NCBI RefSeq assembly: GCF_028994805.1
Contig: NZ_JAJQQP010000021.1
Span: 1 to 58,306 of the forward strand
DNA: 58,306 nucleotides
Origin: Promicromonospora iranensis
GTDB taxonomy: Bacteria; Actinomycetota; Actinomycetes; Actinomycetales; Cellulomonadaceae
Direction of reading: 5' to 3'
Shown: positions 1 to 58,306 of the stretch, piece by piece
Layout of the letters: each line of letters opens with the position of its first letter
How positions within the stretch are numbered: the stretch's first letter is position 1
The notes under the pieces: model-generated
Told to the model about the DNA's origin: nothing
Seen by the model: the letters and a program-made list of their open reading frames with translations, nothing else
The model's database searches: none
Translations under genes and position numbers: made by a program

Positions 1-306
1 TGGAACACGAACCCGACCCGGTCCCGACGCAACCGCGTCAACGCCTTGTCGTTCAGACCAGTGATCTCCGTGCCACCAAGGAACGCCTGCCCCCCCGGAC
101 GCCGAGTCCAGACCAGCCAACAGATGCATCAACGTCGACTTACCCGACCCCGACGGCCCCATGATGGCCGTGAACCGACCCTGCTCGAAGTCGACGTCCA
201 CGCCATCCAGAGCGCGCACGATCGCCTCGCCCTTGCCATAGGTCTTGGTCAGTGAGCGAGCACGTACGGCGGGTGAGTCCGCGGGGGTATACACGGTGGT
301 GTCCAT
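1..306 (-). pseudogene. ABC transporter ATP-binding protein, partial and frameshifted
   Basis: This is the N-terminal part of an ATPase of the LolD/MacB/FtsE type, which energises ABC exporters or FtsX-like permeases. The ATG at 306-304 starts a protein with the typical opening (RSLTKTYGKGEAIVRALDGV) and a complete Walker A, GPSGSGKST, at about residues 51-59. The family sequence continues to the window edge (GTEITGLNDKALTRLRRDRVGFVF), but in another reading frame. The shift lies in a run of seven C at 90-96; six would restore the frame. Either the gene is broken or the homopolymer was miscounted. The gene continues past base 1, so the signature motif and Walker B cannot be seen. Confidence 0.8.
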
Positions 307-422
307 GGAGGAGACGCTACGGAGAGAAGCCACCGCACGGCGTCAGGCCCCGGGCTGGTTCTGCCGCGGCGTGGTCATACCCTGGTCGTACGGGCTGTCC
401 CCGGTCACCCAGCCGCCCCGGC

Positions 423-1862
423 TCACCCCCGCCCGGACACCAGCGTGACGAGCGACCGGGCCGGCAGGTCCAGCTCCGTGCTCCCACGCACCGAGGTGGC
501 GATCGTGTCGACCCGCTCCAGGTCGTGCTCGTTGTCGGTCAGATAGGTCTTCACGCGGCGGGGCAGGTCGATGTCCGTGCGCACCGGAGCCTCGTTGAGG
601 TTGAGCAGCTGCACCACGCGCGAGCCGTCCGGGTTGCGGTAGGCGGAGACCTTGAGGCCGTCCGTCTCGTGCTCGGCGTCGAACCGGACCGCGCCCGGGT
701 CGATGAACCGGCTGAACGCCGAGAAGACGTAGTACCTCGAGGAGACCCGGTACGTGTCCCCGGCCACGTCGGCCTGGATCAGCGACGCGGAAGCGCCCTG
801 GCTCACGCCGAGCCACCACAGGTAGGCGGTCACCCCCGCCTCCGCCAGCGAGTCGTGCATGTGCTCGGCCATGACGATGCCGTCGGTCGAGACGCCCTGG
901 CCGCCGTCCCAGTTCTCGTTCCACCCGGCCGCCGTGTTCGACGCCGCCCACTCGGACATCCAGACCGGCTTGTCGGTGCCGGCAGGCGTCGCCGACCGGC
1001 TGGCGTAGGAGTGCGAGCTGAACACGTCGAGGTGGCGCCACGCCTTCTTGTCGGCCTTGAGCGCATCGAGGTACGGCTTGCCCTGCTCCCAGCCGAACGA
1101 GTCGCAGCACACCACGCCGTAGCCGGACTTCTTCGCGACGGGTCCGAGGATGCCGGTGAACTCCGCGGCCTGCTCCGGGGTGAACAGCATCGACTCGTAG
1201 CTCGTGTTCCAGTCCGGCTCGTTCGTGAAGGCGATGCTCTCGATGTCGATGCCCTCCTCGGCATAGAAGTCGGCCCACGCCACGAGGTAGTTCGCGTACG
1301 CCTCGGTCCAGTCGCCGCTCGCACAGCTCGCATCCGACAGACCGCACAGTGCGCCGCCGCGGACGGCCGAGCCGTTGGTCTTCATGTAGGCCGGGGCGGT
1401 CCAGGCGTTGCCGTAGAACCGGTCGACGCCGCGAGCCCTGGCCTCCTGTGCGAACCAGACGGAGCCGTTGTCCCAGCCGTCCCACTGGTACTGCGGCTCG
1501 GCGTCGGGACCGCCCGGGTCCTCGGGCTGGATCGACAGCATGACGTCGTAGGTGTCGTGGCTCTGTCCCCCGATCCCGATCCGCAGGATGTCCGGCGCGG
1601 CTCCGTCCCGGCCCAGCAGGAGGTCCAGGGCCTCCGAGCGCTGCGGCTCCGAGATCTGGTGCAGCAGCGCGGCCCGCTGGAACGCGCTCGAGAAACCGAA
1701 GCCCTCGACGGTCTGGTGTCGGTCCCTCGGCTGGAGGTCGATCGCGGTGCCCGGGTCTCGCCGCTCGGCCGCGACCTGCCCGGCGGCGGCCGGTGCCAGC
1801 GCCGCTCCCACGAGGCAGGTGGCGGCCGCGGTGGCCACAGCAACGGAAAGTGCTCGTCTCAT
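423..1862 (-). CDS. Secreted glycoside hydrolase family 30 enzyme
   Basis: A 479-residue exported glycosidase. The start at 1862 is chosen for a strong AAAGGAG ribosome site and a clear Sec signal peptide (about residues 1-33, ending near AAAGQVAA). The GH30 hallmarks are visible: the motif VEGFGFSSAFQ near residue 52, the acid/base Glu215 in TNEPDW, and the nucleophile Glu304 in WMSEW; a beta-sandwich follows at the C terminus (NPDGSRVVQLLNLNEAPV). GH30 enzymes cut beta-1,6-galactan, beta-1,6-glucan or glucuronoxylan. The opening resembles GH30 subfamily 5 beta-1,6-galactanases, but the substrate is inference. It is a stand-alone gene with no transporter beside it. Confidence 0.9.
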   Translation of the reverse strand: MRRALSVAVATAAATCLVGAALAPAAAGQVAAERRDPGTAIDLQPRDRHQTVEGFGFSSAFQRAALLHQISEPQRSEALDLLLGRDGAAPDILRIGIGGQSHDTYDVMLSIQPEDPGGPDAEPQYQWDGWDNGSVWFAQEARARGVDRFYGNAWTAPAYMKTNGSAVRGGALCGLSDASCASGDWTEAYANYLVAWADFYAEEGIDIESIAFTNEPDWNTSYESMLFTPEQAAEFTGILGPVAKKSGYGVVCCDSFGWEQGKPYLDALKADKKAWRHLDVFSSHSYASRSATPAGTDKPVWMSEWAASNTAAGWNENWDGGQGVSTDGIVMAEHMHDSLAEAGVTAYLWWLGVSQGASASLIQADVAGDTYRVSSRYYVFSAFSRFIDPGAVRFDAEHETDGLKVSAYRNPDGSRVVQLLNLNEAPVRTDIDLPRRVKTYLTDNEHDLERVDTIATSVRGSTELDLPARSLVTLVSGRG

Positions 1863-2002
1863 GGTGCTCTCCTTTGAGCCCTGGGGGTCGCCTTCCTCAC
1901 GTGCGACGGTCACGCTATCCCGGAACCGGGCACTGTGAAAACGTTCTCGTCGTGGTTGCGTCCGCAGTCGGCCGGTGCCGACGGCGCAGCGGGCCTGCCC
2001 CG

Positions 2003-2686
2003 TCAGCCGTGTTCCACGAGCGTCTCGACCACGTCGAGGACAAGATCGAGGCCCGGCTCGAACTCGGCGCCGAACGAGTAGCCCGGCTGCAGGACGTGCC
2101 CTGCCGCGAACGCCGCCAGGTGGGGATACCGGCCGCCGTCCGGAACCGCCACCATGGCCTCCTCCGGGCCGCCGGCGCCGCTGCTGCCATCCCCGCTGGA
2201 CGGCACTGCCGCCTCCTGGAGCACGAACCCGTAGACGTACGAGTCCACGAGCGTGTAGGCGCGCGCGGTCATCGGCAGCGACAGCCCGGCACCGAGCAGC
2301 ACACCCAGCACCACGTCGTGGTGACGGAGCGTCGAGGGTCCCGGCGTCGACCGGGAGTCCAGGACGGCGAGCGCCCAGGGGTGTCGGGCGAGGACGGCGC
2401 GTGCGGAGACGGCCCGCGCGCGGAGCGCGGCCCGCCACGGCGACGCCGGGTCGGGCAGGTCGATCTCGGCGAAGACGCGGTCCACCATGCCGTCGAGCAC
2501 GTCCTCCTTGCCGCGCACGTAGTGATAGAGCGACATCGGCTTGAGGCCGAGCGCCTTCGCGAGCGACCGGATGGTGACGCCCGGCAGCCCGTCCGCGTCG
2601 GCGAGTGCGACGGCGGCGTCGAGCACTCGGTCGCGGCTGAGCGGACCGGTGCGGTGCGGGATCTCCTCGGCGGCGTCGTCCGGCAC
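2003..2686 (-). CDS. TetR-family transcriptional regulator
   Basis: A 227-residue repressor. An N-terminal helix-turn-helix (about residues 17-60, with VTIRSLAKALGLKPMSLYHYV) is followed by a TetR_C_1-like ligand domain. It starts with GTG at 2686, with GGGGGA 8 bases upstream; the nearby ATG is out of frame. The gene is divergent from the DUF4386 membrane protein at 2773, and a 30-bp palindrome lies between them. It therefore most likely represses itself and that neighbour. The ligand is unknown. Confidence 0.9.
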   Translation of the reverse strand: MPDDAAEEIPHRTGPLSRDRVLDAAVALADADGLPGVTIRSLAKALGLKPMSLYHYVRGKEDVLDGMVDRVFAEIDLPDPASPWRAALRARAVSARAVLARHPWALAVLDSRSTPGPSTLRHHDVVLGVLLGAGLSLPMTARAYTLVDSYVYGFVLQEAAVPSSGDGSSGAGGPEEAMVAVPDGGRYPHLAAFAAGHVLQPGYSFGAEFEPGLDLVLDVVETLVEHG

Positions 2687-2730
2687 AGCTCATCCCCCTG
2701 GTTCCTTGACGGTGCCCTCTCGGCACCTCT

Positions 2731-2760
2731 ACCGTACAAAGTACCCTTACTTAGTACGGT
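2731..2760. promoter_or_regulatory. Palindromic operator between tetR and the DUF4386 gene
   Basis: Left arm ACCGTACAAAGTA (2731-2743) and right arm TACTTAGTACGGT (2748-2760) are reverse complements at 12 of 13 positions around a 4-base centre. It ends 12 bases before the ATG of the membrane protein and 45 bases before the regulator start. Size and placement are typical of a TetR operator controlling both directions. Confidence 0.8.
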
Positions 2761-2772
2761 TGGAGCAACCGC

Positions 2773-3336
2773 ATGTCTCACCGTCAGGCCGGCAGATTCG
2801 CCGGCGCCCTCTTCCTGGGCGTCTTCCTCCTCTACGGAATGGGCAGTGCGCTCGAGCTCCAGCCGGCCGGGATCACCCTCATGCTCCTCAACTCGGCCGG
2901 CGTCGCGGCGATCGGGGTGATCCTGTTCCGGCTGCTGCGCCCGGCGGCGCCCCGGACGGCGCTGCTCTACGTACTCACGCGGCTCACCGAGGCCGTGCTG
3001 CTCGCCGTCGGTGTCGTGTTCCTGGCCGGAGGGAACACCTCGGCGAACAACGCCGTGTACGTGGTGGCGATGGTCGTGCTGGGCGTCGGCAGCCTGCCGT
3101 TCTGCCTGGCCCTCACCAGGCAGAACGGGACACCCCGCTGGTTCGGCGTGTGGGGTATGGCCGGATACGCCCTGCTCGCGCTCGGCGTGGTGCTGGAGCC
3201 CGCCGTCCCCGGCGCGGGTGTCGCGCTGGCGGTCCCCGGCGGCCTCTTCGAGGTCGCCCTGGGCGTGCTGCTGCTCGTCCGCGGCTGGCCGGCGGACACG
3301 TCCACGAGCACGCCGCCGGCTGCGGCCGTCCGGTGA
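2773..3336 (+). CDS. DUF4386-like integral membrane protein
   Basis: A 187-residue protein with about six hydrophobic segments and short loops, for example FAGALFLGVFLLYGM, ITLMLLNSAGVAAIGVILF and VVAMVVLGVGSLPFCLAL. The pattern RPAAPRTALLYVLTRLTEA plus the Gly-rich last helix (PGGLFEVALGVLLLV) resembles DUF4386. Function unknown. The ATG at 2773 has GGAG 7 bases upstream. Its only close partner is the divergent TetR gene, suggesting ligand-induced expression. Confidence 0.85.
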   Translation: MSHRQAGRFAGALFLGVFLLYGMGSALELQPAGITLMLLNSAGVAAIGVILFRLLRPAAPRTALLYVLTRLTEAVLLAVGVVFLAGGNTSANNAVYVVAMVVLGVGSLPFCLALTRQNGTPRWFGVWGMAGYALLALGVVLEPAVPGAGVALAVPGGLFEVALGVLLLVRGWPADTSTSTPPAAAVR

Positions 3337-3357
3337 CGGGCGGGAGGCATCAGATGG

Positions 3358-3381
3358 CTCAGGCGCCTGAGGCTGCTCAGG
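3358..3381. terminator. Overlapping hairpins between convergent genes
   Basis: CTCAGGCGCCTGAG (3358-3371) is a perfect 14-bp palindrome. The overlapping sequence 3366-3381 can instead form CCTGAG/CTCAGG with a GCTG loop. The site lies between two convergent stops (3336 and 3377), so it may serve both directions. No U-tract is visible, as is common in actinobacteria. Confidence 0.4.
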
Positions 3382-4228
3382 TGACGAGATCCTCCGGGCG
3401 AGCAGGCGCGGAGTACGAAGCCAGCATCTGGAGCTTGTCGGCCGCGGCGGTGCCCGCGTCCGCGTGATAGACGACGAGCGTCAGGCCAGGCGCGCCGCCG
3501 ACGGCGAGCTTCTCGCGGTTCAGGGTGAGCGCGCCGACCTCCGGGTGGTCCAGCGTGACGGCAGTGCCCTCCCGCGCCATGACGTCGTGCCGGGCCCAGG
3601 CCTCGCGGAAGGTCGGACTGGCGAGGGACAGCTCCCCCACCAGCTCGACCAGCCGGGGGTCGTCCGTCTCGGCGCCCACCAGCTGACGAAAGCCCGCGAC
3701 CATCTCCGCCGCGACCGCCGCCGGGTCGTAGCCCGCATAGAGCGCCTGCTCGGCAGGATCGAGGAAGACGTCGCGCAGCCGGTTGCGACCGGCCACCAGC
3801 CGCGGTGACACCGCCGTGGCCAGGGGGTTGGCCGCGAGCACGTCGAGGTACCGGCCCTCGACGAAGGCTGGCAGCCCGATCGCGCCGAGCAGCTTGAGGG
3901 TCCCGGCCGGCACGGTCTCCCGGCGGGCCGGCCGCCGTCGTCGGCGCGGGCGGTCACCGGCCAGACCCAGCAGGTAGGCGGTGCCGGCGTCGTCCAGCTG
4001 GAGCACCCGGGCGAGGGACTCCAGGACCTGGACCGACGGGTTGCGGTCGCGCCCCTGCTCGAGCCGCAGGTAGTAGTCGGCGCTGATGCCCGCCAGGAGC
4101 GCCACCTCCTCGCGGCGCAGGCCCGGCACGCGGCGCACGCCGCTGCGGGGCAAGCCAACGCGCTCCGGCCCGACACGTTCACGCCGGGCACGGAGGTACT
4201 CCCCCAACAGGTTCGGCTCGTCGGTCAT
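3377..4228 (-). CDS. XRE-family regulator with MmyB-like ligand domain
   Basis: A 283-residue regulator. The N-terminal helix-turn-helix (about residues 10-75) has the family pattern RRVPGLRREEVALLAGISADYYLRLEQGRDRNPS. The rest is a MmyB-like, PAS-related domain (LLGAIGLPAFVEGRYLDVLAANPLA). These proteins often control a divergent oxidoreductase gene, which fits the short-chain dehydrogenase at 4371. Start at 4228 is backed by GGAGGGG. A second regulator of the same kind next to another dehydrogenase occurs at 6817-7683. Confidence 0.9.
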   Translation of the reverse strand: MTDEPNLLGEYLRARRERVGPERVGLPRSGVRRVPGLRREEVALLAGISADYYLRLEQGRDRNPSVQVLESLARVLQLDDAGTAYLLGLAGDRPRRRRRPARRETVPAGTLKLLGAIGLPAFVEGRYLDVLAANPLATAVSPRLVAGRNRLRDVFLDPAEQALYAGYDPAAVAAEMVAGFRQLVGAETDDPRLVELVGELSLASPTFREAWARHDVMAREGTAVTLDHPEVGALTLNREKLAVGGAPGLTLVVYHADAGTAAADKLQMLASYSAPARPEDLVT

Positions 4229-4370
4229 CCCCTCCACGGTAGGACGGCCGCGCCGCCGGTGCCTGGTCCTGTCAACCCCAGGATGCGTGGGGTCCTGTCT
4301 CCATCCGGGCCCGCGGCGCAGCCTGGGACCAGGAGCCCGGGTCCGCCGGGCCGACAGAAAGGCAGCAGAG

Positions 4371-5141
<771 letters not shown>

Positions 5142-5171
5142 GCCCGGCTCGCCGGACCTCCCGGAACCGGG

Positions 5172-5816
5172 TCAGCCACCGGCCGAGGACTCGCGCCGGT
5201 ACACGAACCCGGCGAGCGGAGCCTGCACCCGCCAGCCCAACGACTCGTACAGGGCCCTGCCCTCGACGCTCGCGCCGAGCACTGCCGTCGCCGCGCCGCG
5301 CTCGGCGGCGATGTTCGCGAGGCGGCGCATCACCAGGCTGCCCAGACCGCGGCGCCGGTGCGCCGGCTCGGTCTCCACCTGGTCGACGACGGCGCACTCG
5401 CCGGTCACCACGACCTGACCGCGGGCGGCGAGCACGCCGTCGTCGGCAAGCACCCGGAGGAACGTCACAGCGCCCTCGGTCTCGGTGCGCACCGCATAAC
5501 CGTCCGGGGTGCGGGTGGCCGAGGAGCGCAGATCCGTCGCCATGAGGAAGGTCAGGGGCCCTTCCGTCCAGCCCGGAGGCAACCAGGAGGCGACGACCTC
5601 CGGCTCGACGAACGCCTTGAGCCAGGTGCTCGGCACGGTGACCGACCCGGCGACCCGGCGGACGGTCGCCTCGTCGGCGTCGAGCAGCACGTACCGCGCC
5701 ACGTGGTGCGGCAGGCCGACGTCGACCCGGAAGCCCTCCAGCAGCTCGACCGGCGGTTCGGTCCCGCGCGAGACCGCCCAGCCGGCCACCCAGGCACGGG
5801 CGAGCCGAGACACCAT
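5172..5816 (-). CDS. GNAT-family N-acetyltransferase
   Basis: A 214-residue protein. The acetyl-CoA-binding motif is clear in the C-terminal third: VDQVETEPAHRRRGLGSLVMRRL, followed by AVLGASVEGRALYESLGW. The N-terminal half (LLEGFRVDVGLPHHVARYVLLDAD) is typical of uncharacterised actinobacterial GNAT proteins. Start at 5816 is preferred over one 36 bases upstream because GGAGGAG lies just ahead. Substrate unknown. Convergent with the dehydrogenase at 4371, 30 bases apart. Confidence 0.85.
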   Translation of the reverse strand: MVSRLARAWVAGWAVSRGTEPPVELLEGFRVDVGLPHHVARYVLLDADEATVRRVAGSVTVPSTWLKAFVEPEVVASWLPPGWTEGPLTFLMATDLRSSATRTPDGYAVRTETEGAVTFLRVLADDGVLAARGQVVVTGECAVVDQVETEPAHRRRGLGSLVMRRLANIAAERGAATAVLGASVEGRALYESLGWRVQAPLAGFVYRRESSAGG

Positions 5817-5959
5817 CACGATCCTCCTCCCGCCGCGGCGGGCATGTTGCATGGCCGCTCGATGCTACTGCGCAGAGAGCGTCCGGTCGTGCAGCGAGGG
5901 CCGGTCGCGAAACCTACCGGCGCTGCGGTGCGTTGACACGCAGGACGCACCGCACGCAC

Positions 5960-5989
5960 CGCTGGACCGAACCACGCTGGACCGAACCA
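5960..5989. repeat. Two perfect 15-bp tandem copies before the reductase gene
   Basis: CGCTGGACCGAACCA occurs twice back to back (5960-5974, 5975-5989), ending just before the ribosome site of the gene at 6000. It belongs to the window-wide set of short tandem duplications. Confidence 0.9.
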
Positions 5990-5999
5990 GGGAGAGACC

Positions 6000-6554
6000 A
6001 TGATGGATGTGCTCGTGCACGGCGCCGCCGCAGGCGGAGACGCTACGTGGAGCAGCGTAGGGACCGCGGCCCTCTGGGTGGTCGCCGGCCTGGCGGTGCT
6101 GGCGCTCGGCGTGCTCCTGGCACTCGTGCTCGCCATGCGCACCAAGCACCCCCGGGCACTCGCCGTCATCCGGGGTTTCAACCGGCGGTTCAACAACCCT
6201 CGGATGCTGCGGGCCGCGGGCAGGGCCGGGTCCAAGCTGGCCGTGGTCAGGCACGTGGGACGGCGCTCCGGGACGTCGTACGCGACGCCCATCGGCGTCT
6301 TCCCCCTGGAGGACGACTTCCTCGCCATCCTCTCGTACGGGTCCGACACGGACTGGCTGCGCAACATCCGCGCGGCCGGCTCGGCGGAGCTGGTGTCCGA
6401 CGGGCAGACGTACCGGGTGGCAGCCGGACAGGTCATCGGTCGGGACGAGGCGCTGCCCTACGTGCCCTCGGGACAGCTGCCGTTCGTGCGCCTCTTCGGA
6501 GTCACCGACTTTCTCGTGCTGCAGCGCGTCCCCGTGACCCACCCCGCGGCCTGA
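6000..6554 (+). CDS. Deazaflavin (F420)-dependent nitroreductase-family protein
   Basis: A 184-residue protein of the Ddn/F420H2-dependent reductase family. Family motifs include LAVVRHVGRRSGTSYATPIGVFPLEDDFLAILSYGSDTDWLRNIRAAG, where the GRRSG turn and the SYG..DWLRN stretch contribute to cofactor binding in known members. One membrane helix lies at about residues 19-45, so it should be membrane attached. ATG at 6000 or 6003, with GGGAG upstream. It probably reduces a quinone or xenobiotic; the substrate is unknown. Confidence 0.85.
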   Translation: MMDVLVHGAAAGGDATWSSVGTAALWVVAGLAVLALGVLLALVLAMRTKHPRALAVIRGFNRRFNNPRMLRAAGRAGSKLAVVRHVGRRSGTSYATPIGVFPLEDDFLAILSYGSDTDWLRNIRAAGSAELVSDGQTYRVAAGQVIGRDEALPYVPSGQLPFVRLFGVTDFLVLQRVPVTHPAA

Positions 6555-6571
6555 CGTCGCGGTGAGCTGGC

Positions 6572-6748
6572 TCAGGCGGCGGGCGGGCGGTCGCCCTCGC
6601 CGGTGAGCGTGGCCGCGGCGGGCCGGCTCCGCCGTCCGACGACGAAGCCCACCGCGCCGCCGACAAGGAGCGCTCCGGCGCCCGAGAGCAGCGCCGCCGC
6701 GCGCGACGGACGGGGTGTCGAGGACCGTGGTGCTGTCGTGTCGGCCAT
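6572..6748 (-). CDS. Possible small membrane protein
   Basis: A 58-residue frame from ATG 6748 (an upstream TTG at 6775 would add 9 residues). It encodes one hydrophobic segment (AAALLSGAGALLVGGAVGFVVGRRS) flanked by polar ends, with positive charges after the helix. No good ribosome site is visible. The layout is plausible for a small single-pass protein, but homology cannot be judged from the sequence alone. Confidence 0.4.
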   Translation of the reverse strand: MADTTAPRSSTPRPSRAAALLSGAGALLVGGAVGFVVGRRSRPAAATLTGEGDRPPAA

Positions 6749-6816
6749 CGGCCCGGGCCGGGTCGCCGGGTGCAACCGTCGGCCTGGGGGGGCAACCGTC
6801 TGCCGGGCGGCAACCG

Positions 6817-7683
6817 TCAGACCGAGCGCACGGCACCCGCACCGGACAGCGACCAGCTCGCCAGGAGGCTCAGCGCACGCTGCGACGGAGAGCCCGCCTC
6901 GGTCGAGTAGACGTACAGGGTCGTGTCCGGGTCACCCGGGAGCAGCAGGGTCTCGTACTCGACCGTGAGGTCTCCGACCACCGGATGGCGCAGCCGCTTG
7001 GACCCGTGCGTGCGCTGGTTGACCCGGTGCTCGTCCCACCACCTGCCGAACTCGGCGCTGGACGCGCGCAGCTCCGTGATCAGCTCCGCCGTCGCGCGGT
7101 CCGCCGGATCGTTCCCGGCCTCCAGCCGCAAGTTCTCGACGGCGACCCGGGCCTGCTCCTCCCAGTCGACGAACAGCGATCGCGCGCCCTCGTCGAGGAG
7201 CAGCCAGCGCGCGTAGTTGCGCTGCGGGGCGGGGAACCGCTCGAAGTCGGTGAAGAGCGCCTTGCCCATCCGGTTCTGCGCGAGCACGTCCGCACGGCGC
7301 CCGAGCACCAGCACGGGCACCTCGCCGAGGGCGTCGAGCAGCTGGTACAGCCCCGGGCGGACCCGCTGGACCGGACGCGTCCGTGCCAGCGGAGCTCGGG
7401 TGCCGAGGCCGATCAGGTCCGCAAGGTGGGCGCGCCCCGCGTCGTCCAGGCCCAGCGCCCGTCCGACGGCGTCGACCACCGACGGGGACGGCACGATGCG
7501 GCGGCCCTGCTCGAGCCGTGCGTAGTAGTCCGTGGAGACGCCGGCCAGGAACGCGACCTCTTCCCGGCGCAGGCCCGGCACCCGGCGCACCCGGCCGTCC
7601 GCCGGCAGACCGGCCCGGGACGCGTCGCACTGGCTGCGTGCCCGGCGCAGGAAGTCCGCCAGCTCGGTGTTCTTCTCCGGCAT
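6817..7683 (-). CDS. XRE-family regulator with MmyB-like ligand domain (second copy type)
   Basis: A 288-residue regulator with the same architecture as the one at 3377. The helix-turn-helix reads RRVPGLRREEVAFLAGVSTDYYARLEQG, and a MmyB-like domain follows (LLDALGEVPVLVLGRRADVLAQNRMGKALFTDF). The start is uncertain: ATG 7683 fits the family N terminus, but its GGAGG is only about two bases away; ATG 7722 would add 13 residues without a ribosome site. It is divergent from the short-chain dehydrogenase at 7877, its likely target. Confidence 0.88.
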   Translation of the reverse strand: MPEKNTELADFLRRARSQCDASRAGLPADGRVRRVPGLRREEVAFLAGVSTDYYARLEQGRRIVPSPSVVDAVGRALGLDDAGRAHLADLIGLGTRAPLARTRPVQRVRPGLYQLLDALGEVPVLVLGRRADVLAQNRMGKALFTDFERFPAPQRNYARWLLLDEGARSLFVDWEEQARVAVENLRLEAGNDPADRATAELITELRASSAEFGRWWDEHRVNQRTHGSKRLRHPVVGDLTVEYETLLLPGDPDTTLYVYSTEAGSPSQRALSLLASWSLSGAGAVRSV

Positions 7684-7876
7684 ACCTCCATTCTGGCCAG
7701 CCGACCGGGCCGGCGCACCCATCAGGGTGGACCGCTCAGTCCTCGGCACGGCAGGTCCAGGACGCACGAGGCCTTCTACGGAGCCCCCGGGCCGACGTCG
7801 CGGCGGGAGTCTTGACGTGTCGGCACGCCGTGCCACACCACTCAGCCGACTCGGCCCCCTCAGAAGGAGACCCACC

Positions 7877-8734
7877 ATGGCCTACCCCACCGACCGTCCC
7901 GCCACCTGGTTCGTCACCGGCGCCTCGCGCGGCCTCGGACTCGAGCTCGTCCAGCAGCTGCTCCGGCGCGGCGACAACGTCGCGGCGACGACCCGCTCCG
8001 CCGAGCGTCTGGCCGGCGCCCTCGAGAACACCGACACGTCCCGGCTGCTCCCCCTGGCGGTCGACCTCACCGACGAGACCCAGGTCGCGCGGGCCGTCGC
8101 CGACACCACCGAACACTTCGGCCGCCTGGATGTCGTCGTGAACAACGCCGGCTACGGCTACCTCGCCGCCGTCGAGGAGGTCTCCGACACGGACGCCCGC
8201 ACGATGTTCGACGTCCAGGTCTTCGGGGCGTGGAACGTGCTGCGCGCCGTGCTGCCGGGCTTCCGCGAGCGCCGCTCCGGCCACGTCATCAACGTGTCCT
8301 CCATCGTGGGACTGGTGCCCTTCCCGGGCTGGGGCCTGTACGCGGCCGGCAAGTCCGCCCTGGAGGCGATCTCGGAGTCCCTGGCCGCCGAGGTGGCGGA
8401 CCACGGCATCAGGGTGAACACCGTCGAGCCCGGCTACCTGCGCACCGACTTCCTGCGCCCGGTCTCGCTCGGCCTGCCCTCGTCGACCAGCGACGCCTAC
8501 CCGGCCGTCCGCGAGATGGTCGAGCAGCACCTGGGCATGCCCGGGACCCAGCTCGGCGACCCCGCAAAGGCTGCCGCGGCGATCATCACGGTCGCGACCA
8601 CCGGCGACGCGCCGTTGCACCAGCTGCTCGGCTCGGACTCCGTGTCCCTGGCGGATGCCCGTCTCCAGTCCCTCGCCGACGAGTTCGCGGCCGGCCGTCA
8701 GCTCGCCACGACCACGGACATCGTCCCGGGCTGA
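7877..8734 (+). CDS. Short-chain dehydrogenase/reductase
   Basis: A 285-residue classical-type SDR. Cofactor motif TGASRGLG (14-21), NNAG (89-92), and an intact Ser142-Tyr155-Lys159 active site (NVSS...YAAGK). ATG at 7877 with AAGGAGA upstream. The substrate is unknown; close relatives are usually labelled oxidoreductases of hydroxysteroid-dehydrogenase type. Its intact active site contrasts with the degenerate paralogue at 4371, which sits beside a similar regulator. Confidence 0.92.
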   Translation: MAYPTDRPATWFVTGASRGLGLELVQQLLRRGDNVAATTRSAERLAGALENTDTSRLLPLAVDLTDETQVARAVADTTEHFGRLDVVVNNAGYGYLAAVEEVSDTDARTMFDVQVFGAWNVLRAVLPGFRERRSGHVINVSSIVGLVPFPGWGLYAAGKSALEAISESLAAEVADHGIRVNTVEPGYLRTDFLRPVSLGLPSSTSDAYPAVREMVEQHLGMPGTQLGDPAKAAAAIITVATTGDAPLHQLLGSDSVSLADARLQSLADEFAAGRQLATTTDIVPG

Positions 8735-8869
8735 ACGGCACGGACCGCGGCGCCGGAGCGTTCATCGCCGGGCAACACGCGGTTCAGGGCGCCGACACCG
8801 GTGGTTGTCAGGGTGGGCCGCGCTTCCGCCCGGATCGGGAGCACACCCCCGAACCCGAGGAGCCCCGCC

Positions 8870-10582
8870 GTGCCCGAGCCCACCACCGAGCCCACCCCCG
8901 CCGCTGCCGCCACCACCACCCCGACCACCCCCGGCCCGCTGCGCGCCTCCCGGCGCGGCTTCCTCCTCGGAGCCGGGGCCGTCGGGGCCGGACTCGTGGC
9001 CGCAGGGTCGGGGGCCACCACCGCGAGCGCCGCACCGGACCGCACACCCGCTCGCTCTCGCGCCCGCCAGGGCGGCTATGTCTGGCTCGCCGGGGACCAC
9101 CACCTGCACAGCCGGTACAGCAACGACGCGATGTACCGGATCGACGACCAGGCGGTCCGTGCGATCGACGGCGGGCTGGACTGGATCGTCATCACGGACC
9201 ACGGCAACGCGGCGTTCGCGGCCCACAGCATCGCGCCGCAGCGCGAGGACATCCTCGCGGCCAGGGAGCGGCACGGCGAGGACCTGCTCCTCTTCAACGG
9301 CCTGGAGTGGAACATCCCGGGCGCCGAGCACACCACGTTCATGATGGCGCCGGGAGCAGGCGAGCCCCGTGCCCTCCAGGAGCTGGTGGACAGGTACGAC
9401 GCGCTGGTGGTCGACGCGCGTGACGGCACTCCCGAGAACGAGGCGCTGGCGCTCGCCGCACTCAAGCACATCGCCGCCACCGTGCGATCCGGCCGGCTCG
9501 CGGACGCGCTGGTGCTGCCCAACCACCCGGCCCGCAAGGGCATCGACTCCCCCGCCGAGCTGCGCGCCTGGCAGGACGCGGCGCCGGACGTCGTCATCGG
9601 CTTCGAGGGTGCGCCCGGCCACCAGGCGGCGGGCCTGCCCGCGCCAGGCATGGCGCGCGGCCGCGGCCTCTACGACGGCGGCCCGGGACAGTACTCCTTC
9701 CCGGGGTACCCCGCGGAGAGCTACCGCACGTGGGGCGGCTTCGACTGGATGACCGCCACGGTCGGGGGCGTGTGGGACTCCTTGCTGTCCGAGGGCCGCC
9801 GGTGGTGGATCACCACCACGTCGGACGGCCACCAGGGTTGCGGCGACTGGGTCAAGAACCCCGTCGACCCGCTCGACCAGACGGGCTACGACAAGATTCC
9901 GTACAACGAGGACGGCGACACGTTCCAGACCACCGGCGTCTACCCGCCGCCGGTCGGTGCCGGCCGACCCGTCGCCGAGTACAGCTCCTTCCCGCCCGGT
10001 GCGTACAACAAGACCTGGGTCGGGGCCGAGAACTTCAGCCACCGTGCGGTGATGGACGCGATGCGGGCGGGCCGGATGTGGGTCTGCTTCGGCGATCTCG
10101 TCGCCGGGCTGGACGTCCAGCTCGGGGTCAAGGGCCGGGGTGGCCACCGCCGTCGCGCGACCCTCGGCGGGGAGCTGGTGGTCGCGACAGGGACGGAGGT
10201 CGAGCTGACCGTCACCGTCGACCTGGCGGACGGCGTCAACCACGCCGGGCTCCTGCCCGAGCTGGCCCGCGTCGACCTGATCCGTGGCAGGGTGACCGGC
10301 CCGAGCGCCGACCCCGACGCGCTCTACGCGCCGGGCACCAGGGTGGCGCACTCGTGGGACACTTCCGGGCGCTCCGGGTCGGTGACGCTCACCCACTCCT
10401 TCGTGGCCGAGCACGACGGCTACGTCCGGCTCCGCGGCACCGACGGCAAGCGCAGCCAGCCCGGTTACCTGGGCGCGGACGTCGACCCGGCGGGGCCGGC
10501 GCAGGACGTCCTCGGCGGGGTCAACCCCTGGGACGACCTCTGGTTCTACACGAACCCGATCTTCCTCAGGGTCCGCGGGTAG
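8870..10582 (+). CDS. Tat-exported PHP-domain metallophosphoesterase-like protein
   Basis: A 570-residue protein. It has a twin-arginine signal (SRRGFLLGAG, residues 27-36, then a hydrophobic stretch to about 55). The PHP metal motifs follow: HHLHS at 77-81 and TDHG at 109-112, with more potential ligands in LPNHPARKG and TSDGHQG. It thus probably folds with its metals in the cytoplasm and acts outside. The C-terminal part (about 400-570) looks like beta-sandwich sequence. The GTG start at 8870 has GAGGAG 8 bases upstream. Substrate unknown; family members hydrolyse phosphate esters. No operon partner. Confidence 0.87.
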   Translation: MPEPTTEPTPAAAATTTPTTPGPLRASRRGFLLGAGAVGAGLVAAGSGATTASAAPDRTPARSRARQGGYVWLAGDHHLHSRYSNDAMYRIDDQAVRAIDGGLDWIVITDHGNAAFAAHSIAPQREDILAARERHGEDLLLFNGLEWNIPGAEHTTFMMAPGAGEPRALQELVDRYDALVVDARDGTPENEALALAALKHIAATVRSGRLADALVLPNHPARKGIDSPAELRAWQDAAPDVVIGFEGAPGHQAAGLPAPGMARGRGLYDGGPGQYSFPGYPAESYRTWGGFDWMTATVGGVWDSLLSEGRRWWITTTSDGHQGCGDWVKNPVDPLDQTGYDKIPYNEDGDTFQTTGVYPPPVGAGRPVAEYSSFPPGAYNKTWVGAENFSHRAVMDAMRAGRMWVCFGDLVAGLDVQLGVKGRGGHRRRATLGGELVVATGTEVELTVTVDLADGVNHAGLLPELARVDLIRGRVTGPSADPDALYAPGTRVAHSWDTSGRSGSVTLTHSFVAEHDGYVRLRGTDGKRSQPGYLGADVDPAGPAQDVLGGVNPWDDLWFYTNPIFLRVRG

Positions 10583-10658
10583 TCCGCGAAGGGTGCGCCA
10601 GTAGCAGCGCCGAGTCGCCGCCGAGCGCCGCCCGACTGAAGTTCGGGTAGGGGAGTCC

Positions 10659-10693
10659 TTGTTTTCGGACGTCCGAACTTCTAGTCTCACGAC
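10659..10693 (+). promoter_or_regulatory. Leaderless promoter with embedded palindrome (metal operon)
   Basis: -35 TTGTTT (10659-10664), 17-bp spacer, -10 TAGTCT (10682-10687), then the ATG only 6 bases later at 10694 with no ribosome site, so the mRNA is probably leaderless. The spacer holds the perfect 14-bp palindrome TTCGGACGTCCGAA (10664-10677). A wider pair GAAGTTCGG (10638-10646) and CCGAACTTC (10673-10681) flanks it. The placement fits a repressor site; a DtxR/MntR-type manganese regulator is the likely reader (inference). Confidence 0.7.
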
Positions 10694-11653
10694 ATGCCCA
10701 GCACGCGTCGCTCCCCCGTCGTCGTCCGCCTCGCTCTGCCCGCCGTCCTGTCCCTCGCCCTGGCCGCGAGCACGCTGTCCGGCTGCACGGCCTCGGCTCA
10801 GGGGCAGGGGGCGGACGACCGGCCGGTCGTCCTGACGACGTTCACGGTGCTGGCGGACGTCGCGCAGAACGTGGCCGGTGACCATCTCCGGGTCGAGTCG
10901 ATCACCAAGGCCGGCGCGGAGATCCACGGGTACGAGCCGACGCCGCGCGACATCGCCAAGGCATCGGAGGCGGACCTCATCCTGGACAACGGGCTGAACC
11001 TCGAGTCGTGGTTCGGGCAGTTCGTGGAGTCGGTGGACGTGCCGCACGTGGTGGTGTCGGACGGCGTCGAGCCGCTGGACATCACCGAGGACATCACCGA
11101 GGACGCCTCCACGGGCAAGCCGAACCCGCACGCGTGGATGAGCCCGGTCAACGTGCAGGTCTACGTCGACAACATGGTCGAGGCGTTCGGTGACCTCGAC
11201 CCGGCGCACGCCGACGAGTTCGAGGCCAACGGCGCGGCGTACCAGGCGGAGCTGCAGGAGGTGCAGGACGAGCTGGTCGACGGGCTGTCGGCGCTACCCG
11301 AGCACCAGCGGGCGCTCGTGACCTGCGAGGGCGCGTTCTCCTACCTCGCACGCGACGCCGGCCTGACCGAGCGGTACATCTGGCCCGTGAACGCCGAGCA
11401 GCAGGCCACGCCGCAGCAGATCACGTCCGCGATCGAGTTCGTCCGGGCCAACGACGTCCCCGCCGTCTTCTGCGAGTCCACGGTCTCGGACAAGCCGATG
11501 CGGCAGGTCGTCGACGCGACCGGTGCGGCGTTCGGCGGCACGCTCTACGTCGACTCCCTCTCCGAGCCCGACGGGCCGGTGCCGACCTACCTCGACCTGA
11601 TCCGGTACGACACCGAGACCATCGTCGGCGCGCTCACCGGGAGCGCCTCGTGA
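10694..11653 (+). CDS. Manganese-type ABC transporter substrate-binding lipoprotein
   Basis: A 319-residue cluster A-I metal-binding protein. Signal peptide with lipobox LSGC (Cys31). The ligand set reads His in IHGYEPTP, His in NPHAWMSP, Glu in CEGAFSYL and Asp in YVDSLSE. Glu in the third position, as in PsaA-type proteins, rather than the His of ZnuA, points to manganese (or iron) rather than zinc. YIWPVNAEQQATPQQI is also PsaA-like. First gene of a three-gene operon overlapping the ATPase by 4 bases. Confidence 0.92.
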   Translation: MPSTRRSPVVVRLALPAVLSLALAASTLSGCTASAQGQGADDRPVVLTTFTVLADVAQNVAGDHLRVESITKAGAEIHGYEPTPRDIAKASEADLILDNGLNLESWFGQFVESVDVPHVVVSDGVEPLDITEDITEDASTGKPNPHAWMSPVNVQVYVDNMVEAFGDLDPAHADEFEANGAAYQAELQEVQDELVDGLSALPEHQRALVTCEGAFSYLARDAGLTERYIWPVNAEQQATPQQITSAIEFVRANDVPAVFCESTVSDKPMRQVVDATGAAFGGTLYVDSLSEPDGPVPTYLDLIRYDTETIVGALTGSAS

Positions 11654-12432
11654 CGGCGCCCCCGGCGATCGAGGTGGCCGACGTCGCCGTCCGCTACGGC
11701 GAGGTCCTGGCCCTGGACGGCGTGTCCCTGAGCATCGCGCCGGGACGGGTGACCGGGCTGGTCGGGATGAACGGATCGGGCAAGTCGACGCTGTTCAAGG
11801 CCATCATGGGCATGGTCCGCCCCGACCGCGGGCACGTCCTGATCGACGGCGCCGCCCCCGTCGCGGCGCGCCGGCGGGGCCTTGTCGGCTACGTGCCGCA
11901 GAGCGAGGACGTCGACTGGGCCTTTCCCGTCTCCGTCCGGGACGTGGTCATGATGGGCCGCTACGGCCGGCAGGGCCTCACCCGGCGCGCCCGGCCCGCC
12001 GACCACGTCGCCGTCGCCGACGCCCTCGACCGCGTGGAGCTCACCGGCTACGCCGAGCGGCAGATCGGGCAGCTCTCCGGCGGACAGCGCAAGCGCGCGT
12101 TCGTCGCCCGCGGCATCGCCCAGGACGCCCGGATCCTGCTGCTGGACGAACCCTTCGCCGGCGTCGACAAGCGCTCGGAGGCCACCATCGTGCGGCTGCT
12201 CAGAGAGCTGGCGGACGACGGCCGCACCGTCCTGGTGTCCACCCACGACCTGCACGCCCTCCCGCGGCTCGCGGACGAGGCGGTGCTCCTGCTGCACCGG
12301 GTCCTGTTCCACGGCGACGTGTCGGAGGCGCTACGGCCGGACCACCTCGCCCGGGCCTTCGGCCTCGACGTGCTGGACCTGGACCTGGACCGGGACCAGG
12401 ACCAGGACCTGAACCGGGAGGGACCCGCATGA
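11650..12432 (+). CDS. Manganese-type ABC transporter ATP-binding protein
   Basis: A 260-residue ATPase starting with GTG at 11650, overlapping the stop of the binding protein (GTGA). Walker A GMNGSGKST (39-47), signature LSGGQRKRAF, Walker B ILLLDEP and switch His in STHDLHAL are all present. It ends in an unusual Asp-rich tail (LDLDLDRDQDQDLNREGPA) encoded by 6-bp repeats at about 12373-12418, absent from typical family members. Powers uptake with the permease downstream. Confidence 0.93.
   Translation: MTAPPAIEVADVAVRYGEVLALDGVSLSIAPGRVTGLVGMNGSGKSTLFKAIMGMVRPDRGHVLIDGAAPVAARRRGLVGYVPQSEDVDWAFPVSVRDVVMMGRYGRQGLTRRARPADHVAVADALDRVELTGYAERQIGQLSGGQRKRAFVARGIAQDARILLLDEPFAGVDKRSEATIVRLLRELADDGRTVLVSTHDLHALPRLADEAVLLLHRVLFHGDVSEALRPDHLARAFGLDVLDLDLDRDQDQDLNREGPA
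12373..12418. repeat. 6-bp tandem units coding an Asp-rich tail
   Basis: Successive GACCTG, GACCGG and GACCAG hexamers (about seven) extend the C terminus of the metal ABC ATPase just before its stop. The unit keeps the frame, giving alternating Asp and Leu/Arg/Gln. Confidence 0.8.
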
Positions 12433-13295
12433 CCGTCCTCGACCTGCTCCTGGAGCCGCTGCAGTTCGACTTCATGGTCCGCGCGCTCGCGACGACCGTC
12501 ATCGCCGCGATCGTGTGCGCGCTCCTGTCGTGCTGGCTCGTCCTGGTCGGCTGGTCGCTGATGGGCGACGCCGTCTCGCACGCCGTCCTGCCCGGCGTCG
12601 TGATCGCCTACGTGCTCGGCGCGCCGTTCGCGCTCGGGGCCCTCGTGTTCGGGTTCCTCGCCGTGGCCCTCATCGGCGCGATCCGCGGCACGAGCCGGAT
12701 CAAGGAGGATGCCGCGATCGGGATCGTGTTCACCACGCTCTTCGCTCTCGGGCTCGTCCTCATCTCCGTCACGCCGAGCCACACGGACCTGAACCACATC
12801 ATCTTCGGCAACATCCTCGGCGTCTCCGACCCGGACCTGGTCCAGATCGCGGTCCTGGCCGCCATCGCCTTCGTGATCCTGGTCCTCAAGCGCCGCGACC
12901 TGACCCTGTACGCGTTCGACCCCCTGCACGCCCACGCCATCGGGCTCTCGCCGCGGTTCCTCGGGGCGCTGCTGCTCGGTCTCCTCGCCCTGACCGCCGT
13001 CGTCGCCCTCCAGGTGGTCGGCGTGATCCTGGTCGTGGCGATGCTGATCATCCCCGGCGCCACCGCGCACCTGCTCACCGACCGGTTCGGTCGCATGCTC
13101 GTGATCGCCCCGGTGCTGTCGGCGACCTGCTCCGTGGTGGGCATCTACCTCAGTTACTGGCTCGACGCCGCCTCGGGCGGGCTCGTCGTCCTCGTGCAGG
13201 GCGCCGCGTTCCTGCTCGCCTACCTGTTCAGCCCGCGCCACGGTCTGCTCGGCAAGCTCCCCGCGGCCCGACGGCGGACAGCCGTCGCGAACTGA
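12429..13295 (+). CDS. Manganese-type ABC transporter permease
   Basis: A 288-residue ABC-3 family permease with about eight or nine membrane segments. Family features include LLSCWLVLVGWSLMGDAVSHAVLPGVVIAY near the N terminus and LQVVGVILVVAMLIIPGATAHLLTDRF. The start overlaps the ATPase stop (ATGA at 12429), so the three genes form one translationally coupled importer operon. A converging enoyl-CoA hydratase gene lies 173 bases beyond the end, across a repeat-rich hairpin. Confidence 0.93.
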   Translation: MTVLDLLLEPLQFDFMVRALATTVIAAIVCALLSCWLVLVGWSLMGDAVSHAVLPGVVIAYVLGAPFALGALVFGFLAVALIGAIRGTSRIKEDAAIGIVFTTLFALGLVLISVTPSHTDLNHIIFGNILGVSDPDLVQIAVLAAIAFVILVLKRRDLTLYAFDPLHAHAIGLSPRFLGALLLGLLALTAVVALQVVGVILVVAMLIIPGATAHLLTDRFGRMLVIAPVLSATCSVVGIYLSYWLDAASGGLVVLVQGAAFLLAYLFSPRHGLLGKLPAARRRTAVAN

Positions 13296-13341
13296 GCACG
13301 GGCCGCGGATATCCCCCGTCGCCGTGTCGCCGAGCTGGCGA

Positions 13342-13435
13342 ATTCGGTCCGTTGCACAGCGTGGCTCGTGACTTCGGTCCGTTGCTCTGACTTCGGTCGG
13401 TTGATTGACCGATCTCACAGCAACGGACCGAAGTC
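13342..13435. repeat. Palindromic intergenic element with repeated TTCGGTCCGTTG motif
   Basis: GACTTCGGTCCGTTGCT (13370-13386) is perfectly inverted at 13419-13435. Two further direct copies lie nearby: TTCGGTCCGTTGC at about 13343-13355 and GACTTCGGTCGGTTG at 13389-13403. The loop holds its own hairpin TCGGTC/GACCGA. It sits between convergent stops and could act as a terminator, but the repeated motif suggests a dispersed palindromic repeat. Confidence 0.75.
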
Positions 13436-13468
13436 GCGCAGCGGACGCGCGGCCTGGCGGACCCCCGC

Positions 13469-14260
13469 TCACCGGCCGGTGAAGACCGGCGCCTCCCGGT
13501 TCAGGAACGAGGCGACGGCGGCGGCGTGATCGCTGGTCGCGCCGCACGTGACCTGGCCGAGCGCCTCTGCCTCCAGCGCCTCGTCGAGGCTCAGGCCGGG
13601 CGCCCGCCCGATCAGGCGCTTGCTCTGCGCGAACGCGGCGGTCGGTCCCGCGGCGAGCTGCCGGGCGAGGTCGATCGCCCGGGGCAGCACGTCCTCGGCG
13701 TCGGATGTCTCCCCGGAGATGCCCCAGGCGATGGCCTCCTCCGGGGTGAAGGTCCGCCCGAACAGGATCAGCTCCTTCGCCCGGGCGTCCCCGACGGCGC
13801 GCGGCAGCGTGACGGACAGGCCGGTGTCGAAGGTCAGGCCGATGCCGGTGAACGCGGTCGCCAGCTTGATGCCGGCCGCGAAGACCCGGTGGTCGCAGGC
13901 CAGCGCGAGCCCGAGCCCCGCACCGGCACAGGGCCCGCCCACGGCGGCGATCACCGGCTTGGGCATGGTCAGCAGGTTCCGCACGATCGGCGTGTAGTGC
14001 TCGCGGACCGTCGCGAACGCCGACTCCGCGCCGTCCCCCAGGGCCGCTGAGTGCTCGCCCAGGTCCTGGCCCAGGCAGAACGCCCTGGCCGACCCGGTGA
14101 GCACCACCGCGCGCACCTGCTCGTCGGCGGCGACGTCCGCGACGGCGTCGCGCAGCGCCGCCTTGGACGCGGCCGTCAGTGCGTTGCGGTGCTCGGGGTC
14201 GTCCAGCGTGATCGTCGCGAGCGCATCCCTGCGCTCGACGACGACGGGGGTGTCGGTCAT
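13469..14260 (-). CDS. paaG: PaaG-type 1,2-epoxyphenylacetyl-CoA isomerase
   Basis: A 263-residue crotonase-fold protein. SARAFCLGQDLGEHS and the ending AVFTGR-type (PVFTGR) match PaaG, as does the catalytic Asp in GLTFDTGLS where hydratases have Glu. PaaG converts the ring epoxide to the seven-membered oxepin-CoA. Start at 14260 with GGAGGAG. It is the last gene of the minus-strand paa set, separated by 85 bases from the dehydrogenase upstream. A general enoyl-CoA isomerase is the alternative. Confidence 0.85.
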   Translation of the reverse strand: MTDTPVVVERRDALATITLDDPEHRNALTAASKAALRDAVADVAADEQVRAVVLTGSARAFCLGQDLGEHSAALGDGAESAFATVREHYTPIVRNLLTMPKPVIAAVGGPCAGAGLGLALACDHRVFAAGIKLATAFTGIGLTFDTGLSVTLPRAVGDARAKELILFGRTFTPEEAIAWGISGETSDAEDVLPRAIDLARQLAAGPTAAFAQSKRLIGRAPGLSLDEALEAEALGQVTCGATSDHAAAVASFLNREAPVFTGR

Positions 14261-14317
14261 CTCAGCTCCTCCAGAGTCCACGGTCGGCCTCGTCGCCGAT
14301 CGTCGCTACCGTCAGTA

Positions 14318-14353
14318 CACGTCACCACACACGTCACCACACAGGTCACCACA
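14318..14353. repeat. Three 12-bp tandem units spanning a stop codon
   Basis: CACGTCACCACA (14318-14329), the same again (14330-14341), and CAGGTCACCACA (14342-14353). The last unit covers the stop codon of the 3-hydroxyacyl-CoA dehydrogenase gene. Confidence 0.9.
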
Positions 14354-15239
14354 GGTAGAAGCCCTGCCCGGTCTTGCGTCCCAGCTCGCCCGCCGCGACC
14401 TTGTCCCGGAGCACCTGCGGCGGCGCGAACCGTGGCCCCAGCTCGCGCTCGAGGTGCTCGGCGATGTCCAGCCGCACGTCGAGCCCGACGATATCGGTGG
14501 TGCGCAACGGACCCACCGGGTGCCGGTAGCCCAGGGTCATCGCCGCGTCGATGTCAGCGGCGTCGGCCACGCCCTCCTCCAGCATGCGCATGGCCTCCAG
14601 CGCGATGGCCACACCGAGCCGGCTGCTCGCGAAGCCCGGCGAGTCCCGGACGGTGATCGCCGTCCTGCCCAGCCCGGCGACCCAGCGCTGGGCTTCCCCG
14701 ACCAGGCCGGGCGCGGTCCGCCGTCCGACCACCACCTCGATCAGGTCGCTGACCGGGACGGGATTGAAGAAGTGCAGCCCGACCAGGCGCGACGGGTCGG
14801 GCAGCGCGTCGGCCAGGACGTCGATCGACAGGGAGCTCGTGTTGCTGCCGACGGCCGCACCGGGGGCCACGGCGGCGATCCGCCGCAGCACGTCGCGCTT
14901 GAGGTCCGCCAGCTCGGGGACCGCCTCGACCACCAGCGCGCAGCCCGCCAGCGCGGCGGCGTCGGTCACCACCTCGAACGTGCCGGTCGCCCGCACGCCT
15001 CTGTCCGCTGCCCTGTCCACTGCCCTGGCCGCCTCCTTGGCCGCCTCCTTGGCCGCCGCCTTGGCGAGGCTCGCGGCGATCCGCTCGCGCGCCTCCCCCG
15101 CCGACGCCGCGTCGCTCTCGACGACGGTGACGGCGGCGCCCGCGATCACGAAGGCGTGCGCGATGCCGGCGCCCATGCGCCCGCCGCCGTACACCCCCAC
15201 GTTCTCCGGGACGGTGCGCCCGGTGGTGTGCTCTGTCAT
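14346..15239 (-). CDS. paaH: 3-hydroxyadipyl-CoA dehydrogenase
   Basis: A 297-residue 3-hydroxyacyl-CoA dehydrogenase. Rossmann motif GGGRMGAGIAHAF, substrate/catalytic motif VGLHFFNPVP (catalytic His) and the C-terminal domain with GRKTGQGFYLW. In the paa pathway it oxidises 3-hydroxyadipyl-CoA to 3-oxoadipyl-CoA. One helix of the NAD domain is built from 12-bp repeats at 15001-15060 (AAAKEAAKEAARAVDRAADR). Its start overlaps the paaF stop by 4 bases, so the two are coupled. Confidence 0.9.
   Translation of the reverse strand: MTEHTTGRTVPENVGVYGGGRMGAGIAHAFVIAGAAVTVVESDAASAGEARERIAASLAKAAAKEAAKEAARAVDRAADRGVRATGTFEVVTDAAALAGCALVVEAVPELADLKRDVLRRIAAVAPGAAVGSNTSSLSIDVLADALPDPSRLVGLHFFNPVPVSDLIEVVVGRRTAPGLVGEAQRWVAGLGRTAITVRDSPGFASSRLGVAIALEAMRMLEEGVADAADIDAAMTLGYRHPVGPLRTTDIVGLDVRLDIAEHLERELGPRFAPPQVLRDKVAAGELGRKTGQGFYLW
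15001..15060. repeat. 12-bp tandem units within paaH
   Basis: Five adjacent 12-bp units of two related types (CTGTCCGCTGCC-like at 15001-15024, TTGGCCGCCTCC-like at 15025-15060) encode an Ala/Lys/Glu-rich helix. All keep the reading frame. Confidence 0.8.
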
Positions 15240-15979
15240 GGCCGCCCCTTGCGGCGGTCGAGGAACGCCGTCATCCGGTCGGTCTTGTCCTGGGTCTCGA
15301 ACAGCACCGCCTGCGCGATGTTGTCGACGAGCGGGTGCGCGTCGCGTGGCGCGTCCAGGACGGACTTGGTGAGCCGCACGGCCAGCGGCGCCTGGGCGGT
15401 GATGCGGTCGGCGAGGCGGTGCCCGGCCGGCTCGAGGTCGTCGGCGGCGACCACCTCGTGGAGCAGGCGGACCGCGAGCGCCTCGTCGGCGTCGAGCACG
15501 CGCCCCGCCAGCAGGATCTCCTTGGCCAGCGGCTCGCCGACGAGCTCCTTCAGCCGCCAGGCGGCGCCGGCCGCGGCGAGGATGCCCAGGCCCGGCTCCG
15601 GGTTGCCGATCCTGGTCGCGGGGGTGCCGATCCGGAAGTCGCACGCGTAGGCGAGCTCCGCGCCGCCTCCGAGGGCGTACCCGTCGACGAGTGCGACGAC
15701 GGGCATCGGCAGCCGGTGGACCCGGTCGAAGATGCCCGAGTTGATGCCGGCGAGCGCGTCGTCCCGGCGCCGTTCGCGGAGCTGGGCGATGTCCGCCCCC
15801 GCCGCGAAGGTGCCGCCGGTGCCGATGAGCAGCGCCACGCGTGGTGCTGCCTCCAACGCGGCGCACGCGTCGTGCAGGGCCTCGACCGTCGCGCTGTCGA
15901 TGGCGTTGCGGACCTCTGGCCGGTTCAGCCGCAGGACCACCCGGTCGTCGTGCTCCTCGACCAGCAGCGGCGCGCTCAT
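15236..15979 (-). CDS. paaF: 2,3-dehydroadipyl-CoA hydratase (enoyl-CoA hydratase)
   Basis: A 247-residue crotonase-fold hydratase. GTFAAGADIAQL forms the oxyanion hole, and both catalytic glutamates are present (ALGGGAELAY and GNPEPGLGIL), which separates it from the Asp-type PaaG at 13469. It hydrates dehydroadipyl-CoA for the next gene, paaH. Its start (15979) overlaps the paaE stop by four bases. Confidence 0.88.
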   Translation of the reverse strand: MSAPLLVEEHDDRVVLRLNRPEVRNAIDSATVEALHDACAALEAAPRVALLIGTGGTFAAGADIAQLRERRRDDALAGINSGIFDRVHRLPMPVVALVDGYALGGGAELAYACDFRIGTPATRIGNPEPGLGILAAAGAAWRLKELVGEPLAKEILLAGRVLDADEALAVRLLHEVVAADDLEPAGHRLADRITAQAPLAVRLTKSVLDAPRDAHPLVDNIAQAVLFETQDKTDRMTAFLDRRKGRP

Positions 15980-17031
15980 GCGTCGAAGTCCACGGTCACC
16001 GCGTCGCCGACCGGGAACGTCTGGCAGGTGAGGACGAAGCCGGCGGCGACCTCCTCCGGCTCGAGGGCGTAATTGCGCACCATGTCGACCGCGCCGTCGC
16101 GCACCCGGGCCCGGCAGGTGCCGCACACCCCGCCCTTGCACGCGAAGGGCAGGTCGGCGCGGACCTCCTGCGCGGCGTCGAGGAGCCGTTTGTCCTGCGG
16201 CATCGCGCTGGTGGTCGAGCGGCCGTCGAGGATCACCGTCACCTCGCTCGTCGCGCCGTCCACCACCCGGTCCGGATGCCGCAGCTCCGGCGGGGGCTCG
16301 TCGACCCAGAAGAGCTCGACGTGCACCCGCTCGGCCGGGACCCCGAGCTCCGCCAGCACCGCCCGGGCCTCGGTCAGCATGCCGAAGGGCCCGCAGAGCC
16401 AGACGTGGTCCATGTCGGCGACGGGGACGACGAGGGTCAGCAGGTCACGCAGCCGGTCGCCGTCGAGCCGGCCCGAGAACAGCTCCACGTCACGTGGCTC
16501 CCGGGACAGGACGTGGACCAGGTCGAGCTGGTCGTGGTGGGCATCCTTGAGGTCCGCGAGCTCCTCGGCGAACATCACGGAGCTGGTCGTGCGGTTGCCG
16601 TAGAGCAGGGTGGCCCGCGCGTCCGGGTTGCCGAGCACCGTGGACATGATCGAGAGCATCGGCGTGATGCCCGAGCCCGCCGCGATGCACAGGTGTCGCC
16701 CGCCCTGCGCCGGGTCGGCCCGGAAGCTGCCGCTCGGGGGCAGCACCTCCACGCGGTCCCCGGGCCTGACCTCGCGCACCAGCCAGGACGAGAACAGGCC
16801 GTCGGGGATCTCGCGGACGCCGATCCGTGGCGCGCTGCCCGCCGGCGCGCAGATGGAGTAGGTGCGTCGCTGCTCGACGCCGTCGACGACGCGGCGCAGC
16901 GTCAGCGACTGGCCGGCGGCGAAGTCGAACACGTCCCGCAGCTCGGCGGGCAGGTCGAAGGTGACGGCGGCCGCGTCGTCGGTGAGCTGCTCGACGTCGG
17001 TCACGGTGAGCGTGTGGAACGTGGCGGTCAC
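15976..17031 (-). CDS. paaE: Phenylacetyl-CoA epoxidase reductase subunit PaaE
   Basis: A 351-residue electron-transfer protein feeding the PaaABC(D) epoxidase. The FAD domain has RTYS (56-59); the NAD(P) domain has CGPFGM (213-218); a C-terminal plant-type [2Fe-2S] ferredoxin domain holds Cys298, Cys303, Cys306 and Cys336 (CKGGVCGTC...C). GTG start at 17031, one base after the paaD stop triplet. Electrons flow from NADPH through FAD and the cluster to the di-iron centre of PaaA. Confidence 0.95.
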   Translation of the reverse strand: MTATFHTLTVTDVEQLTDDAAAVTFDLPAELRDVFDFAAGQSLTLRRVVDGVEQRRTYSICAPAGSAPRIGVREIPDGLFSSWLVREVRPGDRVEVLPPSGSFRADPAQGGRHLCIAAGSGITPMLSIMSTVLGNPDARATLLYGNRTTSSVMFAEELADLKDAHHDQLDLVHVLSREPRDVELFSGRLDGDRLRDLLTLVVPVADMDHVWLCGPFGMLTEARAVLAELGVPAERVHVELFWVDEPPPELRHPDRVVDGATSEVTVILDGRSTTSAMPQDKRLLDAAQEVRADLPFACKGGVCGTCRARVRDGAVDMVRNYALEPEEVAAGFVLTCQTFPVGDAVTVDFDA

Positions 17032-17032
17032 G

Positions 17033-17554
17033 TCAGATCTCCTTCACGTGCTCGAACGGCTCCAGGCAGGCCCGGCAGCGGTACAGCGCCTTGCAGGCGG
17101 TGGAGCCGAACTCCGAGCCGACCGTCACGTCGTCGGACCCGCACAGCGGGCAGCGCACGGCGCGCCGCGCGGGCGTGAGCCGCAGCAGCACCGGGCCGGA
17201 GCGTTGCGGGGCCGGACCCGGCGGGGAGATCCCCGCGGCGGCGAGCGCCGCCCGTCCCGCGGGAGTGATCCAGTCGGTGGTCCAGGCGGGCTCGAGGACG
17301 ACGCGCACCCGCGCGTCGGCGAACCCTGCGGCGCGCAGCTCGCGCACGAGGTCGTCGCGCATGGCCGCCATCGCGGGGCACCCGGAGTAGGTGGGCGTGA
17401 TCGCGGCGACGACGGCCCCGTCGTCGTCGACGGTGACGTCGCGCAGCACGCCGAGGTCGGCGAGCGTGAGCATCGGGAGCTCGGGGTCGACGACGGCGGA
17501 GGCGGCCTCCCGCGCTCGGGCGAGCATCCGGTCCCGGTCGAGCAGGGCGCTCAC
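17033..17554 (-). CDS. paaD: Phenylacetate epoxidase assembly protein PaaD
   Basis: A 173-residue MIP18/SufT-family protein thought to help iron-sulfur or metal assembly of the epoxidase complex. N-terminal DUF59 part: VVDPELPMLTLADLGVLRDV and TPTYSGCPAMAAM; C-terminal zinc-ribbon-like Cys pairs: CPLCGSDDV and CRAC. GTG start at 17554 overlapping the paaC stop (GTGA). Confidence 0.93.
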   Translation of the reverse strand: MSALLDRDRMLARAREAASAVVDPELPMLTLADLGVLRDVTVDDDGAVVAAITPTYSGCPAMAAMRDDLVRELRAAGFADARVRVVLEPAWTTDWITPAGRAALAAAGISPPGPAPQRSGPVLLRLTPARRAVRCPLCGSDDVTVGSEFGSTACKALYRCRACLEPFEHVKEI

Positions 17555-18495
17555 CACTGCCCCCCGGGGTGGGCGCGCGCCACGACCTGCATCTCCGCGA
17601 GCAGCGCAGTGAGCGCCTCGGTGTGCTCGCCGTCGCGCCCCGTGCGGCCATCGCGCCCGTGGTCCGCCGCGTGCGGGGGCTGGGCAGGCCGCTCGACACC
17701 GCTCGCCGCCAGCACCTGGTCGAGGACCGCCTCGACGTCGGCGGCGACATCCGCCGGGTCGACGCCGACGCCCGACCGCGCGGCCGCCCGCTCGACGTCG
17801 TGCGTCTCGAAGAGCTCGGTCCAGAACGGCCACAGGGCGTCGAGCCCGGCCACCAGCCGCCGCCGGGACTCGTCGGTGCCGCGGGCCAGCGTCAGGAACC
17901 AGCGGCCGGCGAAGTCGCGGTGGTAGGTGAGCTCCTTGACGGCCTTGGCGGCCACCGCGGCGAGGACGGCGTCCCGGCTCTGGTTCAGCCGGTCGAGGAG
18001 CGCCAGGCGCCACGACGAGAAGAGCAGGATCCGGACGACGGTCTGCGCGAAGTCGCCGCCCGGCACCTCCGCGAGCCGCACGTTGCGGAACTGCGGGGCG
18101 TCGCGGAAGAACGCCAGCCGGTCCTCGTCCGGGACCGGTGAGCTGTCGGGCAGCGTGGGCACCTGCGAGCCGTCCGCGGCCGCCGCGCGGGCGAGCAGCA
18201 GGCGCGCCTGCCCGAGCAGGTCGAGCGCGATGTTGGACAGCGCAATGTCCTCCTCGAGGTCGGGCGCGTTGCTGCACCACTCGGCGAGCCGCTGGGACAG
18301 CACGAGGGCGTCGTCGCCGAGCATCAGGCAGTAGGTCGCGAGCGTCGCCGGGTCCACGCCGTCGGGCACCGTGGTGTCCACGCCGGCGAGCGGGTCCTCG
18401 AAGTCGGTGCCGAAGGCCCAGTGGGCGTCGTTGACGAGCAGTCCGGCGTAGGCGTTGTCGTGGTCGTCGGGCTCGTGCGTCCGGACGTCAGGCAT
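17551..18495 (-). CDS. paaC: Phenylacetyl-CoA epoxidase structural subunit PaaC
   Basis: A 314-residue ferritin-like helical subunit that pairs with PaaA in the epoxidase. Recognisable stretches: CLMLGDDALVLSQRLAEWCSNAPDLEEDIALSNIALDLLGQAR and AVKELTYHRDFAGRWFLTLARGT. A Gly/Asp/Arg-rich loop (HAADHGRDGRTGRDGEHTEA) near the C terminus is longer than usual. ATG at 18495 with GAGGGAG upstream. Confidence 0.95.
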   Translation of the reverse strand: MPDVRTHEPDDHDNAYAGLLVNDAHWAFGTDFEDPLAGVDTTVPDGVDPATLATYCLMLGDDALVLSQRLAEWCSNAPDLEEDIALSNIALDLLGQARLLLARAAAADGSQVPTLPDSSPVPDEDRLAFFRDAPQFRNVRLAEVPGGDFAQTVVRILLFSSWRLALLDRLNQSRDAVLAAVAAKAVKELTYHRDFAGRWFLTLARGTDESRRRLVAGLDALWPFWTELFETHDVERAAARSGVGVDPADVAADVEAVLDQVLAASGVERPAQPPHAADHGRDGRTGRDGEHTEALTALLAEMQVVARAHPGGQW

Positions 18496-18523
18496 GTGGT
18501 GCGCTCCCTCGATGTACTGGCCG

Positions 18524-18557
18524 TCTACATGTGCGGGACATCTACATGTGCGGGACG
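18524..18557. repeat. 17-bp tandem duplication across the paaB stop
   Basis: TCTACATGTGCGGGAC plus one base occurs twice in a row (18524-18540, 18541-18557). The second copy covers the last codons and stop of paaB, so the final codons are repeated in the spacer out of frame. Confidence 0.92.
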
Positions 18558-18838
18558 TCGGCGGGGATGTCGTAGAACGTGGGGTGCCGGTAGACCTTGT
18601 CCCCGCTGGGTGCGAAGAGGGGGTCCTTCTCGTCCGGGCTGGATGCGGTGATGGCGGACGAGCGGACCACCCAGATGCTCACGCCCTCGTTGCGGCGGGT
18701 GTAGACGTCACGGGCGTGACGCAGCGCCAGCTGGTCGTCCGGCGCGTGCAGCGACCCGACGTGGACGTGGTTGAGGCCGCGCTTGCCGCGGACGAACACC
18801 TCGTAGAGCGGCCACTCGCCGCGGATCTCACTGGTCAT
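18542..18838 (-). CDS. paaB: Phenylacetyl-CoA epoxidase subunit PaaB
   Basis: A 98-residue small subunit bridging the PaaAC heterodimers. Family sequence: [24 protein letters not shown] and [15 protein letters not shown], ending in [13 protein letters not shown]. Start at 18838 overlaps the paaA stop by 4 bases. Confidence 0.95.
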
Positions 18839-19839
18839 GCCGTCCTCGGCCCGTCGCTCGTGTCGCTGCTCGTGTCACTGCTCGTGTCACTGCCGTCGCC
18901 GGCCGCGAACGCGAGCGCCGCCTCGCGGACCCACGCGCCGTCGTCCCAGGCCTTCTTGCGGTGCGCGACCCGCTGCGCGTTGCACGGGCCGTTCCCCTTC
19001 ACGACGTCCCAGAACTCGTCCCAGTCCGGCTGACCGAAGTCGTGCGCGCCGCGCTCCTCGTTCCAGACCAGCTCGGGGTCGGGAAGGGTCACGCCGAGCG
19101 CCTTCGCCTGCGGAACCGTCATGTCGACGAAGCGCTGGCGCAGCTCGTCGTTCGTATGCGTCTTGACGCCCCACGCCATGGACCGGGCGGTGTTGGGCGA
19201 CTCGTCGTCCGGCGGGCCGAACATCATCAGCGACGGCCACCAGAACCGGTCGACGGACTCCTGGACCATGGCCCGCTGCTCGTCGGTCCCGCGCATCATC
19301 GTCATCAGCAGCTCGTAGCCCTGCCGCTGGTGGAAGGACTCCTCCTTGCAGATGCGGATCATCGCCCGGCCGTACGGGCCGAACGACGTACGGCACAGGG
19401 GCACCTGGTTGCAGATGGCGGCGCCGTCGACCAGCCAGCCGATGGTGCCCACGTCCGCGTACGAGAGCGTCGGGTAGTTGAAGATCGAGGAGTACTTCTG
19501 CCGCCCGCTGATCAGCATCTCGGTGAGCTCCTGGCGCGAGACGCCCAGCGTCTCCGCCGCCGAGTACAGGTAGAGGCCGTGCCCCGCCTCGTCCTGGACC
19601 TTCGCCAGCAGGATCGCCTTGCGCCGCAGCGACGGCGCGCGGCCGATCCAGGCGCCCTCCGGCTGCATGCCGATGATCTCGGAGTGGGCGTGCTGGGCGA
19701 CCTGCCGCACCAGCGTCCTGCGGTAGGCGTCGGGCATCCAGTCGCGCGGTTCGACGCGGTCCTTGCGGTTGATCACGGCTTCGAAGCGCGCCTCGAGCTG
19801 GGCCTCGCTCTCCTGCTCGGGCTCGGCGACTACCGGCAT
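18835..19839 (-). CDS. paaA: Phenylacetyl-CoA epoxidase catalytic subunit PaaA
   Basis: A 334-residue di-iron subunit that epoxidises the ring of phenylacetyl-CoA. Iron-ligand motifs DEAGH (83-87) and EESFH (166-170) are intact. Translation starts at ATG 19839 behind GGAGG. The C terminus carries an extra Ser/Asp/Thr tail ([12 protein letters not shown]) made by three 12-bp repeats, which looks like a late addition. First gene of the eight-gene minus-strand set; divergent from paaZ with a shared control region. Confidence 0.96.
18857..18892. repeat. Three 12-bp units encoding the PaaA tail
   Basis: CTCGTGTCGCTG (18857-18868), then CTCGTGTCACTG twice (18869-18880, 18881-18892), adding three SDTS units to the end of PaaA. 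Confidence 0.92.
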
Positions 19840-19867
19840 GGGCACCTCCAGGGCGCGGCTGTGACTA

Positions 19868-19896
19868 TTTACTGACCGATCGTTCTGTACTAGATT
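19868..19896 (+). promoter_or_regulatory. paaZ promoter overlapping a PaaR-type operator
   Basis: -35 TTTACT (19868-19873), 17-bp spacer, -10 TAGATT (19891-19896). The spacer holds the imperfect palindrome ACTGACCGATCGTTCTGT (19871-19888; 14 of 18 positions symmetric around CGATCG). It lies between divergent paaA and paaZ; the TetR gene at 22149 is the likely reader, giving joint control of both strands. Confidence 0.65.
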
Positions 19897-19984
19897 GACA
19901 CAGCCGGAGCGGGTTGCACAACGGCCCGGGGCTGACCGATGCCGATCACGACGATCAACGCCGATCGATGCGAGGGGATGCGCG

Positions 19985-20014
19985 CAGTGAGCACACAGAC
20001 AGTGAGCACACAGC
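19985..20014. repeat. 15-bp tandem duplication at the paaZ start
   Basis: CAGTGAGCACACAGA (19985-19999) is followed by CAGTGAGCACACAGC (20000-20014). It includes the chosen GTG start and duplicates the first codons (STQTVSTQ), creating a second in-frame GTG with a similar context. Confidence 0.88.
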
Positions 20015-22053
20015 TGGAGAGCTACGTCGCGGGCCGCTGGTTCCGCGGGACGGACGGCGGCGAGCCGGTCCTGGACGCCGTGACCGGGCAGGAGGTCACC
20101 CGTGTCTCGAGCCACGGCCTCGACTTCGCGGCGCTGGTCACCCACGCGCGCGAGGTGGGCGGACCGGCGGTCCGGCGGCTGACCTTCCACGAGCGGGCGG
20201 GCCTGCTCAAGGAGCTGGCCCTGCACCTGGGCCGGCACAAGGACGACTTCTACGCGCTCTCCCTGCGCACGGGCGCCACCCGGCGCGACTCGATGGTCGA
20301 CATCGACGGCGGCATCGGCACGATGTTCAGCTACGCGAGCAAGGGCAAGCGTGAGCTCCCGAACGACACCGTGGTGCTCGACGGCGCGCTCGAACCGCTC
20401 GGCAAGGGCGGCACCTTCGTGGGCCAGCACCTGTACACCTCGCGCCCCGGCGTCGCCGTGCAGATCAACGCCTTCAACTTCCCCGTCTGGGGCATGCTCG
20501 AGAAGCTGGCGCCCGCCTTCCTCGCCGGTCTGCCCAGCATCGTCAAGCCGGGCAGCCAGACGGCGTACGTCACCGAGGCGGTGGTCCGGCAGATCATCGC
20601 CTCCGGGATCCTGCCCGAGGGCAGCCTGCAGCTGGTCTGCGGCAGCGCCGGCACGCTGCTGGACGAGCTCGGCGAGCAGGACGCCGTGGCCTTCACCGGC
20701 TCCGCGCACACCGCCGCGATCCTGCGCGAGCATCCGGCCGTGCTGCACCGCGGCGTCCGTCTGGGAGTCGAGGCCGATTCCCTGAACTGCTCGATCCTCG
20801 GGCCCGACGTGACGGCGCAGGACGACGAGCTCGACCTGTTCGTCAAGGGCGTCGTCACCGAGATGACCGTCAAGGCCGGCCAGAAGTGCACGGCGATCCG
20901 GCGCGTCATCGTGCCCGAGCCGCTCGCGGACGCCGTGGTCGAGGCGATCAGCGCCCGCCTGGCCCGGATCACCGTCGGCGACCCCGCCGACGAGAGCGTC
21001 CGGATGGGCGCGCTCGCAAGCCTCGGCCAGCGCGAGGAGGTGCGCAAGGCCATCGAGGCGCTGCGCACCTCCGCCGACATCGTGTACGGCGACCCTGCCC
21101 ACGTCGACGTCGTGGGTGCCGACGCCGAGCGCGGGGCGTTCCTCTCCCCGGTCCTCCTGCGGGCCCGCCCCGGCGCCGCCGAGCCCCACGAGGTGGAACC
21201 GTTCGGGCCGGTCGCCACCGTGCTCACCTACGGGTCGCTCGAGGAGGCGGTCGACCTCGCCGCCCGGGGAAGAGGCAGCCTGGTGGCGTCACTCGTCACC
21301 CACGACCCACAGGTCGCCCGCGACGTGGCCCGCGGGCTCGCCCCCTGGCACGGCCGGCTGCTGATCCTCGATCGCGACGACGCCGCCGAGTCGACGGGGC
21401 ACGGCAGCCCCCTGCCGATGCTCGTGCACGGCGGCCCGGGCCGTGCCGGTGGCGGCGAGGAGCTGGGCGGCGTCCGCGCCGTGCTGCACCACATGCAGCG
21501 CACGGCGATCCAGGGATCCCCCGACATGCTCACCTCGGTCACCGGCCGCTGGACCCCTGGCGCGCGGCGCGCGGTCGACGGCGTGCACCCGTTCCGCAAG
21601 TCCCTGGCTGAGCTGCACATCGGCGACACCATCGAGACGGCGACGCGAACGGTCACGCTCGACGACATCAACCACTTCGCGGAGTTCACCGGGGACACGT
21701 TCTACGCGCACACGGACCCGGAGGCCGCCGCGGCGAACCCGTTCTTCGGCGGCCTCGTCGCGCACGGCTACCTGGTGGTGTCCCTGGCCGCCGGCCTGTT
21801 CGTGGACCCGGCACCAGGTCCGGTGCTGGCCAACTTCGGCGTCGACAACCTCCGGTTCCGCACCCCGGTGAAGGTGGACGACACCATCCGGGTGAGCCTG
21901 ACCGTCAAGCAGATCACCCCGCGCACCACCGCCGACTACGGCGAGGTCCGCTGGGACGCGACGGTCAGCAACCAGGACGACGAGCCGGTGGCGACGTACG
22001 ACGTGCTCACCCTCGTCGCCAAGACCGCTGGGGACACTGCCGGGGAGAACTGA
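19987..22053 (+). CDS. paaZ: Bifunctional PaaZ: oxepin-CoA hydrolase / semialdehyde dehydrogenase
   Basis: A 688-residue fusion, the usual PaaZ length. The aldehyde dehydrogenase domain (about 10-510) has Glu262 in VEADSLN and the nucleophile Cys301 in [10 protein letters not shown]. The C-terminal MaoC-like hydratase domain (about 530-680) has [18 protein letters not shown]. It opens the oxepin ring and oxidises the resulting semialdehyde. GTG 19987 is chosen for GAGGGG upstream and family length; ATG 19939 would add 16 residues. Confidence 0.95.
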
Positions 22054-22104
22054 GTGCGCAGGAGGCCCCATGGCGGTCGGATGGCGGTCCGGCGGCGGTC
22101 CGGC

Positions 22105-22142
22105 CGCGCCCGTCTGGGACGATCGCGCCCGTCTGGGACGAT
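22105..22142. repeat. Perfect 19-bp tandem duplication before paaR
   Basis: CGCGCCCGTCTGGGACGAT occurs at 22105-22123 and again at 22124-22142, ending 6 bases before the paaR ATG. It could change promoter or leader spacing of the regulator gene. Confidence 0.95.
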
Positions 22143-22148
22143 GAGGCC

Positions 22149-22796
22149 ATGACCACAGACGCGACGTCGACGGGCGCGCCACCTGCCCGCCGCCCCCGCG
22201 GAAGGCCGGGCCACGACCGCGAGGCGGTGCTGCGGACGGCGATCGACCTCTTCAACCGGCGCGGGTACGACGCCACGTCGATCAGCGACCTGGCCGCGGA
22301 GCTGGGTGTCACCAAGTCGGCGGTCTACCACCACTTCGTCAGCAAGGAGGCGCTGCTGGCCGCTGCCCTGGACGAGGCGCTGGAGGGCCTGAGCTCGGCG
22401 GTCGAGGCGGCGTCCGTGGCGACGGACGGCGAGCCCAGCTCCGTGCGTCTGCGGACCACCGTCGAGGCGGCGGTGCGCATCCTCGCCGACAACCTCCCCG
22501 CCGTCACGCTCCTGCTGCGCGTCCGAGGGAACAGCGTTCTGGAACGGTCCGCGATGGAACGGCGCAGACACATCGACGAGCGCCTCGCCGTGCTCGTCCG
22601 GCAGGCCGCCGCGGAGGGTGACCTGCGCGGCGACGTCGACCCGGACGTCATCAGCCGGCTCATCTTCGGCATGGTCAACTCCCTCACGGACTGGTACCGA
22701 CCTGGCGGGCCGATGGATGCGGACGCACTGGCCGCCACGATCTCCAGCGTGCTCTTCGAGGGTCTGCGGCCCGTGCCGGACGGCGTCGTACGGTGA
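22149..22796 (+). CDS. paaR: TetR-family repressor of phenylacetate genes
   Basis: A 215-residue TetR protein. The helix-turn-helix (about residues 22-70) contains DATSISDLAAELGVTKSAVYHHFVSKEALLAAAL; a TetR_C fatty-acid-regulator-like domain follows. Context is decisive: it lies between paaZ and a PaaI thioesterase. Actinobacterial paa loci are typically controlled by a TetR-type PaaR sensing phenylacetyl-CoA. Start at 22149, with only a close GAGG. Confidence 0.85.
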   Translation: MTTDATSTGAPPARRPRGRPGHDREAVLRTAIDLFNRRGYDATSISDLAAELGVTKSAVYHHFVSKEALLAAALDEALEGLSSAVEAASVATDGEPSSVRLRTTVEAAVRILADNLPAVTLLLRVRGNSVLERSAMERRRHIDERLAVLVRQAAAEGDLRGDVDPDVISRLIFGMVNSLTDWYRPGGPMDADALAATISSVLFEGLRPVPDGVVR

Positions 22797-22800
22797 TCGC

Positions 22801-23250
22801 ATGACCACTGACCGAACCAGTGACCGGACCAGTGACCGGACGGCCGGTGATCGCATGCAGGAGCCGTGGACGATCACCCTGGGCGCCCTCGACGAGAAGC
22901 TGGGCATCCAGGTCCTGGAGCAGTCGGCGCAGCGGGTCATGGCCACCATGCCGGTGGCGGGAAACACCCAGTCGCTGGGTCGCCTGCACGGTGGCGCGAC
23001 CGCTGCGTTCGCCGAGGCGCTCGGCTCCTGGTGCGCACTGATCCACGCGAGCACGCTGGGCAAGGTGTGCGCGGGCGTGGACCTGAACATCACGCATCAC
23101 CGGGGAGCGACCGACGGGATCCTGACCGGCACGGCGACCCCCGTCCACCTCGGCCGCACCATCACGTCGCACGAGATCGTCGTGACGGACGCACAGGACC
23201 GGCGCATCTGTACGGCGCGCATCACCAACCAGCTGATCGAGCCGCGCTGA
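22801..23250 (+). CDS. paaI: PaaI hotdog-fold acyl-CoA thioesterase
   Basis: A 149-residue thioesterase that releases CoA from stalled ring intermediates. The hotdog motif is NTQSLGRLHGGATAAFAEALGSWCALIH, followed by VDLNITHHRGATDGILTGTATPVHLGRT. ATG 22801 lies 4 bases after the paaR stop; it gives an N-terminal tail of DRTS repeats. A later ATG at 22855 sits in a duplicated CGGTGATCGCATG context and gives the more usual length, so it may be the true start. Confidence 0.88.
   Translation: MTTDRTSDRTSDRTAGDRMQEPWTITLGALDEKLGIQVLEQSAQRVMATMPVAGNTQSLGRLHGGATAAFAEALGSWCALIHASTLGKVCAGVDLNITHHRGATDGILTGTATPVHLGRTITSHEIVVTDAQDRRICTARITNQLIEPR
22809..22841. repeat. 12-bp tandem units at the paaI start
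   Basis: TGACCGAACCAG (22809-22820), TGACCGGACCAG (22821-22832) and a partial third copy encode repeated SDRT near the N terminus. Confidence 0.85.
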
Positions 23251-23493
23251 CGCGGTTCGCGTCCCGTCGGCGAAAGACCTGAGCCCGCACCGACCGCGAG
23301 TGTCGCGCCCCGACCTGGGCGTGCCCCTCCTGGGCCTCAGCCCGGCCTGAGCGAGCAGTCGGATATCGAGCGCCAGCCGGCCGGCCTGACTGGCGTCGAT
23401 CAGGGCTGCCGGTCAAGCGACTTCGGGGACGACGACCTCGTGGTCGGTGACCCTGCGGTCGGTGACCCGTAGCCGGGCCTGCTGTCGGCCGGG
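23251..23493. other. Intergenic region between paaI and the HNH gene
   Basis: A 243-bp gap between convergent genes. It contains a weak hairpin CGCCAG/CTGGCG (23371-23395) and two copies of GGTCGGTGACCC (23442-23453, 23457-23468). No supported gene seen. Confidence 0.5.
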
Positions 23494-25269
23494 TTAGGCG
23501 GCTTCGGCTTCTGATTGAGGCGGGGCTTCGAGGGCGTCGGGCAGGGTGATGCGGTGTCCGCGGGCGTCGGTGAAGGCCCACCCGGTCTCGATCAGGGCGC
23601 CGGGCGCGGTGGCGCTCGACGTGGTGGTGGTTTTGCCGGTCCAGTGCATGGTGATGCCTCGGGTGTCGACGAGCTGGTGGTGGTACCAGCACAACAACGC
23701 ACTGTTGGACACGGAGGTGTCTCCACCGTGAGCCCAGTGAGTGACCGCGTGGTGCACCTCGCACCTCGATGGCGGCTGATCACACCCCGGGAAGACGCAG
23801 TGCTGGTCTCTGGCGATCACCGCTCGCCGCATCTGCCCGGTGACGGTGCGTTGTGCGCGGCCGACGTCCAGGACCGTGCCGTCGGGTCCGAACACGATCC
23901 GAGTGACCGCACTGTCACACGCCAAACGGCGCAGCAGTGCTCGTGGGGCGCGGTCACCGGTCTCGGTGAACACGGGGCCACCACCGGACAGCAGGCGGGA
24001 CACCGTCACGGCGCCTCCAGTTGCTGGGCCTCTAGTTGCTGGGCCGGCGGCTGGCGGGTCTGCGTTCGTCGGAGCCATACCCGTGCTCGCGCCCGGTGCA
24101 CCTGCACCTGCACCTGTGCTTGTGCCTGCGCTTGAGCCGGGTGCTTCTGCGCCGGGCGCGCGGCCGGGTGTGCGGCCGGGTGTGCGGCCTGGTGTGGTTT
24201 GTCCGCAGGTCAGGCACAAGCCTTCGCGGGTGCGGGTGGCCTGAGCGACCAGCTCGGTCCAGGACACCGTGACATTCAGGTGGGGCGGGATCGCCGCACC
24301 AGGAGACGCCTGGTTCGTGTCCAGAACCACCCGGGCGACGTCCGCCAGACCCTGTGCCCGGCGCTGCGTCGACGTGCGGGTGTCTTCCGCTGAGGGGGCG
24401 CCGAGGATCGCGTTGATCGCTGCGGTGACCAGGAGGCCGTGTTCGTCGGTCAGGAACCCTGCGAGGTGGTAGCCGCCGAAGGTTTTGGCCAGGTCGAGGA
24501 ACTCGCCCAGAGCGGCCTTGTCGTCATCCACGTCATCCGTGTCGGGGTCGGTGATCGTCGCGAACCGGCGTGCCACGATCCGGAACTGGTCCGCGTTCAA
24601 CGAACCCGCCTCCCGCAGGACCAGACCCTCACCCGTGACCAGCGTCCCGTCCGTGACCGCGTCCTCCAACACCTGGGTGATGAGCTGACGGGTGTGCTCC
24701 CCGTCGGGGTCCTCGGCCGGGTCGGGGAAGTCGACCGGCACGGTCTGCACGAACGCCTCCGGGGTCGTCCGCTCACCCGTACGGGTATCGATCAACCAGG
24801 CCAACGCGTCGGTGCGGGTCTCGCTGGTCGGGGCGACCTTGGTCATCACACGAGCATGGTCCGCACCGAGGGTGCCCGCGACCAGGCCTTCCCGGGTCCC
24901 AGGCAGCGCCGTGGCCAGGCGGCGGGCCATCGTCATGTCCTTACCCGCCGTCACCGCAGAGATACCTTCCCGGAGCCGTAGCCAGGTGGTGAACGCCCGC
25001 GCCATCCCACCTGAGCGCCAGGACCCGTCCGCCTCGATCCTCGACAGCAGGGTGTACCGCACACCGTCGAGGCGGCCGGTCATCCGGCGGATCCGGGTGT
25101 GCGCCTCCATCAACCGGCCCACGGTCGGCGGATCCCACCCGTCCAACACCTCCGGATCGGTCAGGACGGCGAGTTCGTCCATCACGTTCTCGAACCGGGC
25201 CAGTGTCTCCTCGATCGACTCGGCACTGGGCAGGCCACCGGCTGGCACGCCGTTCGTCGACTGCTCCAC
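23494..25269 (-). CDS. DUF222 / HNH endonuclease-domain protein (13E12 type), intact copy
   Basis: A 591-residue protein. The N-terminal DUF222 region spans about 25-370. A Pro/Gly/Thr-rich linker follows (TPGR repeats from 24161-24196). The HNH nuclease domain is at about 480-545: CVFPGC, CEVHHAVTHW, NSALLCWYHHQLVD, with paired Cys, His-His, Asn and His present. GTG 25269 is used because the paralogue at 57382 starts identically. Its upstream region carries an SOS-like box. The biological role of this large actinobacterial family is unknown; 13E12-repeat genes in Mycobacterium tuberculosis include members of the LexA regulon. Confidence 0.92.
   Translation of the reverse strand: MEQSTNGVPAGGLPSAESIEETLARFENVMDELAVLTDPEVLDGWDPPTVGRLMEAHTRIRRMTGRLDGVRYTLLSRIEADGSWRSGGMARAFTTWLRLREGISAVTAGKDMTMARRLATALPGTREGLVAGTLGADHARVMTKVAPTSETRTDALAWLIDTRTGERTTPEAFVQTVPVDFPDPAEDPDGEHTRQLITQVLEDAVTDGTLVTGEGLVLREAGSLNADQFRIVARRFATITDPDTDDVDDDKAALGEFLDLAKTFGGYHLAGFLTDEHGLLVTAAINAILGAPSAEDTRTSTQRRAQGLADVARVVLDTNQASPGAAIPPHLNVTVSWTELVAQATRTREGLCLTCGQTTPGRTPGRTPGRAPGAEAPGSSAGTSTGAGAGAPGASTGMAPTNADPPAAGPATRGPATGGAVTVSRLLSGGGPVFTETGDRAPRALLRRLACDSAVTRIVFGPDGTVLDVGRAQRTVTGQMRRAVIARDQHCVFPGCDQPPSRCEVHHAVTHWAHGGDTSVSNSALLCWYHHQLVDTRGITMHWTGKTTTTSSATAPGALIETGWAFTDARGHRITLPDALEAPPQSEAEAA
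24161..24196. repeat. 12-bp tandem units in the HNH linker
   Basis: CGGCCGGGTGTG twice and CGGCCTGGTGTG once encode the TPGR-type linker between DUF222 and HNH. In frame throughout. Confidence 0.88.
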
Positions 25270-25578
25270 CGGACCCCACCCCCATGCCGCTCTAGTACTC
25301 GCGTCCTCGCTGCATCTATCGTCTCGAACGTTCGTACGTATCGCACGGCCAGAATCAAATCTGTGGATAACTCTTCGCGGCAGGCCCGTAGACCGCCCGT
25401 CCCGCAGGAACCGCAGGTGATCAGGCCGCACCCCCACCCCCATGTTTGGGCGAGCACCGCGAACTGGTGCAACCTGGCGTCAGGACGGTCGCTCGCGATC
25501 CCCACGGAGCCCCCCAGCCCACAGGCCAACAACCCCGCGCGGAGAGCGCCCCTGAGCACGCAGATCCGCGCCCCACCG
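25270..25578. other. Upstream region of the HNH gene with SOS-like box and DnaA box
   Basis: A 309-bp gap before the bkdC stop. The half near the HNH gene (to about 25371) is closely shared with the region upstream of the second DUF222 copy. It holds the SOS-like box and a perfect DnaA-box nonamer (TTATCCACA on the minus strand, 25362-25370). The rest shows no recognisable feature. Confidence 0.6.
25324..25339 (-). promoter_or_regulatory. LexA/SOS-like box upstream of the HNH gene
   Basis: On the minus strand ACGTAC-GAAC-GTTCGA matches the actinobacterial SOS consensus TCGAAC-N4-GTTCGA at 10 of 12 positions. The matching box before the second DUF222 copy keeps both half sites but differs in the 4-base spacer, as expected for a real binding site. 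Confidence 0.65.
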
Positions 25579-26991
25579 TCAGAGCCGCACGATCGCCGCC
25601 AGCGGGTTCTCGATCGCGTCGGCGACGGAACGCATGAAGCCGGCCGCCGTCCCGCCGTCGCAGACCCGGTGGTCGAAGACGAAGGACATCTGCGTGATCT
25701 TGCGGGGCACGATCTCCCCGTCGACGACCCACGGCCGGTCGATGATGCGACCGAAGCCCAGGATCGCGACCTGCGGATGGTTGATGATCGCCGCGCTGCC
25801 GTCGACCCGGAAGCCGCCGTAGCTGTTCAGCGTGAAGGTCCCCGCCGTGAGCTCCTCCGACGTCGCCTTGCCGACGCGGGCGCGCGCGACCAGGTCACGG
25901 AGGGCCGCATCGAGCTCGACGGTGGTCATCTCATCGGCCCCGAGCACCGCCGGGACGACCAGGCCCTGCTCACCCTGGACGGCGATCCCGAGGTTGATGC
26001 GGTCGAACTCGACGATCTCGTCACGCTCCACGTCGAGCCGCGCGTTCAGCACCGGGTACTCCTTGAGGCTCGCGACGACGAATCGCGCGAGATGGGCGAG
26101 CAGCCCCGGCCCCGTGTCGGCGGGCGTACGGCTCGCCTCGCGCAGGTCCCAGAGCGCCGTCGCGTCGACGTCGACCCAGACGGTCGCCTCCGGGATCTCC
26201 GAGCGGCTCCGCGACAGCACCTTGGCCGCCGTCCGCTGGAAACCGCTGAGCGGGATGCGCCGCTCGCCGGGAACGTCGGGAACGCTGGACGCGACCGCGC
26301 CCGGCGAGGCGGACGGCGCAGCGGCACCCCGCGCAACGGCACCCCGCGCAACGGCACCCCGATGCGACGCGGGAGCCGCGTGCTCGATCGCCGACCGCAC
26401 GTCGGACCTGGTGACGACCCCGCCGGCCCCGGAGGCCGCGATCGCGCGCAGGTCCAGCCCCGCCTCCCGGGCGAGCCGCCGGACGATCGGCGAGATCACC
26501 TTCACCGGGCGGTCGCCCGCGGTCGCGGCGACGACGGGCGACGTCGGCCGGGAGCCGCGCGGCCGACGCCGGCGACCCGAGCCGGCGTGCTCGGAGGTCC
26601 CGTACCCGATGAGCACGTTGCCGGAACCGGCCCGCTCCTCCTCGCGATACGCCTCGGCGGCCTGCTTGTCACCCGACCCACCCTTACCTTCAAGTTCAAG
26701 TGGAGGGTCAGACTCAGGGTCGGACTCGGGCCCGACACCCCCAGCACTCACGGTGATCAGCGGCTTGCCCACCTCGAGAAGGTCCCCCTCGGCGGCGTGC
26801 AGGGCGGCGACCCGGCCCGCGTACGGGCTGGGCACCTCGACCACCGACTTCGCCGTCTCGACCTCCACCACCGGCTGGTCGACGGCGACGGCGTCGCCCT
26901 CGGCGACCAGCCAGCGCACCACCTCAGCCTCGGTGAGGCCCTCGCCCAGGTCGGGCAGGAGAAAGGTCTGCTCCGTCGCCGTCGCGGTCAT
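25579..26991 (-). CDS. bkdC: Branched-chain 2-oxoacid dehydrogenase E2 (dihydrolipoyl acyltransferase)
   Basis: A 470-residue E2. One lipoyl domain (about 1-85, lipoylated Lys48 in VETAKSV), a peripheral-subunit-binding domain (ISPIVRRLAREAGLDL...GVVTRSDV, about 175-215), and the catalytic domain with His441 and Asp445 (DHRVCDGG). Linkers are Asp/Glu- and Ala/Arg-rich; one is made of 15-bp repeats (26316-26360). Start overlaps the bkdB stop (ATGA). Transfers acyl groups to CoA in branched-chain amino-acid breakdown and fatty-acid primer supply. A pyruvate-type complex is less likely given the E1 sequences and Lrp neighbour. Confidence 0.9.
   Translation of the reverse strand: MTATATEQTFLLPDLGEGLTEAEVVRWLVAEGDAVAVDQPVVEVETAKSVVEVPSPYAGRVAALHAAEGDLLEVGKPLITVSAGGVGPESDPESDPPLELEGKGGSGDKQAAEAYREEERAGSGNVLIGYGTSEHAGSGRRRRPRGSRPTSPVVAATAGDRPVKVISPIVRRLAREAGLDLRAIAASGAGGVVTRSDVRSAIEHAAPASHRGAVARGAVARGAAAPSASPGAVASSVPDVPGERRIPLSGFQRTAAKVLSRSRSEIPEATVWVDVDATALWDLREASRTPADTGPGLLAHLARFVVASLKEYPVLNARLDVERDEIVEFDRINLGIAVQGEQGLVVPAVLGADEMTTVELDAALRDLVARARVGKATSEELTAGTFTLNSYGGFRVDGSAAIINHPQVAILGFGRIIDRPWVVDGEIVPRKITQMSFVFDHRVCDGGTAAGFMRSVADAIENPLAAIVRL
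26316..26360. repeat. Three 15-bp units in the E2 linker
   Basis: GCGCAGCGGCACCCC, then GCGCAACGGCACCCC twice (26331-26345, 26346-26360), encoding an ARGAV linker repeat. Confidence 0.9.
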
Positions 26992-27992
26992 GCGTCCTCC
27001 CACTGGAGGTCGTCGACGGCGTCGAGGATCCGGGCGACCGACGGCAGCTGCACGTGCTCGAGCTTCGGCGGCGGGTACGGGATGTCGAAGCCGGTGACAC
27101 GTCGCACCGGCGCCGACAGGGAGTGGAAGCAGCGCTCGCTCACCCGCGCCGCGATCTCGGACGCGACGCTCGCGAAGCCTGCCGCCTCCGCGATGACGAC
27201 GGCGCGGCCCGTCGACTCGACCGCGGCGCAGACCGTCGCGTCGTCGAACGGGACGATCGAGCGCAGGTCGACGACCTGCAGGCTGCGGCCCTCGCGCGCG
27301 GCCTCCTCGGCGGCCTCCATCGCGGCAGGCACGGAGGGGCCGTAGGCGATGAGCGTGGCGTCCGTGCCCTGGCGCCGCACGACAGCCGTGCCGATCCCCG
27401 GCTCCCGGCGCTCGCCCAGGGCGACCTCACCCTTCGCCCAGTAGAGCTTCTTCGGCTCGAGGAAGACCACCGGGTCCGGCGAGGCGATGGCGGAACGCAG
27501 CAGCGAGTAGGCGTCCGACGGGTTCGACGGCGCGACGACGTGCAGGCCCGGCGTGTGGGCGTAGTAGGACTCCGACGAGTCGCAGTGGTGCTCGACCCCG
27601 CCGACGCCGCCGGCGTACGGGACCCGGATGACCAGCGGCAGCCCGACGCGGCCACGGGTGCGGTTCCGCATCTTGGCGATGTGACTGACCACCTGCTCGA
27701 AGGCGGGGTAGGCGAAGGCGTCGAACTGCATCTCGATCACCGGGCGCATGCCGTTCATGGCGAGGCCGACGGCGAAGCCCGCGATGCCTGCCTCCGCGAG
27801 CGGGGTGTCGACGCAGCGGTCCTCGCCGAACGTCGCGGTGAGGCCGTCGGTCACGCGGAAGACGCCGCCGAGCGGGCCGACGTCCTCACCCAGCACCAGT
27901 ACTGCCGGGTCCTCGGCCATGGCGTCGTGCAGGGCGCGGTTGATCGCCTGCGCGGTGCTGAGCGTCTCGTGCGCCACGGCGGTCGTGGTCAT
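26988..27992 (-). CDS. bkdB: Branched-chain 2-oxoacid dehydrogenase E1 beta subunit
   Basis: A 334-residue transketolase-type beta subunit. Family stretches: VLVLGEDVGPLGGVFRVTDGL, DTPLAEAGIAGFAVGLAMNG and RVPYAGGVGGVEHHCDSSESYYAHTPGL, ending in FDIPYPPPKLEH, typical of the branched-chain type. Coupled by 4-base overlaps to bkdA upstream and bkdC downstream, giving stoichiometric E1/E2 production. Confidence 0.93.
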   Translation of the reverse strand: MTTTAVAHETLSTAQAINRALHDAMAEDPAVLVLGEDVGPLGGVFRVTDGLTATFGEDRCVDTPLAEAGIAGFAVGLAMNGMRPVIEMQFDAFAYPAFEQVVSHIAKMRNRTRGRVGLPLVIRVPYAGGVGGVEHHCDSSESYYAHTPGLHVVAPSNPSDAYSLLRSAIASPDPVVFLEPKKLYWAKGEVALGERREPGIGTAVVRRQGTDATLIAYGPSVPAAMEAAEEAAREGRSLQVVDLRSIVPFDDATVCAAVESTGRAVVIAEAAGFASVASEIAARVSERCFHSLSAPVRRVTGFDIPYPPPKLEHVQLPSVARILDAVDDLQWEDA

Positions 27993-29113
27993 CGGTGGGC
28001 CTCCGCTCGGCTCGGCTCGTCCTGGCTGGACTCGTCCCGGCCCAGCTCGTCGTGCACCAGCGCCAGCTGTTCGACGAGTTGCGGGGTCGGCTCGGCGTAG
28101 ACGTAGCGGAACAGGTCGTCCGGGTCCGGCACGACGTCGTGGTTGATGCCGTCGCGCGTGCGGCGCGCGACCTGCTCGGCGGCGTCGGCGAAGGCGGCGG
28201 CGCGGGCATCGTCCAGGATGCCCTCCGCGCGAAGGTAGGCCTCCAGCCGCACCAGCGGGTCCTTGGCCACCCAGGCGGCGACCTCGTCGTCGGGGCGGTA
28301 GCGGGTCGCGTCGTCAGCGTTGGTGTGGGCCTGTATCCGGTAGGTGCGCCCCTCGACGAGCTGCGGTCCCTCGCCGGCGCGGGCACGCGCGACCGCCCCG
28401 GACAGGACGTCGAGGAGGGCCGCGAGGTCGTTGCCGTCGACCTGCTCCCCCGGGATGCCGTAGCCCACACCCTTGTGCGCCAGCGAGGGGGCGACCGTCT
28501 GCCGGGCCAGCGGCACCGAGATCGCGTACTGGTTGTTCTGGACGAAGAAGACGACAGGCGCCCGGAAGACGGCGGCGAAGTTCAGGGCCTCGTGGAAGTC
28601 GCCCTCGCTCGTGGCGCCGTCGCCGCACAGGGCGAGCACCACCGTGCTCTCCCCACGCAGCCGCGCCGCGTGCGCCACCCCGACGGCGTGCGGCAGCTGC
28701 GTCGCGAGGGGCGTCGTCAGGGGCGCCACACGACGCTCGTAGGGGTCGTACCCCGAGTGCCAGTCGCCCTTGAGCAGGCCGAGCACCTCGACGGGGTCGA
28801 CGCCGCGCGCGACGGCGGCCGCGGTGTCGCGGTAGGTCGGGAAGAGCCAGTCTCCACCGTCGAGCACCTGTGCCGCGGCGACCTGGCACGCCTCCTGGCC
28901 ATGGGACGACGGATAGACCGCCAGGCGTCCCTGCCGGACCAGCGCGCCCGCCTGGTCGTTGAAGCGACGGGCCGCGACCATGCCCGCGAGACCCCGGAGC
29001 AGCTCTTCGCCCGGGGGCAGGTGCGCCGTGCCGGCGGCTGTCGGACGGCCGTCCGGAGCGAGAAGCATGACCGGCGTCCTCGACGGCAACATGCGATCTA
29101 CGTCACTTGTCAT
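27989..29113 (-). CDS. bkdA: Branched-chain 2-oxoacid dehydrogenase E1 alpha subunit
   Basis: A 374-residue thiamine-diphosphate subunit. The cofactor motif is ALCGDGATSEGDFHEALNFAAVFRAPVVFFVQNNQYAIS; the phosphorylation-loop region RYRPDDEVAAW follows. The C terminus carries a Ser/Asp/Glu-rich tail (GRDESSQDEPSRAEAHR). ATG 29113 lacks a ribosome site and an AT-rich TATATC precedes it closely; ATG 29092 is possible. Lead gene of bkdABC, divergent from an Lrp regulator. Confidence 0.92.
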   Translation of the reverse strand: MTSDVDRMLPSRTPVMLLAPDGRPTAAGTAHLPPGEELLRGLAGMVAARRFNDQAGALVRQGRLAVYPSSHGQEACQVAAAQVLDGGDWLFPTYRDTAAAVARGVDPVEVLGLLKGDWHSGYDPYERRVAPLTTPLATQLPHAVGVAHAARLRGESTVVLALCGDGATSEGDFHEALNFAAVFRAPVVFFVQNNQYAISVPLARQTVAPSLAHKGVGYGIPGEQVDGNDLAALLDVLSGAVARARAGEGPQLVEGRTYRIQAHTNADDATRYRPDDEVAAWVAKDPLVRLEAYLRAEGILDDARAAAFADAAEQVARRTRDGINHDVVPDPDDLFRYVYAEPTPQLVEQLALVHDELGRDESSQDEPSRAEAHR

Positions 29114-29229
29114 AGAGATATACTCGTCAAGGTTCTATTCGGAATCCATCAACGGCGAGGATCCGAGAAGCCGTCCAGCAATACGTGGGTAATGCGATCC
29201 AAATGTCCAGCAGCGAAGGGGCTGAGGGC

Positions 29230-29706
29230 ATGGCCGCGAGACAAGTGGCACCAGGCCTCGACGACGTCGACCAGCGCATCGTCGACGAGCTGCGTCGCGA
29301 CGGCCGCATGTCCATGCGATCGCTGGCCGAGAAGCTGCACATCTCGCGGGCGAACGCCTACGCGCGCGTGCAGCGGCTCGAGTCCAGCGGAGTCATCCGC
29401 GGCTACAGCGCGGACATCGACCCGGTGCTCGCCGGGCTCGGCACGTCGGCGTACGTCACGGTCAACCTGGAGCAGTCGGAGTGGCGTTCGGTCCGCGAGG
29501 AGCTGCGCACCCTGCGGGGCATCGACCACATCGGACTGGTCGGCGGGGAGTTCGACCTCGTCCTGCTCGTCCGCGCGCGGGACAACGCCGACCTGCGGCA
29601 CCTGATCCTGGACCAGATCCAGGGCATGAAGGGGATCCTGAACACGCACACGCTGCTGGTGTTCGAGGAGCCGATCCCCGCCAGGCCCTGCCTCCCCGAG
29701 CATTGA
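29230..29706 (+). CDS. bkdR: Lrp/AsnC-family regulator
   Basis: A 158-residue regulator. N-terminal helix-turn-helix (DVDQRIVDELRRDGRMSMRSLAEKLHISRANAYARVQRLESSGVI) and C-terminal ligand-binding RAM domain (YVTVNLEQSEW...LLVRARDNADLRHLILDQIQ). Divergent from bkdABC, so it probably senses branched-chain amino acids or 2-oxoacids. Start 29230 has GAAGGGG upstream; GTG 29185 and ATG 29203 are in-frame alternatives. The 116-bp intergenic region is relatively AT-rich, with TCGGAATCC and GGATCCGA as a loose inverted pair. Confidence 0.88.
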   Translation: MAARQVAPGLDDVDQRIVDELRRDGRMSMRSLAEKLHISRANAYARVQRLESSGVIRGYSADIDPVLAGLGTSAYVTVNLEQSEWRSVREELRTLRGIDHIGLVGGEFDLVLLVRARDNADLRHLILDQIQGMKGILNTHTLLVFEEPIPARPCLPEH

Positions 29707-29732
29707 CATACATTGCTGCATGTATGTAGGTT
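29703..29732 (+). promoter_or_regulatory. Promoter with ACATACAT palindrome
   Basis: -35 TTGACA (29703-29708) and a -10-like TAGGTT (29727-29732) 18 bp on. Between them lie perfect 8-bp inverted arms ACATACAT (29706-29713) and ATGTATGT (29720-29727) around 6 bases. Immediately follows the Lrp stop and drives the membrane-protein gene at 29772; the arms suggest a dimeric repressor, identity unknown. Confidence 0.6.
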
Positions 29733-29771
29733 CCGCTCACGGCAACTGACCGAAACGGAATCGAGGACCTG

Positions 29772-30191
29772 ATGCAGCTGACGGCGTTTCGAGTCGGTGC
29801 GGCGGCGTGGATGCTCACCGGCGTCGCACACACAGTCCTGGAGTTCGCCCTGCCCGGCGACCCGGACCTGGCCACGGCGCTCCGTGCCTCGTCCCTGGAG
29901 GTGGGGCCGATCTCGCTCAACGCGTTCCTGTTGATCCGTGGTGTGAGCGTCTCCATGGGCCTGGCGATGGTCGTCGTCGGGCTCCTGTTGTGGATGATCG
30001 CTCGTGCTTTCCGGACCGAACCGCACCGGGCGCGTCCGTTCGGGGCAGTGGCACTGATCAGCACCGTCCTGGCGCTCGGCCTGGCCGTCGTGTGGGTACC
30101 CGGCCCTCCCGTGGTGACCTTCACGGTGGGGACCGTCGCGTTCGTCGTCGCGCTGGCAGCGAAGGGTGCGCGCCCCAGCGGCCCCCGATGA
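29772..30191 (+). CDS. Small four-helix membrane protein of unknown function
   Basis: A 139-residue protein with four hydrophobic segments (FRVGAAAWMLTGVAHTVLEF, LLIRGVSVSMGLAMVVVGLLLW, FGAVALISTVLALGLAVVW, FTVGTVAFVVALAA). The G.AHT motif and layout recall uncharacterised actinobacterial LIC_13387-like proteins. ATG with GAGGAC upstream and its own promoter carrying a palindrome. Confidence 0.8.
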   Translation: MQLTAFRVGAAAWMLTGVAHTVLEFALPGDPDLATALRASSLEVGPISLNAFLLIRGVSVSMGLAMVVVGLLLWMIARAFRTEPHRARPFGAVALISTVLALGLAVVWVPGPPVVTFTVGTVAFVVALAAKGARPSGPR

Positions 30192-30200
30192 CGACGCCCC

Positions 30201-30228
30201 AGGACCGGAGCACCAGGACCGGAGCACC
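30201..30228. repeat. Perfect 14-bp tandem duplication after a stop codon
   Basis: AGGACCGGAGCACC twice in a row, starting 10 bases after the end of the small membrane-protein gene. A non-multiple of three, in noncoding DNA. Confidence 0.92.
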
Positions 30229-30282
30229 AGGGTTCGCGTCCGGCCCGTCGCCGTCGTAGACCGCCGGGTCGGGGAGCGTCGC

Positions 30283-30657
30283 CTACTGGGGCTCCTCCTG
30301 CAGCGCGCGCACCTCGATGCGCGACTGGAGGGCCTTCGAGCAGTGCTCCGCCCACCCGAGCGCGGTCTCCTCGTCGGCGACGTCGATGATCCAGAACCCG
30401 CCCACGTAGGCGGGCGCGTCCACGAACGGCCCCGGGATGCGCTTCGGCTCACCATCGGTGGCGTCGACGGTCGTCGCCGTCGACGGCGGCATGAGCCCGC
30501 CCGCGGTGACGAACGCTCCGGACTCGTTCAGGGCCGTGTTGAACCCGTCGACGGCGGCGATCATCGCCTCCAGCTCGGCAGGATCCATCTCCTGCATCGA
30601 CTCCATCGTCGGTTCGTCGGCCGTGTCGTGCGGGATGGTCAGGAAGTACTGGGTCAT
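30283..30657 (-). CDS. YCII/DGPF-domain protein
   Basis: A 124-residue ferredoxin-like-fold protein. The family DGPF motif appears as PGPFVDAPAYVGGFWIIDVADEETALGWAEHCSKA; the start reads MTQYFLTIPHD. Such proteins often neighbour regulators or ECF sigma factors; biochemical role unknown. Start 30657 with GGAG upstream. Lies 69 bases after a cupin gene on the same strand, probably co-transcribed. Confidence 0.85.
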   Translation of the reverse strand: MTQYFLTIPHDTADEPTMESMQEMDPAELEAMIAAVDGFNTALNESGAFVTAGGLMPPSTATTVDATDGEPKRIPGPFVDAPAYVGGFWIIDVADEETALGWAEHCSKALQSRIEVRALQEEPQ

Positions 30658-30726
30658 GGAACTGCTCCGTCCTGTTCGGTCGAGCTGACTCGTGGTGATG
30701 CGGACGAGACGAGGCAAGGAAGCTCG

Positions 30727-31104
30727 TCAGGCCTCGGGGGCGAACTCCTGGATCATCACCGGAGAGGCGTGGATGCACACGATCCGGAGCGTCCCGGAAC
30801 CGGTGTTGGTGAAGCGGTGCCAGGTGTCGGCGGGGGCCACGGCGGTGTCGCCGGCACGGGCCACGAACGCCTTGTCGCCGACGACGATCGTCGCCTCGCC
30901 CTCCAGCACCGACCACGTCTCGTCGTAGGGGTGTCGGTGCAGGCCCGGGCCCTGGCCAGGGTCGGAGGTGACGAGGAAGAACGACACGTTCGACCCGTAC
31001 GAGGCGCCCTCGAACCGGAGGGTGCGGCTGTCGCCGATGCGGATGCTGTCGGCGGGGATCGCCGCGGGGGCGGCGGCGGAGCTGGTTGCGGCGGAGACAG
31101 ACAT
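30727..31104 (-). CDS. Cupin-domain protein
   Basis: A 125-residue single-cupin protein. Motif 1 is PGLHRHPYDETWSVLEGEATIVVG (metal ligands His, His, Glu) and motif 2 is APADTWHRFTNTG (His). The N terminus is an Ala/Ser-rich flexible stretch. It probably binds a metal and a small ligand; reaction unknown. Start 31104 with GAAAGGA upstream. Divergent from the ArsR-type regulator at 31188. Confidence 0.87.
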   Translation of the reverse strand: MSVSAATSSAAAPAAIPADSIRIGDSRTLRFEGASYGSNVSFFLVTSDPGQGPGLHRHPYDETWSVLEGEATIVVGDKAFVARAGDTAVAPADTWHRFTNTGSGTLRIVCIHASPVMIQEFAPEA

Positions 31105-31116
31105 GGTGGGTTTTCC

Positions 31117-31199
31117 TTTCGAAGGAGGCTGCGTGCTGATGAGCGCTACTCTCCGCCGCCCGCACCCGCGCTGACTACGCTTTCGACGTGGATCGAAAG
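31117..31199. promoter_or_regulatory. CTTTCGA motifs between cupin and ArsR-type genes
   Basis: CTTTCGA (31180-31186) and TCGAAAG (31193-31199) form a perfect 7-bp inverted pair across the GTG start at 31188. Another CTTTCGA lies at about 31117, near the cupin gene start. A TACGCT -10-like box (31176-31181) ends 6 bases before the GTG, implying a leaderless, self-regulated transcript. Confidence 0.55.
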
Positions 31200-32174
31200 T
31201 TCGTCGAGTTCCGGCTCGGCTCCAGCGACATCTCCGCCGTGCGGTTCGGCATCTCCCCCGGCCACGAGCTGGTGCACGCCGTGCGCACCATCCTGCGCCC
31301 GCAGAGCGCACCCCTGCACTGGGGATGGTTCCGCAGCCTTCCGGCGAGGCCGTCGGAGGCCTTCCGCCTGATGGCCGTCATCAGCGGCGCGGAGGGCTAC
31401 ATGCCCGACTTCCTCACCGCCACCCCGTCGGGCGACATGACCCCCCAGGAGGAGGCCGGACGGCTGCGCGAGGTCCCCGACGAACGGCTCCAGTTCGACC
31501 TGCAGAAGATGGTGCTCCGCTCCACCGGCGCCCGGCAGCAGGAGATCCGCGACCTGATCGCCGCTCCGGAGCACGCCCGGAAGGTGATCGTCGAGGCCTG
31601 GCAGGAGGTCTGGGACGCGCTGCTCGCGCCCGTCTGGCCCCAGATGCTCCGCCTGCTGCGGGCCGACATCTCCGTCCGCGCACGCCGCAGCAGCGACACC
31701 GGGCTGGCGGAGATGGCCTCCACCCTGCACTCCACGGTGACCTGGGCAGACGAGATCGTGCGCGTCGAGATGCGCCGCCACGAGGAGGTGGTCGACTGCG
31801 GCGGCACCGGCCTCGTGCTCGTCCCCTCGGTCATGATGGCCACCCGCGGCTGCGCCGTGCTCACCGAGCGCCCCGCACAGCCGACGATCTTCTACCCCGC
31901 CCACGGCGTGTCCGAGACCTGGCACCGCGACGGCGCCGACGCGCTCGCCGCACTCACGGCCCTGCTGGGGGCGACCCGCGCCCGACTCGTCCTCGAGCTC
32001 CAGCAGCCGCTCTCGACCTCCGAGTGCGCCGCCCTGACCGACCTCGCGGTCTCCACCGCGTCCCACCACCTGACGGTGCTGCGCGACGCCGGGCTGATCG
32101 ACAGCCGCCGCAACGGCGTCCGTGTGCTCCACACCCGCACGCCGCTGGGCGAGGCGCTCGCCGGCGTCGGGTAG
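31188..32174 (+). CDS. ArsR-like winged-helix regulator (DUF5937 type)
   Basis: A 328-residue regulator. The C-terminal winged helix (about 255-320) reads RARLVLELQQPLSTSECAALTDLAVSTASHHLTVLRDAGLIDSRRNGVRVLHTRT, typical of ArsR/SmtB. The long N-terminal part resembles the DUF5937 sensor found in actinobacterial regulators; no clear metal-binding Cys cluster. GTG at 31188 without a ribosome site. Probably controls itself and the divergent cupin-YCII pair. Confidence 0.83.
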   Translation: MDRKFVEFRLGSSDISAVRFGISPGHELVHAVRTILRPQSAPLHWGWFRSLPARPSEAFRLMAVISGAEGYMPDFLTATPSGDMTPQEEAGRLREVPDERLQFDLQKMVLRSTGARQQEIRDLIAAPEHARKVIVEAWQEVWDALLAPVWPQMLRLLRADISVRARRSSDTGLAEMASTLHSTVTWADEIVRVEMRRHEEVVDCGGTGLVLVPSVMMATRGCAVLTERPAQPTIFYPAHGVSETWHRDGADALAALTALLGATRARLVLELQQPLSTSECAALTDLAVSTASHHLTVLRDAGLIDSRRNGVRVLHTRTPLGEALAGVG

Positions 32175-32424
32175 CCGCGCCGCGCGTCGGCGCCCGGCTG
32201 CGGGCGGACCAGGCGGCCTCGTCGGTGATCCGTCGCGCTTGGCACACTTTTCTTGCGAGGGCTGGGCACGAGGGCCCGACATGAGGAAGCACGTCATCGC
32301 CGGTAACGTCGCTCGGGCAGCGCACGACGCGGCGAGCGGACGAGCGGCTGAGGAACGCGTCGCGGACCGGCACGCACGCCGGTCCGCGGACCAACCGACC
32401 GAGGCAGGCCAGGAGGCGCACCAC

Positions 32425-34158
32425 ATGACAAATGTCGCCGAGACGATGGTCGAGATCATCAAGGACGCCGGCGTCGAGCGGGTCTACGGCCTGCCCGGTG
32501 ACTCGCTGAACGGGTTCACCGACGCCATCCGCACCAGCGACGGCGTCACCTGGCAGCTCGTGCGGCACGAGGAGGCGGCCGCGTTCGCCGCGGCCGCCGA
32601 GTCCGCGCTGACCGGCGAGCTCACCGTCTGCGCGGGCAGCTGCGGACCGGGCAACCTGCACCTGATCAACGGCCTCTTCGACGCCCAGCGCAGCCGGGTG
32701 CCCGTGCTCGCGATCGCCGCACAGATCCCCGGACCGGAGATCGGCAGCAACTACTTCCAGGAGACGCACCCCCAGGACCTGTTCCGGGAGTGCAGCGTCT
32801 ACACCGAGCTGGTGAGCATGCCCGAGCAGCTGCCGCGCGTGCTCGAGATCGCGATGCGTACCGCGGTCGAGAAGCGGGGCGTCGCCGTCGTCGTCGTCCC
32901 GGGCGAGATCTTCCTGGCCGAGACCGCGGGCCGCAAGAAGTCGGCGCCGATCCGGGCGACGCGGAGCGTGGTCCGCCCCGGTGACGACGAGCTCAGGCAG
33001 GCGGCCGAGATCCTCAACTCGGCGAAGAAGGTGACCATCCTGGGCGGCGCGGGCACCGAGGGTGCCCACGAGCGTGTGCTCGCGATCGCCGGGCGGCTCA
33101 AGGCGCCGGTCGTGCACGCGCTGCGCGGCAAGGAGTTCCTCGAGTACGACAACCCGTACGACGTCGGCATGACCGGGCTGCTGGGCTTCTCGTCGGGCTA
33201 CCGCGCCATGGAGAGCTGCGACGCGCTGCTCATGCTCGGCACCGACTTCCCGTACCCGCAGTTCTACCCGTCGAAGGCGAAGATCGTGCAGGTCGACCTC
33301 CGGGGCGAGCAGCTCGGGCGGCGGACGCCGATCGACCTCGGGCTCGTGGGCGACGTCGGTGACACGATCGACGCCCTGCTGCCCCTGCTCGACGACCACA
33401 CCGACCGCAAGCACCTCGACACCTCGCTCAAGCACTACACCAAGGCGCGGAAGGACCTCGACGACCTCGCCGACAACGACCGCAACCGCGAGCCGATCCA
33501 CCCCCAGTACGTCGCGCGGCTGGTGAGCGAGCTGGCCAGCGACGACGCCGTGTTCATCCCCGACGTCGGCTCCCCCGTCGTCTGGGCGTCCCGCTACCTG
33601 GAGATGAACGGCAGGCGCCGGCTGATCGGGTCGTTCAGCCACGGGACGATGGCGAACGCCGTGCCGCACGCCATCGGCGCGCAGTCGGCGTTCCCCGCGC
33701 GGCAGGTGATCGCCCTGTCCGGGGACGGCGGGCTCAGCATGCTGCTCGGCGAGCTCCTGACGGTCCGGCAGAGCAAGCTGCCCGTGAAGGTCGTGGTGTT
33801 CAACAACTCGTCGCTGAACTTCGTCGAGGTGGAGATGAAGGCCGCCGGGTTCGTGAACTACGGCACGCAGCTCGACAACCCGAGCTTCGCCGACGTCGCG
33901 AACGCCATGGGCATCCACGGCCAGCGGGTCGAGCAGCCCGACGACCTGGAGGGCGCCCTGCGTGCGGCGTTCGACCACGACGGCCCGGCGCTGGTCGACG
34001 TCGTCACCGCCCAGCAGGAGCTGTCCATCCCGCCGGCGATCACCGCTGAGCAGGTCAAGGGCTTCACGCTCTACGCGATCCGCACGATCTTGTCCGGGCG
34101 AGGCGACGAGCTCGTCGACCTGGCCGACACGAACGTGTTCCGGCGGCTGTTCGACTGA
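32425..34158 (+). CDS. poxB: Pyruvate oxidase / quinone-dependent pyruvate dehydrogenase
   Basis: A 577-residue thiamine-diphosphate enzyme. The N-terminal Pyr domain carries the catalytic Glu near residue 47 (VRHEEAAAFAAAAE); the central FAD-binding-type domain has ILGGAGTEGAHE; the C-terminal PP domain has the cofactor motif GDGGLSMLLGELL at about 432 and VVFNNSSLNFVEVE. It converts pyruvate to acetate and CO2, passing electrons to quinone at the membrane. ATG 32425 with AGGAGG upstream. Monocistronic; ends 4 bases from the convergent next gene. Confidence 0.9.
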   Translation: MTNVAETMVEIIKDAGVERVYGLPGDSLNGFTDAIRTSDGVTWQLVRHEEAAAFAAAAESALTGELTVCAGSCGPGNLHLINGLFDAQRSRVPVLAIAAQIPGPEIGSNYFQETHPQDLFRECSVYTELVSMPEQLPRVLEIAMRTAVEKRGVAVVVVPGEIFLAETAGRKKSAPIRATRSVVRPGDDELRQAAEILNSAKKVTILGGAGTEGAHERVLAIAGRLKAPVVHALRGKEFLEYDNPYDVGMTGLLGFSSGYRAMESCDALLMLGTDFPYPQFYPSKAKIVQVDLRGEQLGRRTPIDLGLVGDVGDTIDALLPLLDDHTDRKHLDTSLKHYTKARKDLDDLADNDRNREPIHPQYVARLVSELASDDAVFIPDVGSPVVWASRYLEMNGRRRLIGSFSHGTMANAVPHAIGAQSAFPARQVIALSGDGGLSMLLGELLTVRQSKLPVKVVVFNNSSLNFVEVEMKAAGFVNYGTQLDNPSFADVANAMGIHGQRVEQPDDLEGALRAAFDHDGPALVDVVTAQQELSIPPAITAEQVKGFTLYAIRTILSGRGDELVDLADTNVFRRLFD

Positions 34159-34162
34159 CCGC

Positions 34163-34966
34163 TCAGTGGTCGCCGTGCGGCAGCTCGGCCTCGCCCTCGG
34201 CGCTCATGCCCGAGTGCAGCGGCAGGAACGCGTGCAGGTGACCGCGGTCCGCCTCGACGTACTGCAGGTCGAGCTGGACCGCGGCCACCGCCCAGGCGTC
34301 CACGGCCCGCGTGCGCAGGCCGCCCGCGACGTCGTGGAGCCGCGCCGGGTCCTCCCCCGCGTCTTCCCCGCCGTCCGTACCTGCTGCCAGCTCGAGCACG
34401 TCGAGCGTGTCACCCAGCAGCCCGGTGGAGAGCATGAGCCCGTTGCGGACGATGTTGTGCTCGGACGAACCGGTGGGCAGCGCCTCCACGTCCGCAGCGA
34501 CGTCGTCGACGACGTCGCGCCACTCCCCCAGCTCCGCCGACGTCGGTTCACCCTTCGCCACCTCGCCCTCCGGCGGCAGCGCCTCGTACAGCCCGTCCAT
34601 CACGGGCAGCAGGCGCTCCTGCGCCGACACGGCGAGCTCGCCCGCCGCCGTCAGGTTCTCGACCGCCCGCTCCGCCTCCGCGGCCTCCAGCTCCGCCACC
34701 CGCGCGGGGTCGACGTCGAAGCCGCTCGACGACGGCGCCTCCCCCTCCCACGGGCGCACCACCAGCAGTACCACCGTCAGTACCAGGGCCACGGTGGCAA
34801 CCGCCAGCGCGGCTGCCACCACGGCCCCCCGCCCCGGCCGCCGGCGCCCCACGGGCACCGGCGACCGGGTTCCGGGGCGGCCGGCACCGCCCCGGCTCGA
34901 CGGACGTGCCGCAGCGCTCGGCCCGCGCCGCGGTGCGTTCCGCGGCCTGCTCCTCGTCTTCGGCAC
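34163..34966 (-). CDS. Hypothetical membrane-anchored protein
   Basis: A 267-residue protein of unknown function. A basic N terminus (residues 1-47, Arg/Pro-rich) precedes one membrane helix (about 48-70, GAVVAAALAVATVALVLTVVLLVV). A mostly helical outer domain rich in Ala/Glu follows, with a His-containing end (EADRGHLHAFLPLHSGMSAEGEAELPHGDH). GTG 34966 with GGAG upstream. It follows the ThuA/dehydrogenase gene on the same strand, across a 13-bp repeat array. Confidence 0.8.
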   Translation of the reverse strand: MPKTRSRPRNAPRRGPSAAARPSSRGGAGRPGTRSPVPVGRRRPGRGAVVAAALAVATVALVLTVVLLVVRPWEGEAPSSSGFDVDPARVAELEAAEAERAVENLTAAGELAVSAQERLLPVMDGLYEALPPEGEVAKGEPTSAELGEWRDVVDDVAADVEALPTGSSEHNIVRNGLMLSTGLLGDTLDVLELAAGTDGGEDAGEDPARLHDVAGGLRTRAVDAWAVAAVQLDLQYVEADRGHLHAFLPLHSGMSAEGEAELPHGDH

Positions 34967-34980
34967 GTCCTTGCTCCTCT

Positions 34981-35045
34981 CTGTCAGGTGTCGCTGTCAG
35001 GTGTCGCTGTCAGGTGTCGCTGTCAGGTGTCGCTGTCAGGTGTCG
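34981..35045. repeat. Five perfect 13-bp tandem repeats
   Basis: CTGTCAGGTGTCG is repeated five times without a mismatch, between the stop of the ThuA/dehydrogenase gene and the start of the hypothetical membrane protein. There are no spacers, so it is not a CRISPR array. Confidence 0.97.
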
Positions 35046-35070
35046 GATCGCCCCTTCCGAGCCGCTGCCG

Positions 35071-38000
35071 CTAGCGGCAGCGCACGGCGTCGTAGGGCTC
35101 CTCGACCACCACCTCGTGCGGACCGTTCGTCGCGGTGACCGTGGCGGTCCCGGCGGCGACGGCCCGAGCTCGCGTCGCGAACTGGCGGGAGACGGTCTCC
35201 CCGGGCAGCACCTCACGGAACGTCTTGCTCCCGTGCGGGGTGCTGAGCACGAGCCGCGCCGGGTCGGCGCCGGTGTTGGTCGCGCTCACCGCCACCCGTG
35301 CCTGCGGGCCGGTGCACCGGGGCGCCGCCGTGACCTCGACCCGTGGCGGGTCGGGCTGGTCGTCGAACGTGAAGTCCTGGAACTCCACGGCACTCCGGTT
35401 CGACGCGCTGTGCGCGGTGACGAACAGCCCGACGTCCTGCAGGTCGGCAGCGCCCGGCAGGGCCTCCGGCTCGCCGATCTGCGTGAACGTCTCGCCGTCG
35501 GAACTCCGGTACGCCGTGTACCGGTCGCCGTCACGCACGAGCCGCACCCAGGCCGGGTACGCCGTCGAGCCGCCGCCCGACGACGTGACGAGCTGACCGG
35601 CGGCGTTGCCGCGCAACCACTCGAACCCGCCGCTCGGCCGGAGACCGAGCGCCGCGTAGCCCGGCGACGAGCCTGGCTGCGTGACGTCGTTGCGCACGAT
35701 GATCCCCGCCTTGGCGGACCCGTGGGAGTTGCCCTGGCTGTTGATCCGCACGGTCGCCGTCCAGTGCCGGTCGGAGCCCTCGCGGAAGATCGTCGAGTAC
35801 TCGTCGGTGCCCTGCCACATGTTGGCGCCGCCGGAGTCGATGACGTACCGCCCCGCGGCGAGCTGCTCGAACTCGCCGTCCGCGTTGCTGAAGGTGCGCA
35901 TCCCGCCGAACACGTCCCCGACCTGCGCGACGACGATCCGTGAGGTGGTGGTCAGGCCGCGATCGTTGGTGGCCACGGCCGTCAGCTCGTACCGGCCGTC
36001 GGCGGCGACGTCCCACGACGCCGTGTACGGCGCTGTCTCGTCGACACCGATCGACGTCCCGTCGGCGAAGAACTCCACCTGGCTGACGGCGTTCTCCGCG
36101 TCGGTCGCCTCGGCGGCGACCTCCACCTGGCCGGGCTCGAGCTCCACACCACCCTCCGGCGACGTGATCGCCACCTCGGGCCGGGTCGTCTCGGCGGCGC
36201 CCTTCCCGACGGCCTCCACGAAGTTGAGCCGCCGCTCGCCCGGCCCGGGGAAGACCACGTAGAGCGTGAAGCTCTCCCCGGGGTCGTCGACGTCCACGCG
36301 GACGTCGGTGAAGTCGCGGACGCTGGTGCCCGCCACCTCGGCGGTACCGAGCAGCTCGCCGTCCGGCGCGCCCTGCCGCAGCTCGACCGTGCCGGCCGCG
36401 GCCGAGGCCACCCGCAACGTGAGGGCGTCCACACCCCGCAGGTTCACGGGGTCGTAGGACGCCCACGCCCCGTCGGCGCCGACGACGACCGACCCGCCAC
36501 CCTCGACGTCCCGGCTGGGTGCCGTGGTCGTGCCCTCCGAGTCCGTGTGGAACTCGGCCTGGCGCTGCTTCGGGAACACGAGGGTCGTGTCCGAGCCGGT
36601 GAGCGACGGGACGTCCCCGGCGCCGCCGTCGTCCTCGTAGCGTGCGTCGAGCACGTAGAAGAGGTTGGTGTCCGCGCCGTGCCCGCCGCCGAGCGACGTC
36701 GTGACCGAACCCGTGCGGCCGTGGAGCGGCTCGGAGGGGTGCGAGTGCGCGTCGTGCCCCAGGGCGGGCTGGATGACCACGCGCTGGTCGTCGATCGCCG
36801 ACCCGTCGGACGAGTCCTCGGCGTCGGTCACCGAGACGTCCCAGGGGATCGTGTCGCCGAACTCGAAGAACGAGCCCGTCGGCGGCAGCCCGAACTCGAC
36901 CTCCGGCCGCGTGTTGCCCACGGTGATCGGCACCGTCGCCGTCCCGTCCTTGCCCGCCGGGTCGGTGACGGTGAGCCGGGCGTCGTAGACACCGTCCTCC
37001 GTGTAGGTGTGCGACGCCGTCGGCTCGGTCGAGTCGGTGGTGCCGTCCCCGTCGAAGTCCCACGCGTAGATGAGGTCCTCGCCCTCGGGGTCGGTGCTGT
37101 CCGTCCCGTCGAACGTCACCTCCAGCGGCGCGGTCCCGGAGTCCGGCGTCGCCCGAGGTACCGACTCGGGCGAGCGGGAGCCCGAGACGTAGTCGACCCG
37201 GTGCAGCCCGGAGCTCGGGTTGTCCCGGCCGAAGCCGCCGCCCCAGTCGAGCACGTACATCGCGCCGTCGGGCCCGAACTTCGCGTCGATCGGCGCGAGG
37301 AAGTCCTCGTCCGGCAGGAACCGGTTGACCTTCTCGACGTCGGTGGCGCCCGGCGCCGCCTCAGGATCGGTCGGTTCGACCGTGAACACCTGGTTGCGCG
37401 ACCACTCGTAGAAGAACGCCTTGCCCTCGTAGTACGCGGGGAACTTGGTGTCCGACTCGAGCTCGGGGTCGTAGTCGTAGAACGGGCCGCCCATCGGCGC
37501 CAGGCCCCCGCCCTGGTTGATCCCGCCGGGCACCGAGGACCGCTGGTACCCATACCACAGGTCCGCCGGCTGGGCCGGGGGCAGCTCGGTCAGACCCGTG
37601 TTCCGGACCGAGTCGTTGACCGGCGCGTCGCAGTCGAAGAACTCGCCGACCGTGACCGGGCTGGTGCGGTAGTCGACGTCCCGGAAGGGCTCGTTGTTCC
37701 CCATGCACAGGGGCCAGCCGAAGAAGCCTGGCTCCTTGATGAGGTTCCACTCGGCGATGCCGGCCGGGCCGCGCTGGGCCAGGTTGTCGGTGTTGCTGTC
37801 GGGCGAGTAGTCGGCCACGCCGAGGTTGCCCGTGGCCGGGTCGATGGCGAACCGGAACGGGTTGCGGAAGCCCATCGCGTAGATCTCGGGCAGCGTCTGG
37901 TCGGCGGTGTCCTCGGACTCCGGGAACAGGTTGCCCTCCGGGACCGTGTACGTGCCGTCGTCCTCGGGGTGGATCCGCAGGACCTTGCCCCGCAGGTCGT

Positions 38001-39402
38001 TGGTGTTGGCGGACGTCGCCCGCGCGTCGTGGAACGTGCCGTCCCGCTCGGAGATCGGCGCGTACCCGCCCGACGGCTCCGAGTGGGGGTTCACGTCGTC
38101 GCCGACGCCGAGGTACAGGTCACCGGTCCGGTGGTCGATGATCAGCCCGCCGCCCGTGTGCCCGGGCTCGTCGGGCAGCCGTCGGGCCGGTACCTCCAGC
38201 AGCACCTTCTCGGACTCCGGGTCGATCACCGTCGACCCGGCGGCGCCGGTGGTGACGGTGAACCGGGAGAGCCGGTTGAAGAAGCTCTCCGGATCGGTGT
38301 CGTCCTCGGTCGCGGGCGACCAGTACTGGTACAGGTAGCCGTTCTCGGCGAAGTCCTCGTCGAGGGCGATGCCGAGCAGCCCGTCCTCGCCGCCCGAGTA
38401 CACCGGGAGCGTCACGGCGGTGGACGTGGTCTGCGTCTCCGGGTCGAACACCCGGATCTGCCCGCGCACCAGCTCGGTGAAGAAGACCCTGCCGTCCGGC
38501 GCGACGTCGATCCCGAACGGCGCGCTCGTGTTGGTGTCCAGCGCGACCTTCTCGAACTGCCCCCAGTCGGTCCCGCCGCAGTCGCCCTCGGCCAGCCCCG
38601 CGGCCCACTGCACGCCGCCGACGATGTGCTGCACCAGGTCGGGCTCGTCCGTGTAGTGCGCGCCGAAGTGGCCCATGCCGGTCATCCACGCGCGACCGCC
38701 GTCGTAGTACTTGCACCACGAGATCGGGTGGTCGTAGCCCATCGCGTTGCTGCCCGGGTCGTACGTCGACTCGTCCATGGTGGCCAGCACGTGGGCGTCG
38801 CCCCGCACGTTCGTCGAGAAGTTGTACCACTCGTCCGCGCGGTCCCAGCGCTGCGGCAGGTGCTTCGTGGAGGGGTGCGTGCGGTCCTCGACACGGACCG
38901 TGCCCGGCAGGCCGGGACTCGATCCGGTGGCGGCATGACCCGGCATCAGCGAGCCGATCATCTCGTCCCACCAGGCATAGCTGCCGCGCATGTCGGTGGC
39001 GTTGTGGATGGCGACGATGCCACCACCCGCCTGCTGGTACCGCTCCATCGCGGCCTTCTGCTCCGCGTTCCACGGGTCGCCGGACGCCTGGAACATGACC
39101 AGGGCGTCGTACTGCGCCAGGTCGGAATCGTTGAAGACGGTCGGGTCCTCCGTGTGGTCGGACTCGATGCCCGCCTCGGCGAACGCCGCCTCGAGCACCG
39201 GGGTGCCCTGGGTGATCGCCTCGGCGTGCCGGTACTGCGTGGTGGCGGTGAAGATGAGGACCCGGCCCTCCTGCTGGGCCTCGGCAGCGGCGTGCGGTCC
39301 GTCGGCGGCCGTGGCCGGGACGGAGGCGAGCGTGAGCGCCAGTGCTCCGGCGGCGAGAGCCGCCGTGGATCTCCCCCAGCGGGGACGTCGTGGTGCGGTC
39401 AT
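35071..39402 (-). CDS. Secreted multidomain ThuA / PQQ-type sugar dehydrogenase / CBM6 protein
   Basis: A 1443-residue exported protein. Order: Sec signal (about 1-33); ThuA glutamine-amidotransferase-like domain (RVLIFTATTQYRHAEAITQG on, about 47-290); a glucose/sorbosone dehydrogenase-like beta-propeller (about 300-760, GIALDEDFAENGYLYQYW, IYAMGFRNPFRFAIDPATGNLGVADY, AMYVLDWGGGFG); a PKD domain (about 775-850); a CBM6-like domain; an Ig-like domain (VEFFADGTSIGVDETAPYTASWDV); a concanavalin-like domain; and a short C-terminal domain. Start 39402 with AGGAGG. Probably binds polysaccharide and oxidises sugars outside the cell; it lies beside a sugar importer and epimerase. Confidence 0.88.
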   Translation of the reverse strand: MTAPRRPRWGRSTAALAAGALALTLASVPATAADGPHAAAEAQQEGRVLIFTATTQYRHAEAITQGTPVLEAAFAEAGIESDHTEDPTVFNDSDLAQYDALVMFQASGDPWNAEQKAAMERYQQAGGGIVAIHNATDMRGSYAWWDEMIGSLMPGHAATGSSPGLPGTVRVEDRTHPSTKHLPQRWDRADEWYNFSTNVRGDAHVLATMDESTYDPGSNAMGYDHPISWCKYYDGGRAWMTGMGHFGAHYTDEPDLVQHIVGGVQWAAGLAEGDCGGTDWGQFEKVALDTNTSAPFGIDVAPDGRVFFTELVRGQIRVFDPETQTTSTAVTLPVYSGGEDGLLGIALDEDFAENGYLYQYWSPATEDDTDPESFFNRLSRFTVTTGAAGSTVIDPESEKVLLEVPARRLPDEPGHTGGGLIIDHRTGDLYLGVGDDVNPHSEPSGGYAPISERDGTFHDARATSANTNDLRGKVLRIHPEDDGTYTVPEGNLFPESEDTADQTLPEIYAMGFRNPFRFAIDPATGNLGVADYSPDSNTDNLAQRGPAGIAEWNLIKEPGFFGWPLCMGNNEPFRDVDYRTSPVTVGEFFDCDAPVNDSVRNTGLTELPPAQPADLWYGYQRSSVPGGINQGGGLAPMGGPFYDYDPELESDTKFPAYYEGKAFFYEWSRNQVFTVEPTDPEAAPGATDVEKVNRFLPDEDFLAPIDAKFGPDGAMYVLDWGGGFGRDNPSSGLHRVDYVSGSRSPESVPRATPDSGTAPLEVTFDGTDSTDPEGEDLIYAWDFDGDGTTDSTEPTASHTYTEDGVYDARLTVTDPAGKDGTATVPITVGNTRPEVEFGLPPTGSFFEFGDTIPWDVSVTDAEDSSDGSAIDDQRVVIQPALGHDAHSHPSEPLHGRTGSVTTSLGGGHGADTNLFYVLDARYEDDGGAGDVPSLTGSDTTLVFPKQRQAEFHTDSEGTTTAPSRDVEGGGSVVVGADGAWASYDPVNLRGVDALTLRVASAAAGTVELRQGAPDGELLGTAEVAGTSVRDFTDVRVDVDDPGESFTLYVVFPGPGERRLNFVEAVGKGAAETTRPEVAITSPEGGVELEPGQVEVAAEATDAENAVSQVEFFADGTSIGVDETAPYTASWDVAADGRYELTAVATNDRGLTTTSRIVVAQVGDVFGGMRTFSNADGEFEQLAAGRYVIDSGGANMWQGTDEYSTIFREGSDRHWTATVRINSQGNSHGSAKAGIIVRNDVTQPGSSPGYAALGLRPSGGFEWLRGNAAGQLVTSSGGGSTAYPAWVRLVRDGDRYTAYRSSDGETFTQIGEPEALPGAADLQDVGLFVTAHSASNRSAVEFQDFTFDDQPDPPRVEVTAAPRCTGPQARVAVSATNTGADPARLVLSTPHGSKTFREVLPGETVSRQFATRARAVAAGTATVTATNGPHEVVVEEPYDAVRCR

Positions 39403-39542
39403 CGGGTTGCCTCCTGGGCAGATCGACGTGCGGACCCGTCGGGGGTGCCCCCGGCGGAGCGTGTTTCGTTGACCAGCCCGGCGTGCCGGCGCCGAGCACA
39501 CGTGGCAAGTTCAGACTTCGGCGTGTGCGGGTCGGACCTGTG

Positions 39543-40466
39543 TCAGGGCATCAGTCCTCTCAGGTGGGCGAGGCCCTCGAGGGCGAGGGCGTCCTGGCTG
39601 GCGGCGAGCGGCCGCCAGATCGAGGCAGCGGTCGCGATGGTGGCGTTCTCGCCCGTGAACGACTCGATGACGAGCGGGCCGTCGTACCCGGCCTGCTCCA
39701 GCGCCGCGAGCAGCGCCGGCCAGCCGATGCCGTCGCCGCCGGGCGCTCCGCGGTCGTTCCCGCAGACCTGCACCGCGGCGATGCGCGCCCCGGCGCGCTC
39801 GACCGCGGCGGGCAGGTCCCGCTCCTCGATGTTCATGTGGTAGACGTCGAGCATCAGCCCGATCCCCTCGGCGGGCAGAGGGGTGACGATCGCGAGCGCC
39901 TGGTCCACCGTGTTGACCAGGCTCGTCTCGTAGCGGTTCAGCGGTTCGAGACCGACGACGACGCCCGCTGCGATCGCGTGCTCGACGACGGGCGCGAGGT
40001 TCTCGACGAGCTCGGCGCAGGCGTCGGCCCGCTCCTGCGCCGTCGTCCGCCAGGTGCGTCCCACCGACGCGTACGCCGGGCCGCCGATCACCCGCGCGCC
40101 CACCGTGTGCGCGGCGTCGACGACCGCGCGCAGGTAGTCCTGCGTCGCCCGCACGGTGCCCCCGTCCGTGGCGACCAGCTCGCGGCCCTCGCCCATGACG
40201 AGGGACACGCTCGCAGCCAGGCCGTGGTCGGCGAGCAGCCGCGCCGCGCGCTGCGGGTCCCAGTCGCCCAGGCGCTCCACGGGGAGCTCCAGGACGTCGA
40301 ACCCCCAGCCCGCGACGCGCGGTGCGATCTCGGCGAGCGAGCGGTCGGTGAGCGGCGACGTCCACACCCAGGTGTTGACGCCGACCGGCCAGGTGGTCGC
40401 GGTCCCTGCCGGCACGGTCCTCGACGGCACGGTCCTCGACGGCACGGCTCTCGACGGCACGCCCAT
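39543..40466 (-). CDS. Sugar phosphate isomerase/epimerase (TIM barrel)
   Basis: A 307-residue xylose-isomerase-like TIM-barrel protein, similar to ketose 3-epimerases. Metal-site-type motifs are GLEPLNRYETSLVNTVDQAL, LMLDVYHMNIEE, IAAVQVCGNDRGAPG and VIESFTGE. The first 20 residues are a five-residue repeat (AVPSRTVPSRT) from four 15-bp units. The ATG at 40466 directly abuts the stop of the binding-protein gene. Probably interconverts the sugar imported by the adjacent CUT2 system. Confidence 0.88.
   Translation of the reverse strand: MGVPSRAVPSRTVPSRTVPAGTATTWPVGVNTWVWTSPLTDRSLAEIAPRVAGWGFDVLELPVERLGDWDPQRAARLLADHGLAASVSLVMGEGRELVATDGGTVRATQDYLRAVVDAAHTVGARVIGGPAYASVGRTWRTTAQERADACAELVENLAPVVEHAIAAGVVVGLEPLNRYETSLVNTVDQALAIVTPLPAEGIGLMLDVYHMNIEERDLPAAVERAGARIAAVQVCGNDRGAPGGDGIGWPALLAALEQAGYDGPLVIESFTGENATIATAASIWRPLAASQDALALEGLAHLRGLMP
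40401..40460. repeat. Four 15-bp tandem units at the epimerase start
   Basis: GGTCCTCGACGGCAC-type units at 40401-40415, 40416-40430, 40431-40445 and 40446-40460; the middle two are identical. They encode the repeated VPSRT start of the epimerase. Confidence 0.95.
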
Positions 40467-41690
40467 CTAGCGGTCCGTCCAGGCTTCGGGGTACCCGGGC
40501 AGGTCCTCGCCGCCGAACTTCGCGTAGTGCAGGGACGGCATGTCGGCGTTGGCCTCGAGGAACTCCGCGAGGTCGTCCTGCACCACCGGCTCCTGGGGCA
40601 GCACCCACTCGGACGGCACCTCCTCGCCGGCCCAGATCTTCTGCGCGGCGAGGATCGGGGTGCGCCACTGGAAGTTCGAGTAGACGTTGCCGATCGCCGT
40701 CATCCCCGTCTCGTCCCACTTGCGCAGGAAGCTCATCTCGTCCTCGCCGACGAAGACCGGGTACGGCTGGCCGGCGTCCTCGAACGCCTCGACCGCCGCG
40801 ACGGCGCCGTCACCGGCGTCCATCCAGATGCCGTCGATCTCGCCGCGCTGGAGGTGCTGGGTGACGAGGTCCTTGATCTTGGCGCCGTCGCCGCCGGTGA
40901 ACTCGACGCCGACCACGTCGATGTCGGACTCGGAGAAGACCTTGTCGGCCGCGGCCCACCGGTGCTCCAGCACGTCCACGCCGGGCAGGATGCGCAGCGC
41001 GAGGACCGTCGAGCCCGGGTCGAGGTTCTCGACCAGGAACTCGGCGCCCACGGCGCCGTAGGCGTAGCCGCCGATCGGGTGGATGAACGTGACCATGCAG
41101 TCGGTGTTCACGCCGCGGTCGAACACGATGACCGGCTTGCCGCTCTCGCAGGCCGCCTCCACGGCCGGGGTGAGCGTCGCGGTGGTGGACGGCGAGACGA
41201 TGATCGCGTCGCAGTCGCCCGCCTCGACGAACGCCTGGATGTCGGAGATCTGCTTGTTGTCGTCGTCGGCCGCGTCCGACACCCGGAACTCGCCGATCAC
41301 GCCCTCCTCCTTGAGCACCTCCACCTGCTGCTGCATGGTGATCCAGCCGGTCACCCGCCACGGGTTGGAGACGGAGGCGTTGGAGAAGCAGAGCGTCTTG
41401 TCGCCCCCCTCGCTCGCCAGGTCCGCGGTGTCCACGTACTCCGGCTCGATGGCTTGGAGCCACGGCTGGTCCGCCGGGCCCTCCGGCTCGACGTCACGCT
41501 GGGCCAGCTCCCGGTCGTAGTCCTCCTGGACGAACCACTCGCTCTCGGCGCCGGACTCGGCCGGCTCCTCCTCGGTCGCGCTCGTCTCGGCGGCCGGCGG
41601 CTGCTCGGTAGGGGCGTCGGTGGTGCAGGCCGTGAGCAGGAGCAGTCCTGCCGTAGCCGTGCCCGCCAGCAGTGCTCGGATCGGTCGCAT
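40467..41690 (-). CDS. CUT2-type sugar ABC transporter substrate-binding lipoprotein
   Basis: A 407-residue periplasmic-binding-protein-like lipoprotein. Lipobox LLTAC near residue 22; an acidic linker; then a ribose-binding-protein fold (KTLCFSNASVSNPWRVTGW, ADDDNKQISDIQAFVEAGDCDAIIVSPSTTATLTPAVEAACESGKPVIVFDRG, DGIWMDAGDGAVAAVEAFEDAG). Start 41690 is preferred over 41696 for spacing to AAGGGG. Sugar unknown. Part of the operon ATPase-permease-permease-binding protein-epimerase. Confidence 0.9.
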   Translation of the reverse strand: MRPIRALLAGTATAGLLLLTACTTDAPTEQPPAAETSATEEEPAESGAESEWFVQEDYDRELAQRDVEPEGPADQPWLQAIEPEYVDTADLASEGGDKTLCFSNASVSNPWRVTGWITMQQQVEVLKEEGVIGEFRVSDAADDDNKQISDIQAFVEAGDCDAIIVSPSTTATLTPAVEAACESGKPVIVFDRGVNTDCMVTFIHPIGGYAYGAVGAEFLVENLDPGSTVLALRILPGVDVLEHRWAAADKVFSESDIDVVGVEFTGGDGAKIKDLVTQHLQRGEIDGIWMDAGDGAVAAVEAFEDAGQPYPVFVGEDEMSFLRKWDETGMTAIGNVYSNFQWRTPILAAQKIWAGEEVPSEWVLPQEPVVQDDLAEFLEANADMPSLHYAKFGGEDLPGYPEAWTDR

Positions 41691-41746
41691 GTCCATCCCC
41701 TTTGATGAGTGCGGGTCCAACGGTTGGGTTCGAGCGGTGTCGTGAG

Positions 41747-42754
41747 CTAGGTGCGACGCCGACGTGCCGCGTAGGCGACGGCGACGATGATGATCACGCC
41801 CTGCACGGCCGGCCGGATGGTCGACGGCAGGGCAAGCTGGTTGAACAGCGTGAAGAGGGCCTCGAGCGCGAGCGCCCCGACCATCGCGGCGACCACGGTC
41901 CCGCGCCCGCCCCCGAGGGCGACGCCACCCAGCACGACGGCGGTGATCGCCATGAACTCCAGCCCTTGGCCCACCTGGGCGGTGACCCCGGCGAACCCGC
42001 CGATGAGCACCGCGGCGACGGTGGCGAGGAGCGAGGACAGGAGGAAGGCCCGCGTGCGCAGCCACCACACGGGGGCGCCGCTGTACGCGGTGGCCACCGC
42101 GTTGTCGCCGGCGGCGACCAGCGACCTGCCGAACGGACGACGCATCAGCAGCACGGCGAACCCGACGACGACGAGCGCCACCAGCAGCGCGTACGGGACC
42201 TGGAACTGGCCGGGCACGTCCGGGAAGCCCTTGCGGCCCAGCACCCGGAAGCTCTCGCTCAGCGCGCCGGTGGGGGCCCCGCCGGTCCACAGTCGGATCG
42301 CGCCGAAGAGCACGAGCATCATGCCGAGCGTGGTGATGAAGGACGGGACACGCAGCAGCGTCGTCACCAGTCCGTTGACGAGCCCGACCAGGAGCCCGAA
42401 CACGAGCATCAGCGCCAGCACGGGCCAGGTCAGTGCCTCGTCGCCGTCCATCAGCCGGGCCGCGATGACCACCTGGGCGCCGACGAGCGAGCCCACCGAC
42501 AGGTCGAACTCGCCCGAGACGATCACGAAGTACTGCCCCACGGCGAGCACCACCAGCGGTGCCGCCTTCTTCGCGAACGCCATGAGCGACACCGGCTCCG
42601 CGAACGACGGGTTGATCACGACGATCACGACGAGGACCACCACGAGCAGCGCGAGCACCGTCCAGCTGCCGCCGGACAGCAGCCGCTCCCGCCACTGCCG
42701 CGCGGTGCCTCGTGCGGTTCCCTGTGCCGTCTCCTGGGACAGGCCGGTGGTCAT
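41747..42754 (-). CDS. CUT2-type sugar ABC transporter permease (second)
   Basis: A 335-residue RbsC/YjfF-like permease with about nine membrane segments. Family motifs: VSGEFDLSVGSLVGAQVVIAA, VNGLVTTLLRVPSFITTLGMMLVLFG and ITAVVLGGVALGGGRGTVVAAMVGAL. The N terminus has small TA(Q/R)GTA repeats. Start overlaps the previous permease stop (ATGA). Two different permeases in one operon resemble the galactofuranose importer layout YtfQRT-YjfF. Confidence 0.92.
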   Translation of the reverse strand: MTTGLSQETAQGTARGTARQWRERLLSGGSWTVLALLVVVLVVIVVINPSFAEPVSLMAFAKKAAPLVVLAVGQYFVIVSGEFDLSVGSLVGAQVVIAARLMDGDEALTWPVLALMLVFGLLVGLVNGLVTTLLRVPSFITTLGMMLVLFGAIRLWTGGAPTGALSESFRVLGRKGFPDVPGQFQVPYALLVALVVVGFAVLLMRRPFGRSLVAAGDNAVATAYSGAPVWWLRTRAFLLSSLLATVAAVLIGGFAGVTAQVGQGLEFMAITAVVLGGVALGGGRGTVVAAMVGALALEALFTLFNQLALPSTIRPAVQGVIIIVAVAYAARRRRT

Positions 42755-43776
42755 GCGACGTCACCTCCTCGTGAAGCCGAGCCCTTGGCGCCGAACCGGA
42801 CGCGCCGGCTCGCCGGGTCGATCTGCCGCCGCGCGTACAGCGCCACGGCGGCGATGATGATCACGCCGCGCAGCACGTCCTTGAAGAACGGGTTGACGTC
42901 GAGCACGTTGAACGCGGTGTCGAGCACCGCGAGGATCGCCACCCCGCCGACGGTGCCGATTACCGAGCCTCGGCCGCCGAACAGGAGCGTGCCGCCCAGC
43001 ACCACCGCTGCTATCGAGTCCAGGTCGAGGCCGTAGGAGTAGACCAGCGCGTTCCCGGTGCCGAACCGGGCGGCGATGAGGAGCCCTGCCACGCCGGCGC
43101 ACAGGGAGCACAGCACGTGCGCCAGGACGAGGGTCCGGCCGGTGCGCACGCCGGAGAGCCGGGCGACGTCCAGGTTCCCGCCCACCGCGAACATGTGATA
43201 GCCCGCGCGCGTCCTGGTGAGCAGCACGAACGCCGCGGCCGCGACGAGCAGCATGACGATCGTGGAGACCGGCACCGGGCCGATGCGCGTGTAGCCGAAG
43301 GTCTGGAAGGCGAAGGGCACCTCACCCTCGGGCCCCTTGAAGCGCGTGTCGAGGAAGCCCTTGACGATCAGGCCCATGCCGAGCGTGGCGATGAAGGCGT
43401 TGACCCGCAGCGCCGAGATGATCAGGCCGTTCACGAGGCCGACGCCGGCCGCGACCGCCAGCGCGGCCACCACCCCGAGCCACACGCGTGACGGGTCGCC
43501 CGCCATCGTCGTGGCTCCGATCAGCGAGCACAGCGCGACGACGTACCCGACGGACAGGTCGAGCGAACGACACAGGACCACCAGCGTCTGCCCGACGGCG
43601 ACGAACCCGAGCAGGCTGGTCTGCGTGAGCATGTAGCTGACGTTGCCCTGCGCGAAGAGGTTGCCGCCGCGGACCGCCACGAGGACGCCCGCGACGACCA
43701 GGATGCCGACGAGCGCCAGGTAGACGATCTCGGTCGAGCCGAGGTGATAGCGGCGTGCTCCGGTGCCGGCCGTCAT
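42751..43776 (-). CDS. CUT2-type sugar ABC transporter permease (first)
   Basis: A 341-residue RbsC/YtfT-like permease. Motifs: VVLCRSLDLSVGYVVALCSLIGA, VNGLIISALRVNAFIATLGMGLIVKG and IAAVVLGGTLLFGGRGSVIGTVGGVAILAVL. Start 43776 overlaps the ATPase stop by 4 bases. Expected to form a heterodimeric channel with the permease at 41747. Confidence 0.92.
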   Translation of the reverse strand: MTAGTGARRYHLGSTEIVYLALVGILVVAGVLVAVRGGNLFAQGNVSYMLTQTSLLGFVAVGQTLVVLCRSLDLSVGYVVALCSLIGATTMAGDPSRVWLGVVAALAVAAGVGLVNGLIISALRVNAFIATLGMGLIVKGFLDTRFKGPEGEVPFAFQTFGYTRIGPVPVSTIVMLLVAAAAFVLLTRTRAGYHMFAVGGNLDVARLSGVRTGRTLVLAHVLCSLCAGVAGLLIAARFGTGNALVYSYGLDLDSIAAVVLGGTLLFGGRGSVIGTVGGVAILAVLDTAFNVLDVNPFFKDVLRGVIIIAAVALYARRQIDPASRRVRFGAKGSASRGGDVA

Positions 43777-45353
43777 GCCGCACCCGTGGCCAGGGCCATG
43801 ATGGTCTCCTCGTCGCTGCCGCCCGGCAGCTCGCCGGCGACCCGGCCGTCGCGCAGCACGAGGACGCGGTCGGCCATCGCCACCACCTCCGGCAGCTCCG
43901 ACGAGATGAGCAGCACCGCCGTCCCCTCGGCGGTCAGCGTGCGCATGAGGTCGTAGACGGCGCGCTTGGCGCCGACGTCGATGCCGCGCGTCGGCTCGTC
44001 GAGGACGATGACCCGTGGCTCGGTCACGAGCCACTTCGCGAGGACCACCTTCTGCTGGTTGCCGCCGGACAGGTACTGCACCTCCACGTCCCGCGCGGAC
44101 GCCACCGTGCTCGCGGGTACGGCGAGGGAGCGGAGCACGCCCGGGACGCCCCGCGCCCGGCGGTCCGACGCGCGCGGCAGGACGGCGTCGAGCACGAGCC
44201 GCGCGTTCGCCAGCACCGACTGCCCCAGGGCGAGGCCCTCGGACTTCCGGTCCTCGGTGACGAGCGCGAGGCGGTGGCGTACGCCCTGCCGGGGCGTCCG
44301 CACGCGGACCGGCTGTCCGTCGACGGTCATCCGGCCGCGTGTGAACGGCGCGATGCCGAACACGCCGTGCGCGATCTCGGTACGGCCCGAACCCTGCAGG
44401 CCGGCGAGCGCGACGATCTCCCCGGCCCGCACCTCCAGGTCGATGCCGTCCACCATCGAGTTGCCGGCACCCTCCAGCGCCAGCCGCACCTCGCCGGGCA
44501 CCTCCCCGGCCACCTCACCAGACAACTCGCCAGACAACTCGCCAGACAACTCACCAGACACCGTGTCGGCGGGCTTGTCCGGGAAGAAGCCGGCGAAGTC
44601 GCGGCCCACCATGGTCCGCACCAGCCGGTCCGGGCTCACCTCGGCCGCCGGCGCCGTGAGCATGTGGTTGCCGTCCTTGAGCACGGTGATCGTGTCGGCC
44701 AGGTCGTAGATCTCCTGGAGCCGGTGCGAGACGTACAGGATCGCGACGCCGCGGTCCCGCAGCCGCCCGACCAGCTCGTAGAGCAGCGCCACCTCCTGCT
44801 CGGCGAGCGCTGCGGTCGGCTCGTCCATCGAGATGATCCGGGCGTCGTACGAGACGGCCTTGACGATCTCGACCACCTGCTGCTGCGCCACGGACAGCGA
44901 CCCCACCCGCGTCCAGGGCGTGATGCTCGTCAGTCCCAGGTCGTCGAGGAGGCGGCTCGTGTCGGCGTGCAGCCGGCGGCGGTCGACCATGCCGCGCCGG
45001 AGCGGTTCGCGGCCGAGGTACACGTTCTCGGCGACCGACCGGTCCGGTAGCAGGTTGAACTCCTGGAAGACCGTGGCGACGCCGGCGCGCTGGGCGTCGA
45101 GCGGGGTAGCGAAGGAGACCGGAGCTCCGTCGAGCTCGATGGTGCCGGTGTCCGGACGGTGCACCCCGGCGACGACCTTCATCAGCGTCGACTTGCCGGC
45201 CCCGTTCTCGCCCACCAGGGCGTGGACCTGGCCGGGAAAAAGGGTCAGGTCGATCTCTCGCAGCACCGAGGTGCCGAAGAACTCCTTGCCGACGCCACGA
45301 AGGCGCAGGACCGGGTCAGGTACGGGAGTGTGCGCGTCGTCATCGGCTCGCAT
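43773..45353 (-). CDS. CUT2-type sugar ABC transporter ATP-binding protein (two-domain)
   Basis: A 526-residue RbsA/YtfR-type double ATPase. The first domain has Walker A GENGAGKST, VAQQQVVEIVKAV and Walker B IISMDEPTAAL; the second has a degenerate Walker A (GLQGSGRTE), signature LSGGNQQKV and VIVLDEPTRGID. The linker carries four SGEL repeats from 12-bp units. ATG 45353 lies 7 bases after a -10 box, so the mRNA is probably leaderless. First gene of the sugar operon, divergent from the ROK regulator. Confidence 0.93.
   Translation of the reverse strand: MRADDDAHTPVPDPVLRLRGVGKEFFGTSVLREIDLTLFPGQVHALVGENGAGKSTLMKVVAGVHRPDTGTIELDGAPVSFATPLDAQRAGVATVFQEFNLLPDRSVAENVYLGREPLRRGMVDRRRLHADTSRLLDDLGLTSITPWTRVGSLSVAQQQVVEIVKAVSYDARIISMDEPTAALAEQEVALLYELVGRLRDRGVAILYVSHRLQEIYDLADTITVLKDGNHMLTAPAAEVSPDRLVRTMVGRDFAGFFPDKPADTVSGELSGELSGELSGEVAGEVPGEVRLALEGAGNSMVDGIDLEVRAGEIVALAGLQGSGRTEIAHGVFGIAPFTRGRMTVDGQPVRVRTPRQGVRHRLALVTEDRKSEGLALGQSVLANARLVLDAVLPRASDRRARGVPGVLRSLAVPASTVASARDVEVQYLSGGNQQKVVLAKWLVTEPRVIVLDEPTRGIDVGAKRAVYDLMRTLTAEGTAVLLISSELPEVVAMADRVLVLRDGRVAGELPGGSDEETIMALATGAA
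44511..44558. repeat. Four 12-bp units in the sugar ATPase linker
   Basis: CACCTCACCAGA, CAACTCGCCAGA twice, CAACTCACCAGA. They encode consecutive SGEL/SGEV units between the two nucleotide-binding domains. Confidence 0.93.
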
Positions 45354-45360
45354 GTCCACC

Positions 45361-45397
45361 AATGTAGGGATCTTTTGGTTGAAGTCAAGCAAAAGAT
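45361..45397 (-). promoter_or_regulatory. Sugar operon promoter overlapped by ROK-type operator
   Basis: On the minus strand: -35 TTGACT (45388-45383), 16-bp spacer, -10 TACATT (45366-45361), 7 bases, then the ATG. Perfect inverted arms ATCTTTTG (45370-45377) and CAAAAGAT (45390-45397) cover the -35 and spacer. A further ATCTTTTG half-site lies at 45443-45450 on the regulator side. The arrangement fits repression by the adjacent ROK protein. Confidence 0.78.
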
Positions 45398-45442
45398 GCT
45401 TGTCGTTTACGCGGCTTCTGCGGCTCCTGGCTCATATGGGCT

Positions 45443-45450
45443 ATCTTTTG
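45443..45450 (+). promoter_or_regulatory. Third ATCTTTTG half-site near the ROK gene
   Basis: Same octamer as the arms of the sugar-operon operator, 40 bases before the ROK start and overlapping a likely -10 region (CTATCT). Suggests autoregulation. Confidence 0.55.
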
Positions 45451-45490
45451 CCGATACGCAGCCATAAGTTCACCCGGGAGGCGGTTGCCC

Positions 45491-46678
45491 ATGCTCATCG
45501 AGGACCCCCCGCGAGGGGTGCCCCTGTCCCTGGGCACAGGCGAGTTCTTCCAGCTGCTGCGCGACCGCGAACCGCGCACGCGCGCCGACCTGGTGGCCAT
45601 CACCGGCCAGGCCAGGTCGACCATCGCGACACGGATCGACGCACTCATGAGCACGGGGCTCATCGGTCCCGCCGGCATGGCGGGCTCCACCGGCGGCAGG
45701 CGGCCGGCGACCTTCGCCTTCCAGCCGGGCGCCAGGGTGGTCCTCGCGGTCGACCTCGGCGCCACGCACGCCCGCCTGGCCGTCACCGACCTCGCTTCCA
45801 CCGTGCTCGCGGCGAGCGACGAGCCCTTCTCGATCGCCGCCGGCCCGGACGTCGTCCTGCCCTGGGTGGCCCGGGCCGGCCGGGACCTGCTCGCCGCCGC
45901 GGGCCGGGACGCCGGCGACCTGGCCGGCATCGGCATCGGGCTGCCGGGGCCCGTCGAGCACTCGACCGGGCGGCCGATCAACCCGCCGATCATGCCCGGC
46001 TGGGACGACGCCGACGTCCCGGGCGTCCTCGGCGCCGAGTTCGGGGTCGCCGTGCTCGTCGACAACGACGTCAACATCATGGCGCTCGGCGAGCACCGGA
46101 CCGCCTGGCCTGACGTCTCCGACCTGCTGCTCGTCAAGATCTCCACCGGCATCGGGGCCGGCATCATCGCCGACGGGGCCCTCCGCCGTGGCGCGCAGGG
46201 CGCGGCGGGCGACGTCGGGCACATGTCCGTCCCGGGCGCCGACCACGTGCCCTGCCGCTGCGGCAACACCGGCTGCCTGGAGGCGGTCGCGAGCGGCCAG
46301 GCCGTCGCGGCGGCCCTCACGGCCCAGGGGCTCGACGCCACCGACGGCGCCGGCGTCGTCGCACTGGTCCGAGCCCGGGGCTCCGCGGCGAGCCAGGCGG
46401 TCCGCCAGGCCGGCCGCGACATCGGCGGCGTCCTGGCCTCGTGCGTGAGCATGCTCAACCCGTCGGTCATCGTGATCGGCGGGGTGGTCGCCGATGCCGG
46501 CGAGCACCTGATCGCGGGCATCCGCGAGGCCGTCTACCGCAGGTCCCTGCCGCTGGCCACCCAGCACCTGCGCATCGTCACCTCCCGCGCGCGCGACGGC
46601 GCCGGCGTGCTGGGCGCGAGCGCCATGGCCGTCGACCACGTGCTGTCCCCCGCGGCGATCGACGCGCTGACCGCCTGA
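45491..46678 (+). CDS. ROK-family transcriptional repressor
   Basis: A 395-residue regulator. N-terminal winged helix (FFQLLRDREPRTRADLVAITGQARSTIATRIDALMSTGLI, about 15-60) and C-terminal ROK sugar-kinase-like domain: VLAVDLGATHARLAVTD, GIGIGLPGPVEHSTGRP, VDNDVNIMALGEH, and zinc motif CRCGNTGCLEAVAS near residue 254. ATG 45491 is placed 9 bases after GGGAGG; the upstream TTG is too close. Probably represses the divergent CUT2 operon until a sugar binds. Confidence 0.92.
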   Translation: MLIEDPPRGVPLSLGTGEFFQLLRDREPRTRADLVAITGQARSTIATRIDALMSTGLIGPAGMAGSTGGRRPATFAFQPGARVVLAVDLGATHARLAVTDLASTVLAASDEPFSIAAGPDVVLPWVARAGRDLLAAAGRDAGDLAGIGIGLPGPVEHSTGRPINPPIMPGWDDADVPGVLGAEFGVAVLVDNDVNIMALGEHRTAWPDVSDLLLVKISTGIGAGIIADGALRRGAQGAAGDVGHMSVPGADHVPCRCGNTGCLEAVASGQAVAAALTAQGLDATDGAGVVALVRARGSAASQAVRQAGRDIGGVLASCVSMLNPSVIVIGGVVADAGEHLIAGIREAVYRRSLPLATQHLRIVTSRARDGAGVLGASAMAVDHVLSPAAIDALTA

Positions 46679-46694
46679 CCGCCTGACCGCCTGA
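46671..46694. repeat. Three 8-bp tandem units spanning the ROK stop
   Basis: CCGCCTGA three times in a row; the first copy contains the TGA stop of the ROK gene, and each later copy carries another TGA. Confidence 0.88.
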
Positions 46695-46803
46695 CCGGAT
46701 GTCCGGCTGCCCCGCCGAGCGTGCGCCCATACGCTGTGGTGCACGGCATTCCTGCGCTGAGTAACCGGCCACCAGTCCCCGACCGCAAAGGAAACCAGCA
46801 CCC

Positions 46804-48462
46804 GTGACCAGCAATCCCCACGCTCACCAGCCCCTCACGGACGACGCCACCTGGTGGCGGCAGGCGACCGTCTACCAGATCTACCCGCGCAGCTTCGCGG
46901 ACGCGAACGGTGACGGCCTCGGTGACCTGCGCGGCATCATCTCCCGGGTCCCGTACCTCCAGGGGCTCGGCGTCGACGCGGTGTGGCTCAGCCCTTTCTA
47001 CCCCTCGGCGCTGGCCGACGGCGGGTACGACGTCGCCGACTACCGCGACGTCGACCCGAGGATCGGCACGCTCGACGAGTTCGACGAGATGGTCGAGGCC
47101 CTGCACGCCGCGGGCATCCGCGTCATCGTCGACATCGTGCCGAACCACTCGTCGGACGAGTACGTCTGGTTCCAGGAGGCGCTGGCCGCGGGGCCCGGCA
47201 GCCCGGAGCGGGCGCGCTACATCTTCCGGGACGGGCTCGGGCCGGACGGCGCCGAGCCGCCGGCCGACTGGAAGAGCGTGTTCGGCGGACCCGCCTGGAC
47301 GCGGGTGCCCGACGGCCAGTGGTACCTGCACCTCTTCGCCAAGGAGCAGCCGGACTTCAACTGGGACAACGAGGAGGTCCGGGAGGACTTCCGGAAGACC
47401 CTGCGCTTCTGGTCGGACCGGGGCGTCGACGGGTTCCGTATCGACGTCGCGCACGCCCTCACCAAGGAGCTCGGCGAGTCCCTGCCGACGCAGGCCGAGA
47501 TGGACGCCCTTACCGAGCCCGGCGCACACCCGCTCTGGGACCGCGACGAGGTCCACGAGATCTACGCCGACTGGCGCAAGGTCTTCGACGAGTACAGCCC
47601 GCCGCGCATCGCGGTGGCGGAGGCCTGGGTCTCGACCCCCCGGCGCCCCCGGTACGCGAGCGCCGAAGGACTCGGCCAGGCGTTCAACTTCGACCTGCTG
47701 GAGGCCGACTTCGACGCCGAGCAGTTCCGGACGATCATCACGGACAACCTGGCGCTCTCCGCGGCGTCCGGCTCGTCGACGACGTGGGTGTTCTCGAACC
47801 ACGACGTCGTGCGCCACGCGACCCGCTACGCGCTGCCGCCCCGCAACGGGAGCACCGTGAAGCAGGGGCGCGAGTGGCTGCTCTCGGGTGGTACGGAGCC
47901 GGCCGCCGACGCCGCCGTGGGCCTGCGCCGCGCCCGCGCGGCGACGCTGCTCATGCTCGGCCTTCCGGGCAGCGCCTACCTCTACCAGGGCGAGGAGCTG
48001 GGGCTCCCGGAGGTCTCCGACATCCCCGCGGCCGAACGCCAGGACCCGGCGTTCTTCCGCAACCCGGGAGTCGACGTCGGGCGGGACGGCTGCCGCGTGC
48101 CGCTGCCCTGGACCCGCGAGGGCACGTCCTTCGGCTTCGGCGACAACGGCGCGCACCTGCCCCAGCCCGCGAGCTTCGGCGAGCTGTCGGTGGAGGCCCA
48201 GGACGGCACACCCGGGTCGACGCTGGAGCTGTACCGTGCGGCGCTCGCGCTGCGGCGCGAGCTGCAGACCGACGAGACGCTGGAGTGGATCCCCGCACCG
48301 GCCGACGTCGTGCACTTCGCGCGCCCGAACGGCTGGCACGTCGTGACCAACTTCGGCCCCGACGCGGTGTCGCTGCCCGACGGCGAGGTGCTGCTCGCGA
48401 GCGAACCGCTCCCCGGGGGTCTGCTCCCCGGCTCGACGACGGCCTGGGTGCGCGCGCACTGA
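46804..48462 (+). CDS. Alpha-glucosidase, glycoside hydrolase family 13
   Basis: A 552-residue cytoplasmic GH13 oligo-1,4/1,6-glucosidase-type enzyme. Conserved regions: DIVPNHSS; GFRIDVAH (catalytic nucleophile Asp); AVAEAW (acid/base Glu); VFSNHDVVRH (transition-state Asp). No signal peptide, so it acts on imported alpha-glucosides. GTG start with AAAGGAAA upstream. Follows the ROK gene by 125 bases, facing the CUT1 importer across a strong terminator. Which transporter supplies it is open. Confidence 0.93.
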   Translation: MTSNPHAHQPLTDDATWWRQATVYQIYPRSFADANGDGLGDLRGIISRVPYLQGLGVDAVWLSPFYPSALADGGYDVADYRDVDPRIGTLDEFDEMVEALHAAGIRVIVDIVPNHSSDEYVWFQEALAAGPGSPERARYIFRDGLGPDGAEPPADWKSVFGGPAWTRVPDGQWYLHLFAKEQPDFNWDNEEVREDFRKTLRFWSDRGVDGFRIDVAHALTKELGESLPTQAEMDALTEPGAHPLWDRDEVHEIYADWRKVFDEYSPPRIAVAEAWVSTPRRPRYASAEGLGQAFNFDLLEADFDAEQFRTIITDNLALSAASGSSTTWVFSNHDVVRHATRYALPPRNGSTVKQGREWLLSGGTEPAADAAVGLRRARAATLLMLGLPGSAYLYQGEELGLPEVSDIPAAERQDPAFFRNPGVDVGRDGCRVPLPWTREGTSFGFGDNGAHLPQPASFGELSVEAQDGTPGSTLELYRAALALRRELQTDETLEWIPAPADVVHFARPNGWHVVTNFGPDAVSLPDGEVLLASEPLPGGLLPGSTTAWVRAH

Positions 48463-48482
48463 GCGCCGGGCGAGGCGCGGCC

Positions 48483-48520
48483 GGCCCGCGCCCGGTACCG
48501 ACCGGTACCGGGCGCGGGCC
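48483..48520. terminator. Strong bidirectional terminator hairpin
   Basis: A perfect 17-bp stem (48483-48499 with 48504-48520) and a GACC loop, between the convergent GH13 and permease genes. The GGTACC next to the loop is itself palindromic. The GC stem is followed by a short pyrimidine-rich stretch. Confidence 0.85.
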
Positions 48521-48550
48521 GTCGGCCTTCTCCTCCGGTTGCGCCTCCGG

Positions 48551-49450
48551 CTACTCCTTGACCGAGCCTGCCGTGAGGCCCTCGACGATCCAGCGGCTGG
48601 CCAGGGCGAACAGCACCATGGTCGGCAGGATCGTGAGTACCGCGGCAGCCGACATCGGACCCCAGGCGATGTTGAACGTGGAGATGAAGCCGTTGAGGGC
48701 GGCCGGGACCGTCCTGTTGGCTTCCGAGTTGATCAGCACGACGGACAGGAACAGCTCGTTCCAGCAGTTCACGAAGTTGAAGATGAACGCAGCGACGATG
48801 CCCGGCGCCATCACCGGCACGAGCACCCGGAACAGCGCGCCGAGGCGCGAGCACCCGTCGATCATCGCCGCCTCCTCCAGCGCGTCGGGCATGTTCTCGA
48901 AGAACCCCCGCAGCATCACCGTGGAGAACGGGATGCACATCGCGACATAGACGAGGGCGAGCCCCGGCCTCGTGTCGACCAGCCCCAGATCGGCGAGCAT
49001 CGCGTACAGGGGACCGAGCGCGATGAACGCCGGGATCATCTGCGTCAGCAGGAACGCCCCGAACACCGCGCCCTTGCCCCGGAACTCGAACCGGGCCAGC
49101 ACATAGGCGCTGAGCAGCGCGATCAGGGTCGCCGTGCCGCCCGCGACGAGCGCCACCACCAGCGAGTTGCCGATGAACGTGCCGAAGCTCGACGTGGCGA
49201 ACAGGTCCGTGTAGTTGGCGGTGGAGGGTTCGGAGGGCCAGTACTCCAACGGCCACCGGTTGATCGACCCTGGCGACTTGAACGACGTCACCACGATCCA
49301 GTAGAGCGGGAACAGCGTGGCGACCAGCCACAGGGCGAGCCCCACGCCCCTGGCCACGCCGCCGGGCGTCACCCGCCGTGCGCCGGGACGTGCCGCCGCA
49401 GGTGCTGTCTGTGGTGGGGCCGTGCTCGTGATCGGTGCGAGCGTCGTCAT
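48551..49450 (-). CDS. CUT1-type sugar ABC transporter permease (MalG-like)
   Basis: A 299-residue permease with six helices. The EAA motif is ENMPDALEEAAMIDGCSRLGALFRVLVPVMAPG. Starts at 49450, overlapping the other permease by 4 bases. Pro/Ala-rich N-terminal tail. Last gene of a transporter operon that has no ATPase gene, as is usual for actinobacterial CUT1 systems sharing an MsiK-type ATPase (family knowledge). Confidence 0.93.
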   Translation of the reverse strand: MTTLAPITSTAPPQTAPAAARPGARRVTPGGVARGVGLALWLVATLFPLYWIVVTSFKSPGSINRWPLEYWPSEPSTANYTDLFATSSFGTFIGNSLVVALVAGGTATLIALLSAYVLARFEFRGKGAVFGAFLLTQMIPAFIALGPLYAMLADLGLVDTRPGLALVYVAMCIPFSTVMLRGFFENMPDALEEAAMIDGCSRLGALFRVLVPVMAPGIVAAFIFNFVNCWNELFLSVVLINSEANRTVPAALNGFISTFNIAWGPMSAAAVLTILPTMVLFALASRWIVEGLTAGSVKE

Positions 49451-50388
49451 CGCTGGTTCACCCGCCTCATCGCCATCAGGTAGAAGGCGCAGAACACGAG
49501 CAGGACCACCATCACGGACAGTCCGATCGCGCTGGCCAGGCCGTAGCTGCCCTGCTGGGTGTACTCGATCATCCAGGTGGTGATGATGTGCGTCCGGCCG
49601 GCGGGTCCGCCGGCCGTCATCGCATAGATGATCTCGGGCGAGTTGAACGTCCAGATCGCGCGGAGCAGCACGGTCAGTGCCAGCGTCGTCGAGATGTACG
49701 GGATGACGATCGAGAAGAGCCGCCGCACCGTGCCCGCCCCGTCGATGGCGGCGGCCTCCAGCACCTCGTCCGGCACCGACTGGAGGGCAGCGAGGATCAT
49801 GATCGCGAAGAACGTCACCCCGTACCAGACGTTGGCGATGATCACCGCGGTCATCGCGAGCGCCGGGTCGGCGAGCCAGGGCAGGGGCGCCTCGATGACA
49901 CCCGCTTTCAGCAGCAGGTCGTTGGCCACGCCGAACTCGGCGTTGAACATCCAGCGGAACAGCATCCCGACGAGGAAGCCCGAGACCGCCCAGGGATAGA
50001 ACACGAGCGCCTGATAGACCCCACGGAAGCGGAACCGGCGCCACAGCCCCAGCGCGACGAGGAACCCGATGACGAGCTGCGGGACGATCGAGCCGACCAC
50101 CCACACCACCGTGTTGCGGGCGACCACGGGGAAGACCGGGTCGTTCAGGATCGTGGCGAAGTTCGCCCATCCCACCCAGGGTGTCGACGTGAGGTCCCAC
50201 AGGTTCCAGTCGCGGAAAGCCATGTGGACGCCCTGCAGCATCGGGTAGTACGTGAACCAGCAGACGAAGACGATGGCGGGTGACAAGAACGCCAGGATCG
50301 TCAGCGCGTGCCTGCGCCCGAAGCGCGTGCGGCGGACCGGCGGGCGCTGCTCCTGCCGCCGCGCCGGACGGATGGCGGTAGCCGTCAC
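49447..50388 (-). CDS. CUT1-type sugar ABC transporter permease (MalF-like)
   Basis: A 313-residue permease. The EAA loop reads QSVPDEVLEAAAIDGAGTVRRLFSIVIPYIS; other motifs are WAVSGFLVGMLFRWMFN and the final VVLLVFCAFYLMAMRRV helix. GTG start at 50388, just after the binding-protein stop. Confidence 0.93.
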   Translation of the reverse strand: MTATAIRPARRQEQRPPVRRTRFGRRHALTILAFLSPAIVFVCWFTYYPMLQGVHMAFRDWNLWDLTSTPWVGWANFATILNDPVFPVVARNTVVWVVGSIVPQLVIGFLVALGLWRRFRFRGVYQALVFYPWAVSGFLVGMLFRWMFNAEFGVANDLLLKAGVIEAPLPWLADPALAMTAVIIANVWYGVTFFAIMILAALQSVPDEVLEAAAIDGAGTVRRLFSIVIPYISTTLALTVLLRAIWTFNSPEIIYAMTAGGPAGRTHIITTWMIEYTQQGSYGLASAIGLSVMVVLLVFCAFYLMAMRRVNQR

Positions 50389-50389
50389 G

Positions 50390-51694
50390 TCACTGCTCCG
50401 CCGCGTACTTCTCGGTCCAGAAGGTGTCCCACTCCGCGAGCAGCTCGGTCGTCGTCATGCTGCCCAGCAGCACCGCCTGCAGGTCCTGGTCGGCCTTCTG
50501 CTCCCACTGGGTCCACCAGCTCACGCCGCGCGGCTGCACCACGTTGACGTACGTCTCCGGGTCCTCGGTCATGGCGACGTAGCTCGACCACGGCCCCTCC
50601 TTGTAGAAGGGGTCCTCGCCCGCGCCGTCGATGATCGGCACCAGGCTGTTCTCCTGGGCGAACCGGGTGGCCGGCTCCGCGCCCGAGAGGAACTCGACGA
50701 GATCGACCGCCGCCTCCTTGTTCTCGCTCGCCTCCGCGACTCCCCATCCGGCGGTCGCGAGCGGCTGTGCCGCCCTGCCCGTGGGGCCGGTCAGCAGCGG
50801 TGCCGTGGACCACTGGCTCTCGTCGATGGTCGTCGACTGCGCCACGGTGGCGATGACCTCCGGGTCCTGCAGCAGGAACGCCGTCGACCCGTTGGTGAAG
50901 CCCTCCACCATCTCGGGGTAGCCCCACGAGACGGCCGACGGCGGTGACGCCTGCTCGAACAGGGAGAAGTACGTGTCGACGGCGTCCTGCGCCTCGGGCG
51001 CCGCGAAGATCGTCGACCCGTCCTCGAGCCGGTAGGCGTCCTCCACGTCGAGGTCGTCGATCGTGTATGCCTCGATGGCGGCCACGACGTTGGCGAAGCC
51101 GTTCTGGCCGCCGCGGAACGCGTAGCCATAGGTGTTCTGTGCCGGGTCCTGGATCGCTGTGGCCTGCTCGAGCAGGTCCTCCCACGACTTCGGTGGCCCG
51201 TCGAACCCGGCCTCCTCGACGAGGTCGGTGCGGTAGAACAGCGACAGACCGTAGAAGCCGTACGGCACGAAGTAGCGGGAGCCGTCCGCCTCGGTGACCG
51301 CCTGGGCGTTGTCGGTGAGGTCTTCCCAGCCGGCCCAGCCGGTCACGTCGTCGGACAGGTCGTACAGCCAGCCGTTGTTGCTGAACGCGCCGACCGTGCT
51401 GTCCCGCACCTCCAGGACGTCGACGCCGCGACCCGACTGCAGCATCTGCTGGAGCTTCTGGTCGGCCTGGTCGGTCGGGGGCGAGACGAGGTCGACCGTG
51501 ACGCCGGGGTTCTGCGCCTCGAACTCGTCCAGCAGCTCACGGACGACCTCCGTCCGGGCCGGGTTGGTCAGGCTCTCGACCATCTGCAGGCGGACCGTGC
51601 CGTCGGCGGCGGCCCCTCCCGGGGTGCACGCGGTGAGCGCGAGCAGGCCGACGGTGGCCAGGCTCGCGGTGAGGCCAGTGCGGGTGCGGTTCAT
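50390..51694 (-). CDS. CUT1-type ABC transporter substrate-binding lipoprotein
   Basis: A 434-residue extracellular solute-binding family 1 protein. Lipobox LLALTAC near residue 23; typical opening VRLQMVESLTNPARTEVVRELLDEFEAQNPGVTVDLV; WSTAPLLTGPTGRAAQPLATAGWGVAEASENKEAAVDLVEFL. ATG 51694 is placed about 10 bases after AGGAGAGG; GTG 51700 is the alternative. Substrate unknown, probably an oligosaccharide or amino-sugar derivative, given the aminotransferase upstream. Confidence 0.92.
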   Translation of the reverse strand: MNRTRTGLTASLATVGLLALTACTPGGAAADGTVRLQMVESLTNPARTEVVRELLDEFEAQNPGVTVDLVSPPTDQADQKLQQMLQSGRGVDVLEVRDSTVGAFSNNGWLYDLSDDVTGWAGWEDLTDNAQAVTEADGSRYFVPYGFYGLSLFYRTDLVEEAGFDGPPKSWEDLLEQATAIQDPAQNTYGYAFRGGQNGFANVVAAIEAYTIDDLDVEDAYRLEDGSTIFAAPEAQDAVDTYFSLFEQASPPSAVSWGYPEMVEGFTNGSTAFLLQDPEVIATVAQSTTIDESQWSTAPLLTGPTGRAAQPLATAGWGVAEASENKEAAVDLVEFLSGAEPATRFAQENSLVPIIDGAGEDPFYKEGPWSSYVAMTEDPETYVNVVQPRGVSWWTQWEQKADQDLQAVLLGSMTTTELLAEWDTFWTEKYAAEQ

Positions 51695-51755
51695 GTCCAC
51701 ACCTCTCCTTCTTCTCGTTCGGGTGATGGCGGGTGAGGCGCCGGGGCGGCGCTGG

Positions 51756-52985
51756 TCACCCGCCGCGGCGTTCCTCGGCGAACGCCAGGATCTGGGGAAC
51801 CGCGCGGTCGACGAACGCGTCGAAGTCGCGCTGCTCGGTGTACAGGTGCACGGACAGGCGCAGGTAGCCGACGCCGCCGATGCTCGTGAATGCCGACTCG
51901 ATGCCGGCGAGGTCGAGCAGCCGCAGCCGCAGCTCGTCGGCGTCCCGGCGGTCCCGTCCCAGCCCGTCGGGCAGGCGCAGCAGCCGCATCGACACCACGG
52001 GCATGCCGACGTCGGTGGCCACCGGTGCGTCCACGAAGGGCTGGAGGGCCGCGCCGATGACGGCGGCGCCGTGGTCCGCGAGCGCCGTCATGGTCTCGCG
52101 CGTCCGTGCCCAGCCGTACTCCCGCTCGACGAAGTCGATGGCCAGGGGCGAGGCGAGGTAGCTCGTCGCGTCGATCGTCCCCTGGGTGTCGAACCGCTCG
52201 GGATAGCTCTCCTCGGCGCCCCACGAGTCGATGAGCGGCCACAGCTCGTCCCGGTCGGCGGCCTCGGTGACGAGCAGGGCGGCGCCGCGTGGGGCGCAGG
52301 GCCACTTGTGCAGGTTGCCGAACCACCAGTCCCCGCCGGCGCCGGTGGCTGCGTGCTCCACGAGACCGGGCGCGTGTGCGCCGTCCACGAGGACACGAGC
52401 CCCGCGCTCGTGGGCCAGCTCGGTGATCCGCGCCGTCGGGAGCAGGCGTGCGGTCGGCGAGGTGATCTGGTCGACGACGACCAGGCGCACGGCGTCGGTC
52501 AGCTCCGCCCGGAACCGTTCGACGACCTCGTCGGCGTCGGCGGCCAGCGGCACGGTGACCGCCCGCACCCGGGCGCCGAAGCGCCGGGCCAGGCGGCGGG
52601 CCCCCATCGTGACCGCGCCGTAGCCGTGGTCGCTGACGAGGATCTCGTCGCCGGGATCCAGGTGCAGGGCGTTGAAGACGATGGTCGCGGCAGCCGACGC
52701 GTTCGGCACGAAGACGGTGTCCTCCGCTCGTGCGCCGACGAACGGTGCGACCTCACGGCGCGCCGCGGCGATGAGCTCGGGGAGCCGGGGGAACCACGCG
52801 ACAGGGCTCAGGTCCCCCTGCCGGCGCAGCTCCTGCTGGTGACGCACCACCTCGGTGGGCACGGCTCCGTACGACCCGTGGTTGAGGTGGGCGATCGCCC
52901 CGTCCAGCGGCCAGGCGTCGCGCGCAGGTCCGCCGGACGCGAGGCGTACCGGCGCAGGTGCTGGAGCGGTCCGTACCGAGTCCAT
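51756..52985 (-). CDS. Class V aminotransferase (isopenicillin N epimerase-like)
   Basis: A 409-residue PLP enzyme of the CefD-like group. PLP-site features: VPNASAAATIVFNALHLDPGDEILVSDHGYGAV, VDGAHAPGL (Asp that pairs with the cofactor ring), and the Schiff-base Lys in WWFGNLHKWPCAPRGAAL. ATG 52985 with AAGGGGG upstream. Members racemise, transaminate or desulfurate amino acids; this one is unassigned. It lies 61 bases ahead of a sugar-type importer on the same strand and behind a FadR-type operator, so the two functions may be linked. Confidence 0.87.
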   Translation of the reverse strand: MDSVRTAPAPAPVRLASGGPARDAWPLDGAIAHLNHGSYGAVPTEVVRHQQELRRQGDLSPVAWFPRLPELIAAARREVAPFVGARAEDTVFVPNASAAATIVFNALHLDPGDEILVSDHGYGAVTMGARRLARRFGARVRAVTVPLAADADEVVERFRAELTDAVRLVVVDQITSPTARLLPTARITELAHERGARVLVDGAHAPGLVEHAATGAGGDWWFGNLHKWPCAPRGAALLVTEAADRDELWPLIDSWGAEESYPERFDTQGTIDATSYLASPLAIDFVEREYGWARTRETMTALADHGAAVIGAALQPFVDAPVATDVGMPVVSMRLLRLPDGLGRDRRDADELRLRLLDLAGIESAFTSIGGVGYLRLSVHLYTEQRDFDAFVDRAVPQILAFAEERRGG

Positions 52986-53002
52986 CGATGCCCCCTTTGG
53001 CT

Positions 53003-53015
53003 GTTGTCGGACAAC
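53003..53015. promoter_or_regulatory. FadR-family operator
   Basis: GTTGTCGGACAAC is a 13-bp palindrome; its core TTGTCGGACAA fits the FadR-subfamily consensus TNGTNNNACNA exactly. It lies 17 bases before the aminotransferase start. A weaker copy, CTGTAGGACAG (53068-53078), lies nearer the regulator gene. Confidence 0.72.
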
Positions 53016-53133
53016 CATGGCAGCCACTCACCGAAAACGCTAGACCGCGGCGGAAATTAGGGACGATCTGTAGGACAGGTTCGACGGACGCGAAATATCC
53101 GCAGCGTCCGCGGGAACCTGACATCCTGAGGGC

Positions 53134-53826
53134 ATGCACGACGTGAGCGCAGTCGACACGGCCCTCCACGGGTTGCGCACCCTGATCGCGGACGGTTCGC
53201 TCCAGCCCGGCGACCGGCTGCCCAGCGAGGGCGTGCTGAGCGAGCGGCTCGGCGTCTCGCGCGGCTCCATCCGGGAGGCGATCCGCACCCTCTCGGCCCT
53301 CGGTGTCGTCGAGACCCGGCGCGGGGCGGGGACCTTCGTCGGCGAGCTGCGCGCCGCCGACATGATCCGCACCCTCGCCCTCACGGTCGGTCTGCTCCCG
53401 CTGGAGTCGATCCTCGAGCTCTTCGAGCTGCGCCGGGTCCTGGAGGCGCACGCCGCCTCGCTCGCTGCCGCACGCTGCGACGACGCCTCGGTGGCCGGGC
53501 TGAACGAGATCCTCGACCGGCTGGAGACGACCGACGACGTCGACGAGCAGTCAGCGCTCGACCACGAGTTCCACATGACGATCGCGCAGCTCGGCGGCAA
53601 CGAGTCGCTCGGGGCGATGGTGGCGGTGCTCCGGTCCCGGTCGCGTGCCTACCCGGTCCCCCTCGGCCCCGAGACCAAGCGGATCTCGGACGCCGGTCAC
53701 CGGTCGATCCTGCAGGCCGTGACGTCGCACGACCCGGTCGCGGCCTCGGTCGCGGCAGCCGCGCACGTCGCGCAGAGCGAGGTGTGGCTGCGCGAGCACC
53801 GCCCGGCGCCGGAGATCATCGACTGA
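53134..53826 (+). CDS. GntR-family regulator, FadR subfamily
   Basis: A 230-residue regulator. Winged helix (about 10-70): LIADGSLQPGDRLPSEGVLSERLGVSRGSIREAIRTLSALGVVETRRGAGTFV. The C-terminal FCD domain is all-helical with probable metal ligands (Asp/His in LDHEFHMTIA and His in DAGHRSIL). Divergent from the aminotransferase-transporter operon; the matching operator lies between. ATG 53134. Confidence 0.92.
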   Translation: MHDVSAVDTALHGLRTLIADGSLQPGDRLPSEGVLSERLGVSRGSIREAIRTLSALGVVETRRGAGTFVGELRAADMIRTLALTVGLLPLESILELFELRRVLEAHAASLAAARCDDASVAGLNEILDRLETTDDVDEQSALDHEFHMTIAQLGGNESLGAMVAVLRSRSRAYPVPLGPETKRISDAGHRSILQAVTSHDPVAASVAAAAHVAQSEVWLREHRPAPEIID

Positions 53827-53849
53827 GCGGGGAGTGCCCGCCCCGGCTC
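53825..53849. terminator. Hairpin between convergent stops
   Basis: GAGCGGGG and CCCCGGCTC pair with one bulged base around a 8-base loop. It overlaps the stop codons of both the GntR gene and the DUF1269 gene. Confidence 0.5.
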
Positions 53850-54333
53850 AGGAGCCGAACGTCTCCAGCAGGGTGGAGCGCTCGGCGTCGGTGAGGTTGG
53901 TGGCGATGAGCGTGCCGTGCAGGCCGTTGAAGCGCTCGCCGACGCGGTCCGTGTCGCCGTCCTGGGTCACGGCGAACAGGGCGGACGTCCCGGACGTGAC
54001 CTGTTCGCGGATCGTCTCGAGCTGGGTGCGGCTGATGCCGACGGCCTCGGTGTGCTTGGCGAGGGCCCCGACCGCCGCGCCGGCCGCCGCGCCGACGACC
54101 GGCAGGAGGAACAGCCCGCCCAGCAGCAGACCCCAGAAGGCACCCCATCCGCTCCCGCGGAGCTCGTCGTCGTGCGCGTGCTTCGTGGTCGGTCTGGCCT
54201 GACCGACGGGCCACGACACCACGGCGTGGTCGACCACGGTGATCAGCCCGTCCGACGCGGCGCTCTTGAGGATCGAGGCGGCCTCTGCCGCACCCTCGGG
54301 GCTGTCGAACTTCCAGACGGTGAACATGGTCAT
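53848..54333 (-). CDS. DUF1269-family membrane protein
   Basis: A 161-residue protein. It starts MTMFTVWKFDSPEGAAEAASILK, has VVDHAVVSWP in the N-terminal domain and a Gly-rich hydrophobic hairpin (WGAFWGLLLGGLFLLPVVGAAAGAAVGAL), then a C-terminal domain with TSALFAVTQDGDTDRV. These match DUF1269, of unknown function. GGAGGAC lies upstream of 54333. Confidence 0.87.
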   Translation of the reverse strand: MTMFTVWKFDSPEGAAEAASILKSAASDGLITVVDHAVVSWPVGQARPTTKHAHDDELRGSGWGAFWGLLLGGLFLLPVVGAAAGAAVGALAKHTEAVGISRTQLETIREQVTSGTSALFAVTQDGDTDRVGERFNGLHGTLIATNLTDAERSTLLETFGS

Positions 54334-54469
54334 CGTGGTCTCGTCCTCCCGGGGCGTTCGAGCGTGCTCACTCGATGGTGGCACCCCGCCTCGCGCTCCG
54401 CGCGTCGAGGCGGACGGGCAGCTCGGGGAGGCGCTCGGACAGGCGCTCAGGAGGCGTTCGAGCAGGTGA

Positions 54470-55297
54470 TCAGACGGGCGGCGACGGGACCCGCCGCTCG
54501 GCGGCACGTGACGGCGGCGCGTCGACGGCCCACGCCGCGGTGCGCGAGCGGAGCGCGGTGCCCAGGGCGGCGACGACGGCCGACGTCACCCCCGACCCGT
54601 CGAGCGAGCCGTGCCAGTAGCGCACGAGGAGCGTGGTGCGCGCGGAGTCCGCGGCGACGTGCAGCGCGTCGGGTGCGGGCGCTGCATGGACGCCGGGTGC
54701 GGCCGAGACGGCGGGCAGCAGGACGCCGTCGATCTCGTCGTCGCGCAGGTGCGCGAGCCGGACCTCGACGACGCTGCGACGTGCCCCGATACCCGTACCG
54801 TTCACGAGCGGCTCGGAGATGACCGCCGAGTTGGGCACGTGCACGCGGACGCCGTCGTAGGTCTCGAGGACCACCGCACGGCTGTTCAGGGCGGTGACGA
54901 CGCCGGTCCAGTCGCCGAACACCAGCTCCTCGCCGACCTTGACCGGCATCCTGGTCTGCAGCAGGATGCCGGCGCCGAAGTTGTCGGCCAGACCGCGCAT
55001 GGTCAGGACGACCACGATGCCGACCACGACGACGACGGTGAGGATCGGCTGAGTCTGCGCCCCGAGGAACGTGAGCGCGAGACCGATCCCCGCGAGCAGG
55101 ACGAGATAGTTGACGGTGCCCAGCACCAGGTCCTGGACCTGGGGCGTGAGGCCCTTGATCCGAGCCGTCGCGGCGAGCACCGCCCGCCGGGCGTACCGCG
55201 CGGCAAGCCAGGTGCCGAGCAGGGTCAGCGCGGCGAAGAGCACGTCCCAGCCGTCGAGGTCGTCCGTCGAGAAGAAGCGGGCGAGCGCGTCGACCAC
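54470..55297 (-). CDS. Small-conductance mechanosensitive channel (MscS family)
   Basis: A 275-residue channel of MscS type that releases solutes on hypo-osmotic shock. Three N-terminal membrane segments end in the pore-like helix ILTVVVVVGIVVVLTMRGLADNFGAGILLQTRMPVKVGE; the beta domain follows (VVTALNSRAVVLETYDGVRVHVPNSAVISEPLVN). GTG 55297 is chosen for GGGAGG at a good distance. The C-terminal domain is shorter and more Arg-rich than in E. coli MscS. Confidence 0.9.
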   Translation of the reverse strand: MVDALARFFSTDDLDGWDVLFAALTLLGTWLAARYARRAVLAATARIKGLTPQVQDLVLGTVNYLVLLAGIGLALTFLGAQTQPILTVVVVVGIVVVLTMRGLADNFGAGILLQTRMPVKVGEELVFGDWTGVVTALNSRAVVLETYDGVRVHVPNSAVISEPLVNGTGIGARRSVVEVRLAHLRDDEIDGVLLPAVSAAPGVHAAPAPDALHVAADSARTTLLVRYWHGSLDGSGVTSAVVAALGTALRSRTAAWAVDAPPSRAAERRVPSPPV

Positions 55298-55415
55298 GGG
55301 TGCCTCCCTTCCGGCCGCTACGGCCACGCCACCGTGTGCGACGCTCGGCACCCCTCGTCGTCGGAGCCGGCACTGCCTCCGAGGGTACGTTCGGGCGGGA
55401 CGCGCCGCGCGCCGA

Positions 55416-56417
55416 TCAGCCGCCGGTGGCCGAGGGCTTCGGCGTGCCGGTCGGCGTGGGCGACGCGCTGGGGCTCACCGTCGGCCCCGGGGTCGGCCCG
55501 CCCGTCGCCGTCGCGGTCGGGTCGGGGGTCGGCCTCGAGGTGGGTCCGTCAGTCGGGTCCGATGTCGGGGACGGCGTGCCGGCCGTCGGCCCTGTCCCGC
55601 CCCCGCCGCCCGGGCCGCCGCCGTCCCCGCTGTCGCCTCCACCGCCGGAGCCGCCGCCGGCGCCACCCGCACCGGACCCGCCCGCCGTCCCGTCCGGGGT
55701 CCCGCCCGAGGTCCCGTCCGAGCCTGGTGCGGCAGCTCCCGAACCGCCTTCGCTCACGCCGTCCGGGTCCGGCAGGGCACCCGACGGCGTCGTCGCTCCC
55801 CCGCCCTCGACCGCACTGCCCGGGCCGGGTTCGCCGTCCTCGGGCTCGTCAGTGCTACGGGGCCGGTCCTCCGGATCACGGTCCGGGCCGGCCGGGCCGT
55901 CGTCGTCGGTGATCATGAAAGGCAGGTCAAAGGCCACCCACTCGATCGGCCCGGTGGTGTCGGCGTCGGGGCGGTCGCCCCACAGCATGGCCAGCCCGCC
56001 GATGCCCAGCACGAACACCGCGACCACGGCCCCGCCGACCGCCATCGCGACCCGCTTCCGCGAGACCACGCCGGGTGACGCCGTCGGATCGGCTGACGCG
56101 CTCGGATCGGCTGACTCGGTGGGATCGACTGACGCGCTCGGATCGACTGACTCGGTCGGATCGACTGACTCGGTCGGAGCGGGCGATGCGGGCGCGTCCG
56201 CCGGTGCGGGCCCGGGCTCAGCGGCGTCGCCGGACGGCGTCTCCGGCTCACCACCGAGGTGCTGACCCGGCAGGACAGGCCGGTCGGGCTGCTCGGACCG
56301 ACCCCCTTGCTCCACCAGGTCCCACGCCGGACCGCTCACCGAACCCGGCACGGGACCGCCGAGGCGTCCTGGATCGACCTGCTCGATGTGCCGTGTCGGC
56401 CTCGGGTTCTCCCTCAC
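55416..56417 (-). CDS. Hypothetical low-complexity membrane protein
   Basis: A 333-residue protein from GTG 56417. A hydrophilic N-terminal part with six-residue repeats (PTESVD/PSASVD) precedes one membrane helix (RVAMAVGGAVVAVFVLGIGGLAML, about 140-165). A long extracellular-type tail rich in Gly, Pro, Ser, Thr and Asp ends in Thr/Pro repeats, typical of a cell-wall-spanning stalk. A TATCGT -10-like box ends 7 bases before the GTG and no ribosome site is seen, suggesting a leaderless mRNA. Function unknown. Confidence 0.65.
   Translation of the reverse strand: MRENPRPTRHIEQVDPGRLGGPVPGSVSGPAWDLVEQGGRSEQPDRPVLPGQHLGGEPETPSGDAAEPGPAPADAPASPAPTESVDPTESVDPSASVDPTESADPSASADPTASPGVVSRKRVAMAVGGAVVAVFVLGIGGLAMLWGDRPDADTTGPIEWVAFDLPFMITDDDGPAGPDRDPEDRPRSTDEPEDGEPGPGSAVEGGGATTPSGALPDPDGVSEGGSGAAAPGSDGTSGGTPDGTAGGSGAGGAGGGSGGGGDSGDGGGPGGGGGTGPTAGTPSPTSDPTDGPTSRPTPDPTATATGGPTPGPTVSPSASPTPTGTPKPSATGG
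56086..56175. repeat. Five 18-bp tandem units encoding a hexapeptide repeat
   Basis: Units begin GGATCG at 56086, 56104, 56122, 56140 and 56158 and encode alternating DPTESV/DPSASV hexapeptides in the hypothetical membrane protein. The two last units are nearly identical. Confidence 0.9.
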
Positions 56418-56764
56418 GGCTGGAACGATAGCGCGCAGGGGTGAAATGCCGGAATCCCCCGAATGGTTCACCGTGGGCCACCGCCAAGCTCGGACCGGAC
56501 AGGCCCGAGCCCAGCCCCAGGCACGCGCTGCCATCGCATCCGCCATGCCGGTGCCCGCGTCATCCCCATGGGCGGCGCCTTCTTCGGGTTGACCATCGAG
56601 CAGCGCGACGAGGACGAGCATGATGACAACTGGGCCGATCCCTCCCCAGACATGCTCGGCTTCCACGAGCCAGCAGCCACGCTGTACGACACGTGACCCC
56701 CGCGCTTACCCTCGACCCGCCCCGACGGAACTCACCTGGAGGATGCGATGGACCGGAGATGGCG
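56418..56764. other. Intergenic region with a possible gene remnant
   Basis: A 347-bp stretch. The plus-strand frame ending at 56696 contains a protein-like segment (MGGAFFGLTIEQRDEDEHDDNW, then ADPSPDMLGFHEP) from ATG 56568, 42 residues in all. Its sequence before that point looks noncoding, so this may be the end of a broken gene or a small gene. No firm function. Confidence 0.3.
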
Positions 56765-57163
56765 ATGAACGACGGCGCCCCGTCGCGGAGGCTGGCAGTC
56801 GGAGCGTGGCTGACCATCGACGCCACGCTCGACAACGAGGTCTCGAACCTCGTGCGGAGCGGCGCCGACCTGGACGCCCCAGAGGTTGCGCGAGCGCGAG
56901 GGCTGCGGGAACGCGGCTGGGCAGTGAACCGAGAGCACCCCGAGCGCGGGCTCGGTCCGGTGGGCTGGCCACCCAGCGAGGCCCAGTTCGACATCACGCT
57001 TTCCAAGGACGACATCGGCTACATCGTCGACCTTCTCACCCATCACCTCGAAGCGACATCGACGAACCCCGCGGCCGGGGACGCCCCCAGCGTTCGACTG
57101 CTGCAGGAGGAGTCGAACGCACTCACGCGGGAGGCGCTGGACGCCCTCGACGCACTCCGCTAA
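56765..57163 (+). CDS. Hypothetical protein
   Basis: A 132-residue predicted soluble protein. Features: LAVGAWLTIDATLDNEVSNLVRSGADLDAPEVARARGLRERGW, QFDITLSKDDIGYIVDLLTHHLEA, and a helical C terminus. Start ATG 56765 has GGAG at 6 bases; ATG 56759 would add two residues. No family recognised. Confidence 0.6.
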   Translation: MNDGAPSRRLAVGAWLTIDATLDNEVSNLVRSGADLDAPEVARARGLRERGWAVNREHPERGLGPVGWPPSEAQFDITLSKDDIGYIVDLLTHHLEATSTNPAAGDAPSVRLLQEESNALTREALDALDALR

Positions 57164-57381
57164 CCCGAGGCACGGTCACCGCTACGACCAGCCGCCCTCC
57201 CGAGCTCGATGCATGAACACTTTGCCGACCGATGAGCCTCCTGGACCAGGTCCCGGGGAGTCCATCGGCGCTCGAAGGGTTATCCACAGATTTCATTTTG
57301 GCCGTGCGATACGTACGAGCGTTCGAGATAATAGATGCACTGAGGATGTGAGAACTAGAGGCGACGAGGGGGTGGGGTCCG
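57164..57381. other. Upstream region of the second DUF222 copy
   Basis: From about 57279 to 57381 this is closely related to the minus-strand region upstream of the intact HNH gene (from about 25371), including a perfect TTATCCACA DnaA-box nonamer (57280-57288) and the SOS-like box. The first 115 bases show nothing recognisable. Confidence 0.65.
57311..57326 (+). promoter_or_regulatory. LexA/SOS-like box upstream of the truncated DUF222 gene
   Basis: ACGTAC-GAGC-GTTCGA, 10 of 12 positions of the TCGAAC-N4-GTTCGA consensus. Half sites identical to those at 25324-25339; only the spacer differs. Confidence 0.65.
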
Positions 57382-58230
57382 GTGGAGCAGTCGACGTCGA
57401 CGGATGGTGTTCCCGGCCCTGGCCTGCCTGCTGCTGAGTCGATCGAGGAGACGCTGGCCCGGTTCGAGAACGTGATGGACGAGCTCGCGGTCCTGACCGA
57501 CCCGGAGGTGCTGGACGGGTGGGACACCCCGACCGTGGGCCGTCTGATGGAGGCACACACCCGGATCCGCCGCTTGACCGGCCGCCTCGACGGAGTCCGG
57601 TACACGTTGCTGTCGAGGATCGAGGCGGACGGGTCCTGGCGCTCAGGCGGGATGGCCCGCGCGTTCACCACCTGGCTGCGGATCCGAGAAGGCATCTCCT
57701 CGGTGACGGCGGGCAGGGACATGACGATGGCCCGCCGCCTGGCCACGGCGCTGCCTGGGACCCGGGAAGGCCTGGTCGACGGCACCCTCGGCATCGACCA
57801 TGCCCGTGTTGTGATGACCAAGGTCGCCCCCACCAGCGAGACCCGTCAGGATGCGTTGGCGTGGTTGATCGACACCCGCACGGGTGAGCGGACGACCCCG
57901 GAGGCGTTCGTGCAGACCGTGCCGGTCGACTTCCCCGACCCGGCCCAGGACCCCGACGGGGAGCACACCCGTCAACTCATCACCCAGGTGTTGGAGGACG
58001 CCGTCACCGAGGGCACCCTGGTCACGGGTGAGGGTCTGGTCCTGCGCGAGGCGGGTTCGTTGAACGCGGACCAGTTCCGGATCGTGGCACGCCGGTTCGC
58101 GACGATCACCGACCCCGACACCGACGACACCGACGACGACAAAGCAGCCCTGGGCGAGTTCCTCGACCTAGCCAAAACCTTCGGCGGCTACCACCTCGCA
58201 GGCTTCCTGACGGGACTGCTGCACGGATAG
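57382..58230 (+). pseudogene. DUF222/HNH protein, second copy, truncated by insertion
   Basis: The first 276 or so residues are about 93-95% like the intact protein at 23494-25269 (for example ESIEETLARFENVMDELAVL and DGSWRSGGMARAFTTWL). Similarity stops at 58211, within GFLT; the remaining residues (GLLHG) come from unrelated sequence with a TAG at 58228. The linker and the whole HNH domain are lost, so it is probably nonfunctional as a nuclease. GTG start as in the intact copy. Confidence 0.85.
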
Positions 58231-58306
58231 GTGACAACTGACTTGTGGTGCCGACAGGCATCGCTGGAAGGATGTTCACCGTGCCCGCACCCCACCCCAA
58301 AGAGTT
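58212..58306 (+). mobile_element. Left end of a probable IS3-type insertion sequence
   Basis: At 58212 the DUF222 homology ends abruptly. The following sequence starts GGGACTGCTGCACGG, which may be the terminal inverted repeat. At 58281 a GTG preceded by GGAAGG opens a frame reading MPAPHPKE, like the start of actinobacterial IS3-family OrfA transposases. The element continues beyond the window, so family and right end cannot be confirmed. Confidence 0.6.
58281..58306 (+). CDS. Transposase start (partial)
   Basis: Only eight codons (MPAPHPKE) lie in the window. The start is supported by GGAAGG 9 bases upstream and by position just inside the element end. The assignment rests on resemblance to IS3-type OrfA openings. 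Confidence 0.45.

Follow-up and report, generated by a model that had tools for sequence, protein, structure and literature searches.

The window studied here, that is, the whole stretch of 58,306 nucleotides from the soil actinobacterium Promicromonospora iranensis, carries 17 short tandem arrays. Their units of 6–19 bp fall within the range of minisatellites, or VNTRs (roughly 6–100 bp in tandem). The arrays had been listed by eye in an earlier note, and all 17 are recovered by Tandem Repeats Finder (TRF) with the positions and periods given there; several details of structure, copy number and extent are corrected below.

Directly 5′ of the gene at 6000, a 15-bp unit is present in 2.0 copies (5960..5989), and G002, the sole relative aligning here, has a single copy. 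The C-terminal tail of an ABC ATPase is encoded by an imperfect 6/12-bp run (12373..12419, plus strand), listed earlier as a 6-bp repeat; at the same slot G004 has an unrelated 15-bp array and G006 none. Two features belong to a 3HCDH-family gene. A 12-bp unit in 3.1 copies lies at its stop codon (14317..14353), where G002 and G006 have other 12-bp arrays and G004, G011 and G001 are array-free. Two adjoining 12-bp arrays, not one, lie within its NAD-binding domain match (15001..15065, minus strand), and this insertion is missing in all six aligning relatives. The stop codon of the gene 18542-18838 is spanned by a 17-bp unit in 1.9 perfect copies instead of two (18524..18556), with 12-bp arrays at the slot in G002 and G006. 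The C-terminal tail of the gene 18835-19839 contains a 12-bp unit in 3.2 copies (18856..18893, minus strand), and its slot holds differing repetitive tails in G002, G006, G012, G011 and G001. Another unit, of 15 bp and likewise in 1.9 perfect copies (19985..20013, plus strand), doubles a start codon to give VSTQTVSTQ; the six relatives that align are all unduplicated.

An intergenic 19-bp unit in 2.0 copies (22105..22142) is single in G002 and G012. Probably at the N terminus of the gene beginning at 22801, a 12-bp unit is repeated 3.2 times (22803..22841, plus strand), with different arrays in G002 and G006 and none in G011. The dense region includes a DUF222 gene (23494..25269, minus strand; PF02720, E 1.4e-22), within which a 12-bp unit occurs in 3.8 copies (24151..24196, minus strand). 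In the gene 25579-26991, encoding an E2 subunit, the matches to the E3-binding and catalytic domains are separated by 3.1 copies of a 15-bp unit (26316..26361, minus strand), and G006 has a longer, unrelated 15-bp array there. A 14-bp unit in 2.4 copies lies 3′ of a predicted stop (30199..30231), with none seen in G002. The perfect intergenic array at 34981..35045 comprises 5.0 copies of a 13-bp unit, of which G002 has about eight diverged copies. A 15-bp array probably encodes the N terminus of the ORF 39543-40466 (40400..40461, minus strand); it is degenerate in G002 and not evident in G012 and G004. The array noted at 44511 extends over 44487..44562 (minus strand, 12 bp, 6.3 copies) within the central part of a protein that has two matches to ABC domains; it is shorter in G002 and missing in G004 and G012. 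An 8-bp unit in 3.9 copies spans a stop codon (46667..46697, plus strand), with two copies in G002. The array noted at 56086 extends over 56072..56182 (minus strand, 18 bp, 6.2 copies) and encodes SVDPTE-like repeats of the ORF 55416-56666, with about two copies in G002.

At all 17 slots the length differs from that in the sister species G002. Relatives carry other units at some slots and a single copy at others, and none of the arrays was found to be conserved across all relatives; the arrays are largely lineage-specific. The suggestion that such duplications create length variation in leaders, tails and linkers is supported for differences between species.

The arrays are far in excess of chance. 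Strict perfect arrays (at least 22 bp, at least 1.9 copies, period 8–60) number 21 in the window, where 50 shuffled versions have 0.44 on average. TRF arrays (score at least 50, period at least 6, overlaps merged) number 29 against a mean of 3.4 and a maximum of 8 in 50 shuffles in which predicted genes keep their codon content and the DNA between them its dinucleotides. The longest word common to two strict arrays of the window has 8 bases; a dispersed tandem-repeat family is ruled out, as these arrays have no common unit.

Reading frame and position leave a clear mark on the arrays. As had been claimed, units inside frames are multiples of three, in nine of nine strict coding arrays of the window and in 124 of 130 coding arrays from pooled samples of the genus. 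The complementary claim, that units outside frames are not multiples of three, is only roughly right: of the window's 12 strict non-coding arrays, 6 have a period divisible by three. Three of these (22816, 40410 and 56138) lie within longer plausible reading frames and that at 19985 spans a start codon, leaving as exceptions 5960, with a 15-bp unit, and 14317, with a 12-bp unit at a stop. Similarly, the proposed placement at starts, stops and linkers holds in part. Predicted non-coding DNA, 10.5% of the bases, contains 12 of the 21 strict arrays (pooled genus samples: 100 of 230 arrays in 12.8% of bases), but within the window's genes only two of nine arrays lie at most 60 bp from a gene end (1.1 expected), and 15001-15065 sits inside a domain match and not in a linker. 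In the pooled samples 41 of 130 coding arrays are that close to a gene end, with 16.4 expected. Both the in-frame bias and the enrichment in intergenic DNA and near gene ends are what one would expect if selection filters the duplications.

The arrays are not pervasive, as the earlier note had it. The window has 36 strict arrays per 100 kb, and the rest of the genome, represented by twenty other 20-kb samples, has 8, no more than GC-matched actinobacteria (2.5–16 per 100 kb in 12 of 13 genomes), a comparison that the note had itself named as a refuting test. The idea of frequent duplication filtered by selection is partly supported: frame bias, intergenic enrichment and lineage differences agree with it, but the excess is regional and not genome-wide. 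One may argue that nothing is special here and that the eye simply settled on a dense window in a genome whose minisatellite load is ordinary. The average density outside the window agrees with this, as do the thirteenth actinobacterial genome, G107, which reaches 40 per 100 kb (11, 3, 10 and 8 arrays in four samples), and the TRF counts, where the excess is only about twofold (about 50 against about 26 per 100 kb; 29 in 58 kb and 103 in 400 kb). We nevertheless find this explanation unlikely, since the density elsewhere in the genome predicts 1.4 non-coding arrays for the window, which contains 12 (Poisson p 3e-8, a result that holds up against a hundredfold choice of windows), its 20-kb pieces with 7, 7 and 6 strict arrays already lie outside the sampled background (maximum of 5 among 54 segments), and the syntenic 57 kb of G002 is equally dense (47 per 100 kb). 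Compared with the sampled background, short tandem arrays form a regional hot stretch in the window. It is very unlikely that the arrays are selected regulatory or structural elements, such as length switches or iterons bound by proteins. One array, the perfect 13-bp one at 34981 with its unit common to G002, would suit such a role, but the units are mutually unrelated across arrays, copy number or unit shifts from one close species to another at the examined slots, no array is kept in all relatives, and elsewhere in the genome the 34981 region has only short matches of 25–30 bp.

Another reading, a regional mutational hot zone, we judge improbable; here some factor in or around these regions, for which the multi-copy DUF222 genes are a candidate, would cause short tandem duplications to arise more often. 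In other Promicromonospora the DUF222 neighbourhoods that are the four best non-own matches by E-value contain 13, 9, 7 and 2 arrays per 19 kb, against a mean of 1.8 per background segment, which may itself contain DUF222 genes; they are dense in two of the three other species tested. Moreover, 25 DUF222 loci have 21 arrays in 54 kb outside the gene, and the orthologous pieces of G004, without a DUF222 gene at that place, are almost empty (2.4 arrays per 100 kb). Against this, three other DUF222 neighbourhoods of the window's own genome have only 2, 3 and 3 arrays per 20 kb (p 0.09), four of its DUF222 loci of 3.4–3.9 kb have one array in total, and the neighbourhood in G011 is the sparse one with 2 arrays. 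Density also shows no steep decay with distance from DUF222 (36, 24 and 26 per 100 kb at 0–2, 2–5 and 5–10 kb), and DUF222 genes may merely persist in the same plastic regions. DUF222 as the sole cause is unsupported in the window's own genome. The broader proposal that Promicromonospora has duplication hot zones of tens of kilobases, common to sister species, with repeated births at the same junctions and marked or caused by DUF222, we regard as unlikely.

Faster substitution is unsupported as a cause of the clustering: the window is 91.8% identical to G002, within the range of three control regions (93.2, 90.5 and 92.2%). A length difference of at least 9 bp is found at 40 of 52 junctions of the window (one of 53, with a difference above 1000 bp, is omitted) versus 29 of 58 in the three control regions (p 0.005), and at 34 of 46 (p 0.016) once four junctions that fall in DNA lacking in G002, and the pair at the contig end, are also set aside. 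Single indels typed on pairwise alignments do not set the window apart from the controls (0.98 intergenic duplication-type gaps per kb against 0.67, 0.00 and 1.06); in such alignments diverged junctions fragment into many gaps.

We consider it probable that these short minisatellites arose locally and were shaped by duplication, slippage growth and selection, and that the window is a hot stretch in a plastic part of the chromosome. At birth, a stretch of 8–19 bp would be duplicated in tandem, presumably by polymerase slippage or by fill-in of a staggered break with end joining. Some two-copy seeds would then lengthen via slippage. Arrays that break a frame or a fold would be purged, leaving survivors that are in frame, intergenic, or at starts, stops, tails and linkers. 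Slots that tolerate arrays may be struck repeatedly, leaving sister species with different units at one slot. The window would then be a zone of raised birth or survival, most likely a plastic chromosome part where junction length is little constrained. Extra matching bases in two-copy arrays bear on the mode of birth: 29 of 53 arrays have 0–2 (48.6 expected without homology) and 22 of 53 have at least 4 (1.6 expected), a pattern which suggests that birth without homology does not explain all of them. The end-joining protein Ku is encoded in all 23 genomes (the own genome and 22 others), so that it offers no contrast between dense and sparse genomes. Two further observations stand as counterpoints to this explanation, the near-empty orthologous pieces of G004 and the one array inside a conserved domain.

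The array type itself is ordinary, and its crowding in one region, with different repeats in the sister species, is mildly surprising. Should the clustering prove real and of mutational origin, short tandem duplications would arise at rates that vary several-fold along a bacterial chromosome, and protein tails, linkers and leaders would be rewritten repeatedly at the same places, which bears on the source of short insertions in bacterial proteins. If only relaxed constraint is at work, the window is a clear but ordinary case of duplication filtered by selection.

Bacterial minisatellites, or VNTRs, consist of head-to-tail units whose copy number differs between relatives, and many of them are coding and in frame. 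The present arrays are similar in their head-to-tail units of 8–19 bp, their differing copy numbers and the frame of the coding ones, and the likely mechanism, birth by slippage or break repair followed by slippage growth, is known minisatellite/VNTR biology. They are unlike those loci in having mostly 2–6 copies, in clustering in one region and in the replacement of units between species, the variation being seen at the species level. No work on Promicromonospora tandem repeats was found by title or abstract, in a partial coverage of the literature that does not prove its absence.

The reports compared below were accessible in part. Satellites in prokaryotes are described as mostly short, many encoding amino-acid repeats with periods divisible by three (PMC6749651), and the present arrays share these traits. 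The 4.2 per Mb given there for Streptomyces coelicolor rests on other criteria and is not comparable with our counts, which include two-copy arrays; regional hot stretches and slot reuse, features of the present arrays, are not treated in the accessible part of that report. In flies and primates, tandem duplications are reported to make up the majority of short insertions (PMC2374710), and the local origin of the present arrays suggests the same insertion route; unlike here, the setting is eukaryotic and, in the part available, has no regional hot stretch. Tandem repeats in promoters of Mycobacterium tuberculosis (PMC12817950) are similarly actinobacterial, intergenic and changing in copy number, but their units are larger (57 bp) and their phase variation is shown in deep reads, while we compare assembled sequences with smaller units. 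Finally, the small variable segments of bacterial genomes (PMC2884548) resemble our arrays as short length-variable loci, in frame within genes or intergenic; that study, as far as accessible, deals with differences between strains of one species and does not focus on tandem units, whereas the present comparison is between species.

The window is one entire contig (C14, 58,306 bp) of a genome assembly with 31 contigs and a total of 5.84 Mb. Its 1443-aa gene has the highest identities among named relatives to Promicromonospora iranensis (95%) and to P. umidemergens and P. panici (90% each). All 17 short tandem arrays of the earlier note, with periods of 6-19 bp, are present. Tandem Repeats Finder (TRF; score >=50, period >=6, arrays merged) detects 29 arrays; 50 shuffled sequences average 3.4 and never exceed 8. 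The strict count (perfect runs of >=22 bp with >=1.9 copies and period 8-60) gives 21 arrays, 9 coding and 12 non-coding, where shuffling expects 0.44. This split is approximate, since the gene finder is home-made and at least three of the "non-coding" arrays probably encode N termini.

The arrays had been called pervasive, which the background does not bear out. Outside the window, its own genome holds 32 strict arrays in 400 kb (twenty 20-kb samples at sites hand-picked on known contigs, with no random draw), that is 8 per 100 kb versus 36 in the window; TRF finds 103 arrays in the same 400 kb versus 29 in 58 kb. The background exceeds the shuffled expectation of 2.6 and lies within the ordinary range of 12 of 13 genomes outside the genus (2.5-16 per 100 kb; GC 0.69-0.75, 80 kb sampled per genome). 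Six congeners show 5.6-15 per 100 kb away from the syntenic region. Hence, the genome is ordinary in array density and the window is exceptional. The excess over the rest of the genome is seen for both non-coding arrays (12 vs 1.4 expected, Poisson p 3e-8) and coding arrays (9 vs 2.8, p 0.002). Cut into 20-kb pieces, the window has 7, 7 and 6 arrays per piece; the highest of 54 background segments, drawn from seven Promicromonospora genomes including this one, holds 5.

The excess is also found in some relatives. The syntenic 57 kb of the sister genome G002 reach 47 strict arrays per 100 kb (27 in all) versus 18 per 100 kb in the remainder of that contig. Orthologous pieces of G012 and G011 have 27 and 24 per 100 kb (10 in 37 kb and 4 in 16.5 kb), and samples of the G006 contig C8, which holds part of the equivalent region, have 30, unevenly spread (14, 8, 7, 2, 1, 5, 9 and 0 per sample). 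In G004, the orthologous pieces have a single array in 41 kb (p 7e-6 vs G002). The stretch 48470-51700 (predicted genes 48551-51700) has no counterpart in the syntenic contig of G002 and matches elsewhere in G004 and G006. The left contig end (1-400) matches several places in five congeners, some at contig ends, and is, to judge from these matches, a repeated element.

None of the 17 slots has the same length as in G002 from one flanking anchor to the other; at 19985, 22105 and 24161 the interval so measured is larger than the array itself. Slot 5960 is single-copy in G002, the sole relative aligned, and slot 22105 in both G002 and G012; the duplication at 19985 is seen in none of six relatives, and the insertion at 15001 is lacking in six of six. 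Arrays with different units occur in other species at slots 12373, 14317, 22803 and 26316, and G002 carries about 8 copies of the same 13-mer at 34981. Of the 27 arrays in G002, ten are no more than 100 bp from one in the window vs 4.0 expected with location class kept (p 0.0015), three of the ten being parts of the shared 34981 array.

Frame and location are biased. In genus samples pooled to 1.57 Mb, which take in the hot regions and contain 230 strict arrays, the period is a multiple of three in 124 of 130 coding and 57 of 100 non-coding arrays, and these 100 lie in the 12.8% of bases that are non-coding. Of the 130 coding arrays, 41 are no farther than 60 bp from the end of a gene vs 16.4 expected; such an excess is not evident in the window alone (2 vs 1.1) or in the own 400-kb sample (2 vs 2.2). 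Coding arrays of the window occupy an ABC ATPase tail, an E2 subunit linker, an S/D/P/T-rich stretch preceding a hydrophobic segment and the central part of a protein that matches the ABC domain twice; a counter-example is inserted within a 3HCDH NAD-binding domain. The 8-bp unit at 46667-46697 contains TGA, and past the first stop each further copy supplies a stop codon in another frame, which may be incidental. We judge the proposed duplication process filtered by selection to be right; the observation was correct, and the interpretation was wrong about pervasiveness.

Array units are local, none being common to other arrays. Among 53 two-copy arrays of the genus samples, 29 have 0-2 matching bases past the two copies (48.6 expected without homology) and 22 have at least 4 (1.6 expected); outside the genus the counts are 14 and 7 of 23. 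Therefore, some births look homology-free and others look like repeat slippage or remnants. The former might proceed by seedless slippage, or by fill-in at staggered breaks and subsequent end joining (Ku is found in 23 of 23 searched genomes); the latter might arise by slippage at short direct repeats or be remnants of longer arrays.

As to the cause of the clustering, substitution divergence fails to explain the window. Junction-length change is somewhat commoner there than in three control regions; with duplication-type gaps counted one by one, the window is not distinguishable from them. Genes of the DUF222 family (PF02720), present in multiple copies in seven searched Promicromonospora genomes, are represented in the dense region (23494-25269) and by a fragment at the right end (57382-58230). 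An HNH nuclease domain is common in DUF222 proteins; a Pfam scan of the window's DUF222 genes shows none. Many family matches sit at contig ends, so these genes may break assemblies. From 30 DUF222 loci, five that overlapped others or lay in hot regions were set aside; the remaining 25, of 2.5-4 kb, contain 34 arrays over 89.5 kb, with 21 falling beyond the gene itself. Background density in the genus is 9.2 per 100 kb. For the four best non-own matches by E-value, which are in other species and whose short loci had already been viewed, neighbourhoods of 19 kb contain 13, 9, 7 and 2 arrays, the first three (L280, L281 and L282, in G012 and G008) well over background. The own genome has 2, 3 and 3 arrays in three such neighbourhoods of 20 kb. 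Together, the seven differ from background with p 0.004, the own three alone with p 0.09, and array density shows no steep distance decay around DUF222 genes. It is possible that these genes cause the density; we favour the reading that both occupy plastic parts of the chromosome.

What remains is moderately interesting: arrays cluster regionally, with repeated births at the same slots. The thirteenth genome outside the genus, G107, is complete, 7.5 Mb in size and from the same class. Its four spaced samples (L231-L234) together give 40 strict arrays per 100 kb and, in contrast to the genome of the window, it is apparently dense throughout.
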